Positions 1-64,000 of a DNA stretch of 64,000 nucleotides are shown piece by piece. The notes under the pieces are model-generated. The model saw only the letters and a list, made by a program, of their open reading frames with translations, was not told where the DNA came from and ran no database searches. Each line of letters starts with the position of its first letter. Position 1 is the first letter of the stretch. The position numbers and the translations under genes are program-made. Origin of the DNA: Paracyclopina nana (lineage: Eukaryota > Arthropoda > Copepoda > Cyclopoida > Cyclopettidae); the NCBI GenBank assembly GCA_019096065.1, contig JAGUCH010000007.1:4114501-4178500 (forward strand), read 5' to 3'.

Positions 1-1403
1 GCTTCACATAGCATCATGCACTTTTTGTATTATCGCAGATTTTTGCGTGTCGTAGACCATCATCGTAGTTAACTGCATGATGATGGGGTTGTTTTTCTGG
101 GGGGAACGTTGTTGTTTTCAGTAGTAGTAGCAAAGACGAAACGCGCTTGTGTTTTTTAGTCATCACGGACAGATCCAGATCGTGCCAAAGTTGCATTTTG
201 GTGCCAGCTCTCGCGCTGACGACGCGTGAACGTCAAAAAAGGCAGCCATTGCAGTGATAAAGGCCATTCCAACATGGGGAAGATGGATGCCACTGAGCCC
301 ATAGAAGTGGCACCCGCCCCCTCGAAAAAGAGATGGCATTTTTTTCGAGCAAGGGAGTGCCATAGTTAACACCCACCTTCACTCCAGCCATGGCCTCTAA
401 TCACCCAGACTGCCCTTTTTGGCCTCGCAAAGGCCAAGGCCGAGCTGCAGTGCAAACTGGCAAGAGCTCTTGAGAATGCTTTCTTTCTTTGTCTCTGACC
501 GTTTTTCAATTTTTCGGCATTTTCTCTCCAAATTTGATCATCAAAGGAGGGCATGGGGGCAAAGGAGCCGACTCAAGTTGTTGTTGTTCTTTTGCTTGGG
601 GTGTGTAGTAGTATAAGTAATGCATCATCATTATAGAAATTGGGGGTGGGTAAACCCTCATAGAAGGCCTAGTCCACAATCACACTTTTTGTGAACGACG
701 ACGACTTTTTGAATGTAGTTCTTTTTTCTTGTAGGGTGGAGGAGGGCGCGGCAACGCAAACAATAAAAATGTGGCACGGTTTCTTTTGTTCGTAGTAGTT
801 GTACACATCATAATATTCTTCCTAATAATTATATGGCAAAAGCGATTTTCTGCACAACAAAAGCAAAAACTCAATCACTGACATCACCGCCTTGCGAAAA
901 TGTTTGTGTTAAATGCAGTAGAGCAATTTTTCGTCGTCCCCGCGCATCGTCGACAAAAAGGTTCTTCTCAGATCAGATCGCCTGAGCCTCCACCGATTTT
1001 TTCGTTTGAAAGTCAACAGAAATTCTGAGGTCACACAATGTTGGTTGGGAGGCCAGTCTAAGCAAAAATGACCCTTATGGCACAAGTGTCGTGGAAAAAA
1101 GCAAACAAACCAGTAGTAAAGTTGTAGCAGTTGTAAAAAGCACTTTGAAACCGTCCATTGTTCTGTAGAATAGCGGTAGTGATTTTTCTCATCGTTTCCC
1201 TTTCCAGTTGTTGTTGTTGTTGGAGGCTCTTGAATCTCTTCTGTGACGCGATCACAATAACTGAGACGGCGGGGGCCTTTACTGAATAATCGTGGGTTGT
1301 TGTGGTTGTAGAAGTAGTGAAGTGACAAATAAAAAAGCGAGTAGAAGTCGTGTTCTGCTAGGGAGATGATGCTGATTGTTCTATTGATGATGTGCTGGTC
1401 TTC
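1..1403. other. Region without recognised gene (includes G beta 3' UTR)
   Basis: No ORF with recognisable protein features. Rich in short TTG/TAG triplet runs (for example 1206-1220). The part adjoining 1404 should be the 3' UTR of the G beta gene, but no convincing poly(A) signal was fixed. Confidence 0.5.
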
Positions 1404-3328
<1,925 letters not shown>

Positions 3329-3720
3329 GATGATGACACTTGACTTGTAGGGACGACGTGGGAGAGGTCCTGGAATAAGAAAAAAAATCATGATCACAAT
3401 TGAGGCAGCAAAAGAATGAAAGGGGCAGTTACCGGTCAAGGGCCCTTTATCAACTGAAGGCGAACATTCAAGCTGGCTTTTGGCGAGGGAGAGGGGCTAC
3501 GACTTCCCCTTCCTTCCACTGGAGCAATTGTGAGGACTGCTGACAACACCACACGGATCAGGCAGTTGACGATGAGCAGCGGATGACCTAAAGTTGTTGC
3601 TTCTTCAGCAGCTGCAGCAGTGGCATTTCCACCTCGCCCGCACTGAGTCCGGATCTCACGACGAGCACAACAACAGCACCACCGACCGCACTTTGATCTT
3701 GATCCGGAGGGCAACAATGT
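3329..3720 (-). other. G beta 5' UTR exons
   Basis: The start codon exon extends upstream to an acceptor near 3370 (ATTCCAG). A further upstream exon ends at a donor near 3433 (CCG|GTAACT) and probably continues to about 3.7 kb. No clear TATA box or initiator could be fixed, so the 5' limit is uncertain. Confidence 0.5.
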
Positions 3721-6353
3721 TCAACTCCTCCTGGGCACCAGCACTTTTTCCGGGTTTTCTTCGTTGAAATTTAGTTGTAGTAGAGTTCTTCGTCTACGTT
3801 GGGTTGTCAGCTAACCTGACGACGCAGTCACCGCGCGTTATCTCCTCTGCAATAAAAAGAATAGCTTCAGTTCCATGACTACTGTTGACACAGCGATTAT
3901 GATAGCAACGAGAGCAGCATCGCCAGTTTCACCAGCAGAAGCAGCAATTGTAGCAGAGCTAGGGCGGGAGCAGATATACAGCAATGACGTCACACGATGT
4001 CATAAATAATTGCAACAAGGCAGTAAAGGCCGCCAAGGCCAGCGCGGCCAAGGAGGGGCTCTGAGGAGCAATCAAAGAGAAAGCTCCTGCTTTCCATGCA
4101 AAAGGGAGAAAGCTGCTTCTGGGGCTGGCTCTGCTGCAGGAAAGAGCAACGTCGACGAGAAAGCTACGGGAGAACGAGGAGGAGAAGGAGGAGGATGAGA
4201 AGATCAGGGAAGAAAAGGGCTCGACAGCTACATGGCTGCTGCTTCTGTGCTGGCCGTGGCCGGCCAAGGCAGCGGCCGTAGTAGCATAGTAGTTATAGTA
4301 AGCAGCATTTTGCTTCCAAAATGGCGGCACGAAAAAAGCTACATAATCTAGAGTTTTGCCAGCTTGACACGGACCGAGATGGAGGAACTCTTAATCATCA
4401 ACTGGATGATCGTCCACTTTCGCACAGAGCTTGTCTAGCTATCACGGAATATGGCGGAGCAGTTGGGATGTGTGATAAAAGGAGGAAGAGGCCAGGAGCA
4501 GTAGCAGCATAAGTAGTAGCACGACACTTGCTCTTGTCTTGATTGACACAACAGCTTGCTTAGAACACGGACTAGCTCGTAGCAGCATAACCAGCACACA
4601 GCGAAATGGAATAGCACTGATTTGATACTGGGCCCCCAAAGATGCGTCGATGGCTGCCCGAGGGCCTCGCTCACGGGCTGTCTGCTGCTGCTGGTAGTTA
4701 AAGCCCAAATTGAGCCGACTTACACGAAGTTGCCATATTCCAGAGCGCCGTCGCCCGTCCCACTAGCTTAGCTGTAAAAGTTGTAGCTGCTGTTCAGCAG
4801 CAGCTAAAGCAGTAGCAGCAAAAGCAGCAGCAGCAGCCTTTGGTTGCTCGATCAGGGCTGGCCTTCTCTGCTATTATCTCCTGCTCTCTTCCTCCTCGAC
4901 CCGCCCTGCACTGCGACTACGTTCAAGCCAGCCGGGTCGATGAAGGAGGCCGAATACACTACGCGAAGAAAGCTACTGGACGCGTCACGACTCAGGCACA
5001 TATGTGCCAGACAAGGACTACGACGGCGGCGGCGGCGACTAAGACGACGACCGCGGGATCAACTCCGCGGACGTCGCCAAGGTGATGATCATTTTCTCAC
5101 CACAGAAATCACGGCTGAAGCTGGCAGCGAGATGCTTGATAACTTTGATGCGATTGGCCTGCTGCCACTCACCACACTGTGCGCAGGCCTTCGGGCCGAG
5201 CGATTTCAGGTTGGGCAGGAGAACAGCTCAAAAATTAAGCAACTACCTGCCGCTTTTTCCAGGTACTACTACGACGACGACGACTACTTGCACTGATAGC
5301 AACAACAAGTTGACTCCGCTTGAACATGACCCATCATGACCTGAAATCGCGATTTCACAGGAAGAACGAATTACTCGTACAATACACTTTCTCCCCTCGG
5401 CAATCGAATGCTCTTTCAAGGAAGTTCCGCGCGATATTCAATACGGTCTCCTCGCGCTTCTTAATGATTAATTTGGGTACGCGCGAACTCGACTCGGAAG
5501 AAGATGGAAACTCACCCAGAAATGAGCTGACAACGAGATTGCTGCTGGCCACGCCCTCAAATATGCGCGTTCCTCCCGTAGAATTCCACCCCGCCAACAC
5601 TCGTCAACTCTCTAAGTCCGGAGGGCGTGGCTAATGTCGATCAAGTCACTGGTCAGCTTGCGCCCTCGAAAATGGCCTCCGAGACTGAAAGCACTGTGAT
5701 CATGCAGTTTGCGGCATTGACAGAGTCCTCCTCCGCAATTCAACGAGGCCGCCAATGTTAAGAAGAAAAATTTTCAGACGGCGACTGCAATTCTCTTAGT
5801 ACTGAAGCGCACAGCTGAAGTTTTGATCAAAGCGTTATTTTGGTCCGACGCAAAATCCCCACTGTACCTTCAAAAACGCCAAAATCACTCAGCACTCTTG
5901 GGGAGATTCAGACAAGACTAATAACTCTGACACTTGTAGAGATCATGGCTTCGGTCGAGTGAACCCCAAAATGATGTCGACTTCTCGCTAGTCAATCGAG
6001 GAAACTTACCACTGATGTAGTCATGGGGACAAATCAGGGCCCGGGATCACCGGCGATGTCAGTTCAGTTCTGGCACTGGCCGTTAGAAACCAGTTAAACG
6101 CCCAGATGTAAAATTGATTGCCGGTAGTGCCACCTTAAAGCGGGAAATTCAAGTTGAGTGTCAGGGAGTTGCCAGAAGCACTTGTTGACACTTTCTCAAC
6201 ACCTGCTCATTTGGCGGAATTTTCAAATTTTCGGCTGTTTACTCCACGCGTCACTACAAATGCTCCCACGTTTGTAAATAAAGTTTGACGTAAAAACGCC
6301 AACTAAAAATCTTGAAATAATGTCATGAGCAAATTCGAGGTGTCAGAAGATCA
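3720..6353. other. Intergenic, triplet-rich
   Basis: Contains many imperfect AGC/TAG/ACG triplet runs (about 3600-5290), which keep several short frames open without any recognisable protein. From 5.3 to 6.35 kb no coding signal was seen. It presumably holds the G beta promoter (minus) and the AGPAT promoter and 5' UTR (plus). Confidence 0.5.
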
Positions 6354-7184
6354 ATGAGCTTCCAGCAGATAAGCGCTGTCGCCTTTGGCCTCATTTTCCC
6401 TGTGGTCTACACCAAAGGCCCATCATGGGTGGCCTACTACACAAAGTTTGCCATCTACTACTTGTCATTGACAGTGTCAGCCACGTTGGTTCTACCCATC
6501 GCTGTCATACGGCCAAAAGACCCAAGGAATTTGCTACTCCCCAGGCTGCTTCTGAAAGCAACTGCCAAGCTCTTGGGGCTGGATTGGGCCATGGTGGAAG
6601 CTGACATCGCGAGAAGAAGACTGTCCATGGAAGCTGGCCCTTCAGTGGTAGTCATGAATCACCAAAGCAGCCTTGATGTGCTTGGCCTTTTGGTCGAGTT
6701 GTGGCCCTACCTCGACGGACAGGCCACCGTTGTTGCGAAGAAATCATTGCTTCTGGCTGGCCCTTTCGGCATCATGGCCTACATGTCAGGCATCACATTC
6801 ATCGATAGAAGTCGAGGACCCGAAGCTAGAGAACGAATCCTTAATACAATCAACGAATGCAAAAGACGCCAAACTAAAATGTTAGTTTTCCCAGAAGGAA
6901 CCAGAAATCACTCGGCCCAAGCTCCAAGCATGCTGCAGTTCAAGCTTGGAGCTTTTGATGCTGCCTTACAAGCTCAAATTCCCATTCAACCCATCGTCTT
7001 TTCACACTATGACTTCTTCGATTCCAAAGCCAAAGTTCTCGAACCTGGCAGTGTCAGGATACACGTACTCGAGCCCATACCTACTGAGGGGCTTCCAATG
7101 ACTCATGCCAAAATGCTCTCTGAGAAAACCAGGAAATTCATGCTTGAGACCCTTGAAAAAGATGCAAGCCTTCACCTACGATGA
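6354..7184 (+). CDS. 1-acyl-sn-glycerol-3-phosphate acyltransferase (AGPAT1/2-like, PlsC family)
   Basis: Membrane enzyme of the ER that transfers an acyl group from acyl-CoA to lysophosphatidic acid, giving phosphatidic acid for phospholipid and triglyceride synthesis. 276 aa, about the normal length for AGPAT1/2. Hydrophobic N-terminal segments lie at about residues 5-55. Family motifs in order: NHQSSLD near residue 102 (the H and D are the catalytic pair), GITFIDRSR near 145 (glycerophosphate binding), FPEGTRN near 180, and IPIQPIVFS near 208. All are intact. The gene is a single exon here. A long A tract lies about 700 bp downstream (7883-7900), so a retrocopy is possible; against that, no decay is visible. 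Confidence 0.93.
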   Translation: MSFQQISAVAFGLIFPVVYTKGPSWVAYYTKFAIYYLSLTVSATLVLPIAVIRPKDPRNLLLPRLLLKATAKLLGLDWAMVEADIARRRLSMEAGPSVVVMNHQSSLDVLGLLVELWPYLDGQATVVAKKSLLLAGPFGIMAYMSGITFIDRSRGPEARERILNTINECKRRQTKMLVFPEGTRNHSAQAPSMLQFKLGAFDAALQAQIPIQPIVFSHYDFFDSKAKVLEPGSVRIHVLEPIPTEGLPMTHAKMLSEKTRKFMLETLEKDASLHLR

Positions 7185-8300
7185 CATTTTATTACTATAA
7201 TCTATTATGCTACTATTATAGATGAACCAATTTGTACAAACATACAACTTCATTTTTACAAATACTTTCCTCAATCACCAACCCTGAATGCCGCGAGGTA
7301 AGTTCAAAGGAAATATTGCCAAAAGCCATGATTTATGGCGGCTCTCGTTTTGTAATCATGTACCTTTGGTCATGACTTTGGAAATGCTTCTAAATTGTCA
7401 TGATTCAAAGACACCACTGACCGCAACAGAAGAGGAGAGACTTGCTAACATTAGCTTTCATGAGGCTGTATGCGGCTTCCAAAAATCGACATGCTCCTAT
7501 GGTCATTGAATCATTTGAAATACCCTAGCTCCTAGCTAATCCAGGTGTGAAGTTTCCGATCCATTTTGTTAGGTGCAGCATCCAAGTATGCTTATTGAAG
7601 TCGGTCATGTTGCTGTCATCCACCTCACAGCTTTTGCTTGAATTATTTTGTCTCTTTCGTAAAAGCTCTTTATTTTCTTAAGGAAATTAGGGAGCTCTTG
7701 TTGTAACTTTTCATCACATCACTGGGAGCATTGAGACTAATTGCTTTTAAGCTTGAAACGCACTTAATATGGATCTTACATTAATTCGAGAGCATTTATA
7801 AGTGTGTACACGCATCATAACTATATGGAAACATGCATGTATCTTCACAATTCTAAAAAGATAATGCTTTTAAAAAAGCCACAAAAAAAAAAAAAAAAAA
7901 ACTTGCTGTAAGTAATTTTTTTCATGCTCGTTTATTGCGTAACTAGACTATGAGAACAGCTTTCTTAGCAAAGTTGGAGAGACTCTCATTTTTTAGTATT
8001 ATGGTCGCTGGCAGGGGGGTCTCGTAAGTGAATTCTTGACGCAAGTTTTGCTGGCTAAAATCACCAAATCTGTTTGTCTTAGCCTAGGTGGCGCTAGTTG
8101 TTCTTACTACATAGCGTGTGAGCTCAAGTGATGTGTCAGACATGGAAGCAAGCGGGCTAATCTCACGCGTTTTCAACAGAGCTCCTAGATAAGTTCTGTC
8201 TTTTTTAAAAAAGTATGCGATTCGGGCACTTTTTACTAATTTAAGGCGGATTATGGAAATTTTTGGAAGTGAAATCCACAGAATTCTATTGAAATTTTGT
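7185..8300. other. Intergenic; A tract near 7883-7900
   Basis: AT-rich. A 73-codon open frame at 7288-7509 has no family resemblance. An A run of about 20 follows at 7883-7900. The unresolved 3' end of the next minus-strand gene should also lie here. Confidence 0.5.
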
Positions 8301-8362
8301 CTTGAAGCCTACCACAGCTCAGTCAGACTGTGTGCTATAGTAAAGCAGCGACAAGAGCTCAC

Positions 8363-9166
8363 CTTATTACTATAGATCATCTTGGTCGCTGGCAAAACGT
8401 TCAACACAATGACAGTCATGCAGGTGTGAAAAATGACTTTTGGCATGGCTTCTGGGTCATCGTGGGTTCTTCCAAGCCAAGCCAGCAGAATTAATCCACT
8501 AACAAGGAAAATAATGACCACAAGTCGGGTGGCCTTTTTTGAATAGGAACTCTGGGCAGGGCATTCATCCTCTTGTTTCGCCACTTCAATTCTGACTTGC
8601 ATGCATATGGAGCAAACAATGCTGGAGACAATCAGCAGCTTAAGAGAACCTGTCACACTTTCTTGTGGACCAGGTTTGGAACTGCCAGTGAGATAGGCGA
8701 AATCTTCTCCCCTCGTCACATCTATGCGCATATGCTCAAAAAATGTGGCCACTGTGGCAATTCCAGCATTGGCAATTCTTGAAATCAGCACAATTGTTTC
8801 ATCATTGACGAGCTGTGCCCAACTGTGATGGAACACGTACACATACCTCACAAAGACCGTGAAAAGGATTTGAAGATATAAAGCTAATCCAGTTAAGAGT
8901 TGGACTTGAAGGGAAATAATTGCTACTTTAGGATAAGCTACAAAAGGCCCCCATTTCAAGTAGTTGATGGAGGCCACGAGGGAAGCCAAAAACAAGATTG
9001 CCATCAGGTCTTGGATCAAGGTGTCCAACGGGGTCTGCATGCCCAGGGGCTTCTTATCCAAGTAGCACCAAATTATGGCAAAAAGGACTAAAGCGACCAA
9101 GAGGGAAATTAGCAAAATGGCTGAAAAAGCGGTGACCAGCAAAGCGCGTAGCTCCGTGGTCGACAT
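8363..9166 (-). CDS. Orphan multi-pass (about seven-helix) membrane protein, 3' end unresolved
   Basis: The start is the ATG at 9166 (MSTTELRALL); upstream frame has no ATG. The open frame holds about seven hydrophobic segments, for example ALLVTAFSAILLISLLVALV, DLMAILFLASLVASI, LTGLALYLQILFTVFV, LIVSSIVCSICMQV, LVVIIFLVSGLILLAWLG and CMTVIVLNVLPATKMI. The exon very likely ends at 8363 at an AAG|GTGAGC donor; reading through to the stop at 8309 is the less likely alternative, because the added residues are hydrophilic and the donor is strong. The following exon was not fixed. No family was recognised, so no function is offered; a serpentine receptor-like topology is only an inference. The start codon is 46 bp from the CACTA end. 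Confidence 0.6.
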
Positions 9167-9212
9167 TCTAAATATGACTGATGTGCGTACATTACTCAAC
9201 TATATAGGCCCC

Positions 9213-10330
9213 ACTAGAAAAGTCCGTCATAACTATGGTATAAAACCCTCATAAAAATCACTTTTGCTGTAATTGCACTTTTTTTTGGTTTTATGGCTTC
9301 TCTCATATGTGGTAAGCTGAGACATGAAGAAAAAGTTATCTTAAGATTAGTGAAAAATTTTTGTAATCGACCTTTTTTTTCTTTTTTCTGTCCCTTATGG
9401 ACTCTTATAAATCCCTCTTTGAGCCTTAAGTTGGAAATTTGAAATTGCAAGTTTTGTGTTTGCAAGGATAGGATTCATTTCATTGGTGATAATAGCTTCT
9501 AACTATTTGTGTAGACGGCTAGTAGAGAGAAATTAAATTTTTTTCAATGACAACCGAAATTGCATCTCGATCATAATACCCCTATGCCAGAATAGTGTTT
9601 TATACGGGATATGCTAATTATGTTGCTGCAGCATAGTAATGCCTGCATTACTTTTAATATATGTTCAGATGACATGTAATGTCAAATTGAAGCAAAAGAA
9701 TTAACGTACACTGCCAACGAAAGATATTTCATTTCTTCCTTGCTTGCAAACATCAAAATATGTAGAATTTCATAAAAGTTACGTGTGTAAGTAGTTGTTT
9801 CCGTAATTAAAGTAATCATTTTTTCTGTCTGTATCCTCAAAGATTACATTTGTCATGGCAAAATGCAAAGTGCAGTTTATTTTTTAAAAACTTACTCTTC
9901 AAGTCTGTCCCTTAAATTTTCGTAATAAATCGAGTATAAAATAAAAGATTTATAATGTAGATATATACATATCAACTGCAATGCTTCTGCTAAACATTTC
10001 TGTAATTGGCTTTTGTCATTCAGTCACAGGGGTGCTTGCTGCTGAATATGTAGCTTTCGTCGAGTTTGTGAGCTTCCACACTAGTTTTTTCATATTTCAG
10101 CGGTAATAACAAAAGGGCCATATGATTACAGAATCATCAATCTCTCTTTGCACCATTTTTTGTAATGCAAGGGCCACCAAATGTTACGATCTATTTTCAT
10201 TAATGTAATCCATTGCAATGACATGAGTCTCAACTTTATAATCTGCAAGCTCTTTTTTTAAAATTTGTTTTAAAATCTTGTCTCCTATAAATCCCTACAG
10301 AATGTCTTATGTTATTATACATTTATTATC
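9213..10330. other. CACTA left subterminal region
   Basis: AT-rich, no gene. Near the end it holds CTTATAAATC-like words (for example 9390-9425) shared with the right subterminal region and with the introns. A minus-strand AATAAA at about 10311-10317 is the likely poly(A) signal of the transposase gene. Confidence 0.55.
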
Positions 10331-13300
10331 TTACACAAATAATGCAGGGAATGACACACAATAAATTATGTCGCCATGAATGACTCCCTTCGCAATCACG
10401 TGTGGCTTCGGAATTTCGATATGCTCCTCTCCATGAAGGACATACTTGAACTTTCTGACCAGAATTGCATCAAAATTCAAGTCAGCTGCCTCTGGATGAG
10501 TGAACTTTGCCGTTTTAATGACATGGCACTTGTAGCACGTCTCTTCTTCCTCCTGAATCTCGTAGAACATCATATCCTTAGCCAATATGATGGAATCATC
10601 GCCGTCGCGCTTTCCCTTTGATGTGCTTATTCTGATTGTCTTATGGCAAAAGTGTTCACGCATATTTAAGAGGTTGGCTTTCAGCATGACACTTTTGCAG
10701 TAGCTTTGCGTGTTGTTCAGAAGAAATGTCATCATCTTTCCGTAATGGCCTTCGTAGTTCTCTGTGCTAATTTCATCCAGCGAGTAATCAGCACGTGTCT
10801 CAACAAGGTGAGAAAAGGCGTGCCAGTTATAAGACGTCATAGTGATGTCGTAGACATCGAGCCACTTATAGAATGCGTCATGTATCTTTTGGAGGTCCAC
10901 GTATTTTTGGCAATAAATCCATAGTTTGTCGTCTTTCAGTGCTGCATTGATCAGAAATGCAAACCTTAGCAAGATTCTTCTTTCATCAATGTACTGGTCA
11001 CCTTCGAATGCATCTGCCAACTGGACAAAGCCGCATGTGATAATTGCACAGTACTCCTCCCCTTTGAGATGGCGAAGGCTTTTAGTAAGCTCACGAGGCT
11101 TTCTTGAAAATTCAGAAGGCAGGTCGACTTTAGTCCAAGTTTCATCGAACCTGAAATGTAAAACGTACGTCTTATATTTTTTTGGTCGATCAAAAGTTGG
11201 ACTCTTATGAAACAGTAATAACTAGCTTATAACTTAAGACAGTCATGCTTACTTTCGTAGAATTTTCATAATTCTTTCTGGAAGTTCTCCTGCACTTGTC
11301 CTCACATTCAACAACCTCTTGATTAACCCTCTTGCGCATCCCAGAAACAATAGATGAAGAGGCTCCAATGGCACATTTTTAACAATGTCAAAGCCAGGGA
11401 TCTTCGAGAGCGGCGATGGTCCCTTGATGCCTTTAGTTTCATCGTCAGTCAACTTGACATTGTTTGCTTTGGCATCTTCTATCTTAGCAAGGATTTCCAT
11501 CCACTTTTCATGAGTCCGCTGCGGCTGGTCCTCTGCCAGGTAAGATGGGAACAGCACTGTTTTCCTTGCTCCTGCAGCACTAGTTGTTCCAATTATTTCG
11601 CATTTCGAGCAGGAACAAAACCCAGCATGGCCTTTCATGTTAAGGATCTCTGCTCGCATTGGCGCGTCACATAGGCATCGATAAAGAGTGAACCCATCTT
11701 CATGAGCACCGAGAAGTAAAGGCTCCAACAGACTCGTAGTCTTCTTATAGGTACCGTGCCTAAGTGGGTTAAAGATTTATTTATTTTTTTCATCCAAACT
11801 TATTTGCTCTCATATGAATCGCATATGAAACAATAAAAAATTAAGCGTTTCTTACCTTGTCTTGTGCATTGCTAATACATATATCAGCCTGCACAGATCG
11901 AACCTAATGCAGCAGACATTGACTTTGTCCACACCAGACACAGTAACTGGTATGCCATCAATGCTCAAGTCATAAGCAACGGGTGTGTCATCTTCTATTT
12001 TGTGGATCATCCGATGGAAGTCGTACAACTCCTTAACAGTGTGGAACGTCCATTCGTCCAAAGTTTCAAACTTGTAGGCCTTGTACATCCTTCTGGGGAA
12101 TTCTGATACATTGTCAATGACAACAAACTCTCTGGTGTCACGATTGATTAGTAGAATGTCCATTTTGATCGTTGGCAACTTCTTGTAGTACTTGTTCCTT
12201 ACTGTCCTGTAGCATGGCATCTTTCCATACTTTTCCCTGTTACTCGCACAAATCCAGGACCACCATGCATCGGCTTGCGTCTCATTGAGGTGAAGATTAG
12301 CTGAAGCAATCATGAAATAATTTTCAAGCTTCAAAACAGCTTCATTCCGATCCAGGTCTTTGATTGAGTCCAAAAAACTTGAGAACTCAGCTTGATCGTA
12401 CTTCGGCTGCAACTTTCCATTCCTTGGATTGACGTAAATGTATTTGCCATCTTCTGAGATGCAGCAGCCGTCTGAAATCATTTCGGGAAAATCGCCATCA
12501 TTGATCTTGTCAGATTCTTCATTGGCTTCCATCTCGTTGTCAGTGTCGGATTCCTGAAAGATTATATTTTTTTGTCATAATTTTTAAACAACTCTTAAGA
12601 ATAGCTTATAAATCGGTGTTTTCATAAGCTACTTATTAGTTACTTACGTTGCTGTTGCATCCTGACAATGAGTCATAGTCAAACTTTGTCGATTTGCGAT
12701 GCTCCCCAGGTATTTCTTGCTCAATGAGTGACTCACGTGGAATAGTATCCTTCAAAGCTTCAGCAGCTAGAAAATTTTGAGTCATGACAGACTGCTCGCA
12801 TATGTCGCTGTCAGTTTCCTCAGATGACACAGATGTTGTCCTAAATCGATGCTTGCTTATCCCCTCAAAGCCATCACTGTCATTATCGTGAATTCTGGGT
12901 TGCTTGTGTGGTGGCGTTTCAGGTGCTGTCACCTCTACTTCCGAAGGTTTTCTTTGCCGTTTTTTGGGCCTGCTCGCAAATACCTGGCTCTCATCCTCTT
13001 GGTCAATAATTGCAACATCTTCATTTGCATCGTCACACAATTGTTGCCCACAGTAGTTCAAAGTCATGTCAATGGTCTCTTGTTCGAAGGCATTTACCTG
13101 AAAAACAATTGTAAACTATGAATCTCTTATGAATCGCTTAAGATATGAGTGTTTCTTACTTGAACAATTGGCATTTTTGGTGCACTTGTTCCAGGCTGAG
13201 GATTGATGCATGGATCGAACTCTTGACCTGAAACAGTCCTCTCTGAGCAACGTAGTGACGCCAAATCCTTATCGCATCTTTTCATTCCACTGGCTGACAT

Positions 13301-13537
13301 TGACGTTGACGTTGAAGCTTCCATATCGGCACTTTTAGACTTCAAGTCATGCAGTTGCGACTCTAACAGTTCAGCCATCCGTTTATTGCGCAAATACCGT
13401 TTTTGACGGTCGTATGCTCTGTTATCTGGACGAGACGGCACCTCCAACTGAGCTTTGACATTATACTGTTCACAAATACTTCGTATCTTGCACTGTGGTC
13501 CTCGAGCGCTGCTTTTCTTTAATGATTTTCCTCTCAT
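10331..13537 (-). CDS. CACTA transposase (TNP2/DUF4218-like), 5 exons, 950 aa
   Basis: Exons in transcript order: 13160-13537, 12648-13097, 11856-12553, 11253-11759, 10331-11150; all GT-AG, phases match, 2853 nt in total. The N-terminal part (exons 1-2) is polar and low complexity. The middle carries a Cys cluster, CLCDAP then GHAGFCSCSKC, and then the stretch IPGFDIV..VPLEPLHLLFLGCARGLIKRLL, which matches the cDaPar...kGh.gy..C.kC and PldyMHLv.LGv.KkLl pattern known from TNP2-type transposases of animal CACTA-like elements. Such proteins cut and rejoin the element ends. AATAAA follows the stop. A possible active-site triad cannot be assigned without alignment. Confidence 0.8.
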
Positions 13538-13921
13538 AACACTTACTTATGGGTAGAAACGAATGGCTAAGTGCAATCAACGGCCGTGTTTTTGTTACCT
13601 TGCTTTGCCTGTACCGGCACGGCCATATCCGGCAACAGCGACGTTACTGGGCTGGCGGGCAGACCAGGCTGTACAGGAGACAGCTACCTGCCCGTGCGCC
13701 CAATCCCAGCAGCAGCACAGTGCTGCCCATTTGGCCGTTACTTTGCCAGGCTGGCGGGCTGACTCGCGGCTGTACAGGGGAGAGCTACCTGCCCACGCAC
13801 CAAAACACTGCGTCCGCCCAAGACAGCCAATTCTGCCCAAAGGTAGTTTCAGTTTTGGCGCGGAGAAACCGACGCCAAGCTCAGTCTTGCGAAGCGACGC
13901 CATTAGTGTGGACGCCGAAAA
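13538..13921. promoter_or_regulatory. Bidirectional promoter region of the CACTA element with imperfect tandem repeat
   Basis: Only 384 bp separate the two divergent start codons. Two roughly 53-bp imperfect copies, at about 13648-13700 and 13748-13801, share GGCTGGCGGGC, CTGTACAGG and AGCTACCTGCCC. Repeats of this kind in CACTA elements are typically transposase or regulator binding sites; that role is inferred here. Confidence 0.5.
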
Positions 13922-16900
13922 ATGTCGGATCTCGAGAAAACGTTCTCGGAGGCTGAATTGCCAAAACGAGGGACCTACGATCGCCTCATTTTGTTCGACA
14001 AGTCGCAGCCGATCAAGCCATTCTATTCAGACGACGTTGAGGCTGTGGATTACGTTGATCGGAGCTGGAAGGAAATCTTCGGATTCAATGTCGTCCACCG
14101 TCTCAATATCAGGCATCGCTCAACCAAGGGAATGCAGCATCTGGGACAAGATGGTGAAGTCCCCTTGTATTTGTTTGCTCGAGTACATGAAGGTAATGAT
14201 TTTTTTCCTTTATTTGCCACATATATCGCTTCATTCACCACGCATCTCTTGCAGGAGTAAGTGTGCCACAACTACGTTCAGTGTTGCTGGACATTAATGC
14301 AAGGTTTGGCAAGCACTTGCTTAGCCCGGATGAGCGCGAGCTCTTTTATAAGAAGTTCGTCAATCACTATCCGGAGCGTGTCGTGCCTAAGTACGATTTT
14401 CCTTACCGAGACGATCCAAATGACGATTTCGTGTACCGCCATTGGGGTGCGATCAACACGCGTAGTACGGATGGGAAAATTACGAAAATAACAAGTACCG
14501 AATCTGAAGTAAGTATAACTGCCTTAAGTTATACGCGTTTTATACCCTAGTTATAAGAGAGAAGAAAAATTAGTAAATTTTTAAAAAGTATAAGTACCTA
14601 CCTACAACATAACATTCCTTTTTCAGGGCGAGACAAGCGCAGCAGTTGCTGCTGCCGCAGCCATCCTTACTGCGAGTGGCCTCGACTCTTTTCGAGTGCC
14701 GACGTCTCCACGGAAGACTGCGTCAGTCAACGAGCAGTCGACATCGCCCATCATGACGACCATTCATGACACGACGTTTGATCCAAACGAGGAGATCCCG
14801 AGCAGTCAACCGGCGACAGCTCCAACTCGACGGAATCTCCAGAGGGCTTCCAAACAATTGGCAGGCGAAACCATTCGCTCTCAATTTGCAAGTCCTCAGA
14901 AGCAAACTTCTGGAGCACTTGCAACGTCAACTCCTCGCAAGGAAGCAGCAGCTGCGGCAGACGAAGCTCAAGGTAAATAGTATCTCTTGTTTCTTAATCA
15001 AGTGATTGTTGTTTCATTACGCTCATTCTTAGAAACCGTTGATGAGATTCCGCCATCAAACGTTGACAACGCTGGGGCAGATGAGCCAACTCTGCCGCCA
15101 TCAAAGGATGCCGCTGACGACAACGCCGGAGCCAATGAGCCAACTGTTCCGCCATCAGAGGAAGCCGCAGACGCCGATGAGCCACCTCCATTAATTGCAG
15201 ACAGTGACGATGAGGCTGCTCCACCTCCAAAAACTTTGTCAGCAGCGTTGAAGCGCAAATTGCCAGCGACTGCTTCTAAAGATGACGACGGGGACGACAT
15301 CCCTGATTTAGTTGAACCCTCGGGTTCTAAGAGGGGTCAGTCCAAATCAAGACTAGCTCGAAAGAGGAAGATGGCGAGTGACACTAGCGACGACAACGAG
15401 GCAATAACTCTGGCAACTACGGATGGAAAGGGCATCAGCCTGGCGGATTTGTTCAAGCGATTGGGAGACTACTTGGTGAAAAGGCCTGACTTCGTGCAAA
15501 AGCCATGCCATTCAGAAGGCCAGTTCAATACGATTCGTGGCCACATCCTTGATTTACGTAATGTCGTCGACAATTTGGCTAAGGCCAGTACATCCGCTAT
15601 TAACGTAAGTAACACTAAGATTATCTTAAGATATAAGCAAGTCATAAGCGATTCATATGAGAGAGGTTAGTCAAGCGCTTTTTAAAAAAAAAATATCTTT
15701 CAGAAAACTTCGAAGCAGTCGCTTGAGACGGATGCGAAAATGAACTTGCTAATTGCCAATCAGCAAAAAATGCAAGTGGATGTCAAGGGCATGGGAACGG
15801 CGAAGGAGGCAAGGATGCAACAAGCATGCCTTATCTTGGCAGGCTTCTTGCCGTTCAACATTTTGACACCGGCTCATGACGTCTTGATGTCCTGCAATGT
15901 CATCAAAATGTTGATAACAAACCTCGTCACTCCCCATGTTAACGGCTTGCCAATGAAGACAATGGCAAAGGAAATTGCGGGCGTGGTCATCTCATTCCTG
16001 TACAGCCAGTTGGCGTCTGGCCACCACGTTCTAGGAGAGAAGTCAAGGTAAGCCATAGATCGCTATAATAAGGGCGGGGTCTTTGTGAGCAATTAATGGT
16101 GCGATAGTCGTTTAATTACACGTCGGTGCAACTGACACCTCAATTAACATCAATCGCTGATCAGTTAACATGTAATCATATAAGCTGTAGCGTCTGTAGA
16201 TAGCTATAATAAGGGCGGGGTCTTTGTGAGCAATTAATGGTGCGATAGTCGTTTAATTACGTACACGTCGGTGCAACTGACACCTCAATTAACATCAATC
16301 GCTGATCAGTTAACATGTAATCATATAAGCTGTAGCGTCTGTCTCTTCGTTTATAGCGGCCAAGTTTTGATGGAATGGCCAAAGAGGGCTTTGCACCCTT
16401 TCATTCTGAAGCTGTTCAGCACTTTGTTGCTAACAATATACGGGCAGTCGAAGAAGAGCAGCAAATCGGCCGAAGAACTTGTGCAAGTGAACTTGGAAAC
16501 GGTGAAGGAGTTCATACGGCGAAAATTGAGCGCAGATCGAAAGAGGATGCAGGATGATGCCATCAAGTACTCGCGTACACCAGAAGAGGCAGCCATTGCC
16601 ATGTACGAATGCGACGTTGCGTACAGAAAAGACATGGATGTAAGTACAATTCAATGACACTATTTAAACGCTTATGTCATAAGCTAGTCATAAGCGATTT
16701 ATAGGCGACCAAGTAGTTATCGAAGTTTTTAAAAAACATTTCAGCATCTACTTAATTCGAAAGTCCCTACTCAAGAGGAGTACGTGGACATGAAGCTGAA
16801 GAGAGAGGACTTCAAAAAGTTTGTGCTCATGCGTTTAGATGCCTCTAAAGTCATCTATGAGGGCCAAGAGAAGTTCCGCTTCATGGTCAGCCGTTCTACG

Positions 16901-17907
16901 AAGAGTCTGCGGACTGCGAGAGATGCTGTGGAATGTATTTTCACCATCTGCGAGGTTTTGGAGCGTGACAGGTCGACGATCACGTTTGACAGTTTTGTCA
17001 AACATGTCCCCCATGTAAGTTTGCTATTTGATAACCATTCTTGTTGCTGTCAAATCCATAAGCTGCGCTCATATTTGCAGTTCGAAGAAGATTACCACGT
17101 CTGGGAAAAAGAGATCGGCAGTACGGAAACGTTCAGGGAACGTTATTTGGCGAGAGACGAAACGGATTTTCGAGACGACCCAGAGGAGTTGGCGCAACGT
17201 GCGAAGGCTGACAGAAAAGCCGCTGCCGATGCGAAGAAGGACGAGAAACGTCGTCGCAAGAATGAAAAGGACGGTCCAAAGGTCTCATTGCTTCAAAGTC
17301 AAGACAGCAGCGACGACCTCGAGCTGGTGATCAACCTTTCAAAGTCCGGCAAGAAGCGATCACTTGCCGAAGAGGAGGAGGAGGAGAAGGAGGCATCGAC
17401 GCAATCCAAACGGAAACGCCGAGGCTCCCAACGCCGAAGCTCCGAAACGAAGGAGAAGAAGTCTCGGTAAGTCAACTTGTTATAAAACTCTTACATATTT
17501 AGCGATTTTTAAGGGATTCATATGAGACAAGCTGAATGTGAATGTTTTTAAAAAAGTTATGTTTATTTCAGCGCCAAATCTGCCGCAAAGGTCGCCTCCT
17601 CCAGCTCAAGCGGATCCTCAAGCGATGAGGACGATCCAAAACCTCCAGTGAGTCCTTTACCTAAAAAAAAAGAAAAAAACCAATTACCTTTCAATCCTTT
17701 TATTTTAATTAGGCGGTCAGTCAAAAAACCTCCAAATTGAAGGCAAAGGATGCTGCCAAGAAGGTTGCCGCTGCCGTCGCTTCCGCCAAGAAGAAAGCAG
17801 CTACGAAAGTACCTGAAAAGAAGAAAGGGAAGAAGAAGGACAAAGCTGAGGACGAGGAGGAGGGAACCACCGATGCCTCATCTCTCGGCAGCTCGGATGA
17901 GAGCTAA
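13922..17907 (+). CDS. Second CACTA-encoded protein, 10 exons, 998 aa, function unknown
   Basis: Exons 13922-14192, 14255-14508, 14627-14972, 15033-15604, 15704-16047, 16357-16639, 16745-17014, 17081-17466, 17572-17647, 17713-17907; all GT-AG, phases match, 2997 nt. The N-terminal about 175 residues look folded (MSDLEKTFSEAELPKRG, then RGTYDRL..YVDRSWKEIFGF). Then comes a long acidic, Pro/Ser-rich linker, a middle folded part (about 475-680) and a Lys/Arg-rich C terminus with EKKKGKKKDKAED, typical of nuclear DNA-binding proteins. By position it is analogous to the second gene (TnpA) of plant En/Spm, but no sequence family was recognised. It could instead be a captured host gene. Confidence 0.75.
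16052..16342. repeat. Tandem duplication of about 143 bp inside a CACTA intron
   Basis: Two consecutive near-identical copies, about 16055-16197 and 16198-16342, each with AATAAGGGCGGGGTCTTTG and CGCTGATCAGTTAACATG. The second copy has an extra GTAC. It lies wholly in the intron 16048-16356. Confidence 0.9.
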
Positions 17908-18808
17908 AGCAATGGTGACGTGAACGGATAGCTAGTCAATAGCAACAAGCAGCAGTCAATGCTAATTAAAAGGATATATTATTGTAACGTTTAGGCCGCT
18001 TTCTAAATTATAGTGTGACAGAAAACCTGAAAATAAAAGAATATGTATGTAAGGAAAGCTTACACGTCGTTTGACCGCTCAGCAGGCATGCGCGAGCAAT
18101 TCTCGTGAAATTTTTGGCCCTTAAGAATCGCTTATTTCAAATGCTATTATAAGGGTCGGTTTTGTATTGCCGGGTTTTTTAAAAACGCTGAAAAAAAATT
18201 GCACTCTTATGGAACGCTCTTGACTAAGGTATAAAAATAGGGATTTATAACCGATTTATAGGGGAGCAAAAAAAAATTAAATTTTTAAAAAAAGGTCTGC
18301 AACAAAACGATAATATAACGCTTAAGTTAATAGCGACTTTTAAGCGATTTATAAGGGTCATAAGGATAAAAGTATTTTTTTAAAAAACCTACAACTTCTA
18401 CTGCCAAAAGCAGTGATGACATAAAAAGCAGTTAAGCATTTATTTGTGAAGACTGCATCATATGCTACCACCTGAATGATTGCAAATGTGCGTAAATGCA
18501 TTATCTGGAATTTTCTTCACTTATACAAAAATAGTAAGGATCTCCAGATTCATGAGCCAAACATGACATCGGAGAAGTTAGTCCAATACAAAAAGCTGAT
18601 ACTTTAAATGAAGCGCACATACTCAGTGATGAAAGATATCAAGGCATTACACCGATCACTTGATCACTGAAGGAGATATTCACTTTTGAAAAATCAGTGA
18701 TTTTGGGCTGTCCCTTATAAATTTTTGCGAAAATGTGACATGAAACTCTTATATTTAAGAGATTTATACTAGATTTATAAGTATAACTGCCTTATAAATC
18801 GAGTAATT
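17908..18808. other. CACTA right subterminal region with CTTATAA-type repeats
   Basis: No gene. AATAAA near 18030 is the likely poly(A) signal of the plus-strand gene. From 18.1 kb on the region is dense in variants of TTATAAG and CGATTTATAAG in both orientations (for example 18150, 18245, 18345, 18710, 18755-18800), up to the gypsy insertion point. Confidence 0.6.
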
Positions 18809-19003
18809 TGTAGGAGGTTCGTATAGACCCCCCGAGGATGACACGCGCGCCCGCGGGTAGCGATAGAAGAACTTGCTACTGAAACTAGTCGAGATGTTTA
18901 CTCGAGTGCGTCCGTTTATTAACTGCTGTACAATTCGTTTCACCGGGACGGGGCGCTCGCAGGCGCCCACAGAACACACCCGTATACCCGTGTTCCTGCT
19001 ACA
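18809..19003 (-). repeat. 3' LTR of the nested gypsy element
   Basis: 195 bp, identical by eye to the copy at 28960-29154. The left flank ends AATT. Confidence 0.95.
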
Positions 19004-19011
19004 ACTTCCCC

Positions 19012-21492
19012 CTACTGAAGGGTTGTCGTGTCCTCACGACGGGGGCCCACGGTCCGTTGTCTGGGCGTAGCAGGCCGAACCGGGGAGATCGGTGGGGCCG
19101 GTGAAACCGCGACTTCCGGGAACGGCTTGAGCGGAGTGGACGTGGCAGAGGGCACCGTAGGCACTGTAGCTGCCGGTAGCACGGTCATCAGGTAATTATG
19201 CATCGACTCGTTTTGCCGGGCCAGCACGTCCACCTGGGCCTGCAGGTTTTTGTAGACCGAGTCCTGTTCTTGGGAGAGGGCCTCTCGCAGCCGCTGGCGA
19301 AATCCACGTCTAGTGCGGGGCGCGGCCTCATCCTCTTCCACGCCCGCGGCGCCGGCTGCGGCCGTCGCATACTTGGGCGGTGCGTCCTCCTCGTCGTCGT
19401 CGTCGTCGTCGGAGCTGCCCAGGTTGGCCAGGCGGAATGCTTGGGTGGTCCCACCCCCGGGGTGGCGGCGTCCTCGGCGAGAGGGCCGTTCATCATCGCT
19501 GTCGCCCCCGGGGAACAGGATCTGATCCTGCCCTAGGTTGGTCACCATCCTCCACGGCATCTCCACCATCAGGAACGCCGTGTGCCAGATTGCCAACAAC
19601 ATCCACCACCCGAAGCCGCGTCGTCGGTAGAGGATGATCATACGGAGTAGGGCTCCCAGGATCAACTTCAGGAGGCCCACGGTGATGAGGAACCCAGTGA
19701 AGTACGAGTAGTACTTCCCCACCGAACTGAAGAAGGGAATGATCGCACTCCCCACGTGGTCCACCATTTGGTCAATGTCCTCCTGGGACCAGAAGGTGGT
19801 AGAGCGGCTACCCGTAATCAGGGAGTTGTGGAGGACGTTGCTGGTGATCGTGTTGACCACCGCCTCCCGGCTGCTGAAGAGGTGGAGGTACAAAATGTGG
19901 TTGGCCCGTTGCTCCGCAGAGAACACGCCACCGCCCAATCCGCGGCTAATGTCGTACTGATGGCTGCGCGGAGCGGCGTCGGACATCGGATTGAGCTGGG
20001 ATGGAGCGATGCAAGCGTGGATCTGGGGCGTGGCGCACATCCATTGATTGTGTATGCGCCACTTGATGGGCGTGATCGAGTCGCACGGGACCACGCTCGG
20101 CCGGTCGGTCAAGATAAACGACAGCGGGTCCGCAAACCGGGTCTCGTTGTTGACCAGCACGGGGATTTCCTGGGTGCAATTGTCGATGGACCGGGTGACC
20201 GCCTGTACAGGGTAGCAGGACGTCACGTAGGCCACGGCCCCCGCCCTCGCGACGAGATGGCCGGGTCCGTGGCTGTCCAGGGTGGCGTATGACGATGATC
20301 CGGAGGCCATGCTCTGCAACTTGGAGTGTAAGATTGCGCGCTCATTTTTGCAAATCAGTTCTTGTAAGAATTTAAACCGATCCTGAATGTGCAGCGCGTG
20401 TTGTGAGTGTACAAACGCGAGCTGCGTCTGGATGTTCGCTCCGTCCATGTCCTCTGGGTGCAGGTACTTGGCTTGCAGGGGCCCTTCCCCGGGCCCCACC
20501 AAGAGGATGGCAAAGTCCCTCAGCTGGGTGGTGAACAGCTTCCGCTGACACATGGATTGTACTCCTTTGAGGACGAACCCCGCGAACCTTGACTCCTCCT
20601 CATGGGCTAGCAGGAGGAGATCGCCAAGATGTCCAGCTCCTCCCATGAGGCTGGTGGCGTTCCGGTGAGGATAGAGCACGGCAGGCCCTCGATACACCTC
20701 ACTAAGCTCGTCCTCGCAGCGAGGTGACTTCCGCTTGGGCCACACAATAGTACCTTCCGCATCGTCTTGCACGATGAGGTCCTGGAAATTCGCCGTTAAG
20801 TGGTTGGAGAACACCACCCGCCCGTTGGCCGTATTCAGCTTCCCGTAAATTGGCTCTACCAGCGCGTGGATGGTGGTGGTCTCGTATGATTTGTAGAACG
20901 TGACACCTCCGCTGGTGAAAGTGGTGGTGGTGCACTTGTGGTCCTTATCCAATCCTCCTTTGGAGAAATAAGAGAGCGAGGTCGGATTATTGAGAGCTAC
21001 CTCCACCTTCTTGTTCTCCACTATCAGGTAATGCTTCTCCGCGGCCTCCCGACACGCTTGTGGGGTTACCAAGTAGGGCCGGTTGACATCAGTCATTTGA
21101 CTGCCATAACTGATGCTATCGTATCCACATCTTGTCACTTGTCGGGACAAATGCACCCTGCACCGGAAGGCCTTGATCGAGAGGGTCGACGCGGTCTGGA
21201 GCACCTGGACTGTGACATTGACGGGGGCCTGATATGCGCTCCGAATGTCCTCGCAGAGCTCTGGCTGACTCAGGTCGATGGCTTCGTGGATGGCATCGGG
21301 GTGCGCGCAGTCGTAGGTGGTGAATGACGTGACCTTTGCGTCCGGGGTGTAAAGATCAGCGACGCGGCTCCGGGGTGACGTCCCCGGGACCACGGCCGCC
21401 TGGGCCAGTTCACTGAACAGGATCCAGTAGGCATACACAAAGAAGGCCATCAAGTACATAGAGGGCCAAAGAAAGCAGCTTACTGGCGTCAT
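19012..21492 (-). CDS. Envelope glycoprotein (env) of the nested gypsy element
   Basis: 826 aa, uninterrupted; starts with ATG at 21492 and its stop overlaps the polypurine tract. The N terminus is hydrophobic (CFLWPSMYLMAFFVYAYWILF), a signal peptide or signal anchor. The ectodomain of about 570 residues has many Cys and several Asn glycosylation sites (for example NATS, NCTQ, NETR), and the motif TRCGYDSISYG. A hydrophobic block, FLITVGLLKLILGALLRMIIL, with a second one just after it, is the membrane anchor. It is followed by a tail of about 175 residues rich in Asp and Glu. The Cys pattern suggests a captured glycoprotein of a negative-strand RNA virus (chuvirus-like) rather than a baculovirus F type. 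That is recollection of the motif style, to be tested. Confidence 0.8.
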   Translation of the reverse strand: MTPVSCFLWPSMYLMAFFVYAYWILFSELAQAAVVPGTSPRSRVADLYTPDAKVTSFTTYDCAHPDAIHEAIDLSQPELCEDIRSAYQAPVNVTVQVLQTASTLSIKAFRCRVHLSRQVTRCGYDSISYGSQMTDVNRPYLVTPQACREAAEKHYLIVENKKVEVALNNPTSLSYFSKGGLDKDHKCTTTTFTSGGVTFYKSYETTTIHALVEPIYGKLNTANGRVVFSNHLTANFQDLIVQDDAEGTIVWPKRKSPRCEDELSEVYRGPAVLYPHRNATSLMGGAGHLGDLLLLAHEEESRFAGFVLKGVQSMCQRKLFTTQLRDFAILLVGPGEGPLQAKYLHPEDMDGANIQTQLAFVHSQHALHIQDRFKFLQELICKNERAILHSKLQSMASGSSSYATLDSHGPGHLVARAGAVAYVTSCYPVQAVTRSIDNCTQEIPVLVNNETRFADPLSFILTDRPSVVPCDSITPIKWRIHNQWMCATPQIHACIAPSQLNPMSDAAPRSHQYDISRGLGGGVFSAEQRANHILYLHLFSSREAVVNTITSNVLHNSLITGSRSTTFWSQEDIDQMVDHVGSAIIPFFSSVGKYYSYFTGFLITVGLLKLILGALLRMIILYRRRGFGWWMLLAIWHTAFLMVEMPWRMVTNLGQDQILFPGGDSDDERPSRRGRRHPGGGTTQAFRLANLGSSDDDDDDEEDAPPKYATAAAGAAGVEEDEAAPRTRRGFRQRLREALSQEQDSVYKNLQAQVDVLARQNESMHNYLMTVLPAATVPTVPSATSTPLKPFPEVAVSPAPPISPVRPATPRQRTVGPRREDTTTLQ

Positions 21493-21704
21493 GATTTGTT
21501 GATTTGTGGGTTATGAGTTTGTATGGTCGCAAATTAGATTAGCACTGGTACTCAGAACTGGAAGAGAGGAATAGTAAATTATTGAGCTGTCATAATTTTG
21601 CTGCCAGAATGCGAAAGTTTTGAAGTTTTACTGTTTTTGCTGTTTTTGCGTGCGCGCGTGTTGCCACCCCCCCAAACTTTTGTATGAGGGCAGCAATATG
21701 CGCA

Positions 21705-24700
21705 TTAATCAAATACATTATCAGAATTCGGTGTTGATATGGTAGAATTTTGCCCTTGTGATGATGATGATGATGTTTGTGATCGCGACGCTTCTGGGAT
21801 GGTTGATGGTATTGACGGTCTTATTGGTGGTGGCCGCGGTTCTAGCGGTGGCAGCAGATACCTTGTTGTTTCAGGCAGAGCTTGTGCGGTTGGTGCTTGT
21901 TGCAGGGGCAGCAGTGCATCGTCGCGACTTGCTTGCTTGTCGCCGCTTCTCGTTCTGGAGCGCGAGGTCTCTGCGAGCTTGTCTTGGCCTCCTAATATTT
22001 GCTGTGAATATTCCTGCAACATTTCTGCTGCCGTTCTTCTTTTCCTCGGTGGTGGCCGAGGTGTTGGTGATGGCGGCGGCGAGTTGTGGCCGTAATCATC
22101 GGGTGAGATTTGGTCCTGCTGCTCACCTTCATTCGGAGGGGTGTCATTATCGTCCTGTGACATGTGTTCAAACATGGTGCAGTCATATTCTGGAATGGTT
22201 GGGTCGTCGTTGAATGGCGGAATAGTGTCATCCTTCGCATGTGGGAATCCATATTCGCGATCCGTTGGTGCTACTGCATATTCGAACGCATGTGTAGTTT
22301 CGCTGGGCTGTTCATCGGAGGCTGGGTCGGGGGCGTGCATATGCTCCGCAGATTCATCTCCCGGCATGTCGAAGTCCATGTTTTCCGTGGGAGGCGATGT
22401 GATGGTCTCGGCTTGTGGATCTGACGGTTCGATGTACCGTTTCAGTCGGTCCACGGAGACAACCTGCTTCTTGGTTAGCGGCCATGATGGGTCTGGCGAG
22501 ATTTCGTACGTGAGCTCGTTGATTCTTTTCTCGATGGTCCAAGGGCCGGTCCAGAAAGTTTGCAACTTTTTGGATATTGACCGCACGACCCTTGGCGTGA
22601 ACAGCCACACTTTCTGGCCTGGGGAGAAGGCTTGCTTATCCATATGATAGGCCCGTCTTTGCCGTTCAATGGATGCAGAAATGTTCTTGCGAGCCCACTC
22701 ATGCGCGAGTTGTATCCGTTGCCGCAGCTGCTTGGCGAAACGGCCAGCTTCGGTTGCCTTATGCACTGCCGGCTGCGGGTCCCCAAAGATGAGATCGAGG
22801 TTGGTGGTAGGTTGCCTGCCGAACACCATTTCATAGGGAGCCAGCCCCGTGGATCGATTCTTTGTGGTACGCAAGATGAATAATGCAATCGGCACTCCTT
22901 CGGACCATTTAGAATAGTGTCCCTTGATCATCTTACGTATGAGCTCGTTAAGGTCACGGTGGGCCCGCTCTACTGGGTTGCTTTTTTGGTTGTATGACTG
23001 CGTGGTGGTGGCCTTGCTGCCTAAAGCCGAGCATACTTCCCTCATGAGGTGTGCTGTGAAGTGAGTACCTTGGTCGGTGTGCAGGCGCTCCGGCAGTCCA
23101 AAACGGGGGATGATTTCCGTCTTGAGGAATCGGACCGCTGTCTCGGCATCATTGGATCGGCATGGGAAGGCTTCGATCCACTTACTGAACACACACTTGG
23201 CCGTGAATAGGTACCGGTGCTGGTTGGACGTGGGCTTGAACGGGCCCACATAGTCAAGGCTGAGCACCTGGAACGGAAATCCAGCATGGCGTGGTACCAG
23301 GGTGTGCCGCTGATCCGAGGTTGCGGGTTTAGATTTCTGACACAGCAAGCAGGACTTTACGACCTCATCGGCCACTCTAGCCATGTTTGGGAAGTAGAAG
23401 TGTTGAGCTGCCCGATGGATCAGGTTGTCTCGACCCTGGTGTCCCATGGTTTCGTGCACGTGCCTCAGACTGGCCTCCTCCCACTTGCGAGGTACGATGA
23501 GCCGAGTCGAGGGCCGGCCTTGCGGGTCACGCAGCCGGAGAGCTCCTTGCTGGTCCAGGCATAGGCTGTTGAATTGTTCCATGAGTACCCGCCCTCGGGC
23601 GGAGGCAGCATCGAGGTGGGCTCTGGAGGGAGCTTGCTGGAGTTTGACCAATTGGCGCAGCGTCACCAGGTCGTCATCCTCCTCCTGAGCTTCGGCCCAT
23701 AACTCCGGTTTGGTGGGAATGAGCTTCAGGCTGGCCACGCGGAAGAAGTCGTCATCGGAAACTTCAGCGCTAATGTGGTCTCCTGCTTGGTCCAAATGAG
23801 GCGCCCGACTGAGGGAATCGGCATTGCCGTGCTTGGTGCCTGCCCGATGGACGACCTCGAAGTCGTAGTTGGAGATGGTGTCGAGCCACCTGGCCAACAT
23901 GCCCGTCGGAGCCTCCATGGAGCGAATCCATAGCAGAGCCCGGTGGTCGGTCCGGAGGATGAACCTTCGATGCTGCAAGTAGTATTTGAATTGCTTGATG
24001 AAGATAATAACAGCGACCAGCTCTCCCTGGTTGGCGGAATAATTGCTCTGGGCCGAGGTCAACTTCTTTGCTCCGTACAAGATGACTCGCTCCTTGCCTC
24101 TCTGCACCTGGGACAAGACCGCCCCTACTGCCCTGTTCTCTTGGGAGAAGTCGGTGTCCAAGATGAACGGGTTTGGGGACGCGAAGTCGGGATACGCAAG
24201 GACCGGGGCCGACACGAGCCGCCTTTTGATCTCCTCGAAAGCATCACGATACTCCTGCGACGGTTCGAAGGTCTGAGTATCAGAAGTCCCATCATCCTTG
24301 GATAGCCGGGCAGTCAGTGGCGCGGCGATGTGTTGGTATTTCTCGATGAAGGCCCGGTAGTAATTGGCCTTGCCCATGAAGATGCGAAGGAGTTTGCGAG
24401 TGTTGGGTAGCGGCCACTTGCGAATGAGATCTATGTAAGCTGGCATGACTTCCAGCCCTTTCGGGGTGACAACATGCCCGAGGTAAGTCACCCTGGTCTG
24501 GAAGAGGTGGCACTTGGTGGGCTTGAGCAACAGCCCTGCCTTCTGATGGGCCTGGAGGACGATCTTGAGGTTTTGCAAGTGCGAATCGAAATCGGGGGAG
24601 TGAACCAAGCAGTCGTCCAGGTAGGGCAGGGCCACGTTCTATGGCACGCCCTCTAATACCAGGCGGTTCAAGCGGCTGTATGTCTTAGGGGCATTCGTGA

Positions 24701-26093
24701 GCCCGAAAGGCATCTTCAAGAAGGCATACGAGCCATCCCCAGTGGAGAACGTGGTCTTCTCCACGTCCTCAGCGCGAATCGGCACTACGTTGAAGGCTCC
24801 CACCGCGTCCAGGGTGGAGAACACGGTGGAGCGGGCTAGCCGGCTCAGGTTGTCCCTCACGTCCCGATGGGGTGGGAATCGACCACCGTGATTTTGTTGA
24901 GCTCACGATAATCCACGCACCAACGGAGACTGCCGTCCTTCTTGCGCCACGGGGACCAGTGGGGCTGACCACGGGGATGAGATCGGAGTGATGACCTCTT
25001 CTTCCAACCACTTATGGATCTGCTCCTTCAAGGAGGACTCCAGGTTGGGGTTGATTGGCCTCCGCCTAATGTTGATCGGTCGGGCGCCAGGCTTGAGATC
25101 TATCGCATGCTCCACCAACTTGGTCTGCCCAGTGCGACCATCGAAGGAGAAGGCGCCCAGGTACGCGGCCAGCAGGGACGCGGCCGCCCTCAGGCGTTCG
25201 GGATGCCGGCGAAGGAGGTCGTTTTCTTTCAATCCGAATGCTTGAATCGTGAACTCGATCTTCTCCTGTGGGCTGGCATCAGGGGGCAGCCCCGGCGGCG
25301 GCTCCGCGGCCCGGATAGCTTGGAGGTGTGGTGCGGATGCAGCGAGGGCAGCGGCCTCCATGGGCTCGTATTCCCTTAGCACACCGTAAAGAGTGCCCCC
25401 CTTTACTTGCAAGGGGTGATCCAGTGGGTTCAGCATTCCCACCAGCAGGTGGCCTCCTGCGGAGGGTCGCACCACGGCGTTCAGCCAAGGAGCCAGCTGG
25501 GTTTCTTCAGCGAACTGCCCTTCAGCCTCCAGGACTGCGGGCTTTGCATCGCCGTGAGGCCATAGAGCGGCAACGGCCGCGACGAGAGCAGTGCTGCGTG
25601 GCGGGACAGTGGCCGGCCGGAGGACACATATTGGGTATTCCCCCGGGGAAGGCTGGCTGGAGGCCGACAGGGCCCCAACCAGCGGAACACATTGGCCGTG
25701 AATTCTCAGGGCACCCCGCGAGTGGAGCTGGTCGATGCGGTGGTGGCTCAAGAAGGGCCCCGAGAGGTTGAAGTCCATAGACAAATTGCGCACCACTGCC
25801 GGGCGGATGGAGAACACGTGAGGGTGCTCCCCGAACTGCACCCGTAGAGGCTGCTTGAGTTCCCCCAACACTTGCAGCCGATGGCGGGCGTGGGCCGTGC
25901 CCACAGCGGTCATGTCCTCCAGGGGTCGCAACCCGTGGGGGAGGACTCCCAGTCGCTTAGCGAAGTCCTCAGAGATGCAAGTGCGCCAGCTGTTTCCGCT
26001 GTCCACTAAGGCTCGCGTCTTGATGCGGCCGATGTGCACTGGCACTTGGGTTAAAAATTGTTTATGCTGTGTGATGTGGTCTAATGCGGCCAA
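21705..26093 (-). pseudogene. pro-pol of the nested gypsy element, broken within reverse transcriptase
   Basis: Order protease (RALVDSGNSW near 26030), reverse transcriptase, RNase H (ILDTDFSQENRAVGAVLS; RTDHRALLWI), integrase (HVHETMGHQGRD..CLLCQ zinc motif; LDYVG, HTDQGTHF, NPVERAHRDL for D,D,E), then a Pro/Ser-rich tail. This is the gypsy (Metaviridae) order. It lies in the -1 frame relative to gag, so programmed frameshifting is likely. Lesions: two compensating single-base frameshifts about 95 bp apart (near 24960 and 24870) and one in-frame TAG at about 24641, just before the PYLDDCL catalytic motif. Upstream and downstream parts are open (to 24903; from 24635). As it stands it cannot give a full reverse transcriptase. 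Confidence 0.9.
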
Positions 26094-26128
26094 GATGAGG
26101 GATGCTGGCGTGACCCGGGCGGAGCCCT

Positions 26129-27457
26129 CTACAACCGGGTCGGGTCGTTTCCCGCCGGCGTATTCCCGGAAGCTTCCGACTCGGCCTCAGGGCCGGCCTC
26201 GCTGATCTCGTTGACCTTGGGCCGCTTGCCGGCGGACTGCTTGCCGCTGGACTGGTTGGAATCGGAGGACCGCTTCCGGTCCGAAGGCTGGCCCGACGAA
26301 GAGCGTTGCTGCAGTTGGCTTGCAGCTTTGTGCCACTTGTTGATCTTGGGGTTGTAACGGTTGTTGCGCTTGTCCCGCTCGAGGGCGCGGCACTCGGCCC
26401 GGCGATGGCCTTTCCTCTCGCAGTAGAAACAAGTGATGTCGGCATCGGCATCCGAGGAATGCAGGGCGGCTACTCGGCCTTTGCTTTGCCCGATCGTCAT
26501 CCAACACTCGGCTTGGCAAGCGGCCTCCAGGGCATCGGCCATGGTGGCGAACTTGTGCCCGGCGAGGCCCATCACTACGTCTTTGCGGTGCATCTTGGTG
26601 ACGAAGATGCGGATGAGGTCAGGGTAGGTCTCGACCTCCTTGGCGAGCTCCGGTCTGGCTCGAACAAAGATGCTCCTCAGGCGGGCATGCCATTGCGGAA
26701 TAGCCTCATCTGCCTTCTGCTGAGCAGTCTCCAAGGCAATACGGGCCACCTGAGAGGACGTGGCGGTGACGAAGAACCTCTCGTACGCATCCAGCAGGTG
26801 CATGAAGGTGAAGGCTTCGTCACCCAGTCGGAGGTCGACCTCGTTGACCGTCCGGAGCGCCACCCCGACCATGGCGTGCTTGATCTCCATTTTCTTGGTG
26901 GCCTCCGAGGCCGTTGAACCCAAGAAGGTGGCCTCTACATGCAGGCGGAAGGTGAGCCATTTATCGGCCTCTGTGTCCTCAAACTTCTCAAGTTTCCGCT
27001 TGCGACCGGCGCGAGCCCCGGCCTCGGCCTCGAGGCGCCGGGCTTCCGCCTCCACTTGTCGCAACTCGGCCTCCCTCTGTCTGGTCTCGAGGTCGGCGTT
27101 CCGTTGGGCTTCGAACCCGCGAAGGAGTTGGAGCATCATGGCTTGCATGTCTCCTGACGCCGGGGGTGCGTTGTTCGGCCCGGCCAATTGGGGCGGCGGA
27201 AGCCCGCCAGCGGCGCCGCCGCTTCCCCCTGTGGGCGTGCCCGATCGTGGGTGGGTCCCGCCCTGGGCCCCAAGTGGATTGCCTCCTTGGGCCCCGCCAA
27301 CCCCGAGGGGGTTGCCCCCTTGGGCCCCGCCAACCCCGAAGGGCGCGAGGACCTCGACCTCCTCCCGGCGCGAGCCGGCGAGGTGGCCAGGATCGGAGAG
27401 ATTATCGGGGTCTTCGTCAGCGGAAGATGGGCGTTGCTTTGGTGATCGAAGCATCAT
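26129..27457 (-). CDS. Gag of the nested gypsy element
   Basis: 442 aa, intact, from the ATG at 27457. The N-terminal third is Gly/Pro-rich with repeated GGAQGGNPLG units. A charged coiled coil follows (RQREAELRQVEAEARRLEAE), then a capsid-like region, then one zinc knuckle, CFYCERKGHRRAEC (CX2CX4HX4C), and a basic tail. Forms the particle that packages the element RNA. Confidence 0.92.
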   Translation of the reverse strand: MMLRSPKQRPSSADEDPDNLSDPGHLAGSRREEVEVLAPFGVGGAQGGNPLGVGGAQGGNPLGAQGGTHPRSGTPTGGSGGAAGGLPPPQLAGPNNAPPASGDMQAMMLQLLRGFEAQRNADLETRQREAELRQVEAEARRLEAEAGARAGRKRKLEKFEDTEADKWLTFRLHVEATFLGSTASEATKKMEIKHAMVGVALRTVNEVDLRLGDEAFTFMHLLDAYERFFVTATSSQVARIALETAQQKADEAIPQWHARLRSIFVRARPELAKEVETYPDLIRIFVTKMHRKDVVMGLAGHKFATMADALEAACQAECWMTIGQSKGRVAALHSSDADADITCFYCERKGHRRAECRALERDKRNNRYNPKINKWHKAASQLQQRSSSGQPSDRKRSSDSNQSSGKQSAGKRPKVNEISEAGPEAESEASGNTPAGNDPTRL

Positions 27458-28959
27458 GATGTCTACTGTGCTATACAGAAGGAGTTAGCTTAAGCGTACA
27501 AGCAATTGAAAGTGTTGCGTTTTACCAGCGGTGAAATGGTGCAAAGCGAGAAGATTGGGGGTGTAATAGCCTTGGGAGCTTCCAAAGAACTGGGCTCGAC
27601 CCCCCGATCAGCTCTCTTTTTATTGTCACCAGATCAGCGCAACGGCCGCTCTCATGGCCAGCAGGGGAATTCTGGCCCCTCTGATAAATTGTTTTAAAAC
27701 GACTCTCTCTCAAGATTGTTTACAAGATCTGGTTTACGACCGGTGATTTAGGCGGCCAATTTTAGCTATTTAGCTATTAGCGAAGCTTCATTAGCAACAG
27801 GATGCGAGATTTAGTTTACAACTTCTTGCAGCTGCAACAGCAGTCGATCTCCCCTGTTACTAGGAGTAACCTTGGGAATGGGGCCATAAAGAGGCCAGCG
27901 GCTTGGTCTATTTGCGACCGTATTTGCGCGACACAATGCCGGTCTCCGAGTGACCATTTATGGCCATATTTTGTGCCTGATCCAATCTCGAAAGTGACCG
28001 TGAGCGGATTAGCGATAAGCGGTTGAGCCGACCCATCTACGGGTCAAGGGATTAACTTCCCTATTAATACATTGCTCAGTGATCCTGACTGATCCTCAAG
28101 AGCCAAGCCTTTTCCGGCCTTCGCCTGGCGGCCCGCCGCTGGGGTCCGCCTGACGGCTTCCCGAGGTATACTTCTCGGGGGTGATCGATAGTCGTGGCCT
28201 GATTTCTTTCTGGCTGCGCGCGCGCGCAGTATTTGGGAGCGTGTGGTTAGTTGTTGTTTATTGATCTTAATGCAATCATTAACATGAATCGTTCTGACAA
28301 ATGCGCGTTTTTCTGCAGAGTAACGCGGCCTCCCTGCCAAGGTTTCGATGGTGGCCTTGTTGCGAGGGCGAGGCTGTGATGGCGACTCAGGTGTCCAGCG
28401 ATCTTGCTGCCTGAGGGCCCGTGCTCTCCTGGTGATGCCCGCCATTCTCTGTGGCGCAGCCTCAGCCGAGGACAAGCGAGGTGATTCTAGCGACTCAGGT
28501 GTCCAGCGATCTTGCTGCCTGAGGGCCCGTGCTCTCCTGGTGATGCTCGCCATTCTCTGTGGCGGCCTCAGCCGAGGACAAGCTTGCTCGGCGTACGATA
28601 GCCGGCTGACAGCGTATTCGCGATTTTCTGCTATAGTGTCGCGATGCCTACTGCCACAACACCTCCATGCGATCCGGGCATACGGCCTCAAGGGACGCGC
28701 CCGACCTCGGCCTGGGGTGGATGCTGTGCTCTGGTCATTCTGGCACGAATGCTTGACTGGCGCAAGGGTGACGACTCGCTGCCGGTGTCACCGGTGTCTT
28801 GCTTGGACTGTGGTGTTGGCCTACGGGTGTGGCTCCTTGCCACGCCCCTTTTGGTCCCATCTGGCTATTTGCTCAGCCATATTGCTGTCCCTTATTTGCG
28901 GGTTTGTTGGGGCGAAGGTGTCGATAACTCGGGGAGTTGTCCTCAGCACCGAGCCAACT
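27458..28959 (-). other. 5' leader of the nested gypsy element, with direct repeat
   Basis: About 1.5 kb between 5' LTR and gag. Holds two copies of a roughly 95-bp unit (about 28382-28477 and 28490-28584) sharing CTCAGGTGTCCAGCGATC and GCCTCAGCCGAGGACAAGC. No credible ORF. Confidence 0.75.
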
Positions 28960-29154
28960 TGTAGGAGGTTCGTATAGACCCCCCGAGGATGACACGCGCG
29001 CCCGCGGGTAGCGATAGAAGAACTTGCTACTGAAACTAGTCGAGATGTTTACTCGAGTGCGTCCGTTTATTAACTGCTGTACAATTCGTTTCACCGGGAC
29101 GGGGCGCTCGCAGGCGCCCACAGAACACACCCGTATACCCGTGTTCCTGCTACA
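28960..29154 (-). repeat. 5' LTR of the nested gypsy element
   Basis: 195 bp, identical by eye to 18809-19003. The right flank begins AATT. Confidence 0.95.
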
Positions 29155-29179
29155 AATTTATAACCTCATTTTTCTAGTG

Positions 29180-31740
29180 GGGGGATATTTTTCTCCGGAA
29201 CTTCTCTCTTCAAAAGGAACACCAATGTGCTTTTCTCTGCAGGTGTAAAGGCTTTTGGCCCTAGCCGTTTACCACTGTGTTTGCCCACGTTGACGTTTGC
29301 CCTCGTTGATTTTTCCACGTTGACCTTTGTCCCCAGGATTTTTGTCCCTAGAACGTTTGTCCCTTTTTTGCCCTTCGTGCTTTGCATCTTTACCTCCTCG
29401 AGCTTTTATCCCGCATTTTTGCCCTGATACTTGCGCATTTGGAACAAAGCCTATGAGCAAGTTTGAAGTTTGCCTAATTTGAAAATTCCTTTCGGGATGT
29501 TTAGCTCTTCAGGCTTGATAGAAAATTGCAAAAAGCAGTCAAAGTTAGATAGGTTAAAGCAAATGACAAATGGGCAAAAGAGCGGAGGCAAAATGTATGG
29601 TATCACTTATTGATGGTCAAGTTGTCCTGGCGACAAGAGAGCGAGCTCTATATTAAGTAATTAATAGTGCATTACCGAAGGCTGCTTGCAATGAAATGCT
29701 CTTGAAAATCCACTTTTAAATTGCTGTAGATCTGGTAGCGACTGAGGGGAAAGATCCAATGAAGGTAGTAATCGATGTTTATTCTTCAACCATATTACGA
29801 CATCCCAAATCCCAAAGTGTCCAACAATTTTGCGGGTCAAATCTCCCAAATACAAAAAATGCGTTTATTTATGAGCTCGGTCTAAGGGGGCCAATTAAAG
29901 CCCTGTCAACCAAACCGCACAACCTTTTAAGGTGATATTAGCTTGGTGACCTAAGCGGAAGAGCTTTGCCACCTCGGATAATTTGAGCGGAGAAGCGACT
30001 GAGTTCTACCACAACGGTGCCAATACAGTACGTGTCATGCACAATTTTCCGAATTTTGGCCCTAATAACTTTGCTAAACAGACTTAGAATTTAACAGCTC
30101 AAAATGAAATTTTATTATGATTCCAGGGTCCCAGGAACAATATTTATTTTTTGTCATTTTTCATTTGCAGGTCTCATTTTTATAAGTACAAACCACTATG
30201 TTTTAGTTCTAAAATTGGGTCTCGTTACTCAGTAGGATGAAGTGGCAAAATTAGGCCATAGCTGCATAGGACTCAGTGATGAAAAGTGGCCAAAAAAACT
30301 TAATCTTTAAAATAGGTTCATAAACAGCCATTTATTAGGCGGACATAATAGGTCATAGAGAGTTGCCTCGATCAGCCCCTTTAATTCCCAATGAAAAAAC
30401 GAATGGGTAGCTTTACATTGCTAAGCGTCTTTTGAAAGATGTTTCGACCCCTATGTAATATTGCAACCAATCCCCGCAAGCATTTAGTATATATTCAATT
30501 TCCTACAACTAAAAGGTATTTTCAGTTTCTTAAAAAATAAACTAGTGCGCAAACTATATCAATATAGTAAACGCCACAGACGAGCACCATCTAATGTCAC
30601 TTCATCTCTGCTTCGAATGATCTTATAAAGAATTATAGGCGATCCAGCATTTGAGAGCAAGTGAGATAGTCGAGAAGAAGAGGATAGTTATGACAGTAGC
30701 CTAAAGGAAACCGTAAACGATACCATATTTAGCCTACCGGCGAGCTCATAAGATTTCAGACGGCTGATTACTTAAGCAAAATGCCTCATTTTCTTGATTA
30801 TTTCAGGCATGGTCTAATTTTTACAAGCTTAGGTAGTATATAAGATTCAAATAGACCAATTGTATTGACATCTTACTATATTTAGAGAGCTATCTTTCCT
30901 GAAATTCCATCTTTCCTAAAAATTCCAGGCTGGCCTTTGGGCTGGCTTACGGGCAAGCTAGAGCACTAATTAAAAGTGTAGCCAGATTAGCATATTTAGT
31001 TAAATTAAAACAATCCGTCTGAGCTCAGTGCCATCTAGTGCAGTCAGCTTGACTTGGGGTTCCACTGACCACATTACAGACCACTTTTCCTACCACTTAT
31101 TTTGACCACTTTTTCTGACTACTTTTCCACTTTTCCAACCACCTACTGACCACTTTTTCCCCCCGCTTTCTCAGACCGTTTTTCTGACCACTTGTCAGAC
31201 CACTTTTTCGCCAGCATCTCTAACCACAAGATGTCAGTCAACATTTTTTATTGGCTCTTTTGGCACGTTTTCGAATAGCTTTCCCCCCCCTCAGTTTTAA
31301 GTCAGCCATCACTTCTCTAATCTTTTCCTACCACTTTTCTGAGTTCAGGCACTTATTTGGAGACTTTGTTGACTTTTGACTGACCGCTTATCTGACTAAT
31401 ATTCTTGCACACCATTGACCATTCCCTTGTTAGAAATCTATCCTGTCATCCATCGAAATTGATAATCCAGATGAAATTACATTTTTTTTATATCTTATGG
31501 ACTTAATGTTTTTGGGTTTTAATAAAATCTGATTTTACTTAAATAATAGCAAATCTAGGATCTATGAAACTAATTTTCATTTTTTTAAATTGCTGATACC
31601 GTTCGCCCCATCTATTCACAATGTGGATGGCTACATCTGGTATAACAATATAAAGTCTGAAGTCTGAACGCCTGTAATTTTTTCCAGGCAAGGAAACAGC
31701 CGTTGTAGATGTGGTATATTAAAACTCAATTTACTTGTAA
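29180..31740. other. Intergenic spacer with degenerate short repeats
   Basis: No gene recognised. 29270-29375 holds degenerate units around CGTTGACGTTTGCCC and TTTGTCCC. 31060-31225 holds many degenerate copies of GACCACTTTT. The remainder is AT-rich unique sequence. Confidence 0.6.
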
Positions 31741-32340
31741 TGAAGCGTGACATATAGTGGGGCCCGATGAGCGCAGGCAGCGCGCAGGCAGCTTCGCAGA
31801 GGACGAGAGCGAGGGAAGGCGCCGAGCGAAGAACGAGCCGGATCATCCAGGAGTCGCTTGTGGGACGCCATATCGCGATGTCCAAATAAGTTGAGCTGTA
31901 CTTAGTGATTGCAGACTTGAGACCTGGAGGGTCTAAGATAGCAATAAAAGCAGCCTATTGAATAACAAAACAGTGGTTTTTAGTGAACAAACTCCATCGA
32001 GAACTCAGCCTTTCAACCTGAGTTGTTCGCGTAGCGCTGACTTGAAGCCTCAGTTCATCCAGAGGCCTCTCAATTCAGTAGTGATCCTACGGTGTGGGAT
32101 ATCTCGCCTCTCAAGAGTCTCGTCTCCGGATCTGGAGGTGCATAGACGCTATAGAGCCTTGAGGTCACAAGGGGCCGAGGAAGAGGCCGATCAGGACTGT
32201 CGTACTTGCCAGTCCACGAGGAGACCAGAGTGGTAGACTAGAGAGGTAGAGGCCCCTCGTCTCAAGGGGAAGTCGATCCAGCCTCAGAGTGCAGAATACG
32301 TATTTAGGCCTCTGAGGCCCCGGTCATCCAACCCCTTTCA
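31741..32340 (+). repeat. 5' LTR of the giant element
   Basis: 600 bp, TG...CA, contains AATAAA at 31943-31948 (poly(A) signal for the R region). The same sequence is found at 53806-54405. Confidence 0.95.
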
Positions 32341-34202
32341 ATGGTGCCGCGACCCGGGAACGACCTGACAGGCGGAAGGATGGGCCTGTCAGTAGACCTC
32401 TAGGGAGTCTTCTTTGTCAGACCAACTGGCTTTGCGGGGGCACGGGCGGTGCAAGTGCCTAACTCGCGGGTTGGCCGATCTCGTCTGTCTCATCCTGACA
32501 GAAGATCGCGAATAGTGTAAAGTCGGCCTTCGGTGAAGGCAAAAAGGACCACGTGCGCGAGGAGAAGGGCCCACGAGTGTGTATAAGACCCCATTTCTTG
32601 TCTCGGCGTGAGAGGAGTGCCGGGTACCCTCAGAGTCTTCGAGAGATATAAACCTTTGTAGCCCGGGCTCTGAAAATACATTAGTCAAGTGGTGCGTTTG
32701 ACTGCGGGGGGATCCAGGATTCCTAGCTTACGCGACTCGAGCCACGCCCTCTGCGAAGAAAGTCGAGGTCGGAAGGATTGGACTTGACTTTGGACGCCCC
32801 GATCGGAGGAATCAGAAGAAATCTCGAGATTGGGCGGAATTTACGACTCCGCACCTGCGAGCCGGACACTGGAGTGATCCCGAGAAGAAGGAGGGGACAA
32901 GACGTTTAGAAAAAAGAAAGCCGAACTCAGGACGAGTTCACGGGAATTGCCGCACAGTCAGGCGAAAGTCGCAGTAGACCGCCGCAAAATCCCAAAAGTT
33001 AAGATTTAAAATACAGTATATTTTGCTCTGCCCACAGCTAACGAAACGCTTTGCTTATTTCTAGCTCCACGAAAAAATTAGGGAAAGTTTTACGAAAAAC
33101 TTTTCCCCCTTCTCAAGCTCGCACTTGAGACCAGATCTGCTCACTGCTAACGTAGCTTTTCCCGGTTTTGCTATAAAAAACCTCTTCTCTCAAGCCCAGC
33201 CTTGAGAAGTGCCCACGTTGCTTTTATTGGTTTTTGCTGTAAAAAACCATTCGCCTACTCTCAAGTACAGACTTGAGACCTCTCACACTTTGCATATACT
33301 ACAGTTAATTACGAATTCAAATAAAAACGGACAACTGATTGACAATTAAATAAAACGACTTTTCTGCTCAAATTATTACGCAAAAGTATCACCAAATTCG
33401 CACATTTTGCGCGCTGAAAAAGAGACCTTTTTCGCAGATTAAATCAGAGTAAAAAAGAGACATCTTTTGAAAAATTCTAAGCTTTGCACTGCAACCCACT
33501 TTCAAAAGTTGCAGAGCCAAGTTCAGCCACATCAAAACCCTTTTTTTTTCACCAGATAAAACTAGTTTGCCTTCAACTCAAAACCCAAGCAAGACAAGCC
33601 CATAAATAAACTAGAAGGGCCTATTATCTTGCCAACTCACGCACACAATTTTGCAACCTTATTCGCTACTCTCGAGCGTGGGCCGCAAGCTGTGTAGCCC
33701 CGAGTCATTTCAGCTCAGAAGAGAAAAACAGGTTTCTGCACAGCCAAATCTGGCCATCTACTCCAAGCATTCCTGCCACACTTTTATACGGAAAATAAAG
33801 AGTACTCTCTTGAATTAAACTTTGATTCAGCTGCAACCTACTTTCAAAAGTTGCAGAGCCAAGTTTAACCACACAAAGAACCCTTTGTTACTTCAATCCA
33901 GCCATAAATTGTGAAGCCCAAAATCCTCTTACACACAACCAGCAAAAACCGGCTCCACTCTAATCTTTTGCACACTTCACGATTCAGCGAGACGGCCCAG
34001 CATAAATAGTCTTGAAGGGCATCCAATCCAGCTGACTCACACCACAATTTGGCCAAGCACTCAGCTTCAAGCCATCATCATCATAAATCTTGCCTGAAGG
34101 TTTTAAAGGAGCGGCCTAAAACTGCACCGGCTAAACCACTTTTTGCACACTCGAGACTTCAATAGACATAACTTGAAATAAAAACCTTTTGCAAAAATCA
34201 CC
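32341..34202 (+). other. Untranslated leader of the giant element with repeated hairpins and duplications
   Basis: 1.86 kb before gag. Three hairpins with stem CTCAAG/CTTGAG lie at about 33111-33130, 33187-33208 and 33259-33278, roughly 75 bp apart, in repeats that also share TTTTGCT.TAAAAAACC. A second, longer direct repeat of about 340 bp starts with TTTCAAAAGTTGCAGAGCC at about 33500 and 33842. No credible ORF. Probably involved in packaging or translation of genomic RNA (inference). Confidence 0.75.
32342..32359 (+). other. Primer-binding site candidate of the giant element
   Basis: TGGTGCCGCGACCCGGGA begins one base after the 5' LTR; TGG pairs with the CCA end of a tRNA. The tRNA was not identified. 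Confidence 0.65.
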
Positions 34203-36578
34203 ATGGCTTCCAATGAAACCGACACTCACGACACTATGACCCGCGCACTTTATATCGCGAGAATTGCCGGTCACCTTGACCGAGATGAAGGCCAGGTCGA
34301 CCGGGAAATTAATGCACTCACGATTCTAAAAGGACCCATCGAAAATGTCATGCCTCTGTGGACCAAACGCGCGCGTTTCCCCGAGGAGCTCCCTGAAACA
34401 CAATTGACCCAGCTACAGCTAATTGAAGCCTGGAACACAGCCAGAAGTGAGGAAAATGACATTTGGCCACGTGAAAAGTCCGCCTCGGTCTCCGAGCACA
34501 TTGTGACGATCATGTCAGGCCTGAGGGAGGGATCTGCCTTGATGCAACTTATGCGAGTCATACGCTACATCCTACACATAAAAAACTCTGGTATCGACCC
34601 GATTGTTGTTCAAATCATCACGTATTTTCTTGGCCTTGAGGCCTTATCCGAGCTCATGGCCGTGAAAGAGAAGCTTACCGTGGTGGATAACATTCGAGCG
34701 GCCATCATATCCGCACTGCCAAACCCTCGCGAAAACATACTGCCTCTAGCTAGAGGAATCGAGATTGTTTCCATCATACTCGACCAGCAACAGATGCCTC
34801 AGAAAAATACTAATGTGCAACGAGAAGCTCAATTAGGAGGCATGAAAAAACCAGTGACTTTCGGGAATACGACAACACTTGGAGCCCGGGACCACCTCTC
34901 GAGCACACAAAATAACACGAGCCAACCTCAAATGCCCAGCTTTGATGCCAGCCGCTTCCACACCTCGGTAGATGAAGATACATTATCAGAGGTTCAGACT
35001 AAAGTCCTAGCAGGGGAGAATACGACCCCTGAGGAGCAGCGAATATTTTACAACCACTTACGCGATTTATATAACGATCAGATAGCGACTACAGCATTAA
35101 ACGCACTACGAGCCATCTACAGAAAATACGTAGGGAGTGACAAAAACGCGCACCGAGCAACGGAAATTAAAGCCAGGATTGAGGCCATTACTCGAGATGG
35201 AATAGCCCTGGCAGAAAGCCGGGTTCAGCACGAATCCTTCGAGGAACCCATATTTAATAGAATCAGCAGAATGGATATCTCTAGCGTCAACAATCGTGAA
35301 ACCGCTTTAGAAGCGGCCTCGCAGCTTGTCGACCCATCGACAAACGAGCGCGACAAGCAGAGAGAGATTTCAGCCACACTATTATTACTCACCAATGAGC
35401 CTAACCTTACTAATCTGCAGAAAGCAGCTTTTCAAGAAGCCTTCGTTAAAAACAGTCAAATGCTCGCAGCCCCGTCTGGAATTAGCAGCGTAACCTACTC
35501 ACTCGAAAATAACGAGCTGTACGTGCAACCTCCCCCGTGCGGAGCGGTTGCTCATCCGGATGCTAAGACTATTAAATTGATCCGACAGTCTCTGTACACA
35601 ACGAAATTCGATGCGAATTCCCCTGATAATCTGGACTCTTCGACGATGACCTTTTTCCGAGCCCTGGCCGACCAAGCATCTCTCAAGCAATGGTCTTGGA
35701 AAGCCACAATCGAAGCCCTATGCCTCATGTGCTTTCAAACCACGGTAGCAACAATACACACACTCATGATGGAAGGAGAGCAAGCCTTCCCCACCGTTTG
35801 GTCATATCTGCAATCATCGTCCCACACTAAGCCATCTTATCATGAAATCACACGAAAAATCAACAATTTGTATAACAACAATCAGCTAGGCTTCGGTCAA
35901 GCGATGGAACGTTTCTTAACACTCCGCACTCACCAATATAAAGGAAGATCGCTAGGCCCAGGATCAGCGGTCGCAGCCACACTCCTCGACGGTAAATCCT
36001 GGTTGGACAATTTCTACCCTAACGATGCCAACTTAATTGACGATCAATTTGAAAAACATTTGGCCAGCTCGGGCATTAAACCCAACAGCTCAGAGGCTTA
36101 CCATGCACTAATTCGACTAGTACAAAAGATGATTGGGAACAGTCCTCCACGTGCCCAGAAAGAAAAAGAGAAGGATCATAGATTGCCTCTCATCACAGGA
36201 GCTGAAAATCCAAGGCCACGCGTCCATGCCATTGAAATCGAAGGATCTGACGCAGGATCACAGGCCGATTTACGCTCCGTAATACAGAAAATGATTAAAG
36301 ACGAAATTCAAATTGCCGCTTTACAAGCCGTAAACGCTGGAGCAGCAGCTCAACCCGCTTCAAGCTCGAATGAGTTGAACCAATTCACCGACCCTGAAAA
36401 GACGGGAGCATGCTTACTCTGCAATCAAGCAGGCCACTTATTTAAAGTGTGCCGCGAATATCCGAATACGCCACGCACACACTTTCGAAACGTAGGCCGC
36501 TGCAGCTTTTGCGGAGGCTACCACAGAGCCTTAGAAAATCTACTTTGCTGGAAAATCAAAAAAGAAGCATTAAAATGA
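34203..36578 (+). CDS. Gag of the giant element
   Basis: 791 aa from an ATG in good context (CACCATGG). Mostly helical, charged sequence with no motif until the C terminus, where CLLCNQAGHLFKVC (CX2CX4HX4C, about residue 735) is a canonical retroviral zinc knuckle. A second Cys/His group, CSFCGGYH..C, follows. Longer than most gypsy Gags (usually 300-500 aa). The stop TGA overlaps the next ATG (ATGA at 36575-36578). Structural protein that forms the capsid and binds RNA. Confidence 0.9.
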   Translation: MASNETDTHDTMTRALYIARIAGHLDRDEGQVDREINALTILKGPIENVMPLWTKRARFPEELPETQLTQLQLIEAWNTARSEENDIWPREKSASVSEHIVTIMSGLREGSALMQLMRVIRYILHIKNSGIDPIVVQIITYFLGLEALSELMAVKEKLTVVDNIRAAIISALPNPRENILPLARGIEIVSIILDQQQMPQKNTNVQREAQLGGMKKPVTFGNTTTLGARDHLSSTQNNTSQPQMPSFDASRFHTSVDEDTLSEVQTKVLAGENTTPEEQRIFYNHLRDLYNDQIATTALNALRAIYRKYVGSDKNAHRATEIKARIEAITRDGIALAESRVQHESFEEPIFNRISRMDISSVNNRETALEAASQLVDPSTNERDKQREISATLLLLTNEPNLTNLQKAAFQEAFVKNSQMLAAPSGISSVTYSLENNELYVQPPPCGAVAHPDAKTIKLIRQSLYTTKFDANSPDNLDSSTMTFFRALADQASLKQWSWKATIEALCLMCFQTTVATIHTLMMEGEQAFPTVWSYLQSSSHTKPSYHEITRKINNLYNNNQLGFGQAMERFLTLRTHQYKGRSLGPGSAVAATLLDGKSWLDNFYPNDANLIDDQFEKHLASSGIKPNSSEAYHALIRLVQKMIGNSPPRAQKEKEKDHRLPLITGAENPRPRVHAIEIEGSDAGSQADLRSVIQKMIKDEIQIAALQAVNAGAAAQPASSSNELNQFTDPEKTGACLLCNQAGHLFKVCREYPNTPRTHFRNVGRCSFCGGYHRALENLLCWKIKKEALK

Positions 36579-39500
36579 GCACCAACAATAAAGATTTAAT
36601 TACACCAAATGCCTCACTAGCAGAGCCTCAAAAAGAGGCTGACAATACAAAAAACGCTGACGCAGACGAAACTAAGAGTTATAACTACGAGCTACCCCCT
36701 TTCATGCAAGGACACTTTTCCCGAGAATGCGGAAAGGCCAGTTTTTCATTCTACAGAGCTCAATCTGAAGCCAGGAAACTTAAGGAAACAGGAGTAGCAG
36801 AAGTAGCCAAAGTGTCCACGAAAACCCAGACTGAGATCGAAAGCACTTGTCATTACTTCGACGACGAGCCTGCCGATATCATCGAAACGTGGGACTCGGT
36901 CAGTAACCAGGGGAAACCTAAAACTGACAAGCCCGTAACAACAATCGAAAATAGCCCACTAGCCGACTCCAGCGAGGAGAAAACCTTACTAGAGCAAGGC
37001 AATATATGGGACTATGCAATTTACTCCTCACTGGCCATACTAGGAGCCTCCTTGGCCACCCAAGCTGTAAGGAACCCTCTAATTACCAAAGCAGCCTCTA
37101 CGGCCATCATCATCGCAGTCACTGGCAAAACCGTAGCCGAATACGCTAAGAATAACTTAACCAATTTAACTAGATTATTAGGCCTAAATAAGGAAAGCAA
37201 AGAAAAAGAAGTCGCATGCCTGAAAATAACCAATCGGACCGTGCCTTGCGAAAGCAGCACTGCTGAGCTCAACAAAGCACCAGTTACCGTAACAAAACTT
37301 GAGACTTCCACCCCTGCTGAGGCCCCAGTCTCGGCCACAGTCGTAGCCGAGACAGCTGAAGCAACAACCAATAATACAGGTGCAGCTGAAGATGATGATA
37401 TAATGACCATAATCCAGTCCAAAATTAATTCAGTGCAAGCAGTAAACTTTAGCACACACGTAAAGAAATCCCTAGATGAAGTAGACGTCTGGGGCAACGA
37501 GGACATTCAAAGTTGTCATTCACTAGAGTTAAATGACTTGGCAGATCGCCCATTTATTCACGTACAGCTACCAGGCCCGGTTTTCATCAAAGCGATGATC
37601 GACACGGGCTCGCAAAGCCAAATAATTTCGACGAAGCTCGTAGAAATCATCGAAAATAAATTAGGCTACAGCCTACCAAGAGTAGCCACCAGACACAAGC
37701 TAAAAGTATTCAACGGCGAATCGATACCTTCTTCCGAGGCAGTGATACTACAAATTCTGCTAGGAGGTAAAATTCTACTAAGAAAAGTCATGTTTCTAAT
37801 AGCAGACGTAGAAACGATGCTATTAATAGGCAATTCGCTTTTCGCACACAACGATGTAAGACTGACTTGTAAAGGAACCACACAATACGTAGAATTAATT
37901 GGAAAAATGTCAAAATACGGTAAAATACCATTGGAATTATCATCGCAGGAGTTTTACCCAGTAATACTAACCCATTCCGTGGCGTTGAGTCCAGGAGAGG
38001 AAATTACCACGTTGGCATACATCAAAGACGAAGCCCCCATACTGCCAGGCCTCGAGTACAACGAGGACACAGAATGGGAGGCCGACGAAGATGACGAATC
38101 GATTATCAGCCATATATCCAAATTTGAAAACCAACCTATGCTTTTCGAAGCGGAAGAATTCCTAAAGCCAGAGTTAACGGATGGCGCAATCACAAAAGCT
38201 GACCACAACGGAATGGTGGCCATCAACTTGAGAAACACATGCGAATTTCCAATACGACTTGACGGACAGCAGATAGTTGGACATGTAAATCTAATCGATT
38301 CGCACCGATTTAAAAAGACGGATAAAATAAATCGCATCAACCTGGGACTAAAAGCCATAGCTAGATATCCTTCCCAGTGTTATTGCCAGCCACACGGAAT
38401 AATTGCTCAATTTTCAGACGTAAATGGGCTTACACGCACCACGTTTAATGCCTTTGACAGAGCAAACCCATTAAAAGGTAAAAATAGACCTAAAATTGTA
38501 TACCGGGACATGCAGCTATTTTTGGCCAGCGACCAACAAGACTCGTACGACCAACTCACAGATGAGTACCTGCAAAAATGGCTCGCGAAGAAAGAGATAA
38601 CTCACATCCCATGCATATTCGTAATTCCCGTTGAGCAACACTTATCGGGAGAAATGAAGAGGATTCTTTGCACATGCAATCGACTATTCAACAATTTTAA
38701 GCTTTTACACTTAAGGCACAATCATTGTTGCCACCGACACCAAACATTAGCCACAGCCCCTATTACCTCCTTCCTAGCTGGATACGAATACACAGTTTTA
38801 ACCATCTTCGCTGACGGCCTTGAATGCTTCAACTTCCAATACCAAAAGAACAAAGGAGAGGATTTCTATGACCTCAAAGTAATGGACTCACAGCTGAGAC
38901 TATACAAATTGGCCAACGATATTCATATAATCCTACACATCCGTCAAGAGGACGTGGAAGACACCGAATACACCACGGCCCTGATATACACTATATTAGG
39001 ACAATTACGCTTCAAGCAAACGAGCGACTACATTTACGTACGGGCCGTGACCGAATGTCTAATAAACTTAAACGATAACCCTCTATTTTTGGCCAGTGCA
39101 GCAGCCCTCACACTTCTTTCCGGGCTAAAATACTACCCCGAAGAAAGCACTTTTCAAGACCTACGAACCGACTATAATATACACCACTTTGTCTACATAC
39201 CCGAAGGCTGCCGCTGCAACCTATGTCTAAAGCGAGAAAATGATCAACCAGTCACGGTCTGCGGAGTAAAGACAATCTTCGAAGGTCACCTGGGAGAGTA
39301 CCACAACCGCCAGACGCTGATCAGAAAAACCTCAGAACCGGACTTAGTGAGCGCATCACTAGACATAGCCGAACATACCGAGACGGAGAAACAGCTATTT
39401 GAAGAAGTATATCAGCTTCTAATAAATCACCCTTCAAGTATAACGGAGAACACGATATTCAACGGGCTAGGCGGCTATTTTTTCGCCACCCCTGATGAAG

Positions 39501-42500
39501 AGTTCGACAAGTTCGATCTGAGCCACATACCTGAAAGCCACAGGGAGAAATTTAGGTCCCTTATGAAATCATACAACGACTGCTTCACCAATGACCCGCG
39601 CGCGTACAAATTATGGAATAGCCCTCCTATAGAGTTCGAAACAAAAGATAACGTAAAGGTCGTGGCCAAGGCCTATAATATGGGACGACAGGACGTCGCA
39701 CTCTGTGACCGAAAGATAGGCCTTATGCTGGCCAGTGGCTTGATTGAGCCCGTAGATGCAAGCCTTAATAAATTTGGCTCGAGCCCCTGTTTCATTCGCA
39801 ATAGAAAAAACGATGAAGATACTCCGATGAAGCAGCGCAAAGTCAGATTACTATATGACCTCCAGGAGCTAAACAGCCACATTGTGTACCGTGAGACAGG
39901 CCATGTAATACCACCAATACAAACACTTTTGCCGATGCTTAATAAGGCCTGTCTGCTAACCACAGTAGATTACGCATCGGGCTTCGACCAGTGTAGATTA
40001 GCAGAAAGCTCAGCTGATTTATCTTGCTTATGTGTAACCTCCCCACGAAGTATTTACAGAGGCCACCTTTTCAGGCCCAAGACCATCCCGATGGGACTAG
40101 CACTATCACCAGTAGTTTTCTCCACAATTGTGCAACAGTCCTTACATCCCGAAATACTCGACAGATGCACATGCTATGTAGACGATTTGTGCCTGGCACG
40201 GGTCAAAAACGAGCCCGCTCCCGCAGATGATAACGACTACGAATGCCATTTACGAGACTTCCAGCTCATGCTAGAAAGCATGCGCAACTTAAATGCTCTA
40301 CTTTCATTAAAGAAAAGCAAAGTAGCAGTAAAAGAAGTTGAAGTCTTAGGCCACATAATAAAGATAGCACAAAACGGACGAGTAACAATGGAAATGCCAC
40401 CGAAATACCGGGACGCATTTGACAATTACCCGCCACCAAAAACTAGAAAGCAACTGCAGCGCTTCGTAGGCCTCACAAATTGGCTCAGCCAATATTGCCC
40501 TAGCCTGGGAGCGTACATAGCCCCGATATTAGATATCCTGGGCACCGACGATGGCCGGGCTGGAAAATTCACCCTTTCTCCATTCCAAGAAAAATGCTTT
40601 AAAGCCATTGTCGAAGAAATAAAATTAGGCCTCACGCTAGCCTTACCTTCTTACGGAGAAACATATGTAATAGTTGACGCCGGGACAATAAGCTACTCAG
40701 CACTGCTGGCGGAAGTGGACCCTCAAGGCAAAATGGTCTGCCTCGGAGCCCACTCGGCCAGATTCCCATTAGCTATTGTACTCAATTACTGCTCATTCAC
40801 AAAAGAATGCGTGGGAATATTAGCAGCAGTCACACATTATAAGAAAATTCTTGATGCATGCACACGAGTGATAATTATCACAGATTGCATGGCAATTGCT
40901 TCCATCCTCTCGCATTCATTTACCACAAACAATTCGTTCATGACGCGTTTAGCATCTCGATTATATGCACTACCATACTCCTGGAGACTGAGAACGGTCC
41001 CAAGGGACCAACTAGACGTGGTAGATGTTCTACTGAATAAATTTAAATTCTCGACTGACGAAACGATGTTTTTCGCCCCTTACAGTAACTCATGCCAGCT
41101 TACAAAAGACCTATACGCAGGCAAGCTAGAACTGCCAGAGGATCTGAAAAATAAAGTAATAACCACGCAAGAACTTCTCACTCATATTTACAACACGTTA
41201 CTAAATAATGGCCTTCTTTCCAAGCAACTATTAGACAAACGTTTAGCATCGCTCCGAGACAAGTGGACTGACTTGATAGGCCCATGTGAAAACGAGCCAT
41301 GGGACGAAGATAGCCTGGTCATTGTCAAAGATGACCCGCATGAAGAACCTATCAAGCACACTCATGAGGAAGAGATAAATCCATACTCAGCCGTTAGCTA
41401 CTTAGAAAATAACCCCGTAGTGGAAATACTCTCAGTAAAAAGAGCACCCGAGCCGAGGCTACCGGGAATTACTCGCAATTTGCTCATTAAACTTCAGAGA
41501 AACTGCGAAGAAACGCAAACCATTGTAAAGCTACTACTCATCAGCGATAAAAAGCACATCCCTCCGGAACTTTCAAGCCGCTTTAGAGTACTTGACGCAT
41601 CGATACTAGTGGCTCGCAAGAACCTAAAAAGGCCCTTTTCGCAGGCCAGCAATACGAAAATATATATGAGCACTCATAACACAGCATATTTACTAGCATG
41701 TACTCACCTATTACATAACCACTTAGGTGCGAATAAAATGAATCTACTCTTTACACAATCTATGTACGGCACTTACAGTGCAAGAATTGCACGCATTATA
41801 TCCTCAGCATGCATCCACTGTAGCCTAAACAAACAATCAAACTCCCGTTTTATAGGAAAAAGCCGGTTCCCACTACCGAAAGCCCCTTTTGACATGGTCT
41901 CCATAGATTTAGCATTCTTCGACGAAACACTGATAACCGGCAGAAATGCCACAGTGGCTTTTATAATGGTAGACATGTTCAGTAAGCTTCTTATAGTCAA
42001 GCCTCTCACAGATGCCAAGTTCAAACAAATATCAACCGCCATGGAAGAGATATTCTCCACATATGGCACCCCAAAGCACATAATTGCTGACAACGGAGGT
42101 AACCTTACTCGAAATCTAGCCATGCAGGAATTAATAAATAAGTATAGCGTGGAGACCGTAGGATTACTATTTACCACTCCTCATAAACACACAAATAGTT
42201 ATGCAGAAAGTAACATACGCCTCTTAAGAAAAGCTCTACTGCAAAATCTGCAATGCTATAATAAAAAGCAGAGCGAAGTACTAAAATATACAGTGTTCGC
42301 CCTCAACAATCGACCGCTAACCTTTTACAAATATGTTGATGAAAAAGGTCACACCATCATTCCTACACCGTTCAGCCTATTTTTTGACCGAAAGCCCGTT
42401 TTTGACATCGGACATGACATTTATGACATTCTTTCGGAAACAGAAAAATTAGTACAGAAAAAACAATGGGCCGAAATAATACAGGAATACGATGAAAAGG

Positions 42501-44182
42501 AAGAAGAGAGGATAAAAGTAATGTCAAAGACTGAATCCCTGTCCTTCAAACCAGAAATTGGAAGCCTCGTGTTCGTTCGACGGTTGCCGGAAAATAAACA
42601 CAGGCGAAGATTTATGGCCGAGTTACACGAAATTGTTGATATAACGCGCACTCAGGCCACAGTCAAGCCCTACTTACGTAAAGGAAAAGAACGACAAGTC
42701 GGCCTAGACCAAATTAAAATATATCGCTTTCACGAGTTATACTCCATGCTTCCTGAAAAAGTCACCGATTTATTACTGCGTACTTATACTCCAGAACAAA
42801 TTAGCAAAAATGAGAGCTCAAGGGAGATGAGACAATTTCTGACCAACCCTTTGGTCAAACCTCCTCACAAAAGGAAAACTGACGAGATCTCTGAAAGAGA
42901 GCTGGTAGAACAGCTAATTTCGGAAACCACGTCTGACACTACAACCTCGTACGATAGACAACTGCAAACCGCCTTAGATGCAGGCAGCATCTTGCAAAGA
43001 AAAGCCGCTGATATATTTAAGCCTGAGGACATCGCACGAATAAGACAAAAGGCACAAGATGTGGTTCTCGAAGATTGGAAACAGTTCAAAATTAGACATA
43101 AAGATTCCCCCGAACAAATAAAGGCCCAACTAGGCCTTGACAAAAATATGCCCTCGTTCAGACAGCTAGCATTAGATAGGGTCAAAAATCAGGCTCCACA
43201 TCAAGACCCTAAAACAATGGAATACTCCACACCAGACAAACCATCTGAGCCAGTTAACCCAGACTACAGTTCCATTTCCAAAGCATTCCCGAAGGACCGG
43301 GAGCAAAATCAATCATTCGACACTGACGGAAGTTTTTCTCCTGACCACCCTATACTAAACGAGAATAATCTACAGGCCGAGCTTTCTAGAATCAATTTCC
43401 CGAACCGAAACATGGACCTTGAAATCGAGTCTTTAGCTGACTCCTTCGCTAAGGCCTCCATTGAGCCCCAAGACCCATTGTTCTCGGGATTACTGCAACC
43501 TACAGACCTAACCAAGGCCTTTGACAATACTAAAGAATTCATCGAAGAATTCGAAAAACAGACCAGCTTTGTCAGCCCAGAGAGTAAAAATAAACTACTA
43601 GAAGGCTTTAGGAGACTGTCACGAGCTTTCACTTCTCCTTTTAAATCACCCAAAACACGCCCAGAGGAGGCAGGCACAGAAATGTCACCCCTGATTCCAA
43701 GCACTAACGATCCTTCACACGATCCTGACGTATACGAGGACGTGGGAGAATATGGAGCCACTGCCAGGCCGCCCACACCAGATGAAGAAGACGAATTAGT
43801 CTCACCACCTAGTATAGCAGACGAAATGCTGCGTAGATTGCGAGGCAGAAAACCAATAAATTACAGAGAAGCAAGAGCATACACAAAAAAGGTACACTAT
43901 GTGCCACTCGAGCCCAGAGAAGGACCTCTGCCACTGGCTGAAAGGAGAAAACTCCGCGAAATATTCAACAGCGACAATGGTGATTCGCCTTATCGAGTCC
44001 AGTTGAAACATCACGTATTAAGAGATTGGAAAGGAAAACACGTCGTAGCACCGCGTTTCGACTACGCCATCTTCCTCAAGGCGATGGGGTTAGACAGCGA
44101 GAGCGACGAGCTACAAAAAACATTAATGAAGCACAGAGTTACGCGAGACGACATGTACCACCTATATAAAGGAACACTATAG
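36575..44182 (+). CDS. Giant pro-pol polyprotein (protease, RT, RNase H, integrase) with extra domains
   Basis: About 2535 aa from the ATG that overlaps the gag stop; also reachable by -1 frameshift, since the frame is open upstream. Order: about 330 residues including two hydrophobic segments (AIYSSLAILGASLATQAV and AASTAIIIAVTGKTVAEYA, about 150-190); aspartic protease IDTGSQSQ (about 345); about 500 residues of unknown type with Cys/His clusters; RT with VRLLYDLQELN, LLTTVDYASGFDQ and CYVDDLCLA (about 1200); RNase H (VDAGTISYSA, TKECVGILA, ITDCMA); integrase HHCC (HNHLGAN..CIHCS) and D,D,E (SIDLAFF, IIADNGG, SYAESNI); SH3-like tail. A further 500 residues of unknown sequence complete it. 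Every catalytic motif is intact. Ordinary gypsy Pol is 1000-1300 aa. Confidence 0.92.
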   Translation: MSTNNKDLITPNASLAEPQKEADNTKNADADETKSYNYELPPFMQGHFSRECGKASFSFYRAQSEARKLKETGVAEVAKVSTKTQTEIESTCHYFDDEPADIIETWDSVSNQGKPKTDKPVTTIENSPLADSSEEKTLLEQGNIWDYAIYSSLAILGASLATQAVRNPLITKAASTAIIIAVTGKTVAEYAKNNLTNLTRLLGLNKESKEKEVACLKITNRTVPCESSTAELNKAPVTVTKLETSTPAEAPVSATVVAETAEATTNNTGAAEDDDIMTIIQSKINSVQAVNFSTHVKKSLDEVDVWGNEDIQSCHSLELNDLADRPFIHVQLPGPVFIKAMIDTGSQSQIISTKLVEIIENKLGYSLPRVATRHKLKVFNGESIPSSEAVILQILLGGKILLRKVMFLIADVETMLLIGNSLFAHNDVRLTCKGTTQYVELIGKMSKYGKIPLELSSQEFYPVILTHSVALSPGEEITTLAYIKDEAPILPGLEYNEDTEWEADEDDESIISHISKFENQPMLFEAEEFLKPELTDGAITKADHNGMVAINLRNTCEFPIRLDGQQIVGHVNLIDSHRFKKTDKINRINLGLKAIARYPSQCYCQPHGIIAQFSDVNGLTRTTFNAFDRANPLKGKNRPKIVYRDMQLFLASDQQDSYDQLTDEYLQKWLAKKEITHIPCIFVIPVEQHLSGEMKRILCTCNRLFNNFKLLHLRHNHCCHRHQTLATAPITSFLAGYEYTVLTIFADGLECFNFQYQKNKGEDFYDLKVMDSQLRLYKLANDIHIILHIRQEDVEDTEYTTALIYTILGQLRFKQTSDYIYVRAVTECLINLNDNPLFLASAAALTLLSGLKYYPEESTFQDLRTDYNIHHFVYIPEGCRCNLCLKRENDQPVTVCGVKTIFEGHLGEYHNRQTLIRKTSEPDLVSASLDIAEHTETEKQLFEEVYQLLINHPSSITENTIFNGLGGYFFATPDEEFDKFDLSHIPESHREKFRSLMKSYNDCFTNDPRAYKLWNSPPIEFETKDNVKVVAKAYNMGRQDVALCDRKIGLMLASGLIEPVDASLNKFGSSPCFIRNRKNDEDTPMKQRKVRLLYDLQELNSHIVYRETGHVIPPIQTLLPMLNKACLLTTVDYASGFDQCRLAESSADLSCLCVTSPRSIYRGHLFRPKTIPMGLALSPVVFSTIVQQSLHPEILDRCTCYVDDLCLARVKNEPAPADDNDYECHLRDFQLMLESMRNLNALLSLKKSKVAVKEVEVLGHIIKIAQNGRVTMEMPPKYRDAFDNYPPPKTRKQLQRFVGLTNWLSQYCPSLGAYIAPILDILGTDDGRAGKFTLSPFQEKCFKAIVEEIKLGLTLALPSYGETYVIVDAGTISYSALLAEVDPQGKMVCLGAHSARFPLAIVLNYCSFTKECVGILAAVTHYKKILDACTRVIIITDCMAIASILSHSFTTNNSFMTRLASRLYALPYSWRLRTVPRDQLDVVDVLLNKFKFSTDETMFFAPYSNSCQLTKDLYAGKLELPEDLKNKVITTQELLTHIYNTLLNNGLLSKQLLDKRLASLRDKWTDLIGPCENEPWDEDSLVIVKDDPHEEPIKHTHEEEINPYSAVSYLENNPVVEILSVKRAPEPRLPGITRNLLIKLQRNCEETQTIVKLLLISDKKHIPPELSSRFRVLDASILVARKNLKRPFSQASNTKIYMSTHNTAYLLACTHLLHNHLGANKMNLLFTQSMYGTYSARIARIISSACIHCSLNKQSNSRFIGKSRFPLPKAPFDMVSIDLAFFDETLITGRNATVAFIMVDMFSKLLIVKPLTDAKFKQISTAMEEIFSTYGTPKHIIADNGGNLTRNLAMQELINKYSVETVGLLFTTPHKHTNSYAESNIRLLRKALLQNLQCYNKKQSEVLKYTVFALNNRPLTFYKYVDEKGHTIIPTPFSLFFDRKPVFDIGHDIYDILSETEKLVQKKQWAEIIQEYDEKEEERIKVMSKTESLSFKPEIGSLVFVRRLPENKHRRRFMAELHEIVDITRTQATVKPYLRKGKERQVGLDQIKIYRFHELYSMLPEKVTDLLLRTYTPEQISKNESSREMRQFLTNPLVKPPHKRKTDEISERELVEQLISETTSDTTTSYDRQLQTALDAGSILQRKAADIFKPEDIARIRQKAQDVVLEDWKQFKIRHKDSPEQIKAQLGLDKNMPSFRQLALDRVKNQAPHQDPKTMEYSTPDKPSEPVNPDYSSISKAFPKDREQNQSFDTDGSFSPDHPILNENNLQAELSRINFPNRNMDLEIESLADSFAKASIEPQDPLFSGLLQPTDLTKAFDNTKEFIEEFEKQTSFVSPESKNKLLEGFRRLSRAFTSPFKSPKTRPEEAGTEMSPLIPSTNDPSHDPDVYEDVGEYGATARPPTPDEEDELVSPPSIADEMLRRLRGRKPINYREARAYTKKVHYVPLEPREGPLPLAERRKLREIFNSDNGDSPYRVQLKHHVLRDWKGKHVVAPRFDYAIFLKAMGLDSESDELQKTLMKHRVTRDDMYHLYKGTL

Positions 44183-44263
44183 CCCTCAGGCGCCAGGCGT
44201 GCCGTCTCTTCTTAGCAACCCGTGCAACACTGCTCCCCAGTACACTCGCTTAAGCCTTGAAAA

Positions 44264-44896
44264 ATGGTGCTTAACGCATGCAACCTATTAGCTTGGAAAT
44301 CTGAGAAAAAACAACTAGCACTTGAATTGATAAGACAATATTGGGTGAGAATGAGCTTCTCATCGCCTACACTTCACGAACAGGACATTTTACACGAACT
44401 GTATGAGTTCGGAGTATACCAACACGTGAAAAAGGTTGGTAGACACAAAGCCTTTGTGCGGGCCACATATGACCTCCTGAGGCCTTCCCCATGGCATTCC
44501 TTAGTATCACGAGAAACAATATCTTCCCACGGCACCTCAAGCTTGTACAACTTCGACGAGCTAATTGGACTTACCGAAGGATTTATAAGAAAAAATAAAG
44601 GGATGGCCTACAAGCAGGCACTAAGTGAACATTACCTCAGTAACCGACACTATCCAGAACATTTCAGGGACGAACACCTGCGCCCTACACCAATGCCTCT
44701 GGACGCGTTATACGTGAGCCTAATTAGCTTAATGGCTTGCCGCTGGAGACTACACCTCAGAGGCAACCCAGAAATGGATCACGAGAAATTGGTGGCCATT
44801 CCTGAGCAATTCTTAGAGGACCACTGCCAGAATTACTGCGAAACAGACAAGCTTCGAATTAAATCAATTTTGGCCCTCTCAAACAGCGAAACATAA
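44264..44896 (+). CDS. DUF5662-like accessory protein, copy 1
   Basis: 210 aa. The centre aligns with copy 2: HKAFV, SLYNFDELIGLTEGFI, AYKQALSEHYLSN and RHYPEHF, then PTPMPLDALYVSLISL. The spacing of an acidic or His D-x-S-x-x-x-x-E region followed by A-x-x-HHY-x-x-N-x-HHPEH resembles DUF5662, known mainly from phages and large DNA viruses and thought to be HD-like metal-binding folds. The identification is by memory of the motif and should be tested. AATAAA at 44911 ends the gene. A TATATAAAGG box at 44163 in the pol tail could serve as promoter. Confidence 0.7.
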   Translation: MVLNACNLLAWKSEKKQLALELIRQYWVRMSFSSPTLHEQDILHELYEFGVYQHVKKVGRHKAFVRATYDLLRPSPWHSLVSRETISSHGTSSLYNFDELIGLTEGFIRKNKGMAYKQALSEHYLSNRHYPEHFRDEHLRPTPMPLDALYVSLISLMACRWRLHLRGNPEMDHEKLVAIPEQFLEDHCQNYCETDKLRIKSILALSNSET

Positions 44897-45038
44897 CAAA
44901 AAGGCTTGTCAATAAAGGCCAAAGAACACGAAATTGCCGATAAAAATATGAATAAAAAATAAAAGCCTTACATGTAACATCAGGACAAATAAACTAATAT
45001 AGCCTTTCTCATAAAACTTTCCTTAAATTTATTTCATA

Positions 45039-45773
45039 ATGCATAACACTTTTAGACCAGACAGCAGACAGTCCACTCATCACATTCTCTCGCTGCTACA
45101 GGAAACGATCCTGGAACTTAGCAGTCTCTTTGCGTCCACTATGGAGCCTACAGCACAGAAATTAATTATCAGAACTCCCGAATGGAAAAATACAGCTATA
45201 CGGCTCATGAAAAAACACTGGATAGACAAACAGCCAATTCCACCCCCAATTGGGATGACCAACCTTATGGACCGCGCCATGTTACACGAGCTGGCACGAT
45301 TCGGCATCGACCAGTACGTACAGCAAGTATGCACGCACAAAGCCTTTGTGACCAAAACTTTCGAGCGCTTCATTCGCCCGCCGTGGGAAAACGTAATCTC
45401 GCGAGACGAGATCGCAGCCTACGACGACTCCTCATTATATGAATTCGACGAGTTGGTTGGCCTGACCGAAGGCATCATTCATGGCCGTAAAGGAGCTGCC
45501 TACGACAGGGCCATCAGGCATCATTATCTGCGTAACCAGCACCACCCTGAACACTACGTCGACGGAAACGGCCAGCCCACTCCTATGCCGTTTGCACCCC
45601 TCTTAGCAAGCGCCTTAGGTCTAATTGCCACACGCTGGGAGAAACAGCTACAGGGCGACCCACAAGTCGACGACAAAACCCTGTCAATGATTGAGCCCCA
45701 AACATTGGACAATTACCATGAGCTTGACAAGATGCGAATTATGGGAATTATGTCGCTATTTAGGACACAATAA
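45039..45773 (+). CDS. DUF5662-like accessory protein, copy 2
   Basis: 244 aa from the first ATG; alignment with copy 1 suggests the ATG at 45141 (MEPTAQKL) may be the real start. Shared blocks: HKAFVTKTFERFIRP, SLYEFDELVGLTEGII, AIRHHYLRNQHHPEHY, PTPMPFAPL and ATRWEKQLQGDPQ. This copy keeps the full HHY-N-HHPEH motif of DUF5662-type proteins, while copy 1 has lost one His (RHYPEH). The two genes are tandem duplicates (about 140 bp apart) and considerably diverged. AATAAA at 45789. A role such as nucleotide or RNA processing is only a guess. Confidence 0.72.
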   Translation: MHNTFRPDSRQSTHHILSLLQETILELSSLFASTMEPTAQKLIIRTPEWKNTAIRLMKKHWIDKQPIPPPIGMTNLMDRAMLHELARFGIDQYVQQVCTHKAFVTKTFERFIRPPWENVISRDEIAAYDDSSLYEFDELVGLTEGIIHGRKGAAYDRAIRHHYLRNQHHPEHYVDGNGQPTPMPFAPLLASALGLIATRWEKQLQGDPQVDDKTLSMIEPQTLDNYHELDKMRIMGIMSLFRTQ

Positions 45774-46314
45774 ACTAGCACCAACAGCAATAAATATGAA
45801 TAATAAATATATATATATATACATAATAAAATTCAGCACACTCTCGCACTCTAGTGCGATATGTAGCTCCCAAATATGGCCACAAATTCGGTTAGGGTGA
45901 CCAGGTCACCATAACCTCTCACAACCTCAAATAGTCACGCACATCACACCAAATCTGGTTAGGGTGATGTCCGTGACACCGGTGCGTAAAACGGAAGCCA
46001 AAAATAAGACAAAATTTTTTTTGCCACCCACCTTTTCCGAAAAGGGGGGGGGGGAATGCAAGGCATACACACACGGATAGATCAATACGCTTTTTTGCAT
46101 CAAATACGGTGTTTTATTTAACAAATCCCAAAACCTTAATCATGACACCCAAAAACAACTTTACTTCAGTCACATAAAACCAGATACAGCCGGCTGATTC
46201 ACCCAACTGAGAGTTCACCAACTATAAAAGGTTAAGCTCAATCAGCAAAGCTCTCATTCAGCCCAAAAAGCAACCAGCGGAAGGACCGCATTGAGTGCTC
46301 TCTCAACGGAGCTA
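45774..46314. other. Spacer with two copies of a polypurine-tract-like motif
   Basis: GGTTAGGGTGA occurs at about 45890 and 45958; the same motif abuts the 3' LTR at 53794-53804. A minus-strand AATAAA (plus TTTATT near 46113) probably ends the antisense gene that stops at 46315. Confidence 0.6.
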
Positions 46315-47396
46315 TCACGGATCAATCATAGCCAGAGGAAATCTCTCATCAGTTGCCTCAGTTGAGTCTACCACATCAGCCTTGGAATCTTCAGAAATAC
46401 GAAAACGCAGCCCAGCGTGCTCAGCAGTTGGCCTTTTACAAGAAACCCTATCGTTGTACAAGACACCGGCCACCTGACAAAAAGAGAAAAATAAACCTCT
46501 AAATTAGCACCGCATTGCAACTGTGACTTACCAGATTCACGCACCCGCGCTTGCAACCAATGCCAAGCCTACCAAGGGCACAGCTCTCCAAGGGGAACAA
46601 ATACCATTTTGCAGCAGTTCCAAAACCAACCAGGTATACGCCTATCAGGAAACTTGCCCCCGATGCGGCGGCGCCTCCAAGAGGAACAAAAACCATTTCG
46701 CTACACGAGCCGGGCCCACCCAGCCAGCCGCATTGGCCCCTCCCACCGGCCTCGGCCTCGCCCATCGGCCTAACCCCTCGAACATGCCGGACCACGCCTT
46801 CACAGAGAGGTGGGGCCGCCCTCGAAGACCGAGGCGTCCCCACAGCACATTGACGAGTACAGGCCACAACTATCGAGCCAAACGCAGAGAGGCAGGCGAC
46901 ACGCCCAGTCCCGCCCATCGTCAGCGTGCCCCGCCCTCTCACCACGTCGGCCACCACGCCCTCGCCACGAAGATGGAATAGCAGGATAACTATAACTTCG
47001 ATTTTTATAAAACCACACTCTGTAACGAAAAAGAAAAAATATAACCTGTACTAATCACTTTGGTATAACAAAAACACTTACTTGACTTCCACGGGGACCA
47101 TTCAATGACCCGCCTTCGCGAGAAGAAGTTCGTCGACGACCACGCCCACGTCAGCACCCACGCCGAAAATGACATCGGCCACGCCTCAGATTCCAGTACG
47201 AGAAAGTTGGCTGGACTTGGACTACACCACCAACGCTGCCCACGCCTCCAGTCTTGCAACTCAGCTCGAGCTCGGCCACACCCACGTCTTGCGCTCGGCC
47301 ACACCCAGGACCTGACAATGACAAGGTCGCACGCGAGCCCCGCCCGCCTGATCACCACGAGGATTATTATAACAGCGATTTTTATAAAATCACATC
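46315..47396 (-). CDS. Antisense spliced gene of the giant element, partial model
   Basis: Three minus-strand exons with matching phases: 47082-47396 (enters at phase 1, leaves at phase 1), 46532-47019, 46315-46473 (stop TGA). Acceptors GTTGCAG, GTTACAG and TTTGTCAG; donors GTAAGTG and GTAAGTC. The last exon, beginning VAGVLYNDRVSCKRP, looks well coding; an AATAAA lies about 200 bp past the stop. The first two exons start with similar sequence (CDFIKIAVIIILVV and CGFIKIEVIVILLF), an internal exon duplication with hydrophobic character. No start exon was found. GC-rich, low-complexity composition lowers confidence; an untranslated RNA is the alternative. Confidence 0.4.
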
Positions 47397-47448
47397 CTGC
47401 AACAAAATACAATTTACATATGCGATACTTTCGAAAACAGATTACTTA

Positions 47449-47777
47449 CTAAACTTCTATAGAGTCGTCGATGACCTGCTCCTCGAGTCCCAGGATTCGG
47501 ACGACGAACCGGGATCCCCGGGGCAAGTCATGCGGCTCTAAGTAAAGCTGACTCACCACCGGGAATAACAACCGCGGCCGCCTCCGAAAAACCCACACGA
47601 GGAACGGCAACCCGAGGTAGATTCGGCATATCAGCCCCGCCGCTACCGTAATTAAGAGGCTGACACAGCCCCAAAAAGCGGCCTAATCAAAGCCCTAGAA
47701 AACAGAGCTATTTCTAATAAAAAAGTAAACAAAGATTGTCAAATTCCACTCACACTTTCTGGAGCCGTGACAGCCAT
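47449..47777 (-). CDS. Small antisense membrane protein gene of the giant element, 2 exons, 85 aa
   Basis: Exon 1, 47754-47777: ATG in strong context (CCGGCCATGG) coding MAVTAPES, donor GTGAGT. Exon 2, 47449-47682, acceptor GATTAG, in phase 0. The product has one strong membrane segment near the N terminus (FWGCVSLLITVAAGLICRIY) followed by a basic stop-transfer run (FRRRPRLL) and a soluble tail rich in Glu and Asp. A TATA-like element (TTTATAGTTTTATAG) lies upstream on the minus strand, at about 47815-47830. No family recognised. Confidence 0.5.
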
Positions 47778-48218
47778 GGCCGGCGCCACAGACGTCGAGG
47801 TCAGCCCAGTCCCACTATAAAACTATAAATTCGGAAAAGTCAAGCCATAAAGCCACGAATTCACGGACAATTTTACCTCACGCACAATAAAAGACATTTT
47901 CGCCGCCTCAAGCAAAAATCACAAGTCCAAATAGAGCTACCAGACCAAATTTAACTAAAAGTCCCCGTTGCAATGCGCAAAAGCCAAAAGGAGCTTAGAA
48001 CGCGTCAACTATGACATCTGGTACCTCGGCTAGACAACGCGACCATATATTAGGACTCAGAAAAGGGCCAAAACCGCCCCAGAAACGCCGAAACTGCGAG
48101 CTACAATATCAAACAAAAGCAAGCAACCCCCAAGTGAAATGTATTTGCCATGATTTATTAAACAAGTAAAATTAAAACTCCATGAACAAATAACCATGCA
48201 CGCAAAATGAGGCTGTAA

Positions 48219-49940
48219 TTACGAATCGGCCGCGCCATCGTCATGAATTTCAACGAGAACCTCAGCTTTGGTGTCATCACCAGCAGTGTCAGCGGCGTTC
48301 TTAATGGCTCCAAGTGCAACATCAACTTGTCTGCCCAAATCCTCTAAAATAACACGCTGGGCCACTGTGCAAAGTGCCCCGTTGACCTTATCATGCAGCG
48401 CCTGATGCGCTGCCCGATTGCGAGCTTCTATACCCGCAATTAGCCCCTCCACACTTGGACCCGCTACACCCGGGCGTAGCCCACCAGCCTTCGCCACGGG
48501 GCCACCAACAGCTTTTTGGCCCGTTTTAGCCGCTGATCCACACTTCTTACGGCCACTTCTACTCGCATCATCACACGAATCCTCCTGCTTCTCGGCCGAC
48601 AGAACTTGAACAGTGCTTGTTCCTCCCCCTCCAACGACCACCTGCTGGAGTTCGACATCATAGGTCACAGGCTCACTCGGGGGAAAACGTCGGTGGTATC
48701 GGTTCAAACACCAATTGTCGAGGCGACGATACCCCCAGATGCAGCCCCAGGCCAATGCCGACAAAATAATCTGCAACAAAAGGCCGAGCATAAGATTGAG
48801 CCCTCAAAAAGGAAGTCAACTAGAACTTACTATGATCCACACACCAAAGGAAATGGTGCCAAAAATGCCAAGTAAATCCACACTTTCGGGTTCAGCTGGC
48901 TCGCCCTTGGGAGCACCCGGGCATCCAGGTGCGGCCTCCGATGAAAACGCAAATTGCGGAGCAGCTGTGGTAAATTGGGCCACCGCTGTAGTCACTTTAT
49001 CCACTATTTCACTGACTGGCAAATCCTATCAAGCATAAATATAAAGCATACAGAATTACTATCAGATCAAAAATCATAAGTAAATAATTAGCATTACTGG
49101 AAAATACAAGTCGACCACTTCGCCCAAATTGAACGACCGCAGTGATTGGAGCACAGCCGATAATTTGGTGCAGGGAAAGGCAGTCCAAAACTGCTCTGCA
49201 TAATATCGGTCTGCCTCAAATTCCTCCCGGCCCAAAGAGAGCTCATAAAGCAGTCGACCAAAGTAATGTCTTACCTCAGTACTGCCCGCCTCTTTCGTAG
49301 ACGGGAGAACGAAACTCATGTCTCGTATATGTGAGCGTACAGGAGCAATACTTCGAGCTTAATGAGAAATAATCACCTTTCTTCCTGGCAGCCACAGATC
49401 GCGCCCTAGATCATCTCCCCCCGCGAAAGACATCGCGCATGCAATATCAATTCAGCAATAAATCAGGGACATCATAAACGCCCCCTTTTAAAAAAGCGGT
49501 AGAGAGAAAAATGTAAACCGGTTTTTGCATCTTGAAAACGAGACTATACAACTGCAAGTCGAGCTCACTCCCCGCAGCGAGGTCACATTTCCTCAACGCA
49601 GCTTTAAGCTCCTCGCGCCGTAAATCAAGCTGACACCAGCATTCAGCTCGAGCACTGATTTCACCACAAATGAAGGGAAAAAATGAATGCAAAATTAACT
49701 AAAATATTGTGATATAAATATACACAATGGGTACATGCACCCTGAAAAAGAGTGAATGGCCCGCTCATAACGTCGCACGCTACGCTTAAAAATCCCGAAT
49801 TCACACTGCTCGAAACGAGACAAAAAACAAGGCAGGGGGACGAAATCAAAATTCCCATGGCCATAAAGCATGAGGAGTTATAACACATTACTTGAGTAAA
49901 ACTCATGTAACTCGGCCATAAACCGCTCAATCATCATCAT
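48219..49940 (-). CDS. Antisense spliced membrane-protein gene of the giant element
   Basis: Well supported exons: 49098-49319 (contains MSFVLPSTKEAGSTEV), 48831-49025, 48219-48770 (stop), all joined in phase 0 through GT-AG; these give 322 aa from the ATG at 49319. The second junction exactly builds one membrane segment, LLGIFGTISFGVWII followed by IILSALAWGCIWGY: each half lies in a different exon. After it comes a Ser/Lys/Gly-rich tail. An upstream exon, 49892-49940, with three ATGs (then IERFMAELHEF), donor GTAATG, fits the 49.3-kb exon in phase and would extend the protein. A minus-strand AATAAA at 48154-48159 is the poly(A) signal. Transcription runs against gag, pol and env. No family recognised. 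Confidence 0.62.
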
Positions 49941-50173
49941 TATTCTGGCTTGTACAGTCTTGCCAGAAAAAAGGGCTTGGCCCCAGGGCAAAAACCCACG
50001 CTTTAAAAATAACCGGTTCCCGAGTGCTCAACCCTTTGTGACTACAAGGTCACACAGAAATGGGCCAGCCAGAGATGCAGATAAATACAGCTTGCAAAAA
50101 TGAGAAGGACTCATTCCACTCGCAACCAGCATTGCAGCCAGCACTACGACTACGTTAAGCCCCACGAAACGAA
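49941..50173 (+). promoter_or_regulatory. Core promoter of the spliced sense accessory gene
   Basis: A GATAAATA box (50080-50087) lies 32 bp before the A of a TCATTC initiator (50111-50116), the arthropod TATA-Inr spacing. The gene's ATG follows at 50174. Confidence 0.55.
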
Positions 50174-51402
50174 ATGAGCCAAGATAACCAAGCCGAGACC
50201 CCCGGGGTCCCCCTAGGCCCCATGGAAGTCGACCGTAGCGACACTCAGGAAACTCCAGCTCAGCCCAATAATGAACGTGAGGTCGACGACGATTCACCCG
50301 CGGAACCTGAGCGGCCCACCCTGGAAAAATGGGCACGCGATCTCGACTACTACTACAGCTTGGAGGAGCTAACCGCGCACCACACTCCTGAGCGCTTTAT
50401 CGAGGGCCTAATAGCAATAGAAAAAGCCCGACAACCAGTGCAAAGCCCATTTATTCGCCAATTGAACTTATTAAAAGGTACACTAAAAAGAAACTCTCTT
50501 TTATTAACTTGTCATGCTCATTGACACATTATAAATCAGGTCCCAGGCCAGAAGTTCAGTGGGGCATGCAACTGGAAGCCTGGCCCATGAAAAATGGCGA
50601 GCGATATGAGCCATCCTCTTTTCGCCAACCAATACGCATCCGTAACTTAGCAAGGTTGACCTTCGAGATCCGCCCCGGAGCAGCTGAAAGCGACGAGATT
50701 CCACGAGTAGCCCTAGTTCTTCTGGGCGGAGAAGAGGCTAACCCATACCCACTGTACAACACAACGGGCAACGCACTTGAGATTCAAGACATGTGTCCAG
50801 TATTGAGTCCCACACTGGGCTCCCACTACAAGGTGGCCACCATCGGAAACGAAGGCTTGCCCGGCGTCTTCGTAGAAGCACCGGTGCGCAACAGAAAAGT
50901 CGACGTTTTGATTAAACTTGACGAGTCTTACGTAGAGCCCTCCTTATACATCGACCCGTCCACCATTGCAGTCCAGATCCTGGTGATCTCGCCGGAGTAT
51001 CTGGCCAACGGCCTGCTTAGTTTTGGAAGCTTCTTCCCACTCAAAGTAGACATGCGCTACCAAGCCTGCCCGGAGGTCCAATCCTTCATCGCTCAACTTG
51101 AAGAGGAGAACCCCCGCATGGTGCGCTACTTGCAAGGATGTTTCACCCTGCAGGAGCGCAAAGCCCTACAACAACGTCAGCGAGAATATAAGGAACGTGA
51201 GAATAGAGAAAGGACTACTTCACCACCGACAAGCTACGCAGCCGCTGCCAGAGCCAGTCATCGCCCAGCGCCCTCCAGAAGACCAGAGAGGACCGAGCCC
51301 TCGACTCAAATCGAGCGGGAAATCGCGTCCGCGCTTGAACAGCTCGAGCCCAATAAAAGAGAACGCCTAAAACGGGAGCTGCTCAGCATGGTGAAAAAAT
51401 AA
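50174..51402 (+). CDS. Spliced sense accessory gene of the giant element, 388 aa
   Basis: Exons 50174-50477 and 50540-51402, split by a 62-bp GT-AG intron, phase 1. The N terminus is acidic and Pro-rich (MSQDNQAETPGVPLGPMEVD). The middle (about 105-305) alternates short hydrophobic strands, such as RIRNLARLTFEIRPGAA, RVALVLLGGEEANPYPL and DVLIKLDESYVEP, and looks like a beta-rich fold. The C terminus is a charged coil with Arg-rich linker (REYKERENRERTT) and a Leu/Glu/Lys helix. No family recognised; matrix-like or nucleic-acid-binding roles are only possibilities. ATTAAA follows at about 51425. Confidence 0.72.
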
Positions 51403-51708
51403 CCCGATGACCTCACTCCACCATTAAAACTTACTGAAACGGCCCGGACCTCTGCGAGAACAGGATTGCACAATTGCCTTGTACATAACTGTCAACATAA
51501 ATCCCCATAACATTTTTGAATCAATGCTCACTAACCATAGAACTGGCGCCAGCATGAATGAAATAAAAATACTTGCATACCACACAAATGCGCGAATTCT
51601 TCCCAGACGCGCACCCGACTAACAAATGCATCCCAAAGATGCACTTTTACAGCACAAATGCGCACGCCCGGGACCAGAAAAATGCAGCCTAAAAATGCAC
51701 TTTTGCAG

Positions 51709-51745
51709 TATAAATCAGAGGCCCCTTGCACATTGCACTCAGTTC
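51709..51745 (+). promoter_or_regulatory. Internal core promoter for env of the giant element
   Basis: TATAAAT at 51709 and the initiator TCAGTT at 51739, with the first T of TATA 32 bp before the initiator A, an ideal arthropod TATA/Inr pair. The start codon chosen for env (51770) follows 29 bp later. Just upstream, 51580-51705 holds repeated AAATGCAC.TTT.CAG units. Confidence 0.65.
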
Positions 51746-51769
51746 AACAAGAACAACGTTAAAGGCAAC

Positions 51770-53668
51770 ATGAAAGTGTTCACTCACGCAACCGCTTACT
51801 TAATACTAGCACTTGCTGACATCTCTGCGCCCGCATTTATTCACGAATATGGGCAAGTGACGGAGAATTCAATTTGCATGAACAACTTCGCACTTAGGCC
51901 GTACCGTCGACTATATCATGTGCAAGAAGAAGCTGAGATGACAGTGCTGGACCTTGAACCTTACGCACAAGCATTAACCAAGGTCAGGGCCGAAACGAAA
52001 GACTCATTAGTGAAAATACGCCGCCACCCGCAAGATTTAAGCGTCCCCAGATTCCTGATGGACTACAACAATAAAATAGTAGCCCTGACCAACGGAGACG
52101 TGAAAGATTTGGACAAATTGTGCAACAAAAGGATCCCCGGCTTCGAGGGATTCGAACCCGAGTCAAACGAAGAAATGTCCGAATTCCTACGTAAGGCGTT
52201 AATCCTACGGTCAGGCTCGGGAAATAAACACACGTTTAATATGAAGATCGACGTAGTCTTTAAATCCATTGTGACCCTCGATAAAAAACTGGTATTCGAA
52301 AACATGGAAGGAGCAGAGCCCAGTGGCACCTATGTCGAGGGCTTTCCTACACTCACAGTTGAAACAGAGCCACAATTCCCCAGCAAAATCAAGAAAATGA
52401 CCGTGTTTCCACCCGTCACAGCAGTGCAAGACGCAGTCTGCCAGCGGAAATATCCTGCCTTGATAAACGACAAGAGTGCATTCAACAAGTTTACCAACAC
52501 AGTAGACTCTTACCTGAGAAAAATGGAAAGTGCCATCAAAGTCTTAGGGGAGCTAGCACTCTCCGGGTCAGCCCGCGAGTTCGCGACCAACATGATGAGA
52601 AAAGCCAAAAGAGCAACACTACCTGCCGCTCTTCGACAAGCCGTGCAAATGATAGAAAAGATCTCCAGCATAGTAAAAGTAGGTGGCATCGATAGCGAGG
52701 AACTTAACACCTTCATGGGAGGCCTCAAGCTAGTAGCCCAGTTCAGCAAAGCCATAAAAAGATTAAAGAATATATATCGCTTCCCATACGCGAACGAAGC
52801 AACTGAGGAACTCGATGAAATCAGATACGTGGGAATTGCCAACACTATCGAGGCCAACGATTACGTAATCCGAGGGGTAATGCGTCAAGACTCGCGAGAT
52901 CCCGATCCGGAAACAACTTACCTCATAATTAGCAGAAGCCTGGACGGCAAGATTCTCAGGCCCAAATACTTAACACAGTACAAGAAGAAGGCCTACGTGA
53001 CCAACGAGTTGCCCAACTACACCGATTGCTACGAGGAGGAAGACGGGACCATTGTGTGCGAGCCCAACGAGTATCAGCCTATTCCCCAAGAGACACTATG
53101 TGCACACAGCCTGTTAGGAAAGGCAATAGATGACCCGTTCGACGTGTGCGAGCTCCAGCAACTAGGCGATAACACGCTCACACCCGTGGACTGCGATTTA
53201 TACACAGGAATTGCAAACGTGGTCAAGGAAACTACCCTCAACCGCACTTGTGCAGACGACGACACGCAAAAAATCATCTTGGAGCCCGGATCTTACCAAA
53301 TCAAGTCGAACTGCCAACTGGAACTGAATGATCAAACCATCGGCGTGCCAGAGATGGCCAAGGAGTCGGACATCGCACAGTACATACACAAACTGCCGGA
53401 AAAGACCTGGCTCAATATTTTCACTCGATGGGAAGTGTACACCACTGTTGCATGCCTCTCAGGAGCCATCGGACTAATACTAGCCTGCATAATCTGGAGA
53501 AAGCGACATCAATGCTGTAAATCACGGCCTACTCGCCCAACGAGACGAAGGGGCTCGCGCGACACCGAAGAGACACGATCACTGCAAACGCGACAACGAT
53601 ATAGCGATAAATTAGCCAACAATTTAACTCCACTCACCACATATCCCTCAATTTCTAGACTAGAATAA
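51770..53668 (+). CDS. Envelope glycoprotein (env) of the giant element
   Basis: 632 aa from the ATG at 51770, which begins a signal peptide (MKVFTHATAYLILALADISA) and follows an internal TATA/Inr; an upstream in-frame ATG at 51626 is the alternative. The ectodomain has a coiled-coil region (about 245-350) and the basic run RKAKR (about 277-281) before a moderately hydrophobic stretch, perhaps a cleavage site with fusion segment. Many Cys follow (about 420-540), then the membrane anchor TVACLSGAIGLILACIIW (about 556-577), then a basic tail. The layout is that of a class I-like retroviral or F-type Env. It is unlike the env of the nested gypsy element. The stop overlaps AATAAA. Confidence 0.82.
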   Translation: MKVFTHATAYLILALADISAPAFIHEYGQVTENSICMNNFALRPYRRLYHVQEEAEMTVLDLEPYAQALTKVRAETKDSLVKIRRHPQDLSVPRFLMDYNNKIVALTNGDVKDLDKLCNKRIPGFEGFEPESNEEMSEFLRKALILRSGSGNKHTFNMKIDVVFKSIVTLDKKLVFENMEGAEPSGTYVEGFPTLTVETEPQFPSKIKKMTVFPPVTAVQDAVCQRKYPALINDKSAFNKFTNTVDSYLRKMESAIKVLGELALSGSAREFATNMMRKAKRATLPAALRQAVQMIEKISSIVKVGGIDSEELNTFMGGLKLVAQFSKAIKRLKNIYRFPYANEATEELDEIRYVGIANTIEANDYVIRGVMRQDSRDPDPETTYLIISRSLDGKILRPKYLTQYKKKAYVTNELPNYTDCYEEEDGTIVCEPNEYQPIPQETLCAHSLLGKAIDDPFDVCELQQLGDNTLTPVDCDLYTGIANVVKETTLNRTCADDDTQKIILEPGSYQIKSNCQLELNDQTIGVPEMAKESDIAQYIHKLPEKTWLNIFTRWEVYTTVACLSGAIGLILACIIWRKRHQCCKSRPTRPTRRRGSRDTEETRSLQTRQRYSDKLANNLTPLTTYPSISRLE

Positions 53669-53790
53669 ACACTGCAACTTACTTCTCATCAGGGAACATC
53701 CCCCACGTCCTGTGGCCACCCTTTCTTTTATTTTTTAGGTTAGTGACCTCGTCATCCAAGGTCACGCTGGACTTGGCCTCCGAGGTCAAA

Positions 53791-53805
53791 ATTGGTTAGG
53801 GTGAT
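53791..53805 (+). other. Polypurine tract candidate of the giant element
   Basis: ATTGGTTAGGGTGAT directly precedes the 3' LTR. The purine-rich core is less pure than usual. Confidence 0.5.
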
Positions 53806-54405
53806 TGAAGCGTGACATATAGTGGGGCCCGATGAGCGCAGGCAGCGCGCAGGCAGCTTCGCAGAGGACGAGAGCGAGGGAAGGCGCCGAGCGAAGAACG
53901 AGCCGGATCATCCAGGAGTCGCTTGTGGGACGCCATATCGCGATGTCCAAATAAGTTGAGCTGTACTTAGTGATTGCAGACTTGAGACCTGGAGGGTCTA
54001 AGATAGCAATAAAAGCAGCCTATTGAATAACAAAACAGTGGTTTTTAGTGAACAAACTCCATCGAGAACTCAGCCTTTCAACCTGAGTTGTTCGCGTAGC
54101 GCTGACTTGAAGCCTCAGTTCATCCAGAGGCCTCTCAATTCAGTAGTGATCCTACGGTGTGGGATATCTCGCCTCTCAAGAGTCTCGTCTCCGGATCTGG
54201 AGGTGCATAGACGCTATAGAGCCTTGAGGTCACAAGGGGCCGAGGAAGAGGCCGATCAGGACTGTCGTACTTGCCAGTCCACGAGGAGACCAGAGTGGTA
54301 GACTAGAGAGGTAGAGGCCCCTCGTCTCAAGGGGAAGTCGATCCAGCCTCAGAGTGCAGAATACGTATTTAGGCCTCTGAGGCCCCGGTCATCCAACCCC
54401 TTTCA
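53806..54405 (+). repeat. 3' LTR of the giant element
   Basis: 600 bp, matches the 5' LTR throughout as read by eye. Followed by the target duplication GTAA. Its AATAAA at 54009 would end transcripts of the element. Confidence 0.95.
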
Positions 54406-54556
54406 GTAACTCTGACAACTCGCAAAGTTGCAAGTTTGGGGCCACATCACGTGGGCTATAGACCATAATTGTAGCGCTCAGCTGCTGCCATCTTTCGCTC
54501 CTCAGAGCTTAAGTATATATTACTATTAGCGAAAAGTCGTGATGCAATATGTCGCT

Positions 54557-55038
54557 TAGTGATGGAACGAGTTTCAGCTTGGCTTGAAAGCTTGAAGCTG
54601 AAACCCAGCTTGAGCTACATAAGCAAAAAGCTTGGGATCGCTCGAACCAAATTTTGAAAAGCTTGAAAAAGCTTGAAACCCAAAAACGCAAAGCTTGAAA
54701 AAGCTTGACACCCAAAAAAAACCTTAATCCATTTTTAATCTAAACAAAAAGGGCTGATTTTAAAATTAACTAATACTTGAGGGACAACTTAAATCTAAGT
54801 TAAAGCTATATCTGTCATTATTTGCGCTTTTTGGGTAATTTTGTCAAATCTGGTGACTAATCGCCATTTTTTATGCTAAAATTCTAAAAAAGTGAAAAGC
54901 TTGAAAAAAGCTTGAAATGTGAAATTTTGAGCTTGAAAAAGCTTGATAATAATTTTCAAAAGCTTGGGATCGCTCGAACACTTTTCAAAAAGCTTGAAGC
55001 TTGATCAAGCTGAAAATTTCCGGCTCGTTCCATCACTA
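54557..55038. mobile_element. MITE-like element with 15-bp inverted repeats (hAT-like)
   Basis: Ends TAGTGATGGAACGAG and CTCGTTCCATCACTA. TGTCGCT occurs directly before the left end (54550) and 5 bp after the right end (55044), a near target duplication. The interior is packed with AAAGCTTGAAAAAGCTTG-type repeats and has no ORF. Confidence 0.65.
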
Positions 55039-55994
55039 ATTATTGTCGCTGAATAATAATATGGCGGGAAACAACGATGCTGAAGTGCCGCACGCTCGCT
55101 CCTGCTACGTAACGTAACGACTAACGGGGGAGCGCACGCGCGTAAGCGTAAGCTCATTTACGCACTCTCGCCATTCAAGTTGCAAGTCGCAAATCAAGTT
55201 GCTCATTGCTCAGTTGTGGACCTGTGGTCAAAAGTCATTTCAAGAGCGTGGAATATTTTTCGTCTAAACAATTGCGCGAAAAGTCGCGAAGTGGCAGCGT
55301 CGAATTTTGAGCGTCAACAAAGTGAATCGAAGCTGCGTGCCAGTCTCGTGTCGACTCGACAAACCCGAATTGTGTTGGATCAAGAACGATTCGAGCTGTT
55401 TCTAGTGCAGTCGCAGCCAGGTCCGTGCCGACCTTAGTCGTTGCAAACGATCAGGGTCTCTTTCTCTCTCTCGCGCTCTGCTTTGCCCAGAGCGAGGAAA
55501 CACGTCCAGAAGGAAGAAGTACACACTACTACACGAAGCCACCATCACATTGCATTGTTTGGCTGATACAAACCCCAAGTGCGCCATTTTGCTAGCCACA
55601 CGAGTGCGAACAAATCCAAGTCTGTGCTTAACCCGTCGACATTTACGGGAGGCCTCGACGTTGCCTTTGTGAGGCAGTGTCTATTGTCATTGTTGCCAGC
55701 TGAAGCCCTGCGCGTGCTAGCTGCTCTGCCCGAGTCCAAGTGGCTTCCAGCTTCGTTAGCTAGGCCCGTGATTGCATTGTCTTTTTCATTGGCACGCCAT
55801 CTTTGTTTGTTGCACGGGTAAGCAAATCACGCCGTCCTAGTCGTCCTCGTCGTCCTCGTCACGTGCCGTTTTCAAGCTCCGCATGATTACTATTTGTGCA
55901 TCTCTGTCTTGCAGACGGATCTCTTCGCCTCCCCCGCCTTCCAGTAGTGAGGTGGATTTACCCACTTTAAGGCTGCAGTAGGCTATGGTCCACT
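55039..55994 (+). other. CREBRF promoter and 5' UTR exons
   Basis: A TCAGTT initiator lies near 55207. Untranslated exon 1 ends at a donor near 55817 (ACGG|GTAAGC) and exon 2 starts after TTGCAG at about 55914. The short upstream frame ATGGTCCACTATG begins at 55985 and overlaps the real start in another frame. Confidence 0.55.
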
Positions 55995-58900
55995 ATGGTA
56001 AGTGAATTTCATATAGATGTACTGCACAACTGCTTCTTTTGGCCTACCTGGCGTTATCGCAGAGAAAAAACCTCTGTTTAATCGGGCTTTGCCCAGTTGC
56101 ATAATTTTCCTAGTTTTTGAGGCTTATCTTACGAAACGTGTGGTTTTTGTGTCAAAGAAGCTTTAGCGCAACTGCATTAGCGCGCTAATCTGCTTTCAGT
56201 GAAAACACGAAGCCTGCTTCTTTCAAGCAATTATACCATGGCTTTCGTCGTGATCGATCTCGGTCTTCTTTCGTAAATTAAACCTCAAGAAGCGGAAACA
56301 AATATTTCACTTCCTTGCCTTGGAGCAGAGGAGCGGGGAGTTTTTACTTTTTCGCGTGCTTTTATATAGTTCATTGGCCCAGAAAAATACAAGTTAAAGT
56401 TGGATACATTTTCCCTAGATGCGCATTGCTTAGCGTGCCTCTACAGTGGGCCGACTTCTTTTGCAATAGTACGCTGTATTCTTTGAACGCAAAAATTCAG
56501 CTTGTGCTCTGTGACATGGCCTATGTGCATCCGATGAAAGCACCTATTCGCGGAAATGCGTTATCCATTGTGAAGCTCTCGTTATCTGGTCAACTGATGC
56601 TGTAGGATAGAAAAGTCTGGAAAAGCATTTGCGTCAGTCCAATTAGATTCCTAGCTCGCTGTCAAAATTGCTTTTTTCGTTTTGCATAAGTTATGCCCAG
56701 ACTTGTCAAGGTCATCTCACCGTTGCATTGTTGGCGATTGTTATAATGCCTGCTGTAATTCATAAATTTCATGCACCTTATAATATCGCGTGCTTTCTCT
56801 CTAGACTGGGAGCAAGACAAAGCCTTTGTCTGACTGTTTTACTTTTTTTTTTCAAATAATGTATACATAAAAAAGGGAGGCGATTGACCACAGGGAGTCA
56901 CTTTAAAAAAATAGATCATTCCATTAGTTCATTTAAGAAATAAGTCGATGGAGGAAACAATAGATGGAATTAGCCATCGAATCGAATACTTGATTGCTTG
57001 GAGTAAGCTTTATTTTAAGCCCAGTTGCGGCGCTAGGGGGCGCTGCTAAAATTCGAACACCAAATTTTGGCGTATGAAGCGGGTTCATAGAAGTTTCCGC
57101 TTTTCTTGATTCTTTCATGAATAGTCAGAGTAATTAAAGGTTACATTACAATCTTTCTAGCACCATTGAAGTAGATCAGACCCAGAAAAAGCAAAAAATC
57201 CAAAATATGGGCTCAAATTACCATAAAAAAAGATTGCCATTCCCACTCACACAAATGCAGACAGACAATTATTCAGCCACTGCAGATATCTTTAAGGAGT
57301 TATTTCTTTCCCTTTTGGCAAATTTCTTGCTGTGATATAATATTTTCAGGAATTCACTACAGAAAAAGTTCAAAATTGCAATTTAGGTTTAGTTTAGATT
57401 ATTACGTAACCTAATGGCTTTAAGAGCGCCAATCATCTAACGCCATCTGTGGCGGTTTCGACAACTAAATCGGCACAGTGCAAGCAATCAAGTATTAGTG
57501 GAAAATTTCTCGCTCTGCGATGAGTATCCCTCCAGCAATGACAAGTACACCAAGCTTTCTCAAACTTGTATACTATGCTTCCTCGTTGTTGCCTAGCACG
57601 TACACAGCTTATCATGTCCTGTGTGCACGCAGCATATGCAGTAGTAGGCCCAGTTTGCCATCATATACTATACACATCACAGCTGTTTCGTTCGAGTCTG
57701 ACATTTTGACCTGAACTCTTTGCAGAAGCCCAATGAACTTTTGGTGGATCCAAACCAGACTCAGCTCATCATATCAGAAGGCCCCACTCTGAAGCTGGAC
57801 CTGGACAGCATCATGGAGCAGCAGCAGCAGCCCTCAAGCACTTTTGTCAAGGCCAGTCCTGCACGGGATGCATTGAGCGAGCTGCTCGACCTGCCAACCC
57901 ACGAGGACTCGGTGTCAAACGACTTCATGACAGGTGACACCAACAGCCTCATCGTTGACCTCAATGACTTACTCAAACGTGATCCCACACTCTCAACCCT
58001 GAGTGAGGACACACTGGCTGTTGATGTTGACACTTCATCGAATTTCGATTTCATGATCCCAGTGGCATCTGTTGTCTCTCCAGCAGCAGCTGGCAAGGCC
58101 ATTCCAAGGACTTTTACCAACATGGTGGTACCCAACAACAGCCCAGCCACGTGGACCACCGCCATTCTCCCCAATGCAACCGGAGTCTTGAAGAATGACT
58201 ACACTCAAACCTCGACCAACTCGAGCTTCCAACCGACCCTGGCTGAACTCAATTCGGACACGATCAAAATGGAGACTGACTTTGACGACCTCGGTGACTT
58301 TTTCATGAAAAACAGCAGTCCCAATGTCACATTGGGGGTGGGGCCCTCGCTGGCAAAACCCTTGGCTTCAAGTGAAACGAAGCCCACAGTCTCTGGGTTC
58401 AATCCCAGCTTTTGGCAAGTCACTGACGATACGTCCAACAGCTTCTCCGGGTCGTCCAACCCCTGGTCTTCACTATCCTCATCAGTTCCAGCCGGAGCTT
58501 CTCTGACCTCGTACAATATCAGCCCTCTGTCTGACATTCTAACTGACCTCAACTCTACATCCGGAGGCTCCGCAAACCTGTCAGTCAGCCCCAACTTGCC
58601 CAGCAACTCTCCATCTCATGCTGGCCCCACAAGAACCTCTACTCTACACAAGTTGCTCATGCGAAAAGATCAGGCGAGGACTGGTCGGCCTTCGCCAGTC
58701 AGATCTCCGGAGGGCGCCATCATGAGGCCCACAAAGACCCTGGGCGTGATGAGAAGCTCGCTGTCGACCTCAAATCCATTACTAAGCCAACAACAACTCT
58801 CCACATCGGCTCCAGTCAACCAGAGCTACATGAGCGAGGCTGCAGCCGCAGCTAGTGGCAGCGGCCACCCTCGAGTGTGGGCCAGGCGAGAGCCCCGACC

Positions 58901-59980
58901 TCATTTCAGCTCCGTTTGCTCTGTGGGCGAAACTTCTACCCTGGCTGAAGAAGTCAACGAGGTCCTCAGTCGAATGGATCCCAATGACCTGCAAGATATT
59001 GTGAGTGATGACGAAGAAGACGCGGATGACGATGGCAGCCAGGCTGCTTTGAACGAAGCTCAAACGACAGATGGTATATGACATGATTTCTGAACTGTTC
59101 GAATTCTATTAATTTCTCATGATTTCAGACGAGAGCGACTTTGAGGGAACTAGTCCATCTACTTCAAAGCTGAACACCTCTGGAGGATCATCCGGAGGCA
59201 ACAAGAAGGAGCGCCACTTTTGGCAGTACAACGTCCAAGCGAAAGGTCCCAAGGGCCAAAAGATCAACTTCGAGACAAAGATTGACGATCCTCACGTGCT
59301 CAACGAGATTGTCGATCCGGTTTTCAGCGGGGATGTCCAACTTCAAGGCATTAAGCATAGGTACTCCCTATATCTGAGAGATTTTCTAAATTCGCTTAAA
59401 AGGTTTTCTCACAGCGGCAAGGCACGTAGAGGTGACGGCAACGACTTGACGGCCAATCCCAAAAAGCTGGCAGCCATTGGCAAGGAATTGGAGCAGCTGA
59501 GCAAAATCATCAATGACTTGACTCCAGTCAGTGAAATGCCCTCGACTGTGCGATGCAAAAGCCGTAAGGAGAAGAACAAGCTGGCCTCGAGAGCTTGCAG
59601 GTTAAAGAAGAAGGCTCAACATGAGGCTAATAAGCTTAAATGCGAGGGACTTAGCACGGAACACAGTAAATACGAATATATCTTTTATACAAAAATAGTG
59701 CTAATACTTTGCTCTCTTGTAGATGAATTGATAGCTGCTTTGAAAAGATGTAAGGCTCTACTCCTGGAGAAAGTAGATGCTAACTGCTCTAGACCCCAAA
59801 ATGAAATCACTGAAGAATTTGACGCCATTGTCAATAGTGCGATTAGTAAGCCCCTAATACTAATATTACTATGCAGATGAGGTCTTTAATATGAGTTCTC
59901 TTAATGCAGGCCATAATGTGGCTGGAAACACATCTGGATACGTGAACAGCATGATCGAAAAGCACATGCCCTATGTGTAA
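55995..59980 (+). CDS. CREBRF: CREB3 regulatory factor (CREBRF / Drosophila REPTOR-like bZIP protein)
   Basis: Nuclear bZIP-type transcription factor; in flies REPTOR acts downstream of TORC1, and in mammals CREBRF binds CREB3 and affects metabolism. Exons 55995-55997, 57726-59073, 59129-59360, 59415-59665, 59723-59845, 59910-59980; phases match, 675 aa. The N-terminal two thirds are Ser/Thr/Asp-rich activation sequence ([11 protein letters not shown]..). The conserved block follows: [16 protein letters not shown], then [24 protein letters not shown] and the basic region [20 protein letters not shown] (invariant Asn, Ala and Arg present), then a short helix and the end MIEKHMPYV. The start codon is the whole coding part of its exon; 1728 bp of intron 1 follows. 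Confidence 0.93.
55998..57725 (+). other. CREBRF intron 1
   Basis: Runs from the GTAAGT donor to the TTTGCAG acceptor. Open frames inside it (for example 56315-56605) show no family resemblance. No further feature seen. Confidence 0.7.
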
Positions 59981-61337
59981 TATGATTGGTGTGGTCAAAC
60001 CTCTAATTGAAATCCGTTGACTGAAAATTAAAAAAAAAAACACCTACTTTTCTGTTCTTTATTGCGAATGGTGGCTGTGAACGACCCCCGTATATGTATA
60101 AACTGAGTGGCTATTCTACGAATGACTTACTTATTATGGATTAACCTTTCCTTCTTCAAGAGTAACTACAACAACAGCAAAAATGCAGTCGAAATATGTC
60201 GTACAAAAATCAGTTTTCTGCTATTAAAAGTAAAGCAACTCTCAATACTTTTTTCAGTTTTTTTTCCCGAGCAAAGCTGTCACCTGCAGTCCCTCCTTGT
60301 GTTTCACTGTGATACAATTTGAAAACAACATTATATGATATATATGATGAACTCTATGTAGCTGAGATATGATATGTAATTGAAGCGTCGTGAGCATGCA
60401 GTGCGAAGCTGCTTAACTACTTCTGTAATGTGAGTGTATTCATTCAGTGCGCTGCAGGTAAAATTTCAACAGTGAAGTGATGTTGCATTAATCATGCATT
60501 ATTCAAGGCAAAATATCTTTTTAGTCCGTCTGAAATCCAACCTGATTGGATTTCTTATGACACTTGCAAGTTTTTTGGCTTCAACACACATCTCCACTCA
60601 CAAACACAGACTTTTTCTTTGCAAAAACCACTGCTCTTCTATATACTAAATAGATATATATCGTGCAATTTATTGTGAATAAAGATTTTAATTCTTGGAA
60701 CAATCCAGTGTTGTTGGAACAGTTTGAATTCTCAACTGAGTTGCTTCTTTTCTTCATGTTGATGTCCACTTTATCATTGAGGGTTGTCATTAACCAGTTA
60801 GGTAAAGGTTGCGTGGCTAGTGGTTTATCAAAATACTAAGAAAGTCTAAAAAATTAATTTAAGGCGCATGAAACTTAAGATTTGTGAGCTAAAGGCAGCT
60901 CACTCATTTTTATAGGTTTAATGCTAAGTCAAAAATTATTATTACTAATTATTTTTGTACAAAAGATTCTAGTTAACGATTTATGCCTTACCTTGAAGTA
61001 AGCATCAATTGCTTGAAATAGAGAAGCTCGAGGTAGTTTTCGTTACTTTTTCGCGGGTAGAGCTAAAAGTAAACAGAGCAACCAGATTAGCTAATTTAGC
61101 CCAACTCTCGGCTCAAACACAATCATAAAACATTTACAACAATTTAGCTCTTCTTCATACATGTAATTGAACTTTAAATTCTAACGTAATTAATTTAAAT
61201 CGCTAGTTCAGTTTATACTTAAAATACTTAAAGCTAGTCATACAAATATTTGGCTTTTTTCGACAAGCTGGTGATGATTTATGTGGATTCATATAAAAAT
61301 TTCCGGGAACACTGTTTACGTAAATAAATGCGGCAAG
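59981..61337. other. CREBRF 3' UTR and intergenic spacer
   Basis: AT-rich without a recognised gene. An ATTAAA followed by an A run lies at about 60026-60040. The remainder up to the MITE shows nothing. Confidence 0.6.
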
Positions 61338-61782
61338 CAGGGTGACCAGATGTGGCTATTTATAGCCAAAGTGGCTATTTTTGACCCGTGTGTGGCTACG
61401 GAAATTTAGCCCGAATAGCCATAGCCATTTGTGGCTATTTTTGAAAAGTCCGAAAATTTGATATTTTTACTTAATAAACGCTTGAAAATCATCAAAAAAG
61501 CAGGGGAAAAAATGAAATTTGCAAAAATGGCTGACTTTTTTTAAAATCTTTTGCCACCATTATAAGAAGAAAATCATAATTAAGTACTTGATTTCATCCA
61601 CAACAATTTCCAAAAATGGTTAAATTTTTTCATAATAACTAATATTATCTCGAAAATTCCTAAAAATGTGGCTATTTTTTACCAATTTGTGGCTATTTTG
61701 AGCAATTTTTCTGAGATAGCCAAACGTGGCTATTTTAGAGGAAAATCTGGCTACAACCCACTCAAATTTTCTGGTCACCCTG
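61338..61782. mobile_element. hAT-type MITE with perfect 8-bp target duplication
   Basis: Inverted repeats CAGGGTGACCAGA / TCTGGTCACCCTG; GCGGCAAG is duplicated on both sides (61330-61337, 61783-61790). 445 bp, no ORF. The interior is built of many copies of GTGGCTATTTT in both orientations. An 8-bp duplication is the hAT superfamily signature. It lies 54 bp upstream of the DDB1 ATG. Confidence 0.88.
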
Positions 61783-61835
61783 GCGGCAAGCAGAAAAGTT
61801 CTGCGAAACAACATTTGATAGAATTCAGTTTAAGC

Positions 61836-64000
61836 ATGGCGGCAGCTTCGGCAACGCTCAATTATGTCGTTACAGCTCATCCCCCGACGGCCATCACAGC
61901 TTGTACTACTGGTAAAATCGTCAAAAAGCAACTTTCACTCAGAATTTGCCATGTGAATCAATCTTAGGTAACTTCACTTCTCCCACGGATCTCAACTTGA
62001 TTCTGGCCAAAGTGAACCACATCGAGATTTTGTCCGTGTCTCCCGAAGGTTTACGCCCTGTCAAGCATTTCACCATCAATGGCCGAGTGGAAGTGATGAA
62101 GTTTTTCAGGCCTCAAGTAATTTTTTCAGCTCTTCTATTCTCAGAGCCATTGTGCCTACTTTCTGGCTTTTCAGGGCATGAACAAAGACCGGCTTTTTAT
62201 CATCACTGAGAAAAACAATGCCATGATTTTGGAGGCCGAGGGAAGTGGGCCCAATCTTGAGATCATCACCAGAGCTCGTGGAGATGTTGGAGATCGCATA
62301 GGCCAAAACGCTGCCACGGGAACACGTGCTATCATTGACCCTGAGGCGCGTGTCATTGCTTTGCGAATTTACGATGCTCTGCTAAAGGTCATTCCTCTGG
62401 AGAAAGATCAGTCAGAGTTGAAAGCCTACAACATTCGGATGGAGGAGCTCAAAGTGACTGACATTGAATTTTTGCATGGCTGCGCACAGCCGACGATTGT
62501 TCTGTTGCACCAAGACAACAATGGCAGGCATGTGAGAACGCATGAAATATCTCTGGAGGACCGAGAATTTGTCAAGGTCCCATGGAAGCAAGATAATGTG
62601 GAAGCTGAGGCTTCCATGCTCATTCCTGTTCCGGATCCATATGGAGGCTGCATCATCATTGCTGCAGAATCCATTGTGTACCACAATGGCAGCTATTTTC
62701 AAGCCATTGCTCCCCAGAACATGCAGCAGTCGACCATTATTTGTTACGCACGTGTAGACCAAGACGGTGAGACTATTGCTCATGACTCAGTTCCATAAAG
62801 CTCTCAATTTCTAATTTTTAATAGGCTCCAGATATTTGCTTGGAAATATGGCTGGGCAACTGTTCATGCTACTTTTGCTAAAAGAAGAGAAAATGGATGG
62901 CACATGCATTGTCAAAGATCTCAAGCTGGAGCTCTTGGGTGAAATCACTATTCCTGAATGCATGACCTACTTGGACAATGGCTACGTGTACATTGGCAGT
63001 CGCCTTGGTGACTCTCAACTGGTGCGTCTCAATGTCGAGCCTGACGAGAGCGGATCGTATGTATCCATCGTTGACACCTACACTAACCTTGGCCCAATTG
63101 TTGACATGGTTGTAGTTGACCTTGAGCGGCAAGGCCAAGGTCAGCTAGTCACTTGCTCGGGGGCATTCAAAGAAGGATCGTTGCGCATCATCAGAAATGG
63201 CATTGGCATCCACGAATTGGCCTCCATTGATTTGCCCAGTATTAAGGGAATGTGGCCTCTGAAGCTTGGGAGTGACAGCAAAGGCCGTGACAACACACTT
63301 GTCCTCTCTTTCGTGGAGCAGACAAGAGTCTTAACGCTCATGGGAGAGGAGGTGGAAGAAACTGAGATTCCTGGGTTCCTTGCAGATCACCAGACTTTTT
63401 TCACTGGAAACGTGGATTTCAACCAGGTCATTCAAGTGACTCCCAAATCTGTTCGCCTTGTCAATGCTGACTCCAAACAAATGGTCGAGTAAGAGTGCTT
63501 TTTTCTTAAATTGTTTAGCAGCAGCATTTTTAACTTAATCAATGCATAATAGTGAATGGGCTCCTCCTGGTGGTCGTGTAATTAGCGTTACCGGGTGCAA
63601 CTTTACCCAGGTGGTTTGCGCTGCTGGACCAATCGTTTTCTATCTTGAAGTCAAGGATGGCCAGCTTGTACAATCAGGAGACACTACTCTGGAGCATGAA
63701 GTTGCTTGCATTGACATCACGCCTTTAGATGAGGGCTGTCATCGCTCAGAAATTGTCAGTGTTGGTCTATGGACGGACATTTCTGTTCGCTTGATGAAAC
63801 TGCCCTCTTTGGAAGAAATAACAAAAGAATCCCTTGGTGGTGACATCATACCCAGGTCTATTTTGATGGCTCAGTTTGAAGGCACCAAGTACCTTTTATG
63901 CGCCTTGGGTGACGGATCTCTGTTCTACTTCACCATGAGCACTGCAGGGTGTTTGACGGATAAGAAGAAAGTCACTCTGGGCACTCAGCCCACAGTGCTC
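61836..64000 (+). CDS. DDB1: DNA damage-binding protein 1 (DDB1), 5' part, runs off the window
   Basis: Adaptor of CUL4 ubiquitin ligases; three seven-bladed propellers that recruit DCAF receptors, acting in nucleotide excision repair and protein turnover. Exons 61836-61911, 61968-62116, 62175-62766, 62825-63488, 63553-64000 (continues); all GT-AG with matching phases, about 643 residues seen of roughly 1140. Start [20 protein letters not shown]. Diagnostic blocks: [91 protein letters not shown] and [21 protein letters not shown] initiator at 61825 lies between the MITE and the ATG. Confidence 0.97.

Follow-up and report, generated by a model that had tools for sequence, protein, structure and literature searches.

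A giant, probable endogenous retrovirus of Ty3/gypsy type with intron-containing genes on both strands in the copepod Paracyclopina nana

The window analysed here, a stretch of 64,000 nucleotides of the Paracyclopina nana genome, contains a 22.7-kb insertion that, to judge from its sequence, is very probably the integrated form of a giant endogenous retrovirus that bears env, is Ty3/gypsy-like (Metaviridae-like) and belongs to a lineage not matched to a described one. As the initial annotation had proposed, two matching 600-bp LTRs and a GTAA duplication surround one insertion, the LTRs being identical at 600 of 600 bases and GTAA lying on both sides, and gag, an env-like open reading frame, a DUF5662-like gene pair and a spliced sense gene are all present inside it. 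Its features, in window coordinates, are the following.

31737–31740: left target-site duplication, GTAA (right copy at 54406–54409)
31741–54405: giant element, 22.7 kb, bounded by the LTR pair and by GTAA on both sides
31741–32340, plus strand: 5′ LTR, 600 bp, TG...CA, same as 53806–54405
32342–32359, plus strand: primer binding site, one base past the 5′ LTR, beginning TGG
34203–36578, plus strand: gag, open reading frame of 791 aa
36575–44182, plus strand: pol, 2535 aa from its ATG, with protease, RT (YVDD), RNase H and integrase
44264–44896, plus strand: DUF5662-like gene 1, PF18907 at E 1.9e-6
45039–45773, plus strand: DUF5662-like gene 2, PF18907 at E 5.6e-9, start codon uncertain
47897–47449, minus strand: predicted gene as2, exons 47897–47877, 47822–47754 and 47682–47449, 107 aa
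49319–48219, minus strand: predicted gene as1, exons 49319–49098, 49025–48831 and 48770–48219, 322 aa
50174–51402, plus strand: spliced sense gene, exons 50174–50477 and 50540–51402, intron 50478–50539 (62 bp)
51770–53668, plus strand: env-like gene, open reading frame of 632 aa
53806–54405, plus strand: 3′ LTR, 600 bp, TG...CA

A search of the assembly (91.95 Mb in 10 contigs) for further copies with the same LTRs, which the initial annotation had recommended, returned 31 LTR matches. Fourteen of these, at 97–100% identity, pair into seven copies of 22.65–22.86 kb, namely the window copy and six more; one (96%) stands alone as a solo LTR flanked by an AAAT duplication, and 16 (70–85%) are older relatives or fragments. 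Because each of the seven copies has a perfect 4-bp target duplication of its own and the LTRs within the pairs show few mismatches (0, 1, 1, 0, 1, 3 and 1), the copies represent separate, recent insertions and not an accident of assembly. The primer binding site is common to all seven, which vary just beyond it; primer binding sites complementary to tRNA begin TGG. No clear polypurine tract was seen directly before the 3′ LTR (53776–53805), although the copies are recent. All seven copies keep open frames in DUF5662-like gene 2, in the sense gene and in those exons of as1 and as2 that were tested, and gag and env are broken in some of them. Elsewhere in the window, a second gypsy-type element occupies 18805–29155 on the minus strand, with gag, protease, RT/RNase H/integrase and 200-bp end repeats that are 99.5% identical. 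Its env-like open reading frame (19015–21510) has a match (E 3e-76) to PF24664, the Monjiviricetes fusion glycoprotein, whose type is that of negative-strand RNA viruses. Two tandem repeats of a 145-bp unit, 96% alike, lie at 16056–16342.

The C-terminal end of Gag carries two zinc-knuckle-like Cys/His motifs recognised from the sequence, and its Pfam match to zf-CCHC_2 is weak (E 0.028). The pol gene had been described as double-length, which holds for its size; it is not a duplication, since there is a single set of protease, RT, RNase H and integrase; the protein further comprises a long N-terminal portion, about 550 aa of spacer and an extension at the C-terminus. Five of the seven own pols are open at full length, one has one stop, and one matches from residue 695. 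Omega for pol is about 0.08–0.13 in four comparisons, with changes mostly synonymous, and the catalytic residues of all four enzymes are invariant across five family members, including the Y and both D of the RT motif that reads YVDD in the window. Pfam RT_RNaseH was matched in all five of these Pols and rve in three, the window's own Pol not being among the three, and the protease matches fall below the Pfam cut-off. Compared with solved structures, the RT is closest to 4ol8 (E 7.8e-16), which we take to be Ty3, followed by 4hkq (8.3e-11), 8r0s (2.6e-9) and 7kse (5.6e-9), presumably of a gammaretrovirus, a caulimovirus and a foamy virus, respectively. The closest solved RT together with the Pfam matches supports assignment of Pol as Ty3/gypsy-like. 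In the integrase (42089–42208), 38 residues separate the last two catalytic residues, both invariant in the five family members; the usual spacing is 35.

The start codon of pol in the window overlaps the gag stop as ATGA. The junction was read in 17 copies from four pol families, labelled in this analysis F1 (the window's own) to F4: F1 has the ATGA overlap, F2 and F3 a TAATG overlap and F4 an abutting TAAATG, and one copy has a stop 9 bases upstream. We infer that Pol may be made by stop–start translation at this junction. Both UAAUG and AUGA are described as overlaps for coupled termination–reinitiation, and influenza B and the non-LTR element SART1 make use of the former (excerpts of PMC5972666). 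According to a survey cited in the excerpted part of PMC5009743, 28 of 51 animal elements have their pol in the -1 frame.

The same genome holds many related elements. At least 11 sister pols fall into the three further families F2, F3 and F4, at 40–46% identity to F1. Sister gags occupy at least 48 places, 47 of which have a sense gene 10.8–23.9 kb downstream on the same strand, and sister envs at least 60 places at 28–32% identity, of which 56 have a match uninterrupted by stops and 56 a sense gene 0.3–4.4 kb upstream. These are lower bounds, because only some of the candidates were scored (18 of 584 for pol, 57 of 126 for gag and 70 of 117 for env). The sense gene itself, for which all 87 candidates were scored, recurs in 75 sister places at 23–27% identity and is the signature gene of the lineage. 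Nine of the 11 sister pols have a scored env, and from the pol match to the env end they span 13.1–21.4 kb, compared with 16.2 kb in the window, so that the sister elements are probably similar or larger in size (those of F4 smaller). A search with the last exon of as2 gave 78 matches, comprising the seven own copies (81–100%) and 71 in sister elements (40–54%). Among the latter, 64 lie on the strand opposite the sense gene at a distance of 2583–3024 bases (2860 bases in the window), none lies on the same strand, and seven have no scored sense gene within 6 kb. The sister elements thus carry gag, sense gene, env and as2 in the same order, plus pol among the 11 sister pols scored. Outside this genome, a 25,934-base contig in a public collection encodes a relative (P0003) with a Pol of 2574 aa that is 49% identical over the searched region.

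These distributions bear on the possibility that we are dealing with an ordinary gypsy element in which the genes at 44.2–51.4 kb are a chance nested insertion or captured host genes, to which we assign a negligible probability. Its best points are a somewhat higher G+C content at 46–48 kb (0.50, against 0.43–0.45 over pol at 36–44 kb) and the first 5.6 kb of the block at 44183–53805, where identity to most other copies is only about 93%; yet the DNA of this block matches all seven copies at 92–100%, each copy aligning in one to three segments with gaps no longer than about 120 bases, and the sense gene and as2 recur in a fixed arrangement at their 75 and 71 sister places. Chance insertion of the segment is refuted by these two observations. 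The initial annotation would have been contradicted had other copies with these LTRs lacked the 44.2–51.4 kb genes, and this is not the case, as all seven carry them; its broader suggestion of an undescribed retroelement or retrovirus lineage gains support from the block being present in every copy and from the gene order shared with the sister elements. On the sense strand of 32001–54000, A exceeds T and C exceeds G in every 2-kb step, the stretches of the antisense genes included.

The env-like protein of the window copy has a hydrophobic N-terminus, a KAKR cleavage-like site and one predicted C-terminal transmembrane segment. No relative was found among 8000 candidates scored in the protein search, and no match among solved structures (PDB) or in Pfam; it is therefore by position and layout that the gene is called env. 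An alternative is that the element is a purely intracellular retrotransposon with no infectious stage, its env-like gene encoding no fusogen; we consider this unlikely, though a serious possibility, since the protein resembles no known class in these searches and copies can multiply in a genome without infection. Against it stand the retention of the env-like frame at the 60 or more sister places, mostly free of stops, the transmembrane segment and cleavage-like site, and the presence of a related Pol in another collection. We favor an endogenous retrovirus that would have an infectious stage.

A block of spliced genes on the opposite strand had also been proposed, and of this block as1 and as2 stand up to codon statistics and comparison of splice sites. 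In as1, comparison with the C2 copy gives 26 synonymous and 19 nonsynonymous changes, where shuffles predict 13.2 synonymous (omega about 0.30), and comparison with an older, partly degenerate relative gives 95 and 88, with 53.3 synonymous expected (omega about 0.38); part of the latter changes reflect decay, because this relative has a stop in its last exon. The pairwise comparison of as2 yields 28 synonymous and 20 nonsynonymous changes with 12.9 synonymous expected (omega about 0.26). For the sense gene, exon 2 compared with the C2 copy has 13 synonymous and 2 nonsynonymous changes with 5.0 synonymous expected (omega about 0.08), and exon 1 has 4 and 2, a weak signal (P about 0.07). For as1, as2 and exon 2 of the sense gene, at most two of 2000 shuffles reach the observed synonymous count in each case. 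On the minus strand, the exon-like units at about 46.3–47.4 kb (46310–47445) gave no selection signal in the codon test. They consist of two repeats with strong splice-like sites and similar hydrophobic stretches.

Base composition, or coding constraint acting on the sense strand, could conceivably have produced the antisense frames as a by-product, and one opposite-strand frame does mirror part of the signal in the two-sequence comparisons, passing P 0.05 more weakly than the predicted frame in as1 (P 0.02) and as2 (P 0.007), as one also does for sense exon 2. We nonetheless judge this highly improbable: of the six frames of as1 and as2, the predicted antisense one has the strongest signal, that of the others being weaker or absent, as2 is conserved across the sister elements, and changes in length are absorbed by antisense introns. 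In three copies the first as1 intron measures 72, 57 and 57 bases and the second 60, 61 and 80, and in two copies the as2 introns measure 54 and 56 and 71 and 70 bases. The GT–AG ends are kept in every copy read, and the second as1 intron and both as2 introns differ in length by non-multiples of three, whereas gaps in exons are multiples of three and keep the frame. Purifying selection in the predicted frames and the conserved GT–AG introns thus indicate that as1, as2 and the sense gene are coding. The as1 protein has one predicted transmembrane (hydrophobic) segment, which spans the second splice junction, and was found only in F1 and in one older relative. The as2 protein begins MSFIVRE and has one predicted transmembrane segment, with a hydrophobic window at 30–62 of 107 aa followed by an RRRPR cluster. 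Family F4 gave no as2 match; a 167-aa antisense open reading frame lies opposite its sense gene in all seven places, five of them open. The as2 of the C2 copy (window 47250–47750 compared with L055) is just 81% identical, the other own copies being 96–100% identical, and the substitutions of the C2 copy are concentrated at as2, which suggests exchange with a diverged relative.

The two DUF5662-like genes are 42% identical to each other and have relatives on five IMG/VR contigs and four bacterial contigs. In an alignment with eight phage or bacterial sequences (L059, identical to L058, having been dropped), the motifs HDxSK and HYxxNRHHPEHF, HD dyad included, are present in all eight relatives. 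The dyad position reads HG in copy 1 and YD in copy 2, and both copies are without the later aspartate before W and keep the NxHxPEH core. This alignment relates the pair to proteins of phages and bacteria, whose HD dyad it has lost. If DUF5662 is, as we assume, an HD-type metal-binding enzyme, the element's pair may therefore be non-catalytic. In this genome DUF5662 is confined to F1, save one degenerate and one lone copy. The lone copy is a DUF5662-like open frame (29%) at G000:C2:11424870-11425400, away from the element copies.

We envisage that the LTR promoter would drive a full-length sense RNA serving as genome and as Gag mRNA, that ribosomes ending Gag would restart at the overlapping AUG to yield Pol, and that Env and the sense-gene product would come from spliced or separate mRNAs, the sense intron requiring export of unspliced RNA as in retroviruses. 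The antisense genes would be expressed from an internal promoter of the element, with the integrated DNA as template. The packaged RNA of retroviruses is the sense strand, which lacks the antisense splice sites, and the antisense introns would for this reason persist. Presumably as1 and as2 are membrane proteins, most likely acting at the cell surface or on release and spread, and the layout of as2 would be that of small cell–cell fusion or regulatory membrane proteins.

More tentatively, these elements may represent a deep, undescribed giant animal retrovirus lineage with a two-sided programme, in which Gag and Pol arise by stop–start translation from sense RNA and conserved membrane-protein genes with introns are expressed from the opposite strand of the provirus, and in which as2 could be a small cell–cell fusion protein beside env; we hold this possibility with some reserve. 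If it is true, the provirus would behave much as the genome of a small DNA virus does, with an early strand and a late strand. On the reading favored above, a reverse-transcribing element can pass 22 kb and keep introns by way of genes on the strand that is not packaged. The 71 or more natural replicas of one antisense gene would allow the origin and function of such genes to be tested, stop–start translation would be added as a likely route to Pol in an LTR element, and the element is a case of an animal retroelement with a gene pair related to those of phages or bacteria.

The combination of an env-bearing animal gypsy lineage with conserved, intron-containing antisense membrane genes, a signature sense gene and stop–start Pol was not found in the databases and literature searched, a search that was not exhaustive. 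With Metaviridae (Ty3/gypsy) of errantivirus-like type the element shares LTRs, the 4-bp duplication, the order protease–RT–RNase H–integrase and an env downstream of pol; it differs from env-bearing Metaviridae in its antisense spliced genes, its signature sense gene before env and its stop–start gag–pol junction. It is also larger than typical members, by a factor of two to three. Such a size is not in itself a novelty, since Burro elements are longer than 30 kb and Ogre elements attain 25 kb (excerpts of PMC6431247). The initial annotation had set the element apart from Burro, Ogre and Terminons, and for the features compared this holds by their descriptions in the same excerpts. A variant of the planarian Burro type is, in our estimate, quite improbable. 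Burro is likewise a gypsy-like element of about this size that has env and accessory domains and has been proposed as a provirus; its env, however, is enclosed in frame by gag and pol within a single giant open reading frame of 4873 aa, and antisense genes are not mentioned in the excerpted description (PMC6431247). In the window element gag and pol are separate frames and env is a separate gene downstream of pol, and none of the Burro accessory domains was matched in Pfam by the element proteins scanned. The Terminons of rotifers share giant size and extra genes and are Penelope-like, not LTR elements (PMC6431247, in excerpt), whereas the window element has LTRs and an RT/RNase H/integrase of LTR type.

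The plant Retand/Grande and Ogre elements likewise have a long region between pol and the 3′ LTR (excerpts of PMC11963269 and PMC6431247). In Retand this region holds conserved antisense frames, mostly with a TRP28 domain, and by the excerpted account none of its sense frames has the transmembrane segments expected of env (PMC11963269); PF04195 (TRP28) had no match in four antisense pieces of our elements (one as2 exon, two as1 exons and one F4 frame). The sORF2/FAST-like proteins of MDG1-group retrotransposons, 63–107 aa long with an ectodomain of about 30 (PMC11952523, in excerpt), resemble as2 in layout, with its roughly 30 residues before the transmembrane segment, basic cluster after it and 107 aa, on a topology that is predicted. 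The MGxxxS/T N-myristoylation motif of FAST-like proteins is absent from as2, as it is from Stalker1 and Stalker2, and as2 is antisense, whereas all FAST-like candidates in the excerpts of PMC11952523 are in sense orientation. HBZ and ASP are likewise protein genes on the antisense strand of a provirus, a likeness of layout; HBZ RNA has spliced and unspliced forms, spliced antisense RNA thus being known in HTLV-1, and ASP is a membrane protein (excerpts of PMC10186651). HBZ and ASP are driven from the 3′ LTR (PMC10186651), whereas the antisense genes of the window element, at least two in number, lie in its interior.
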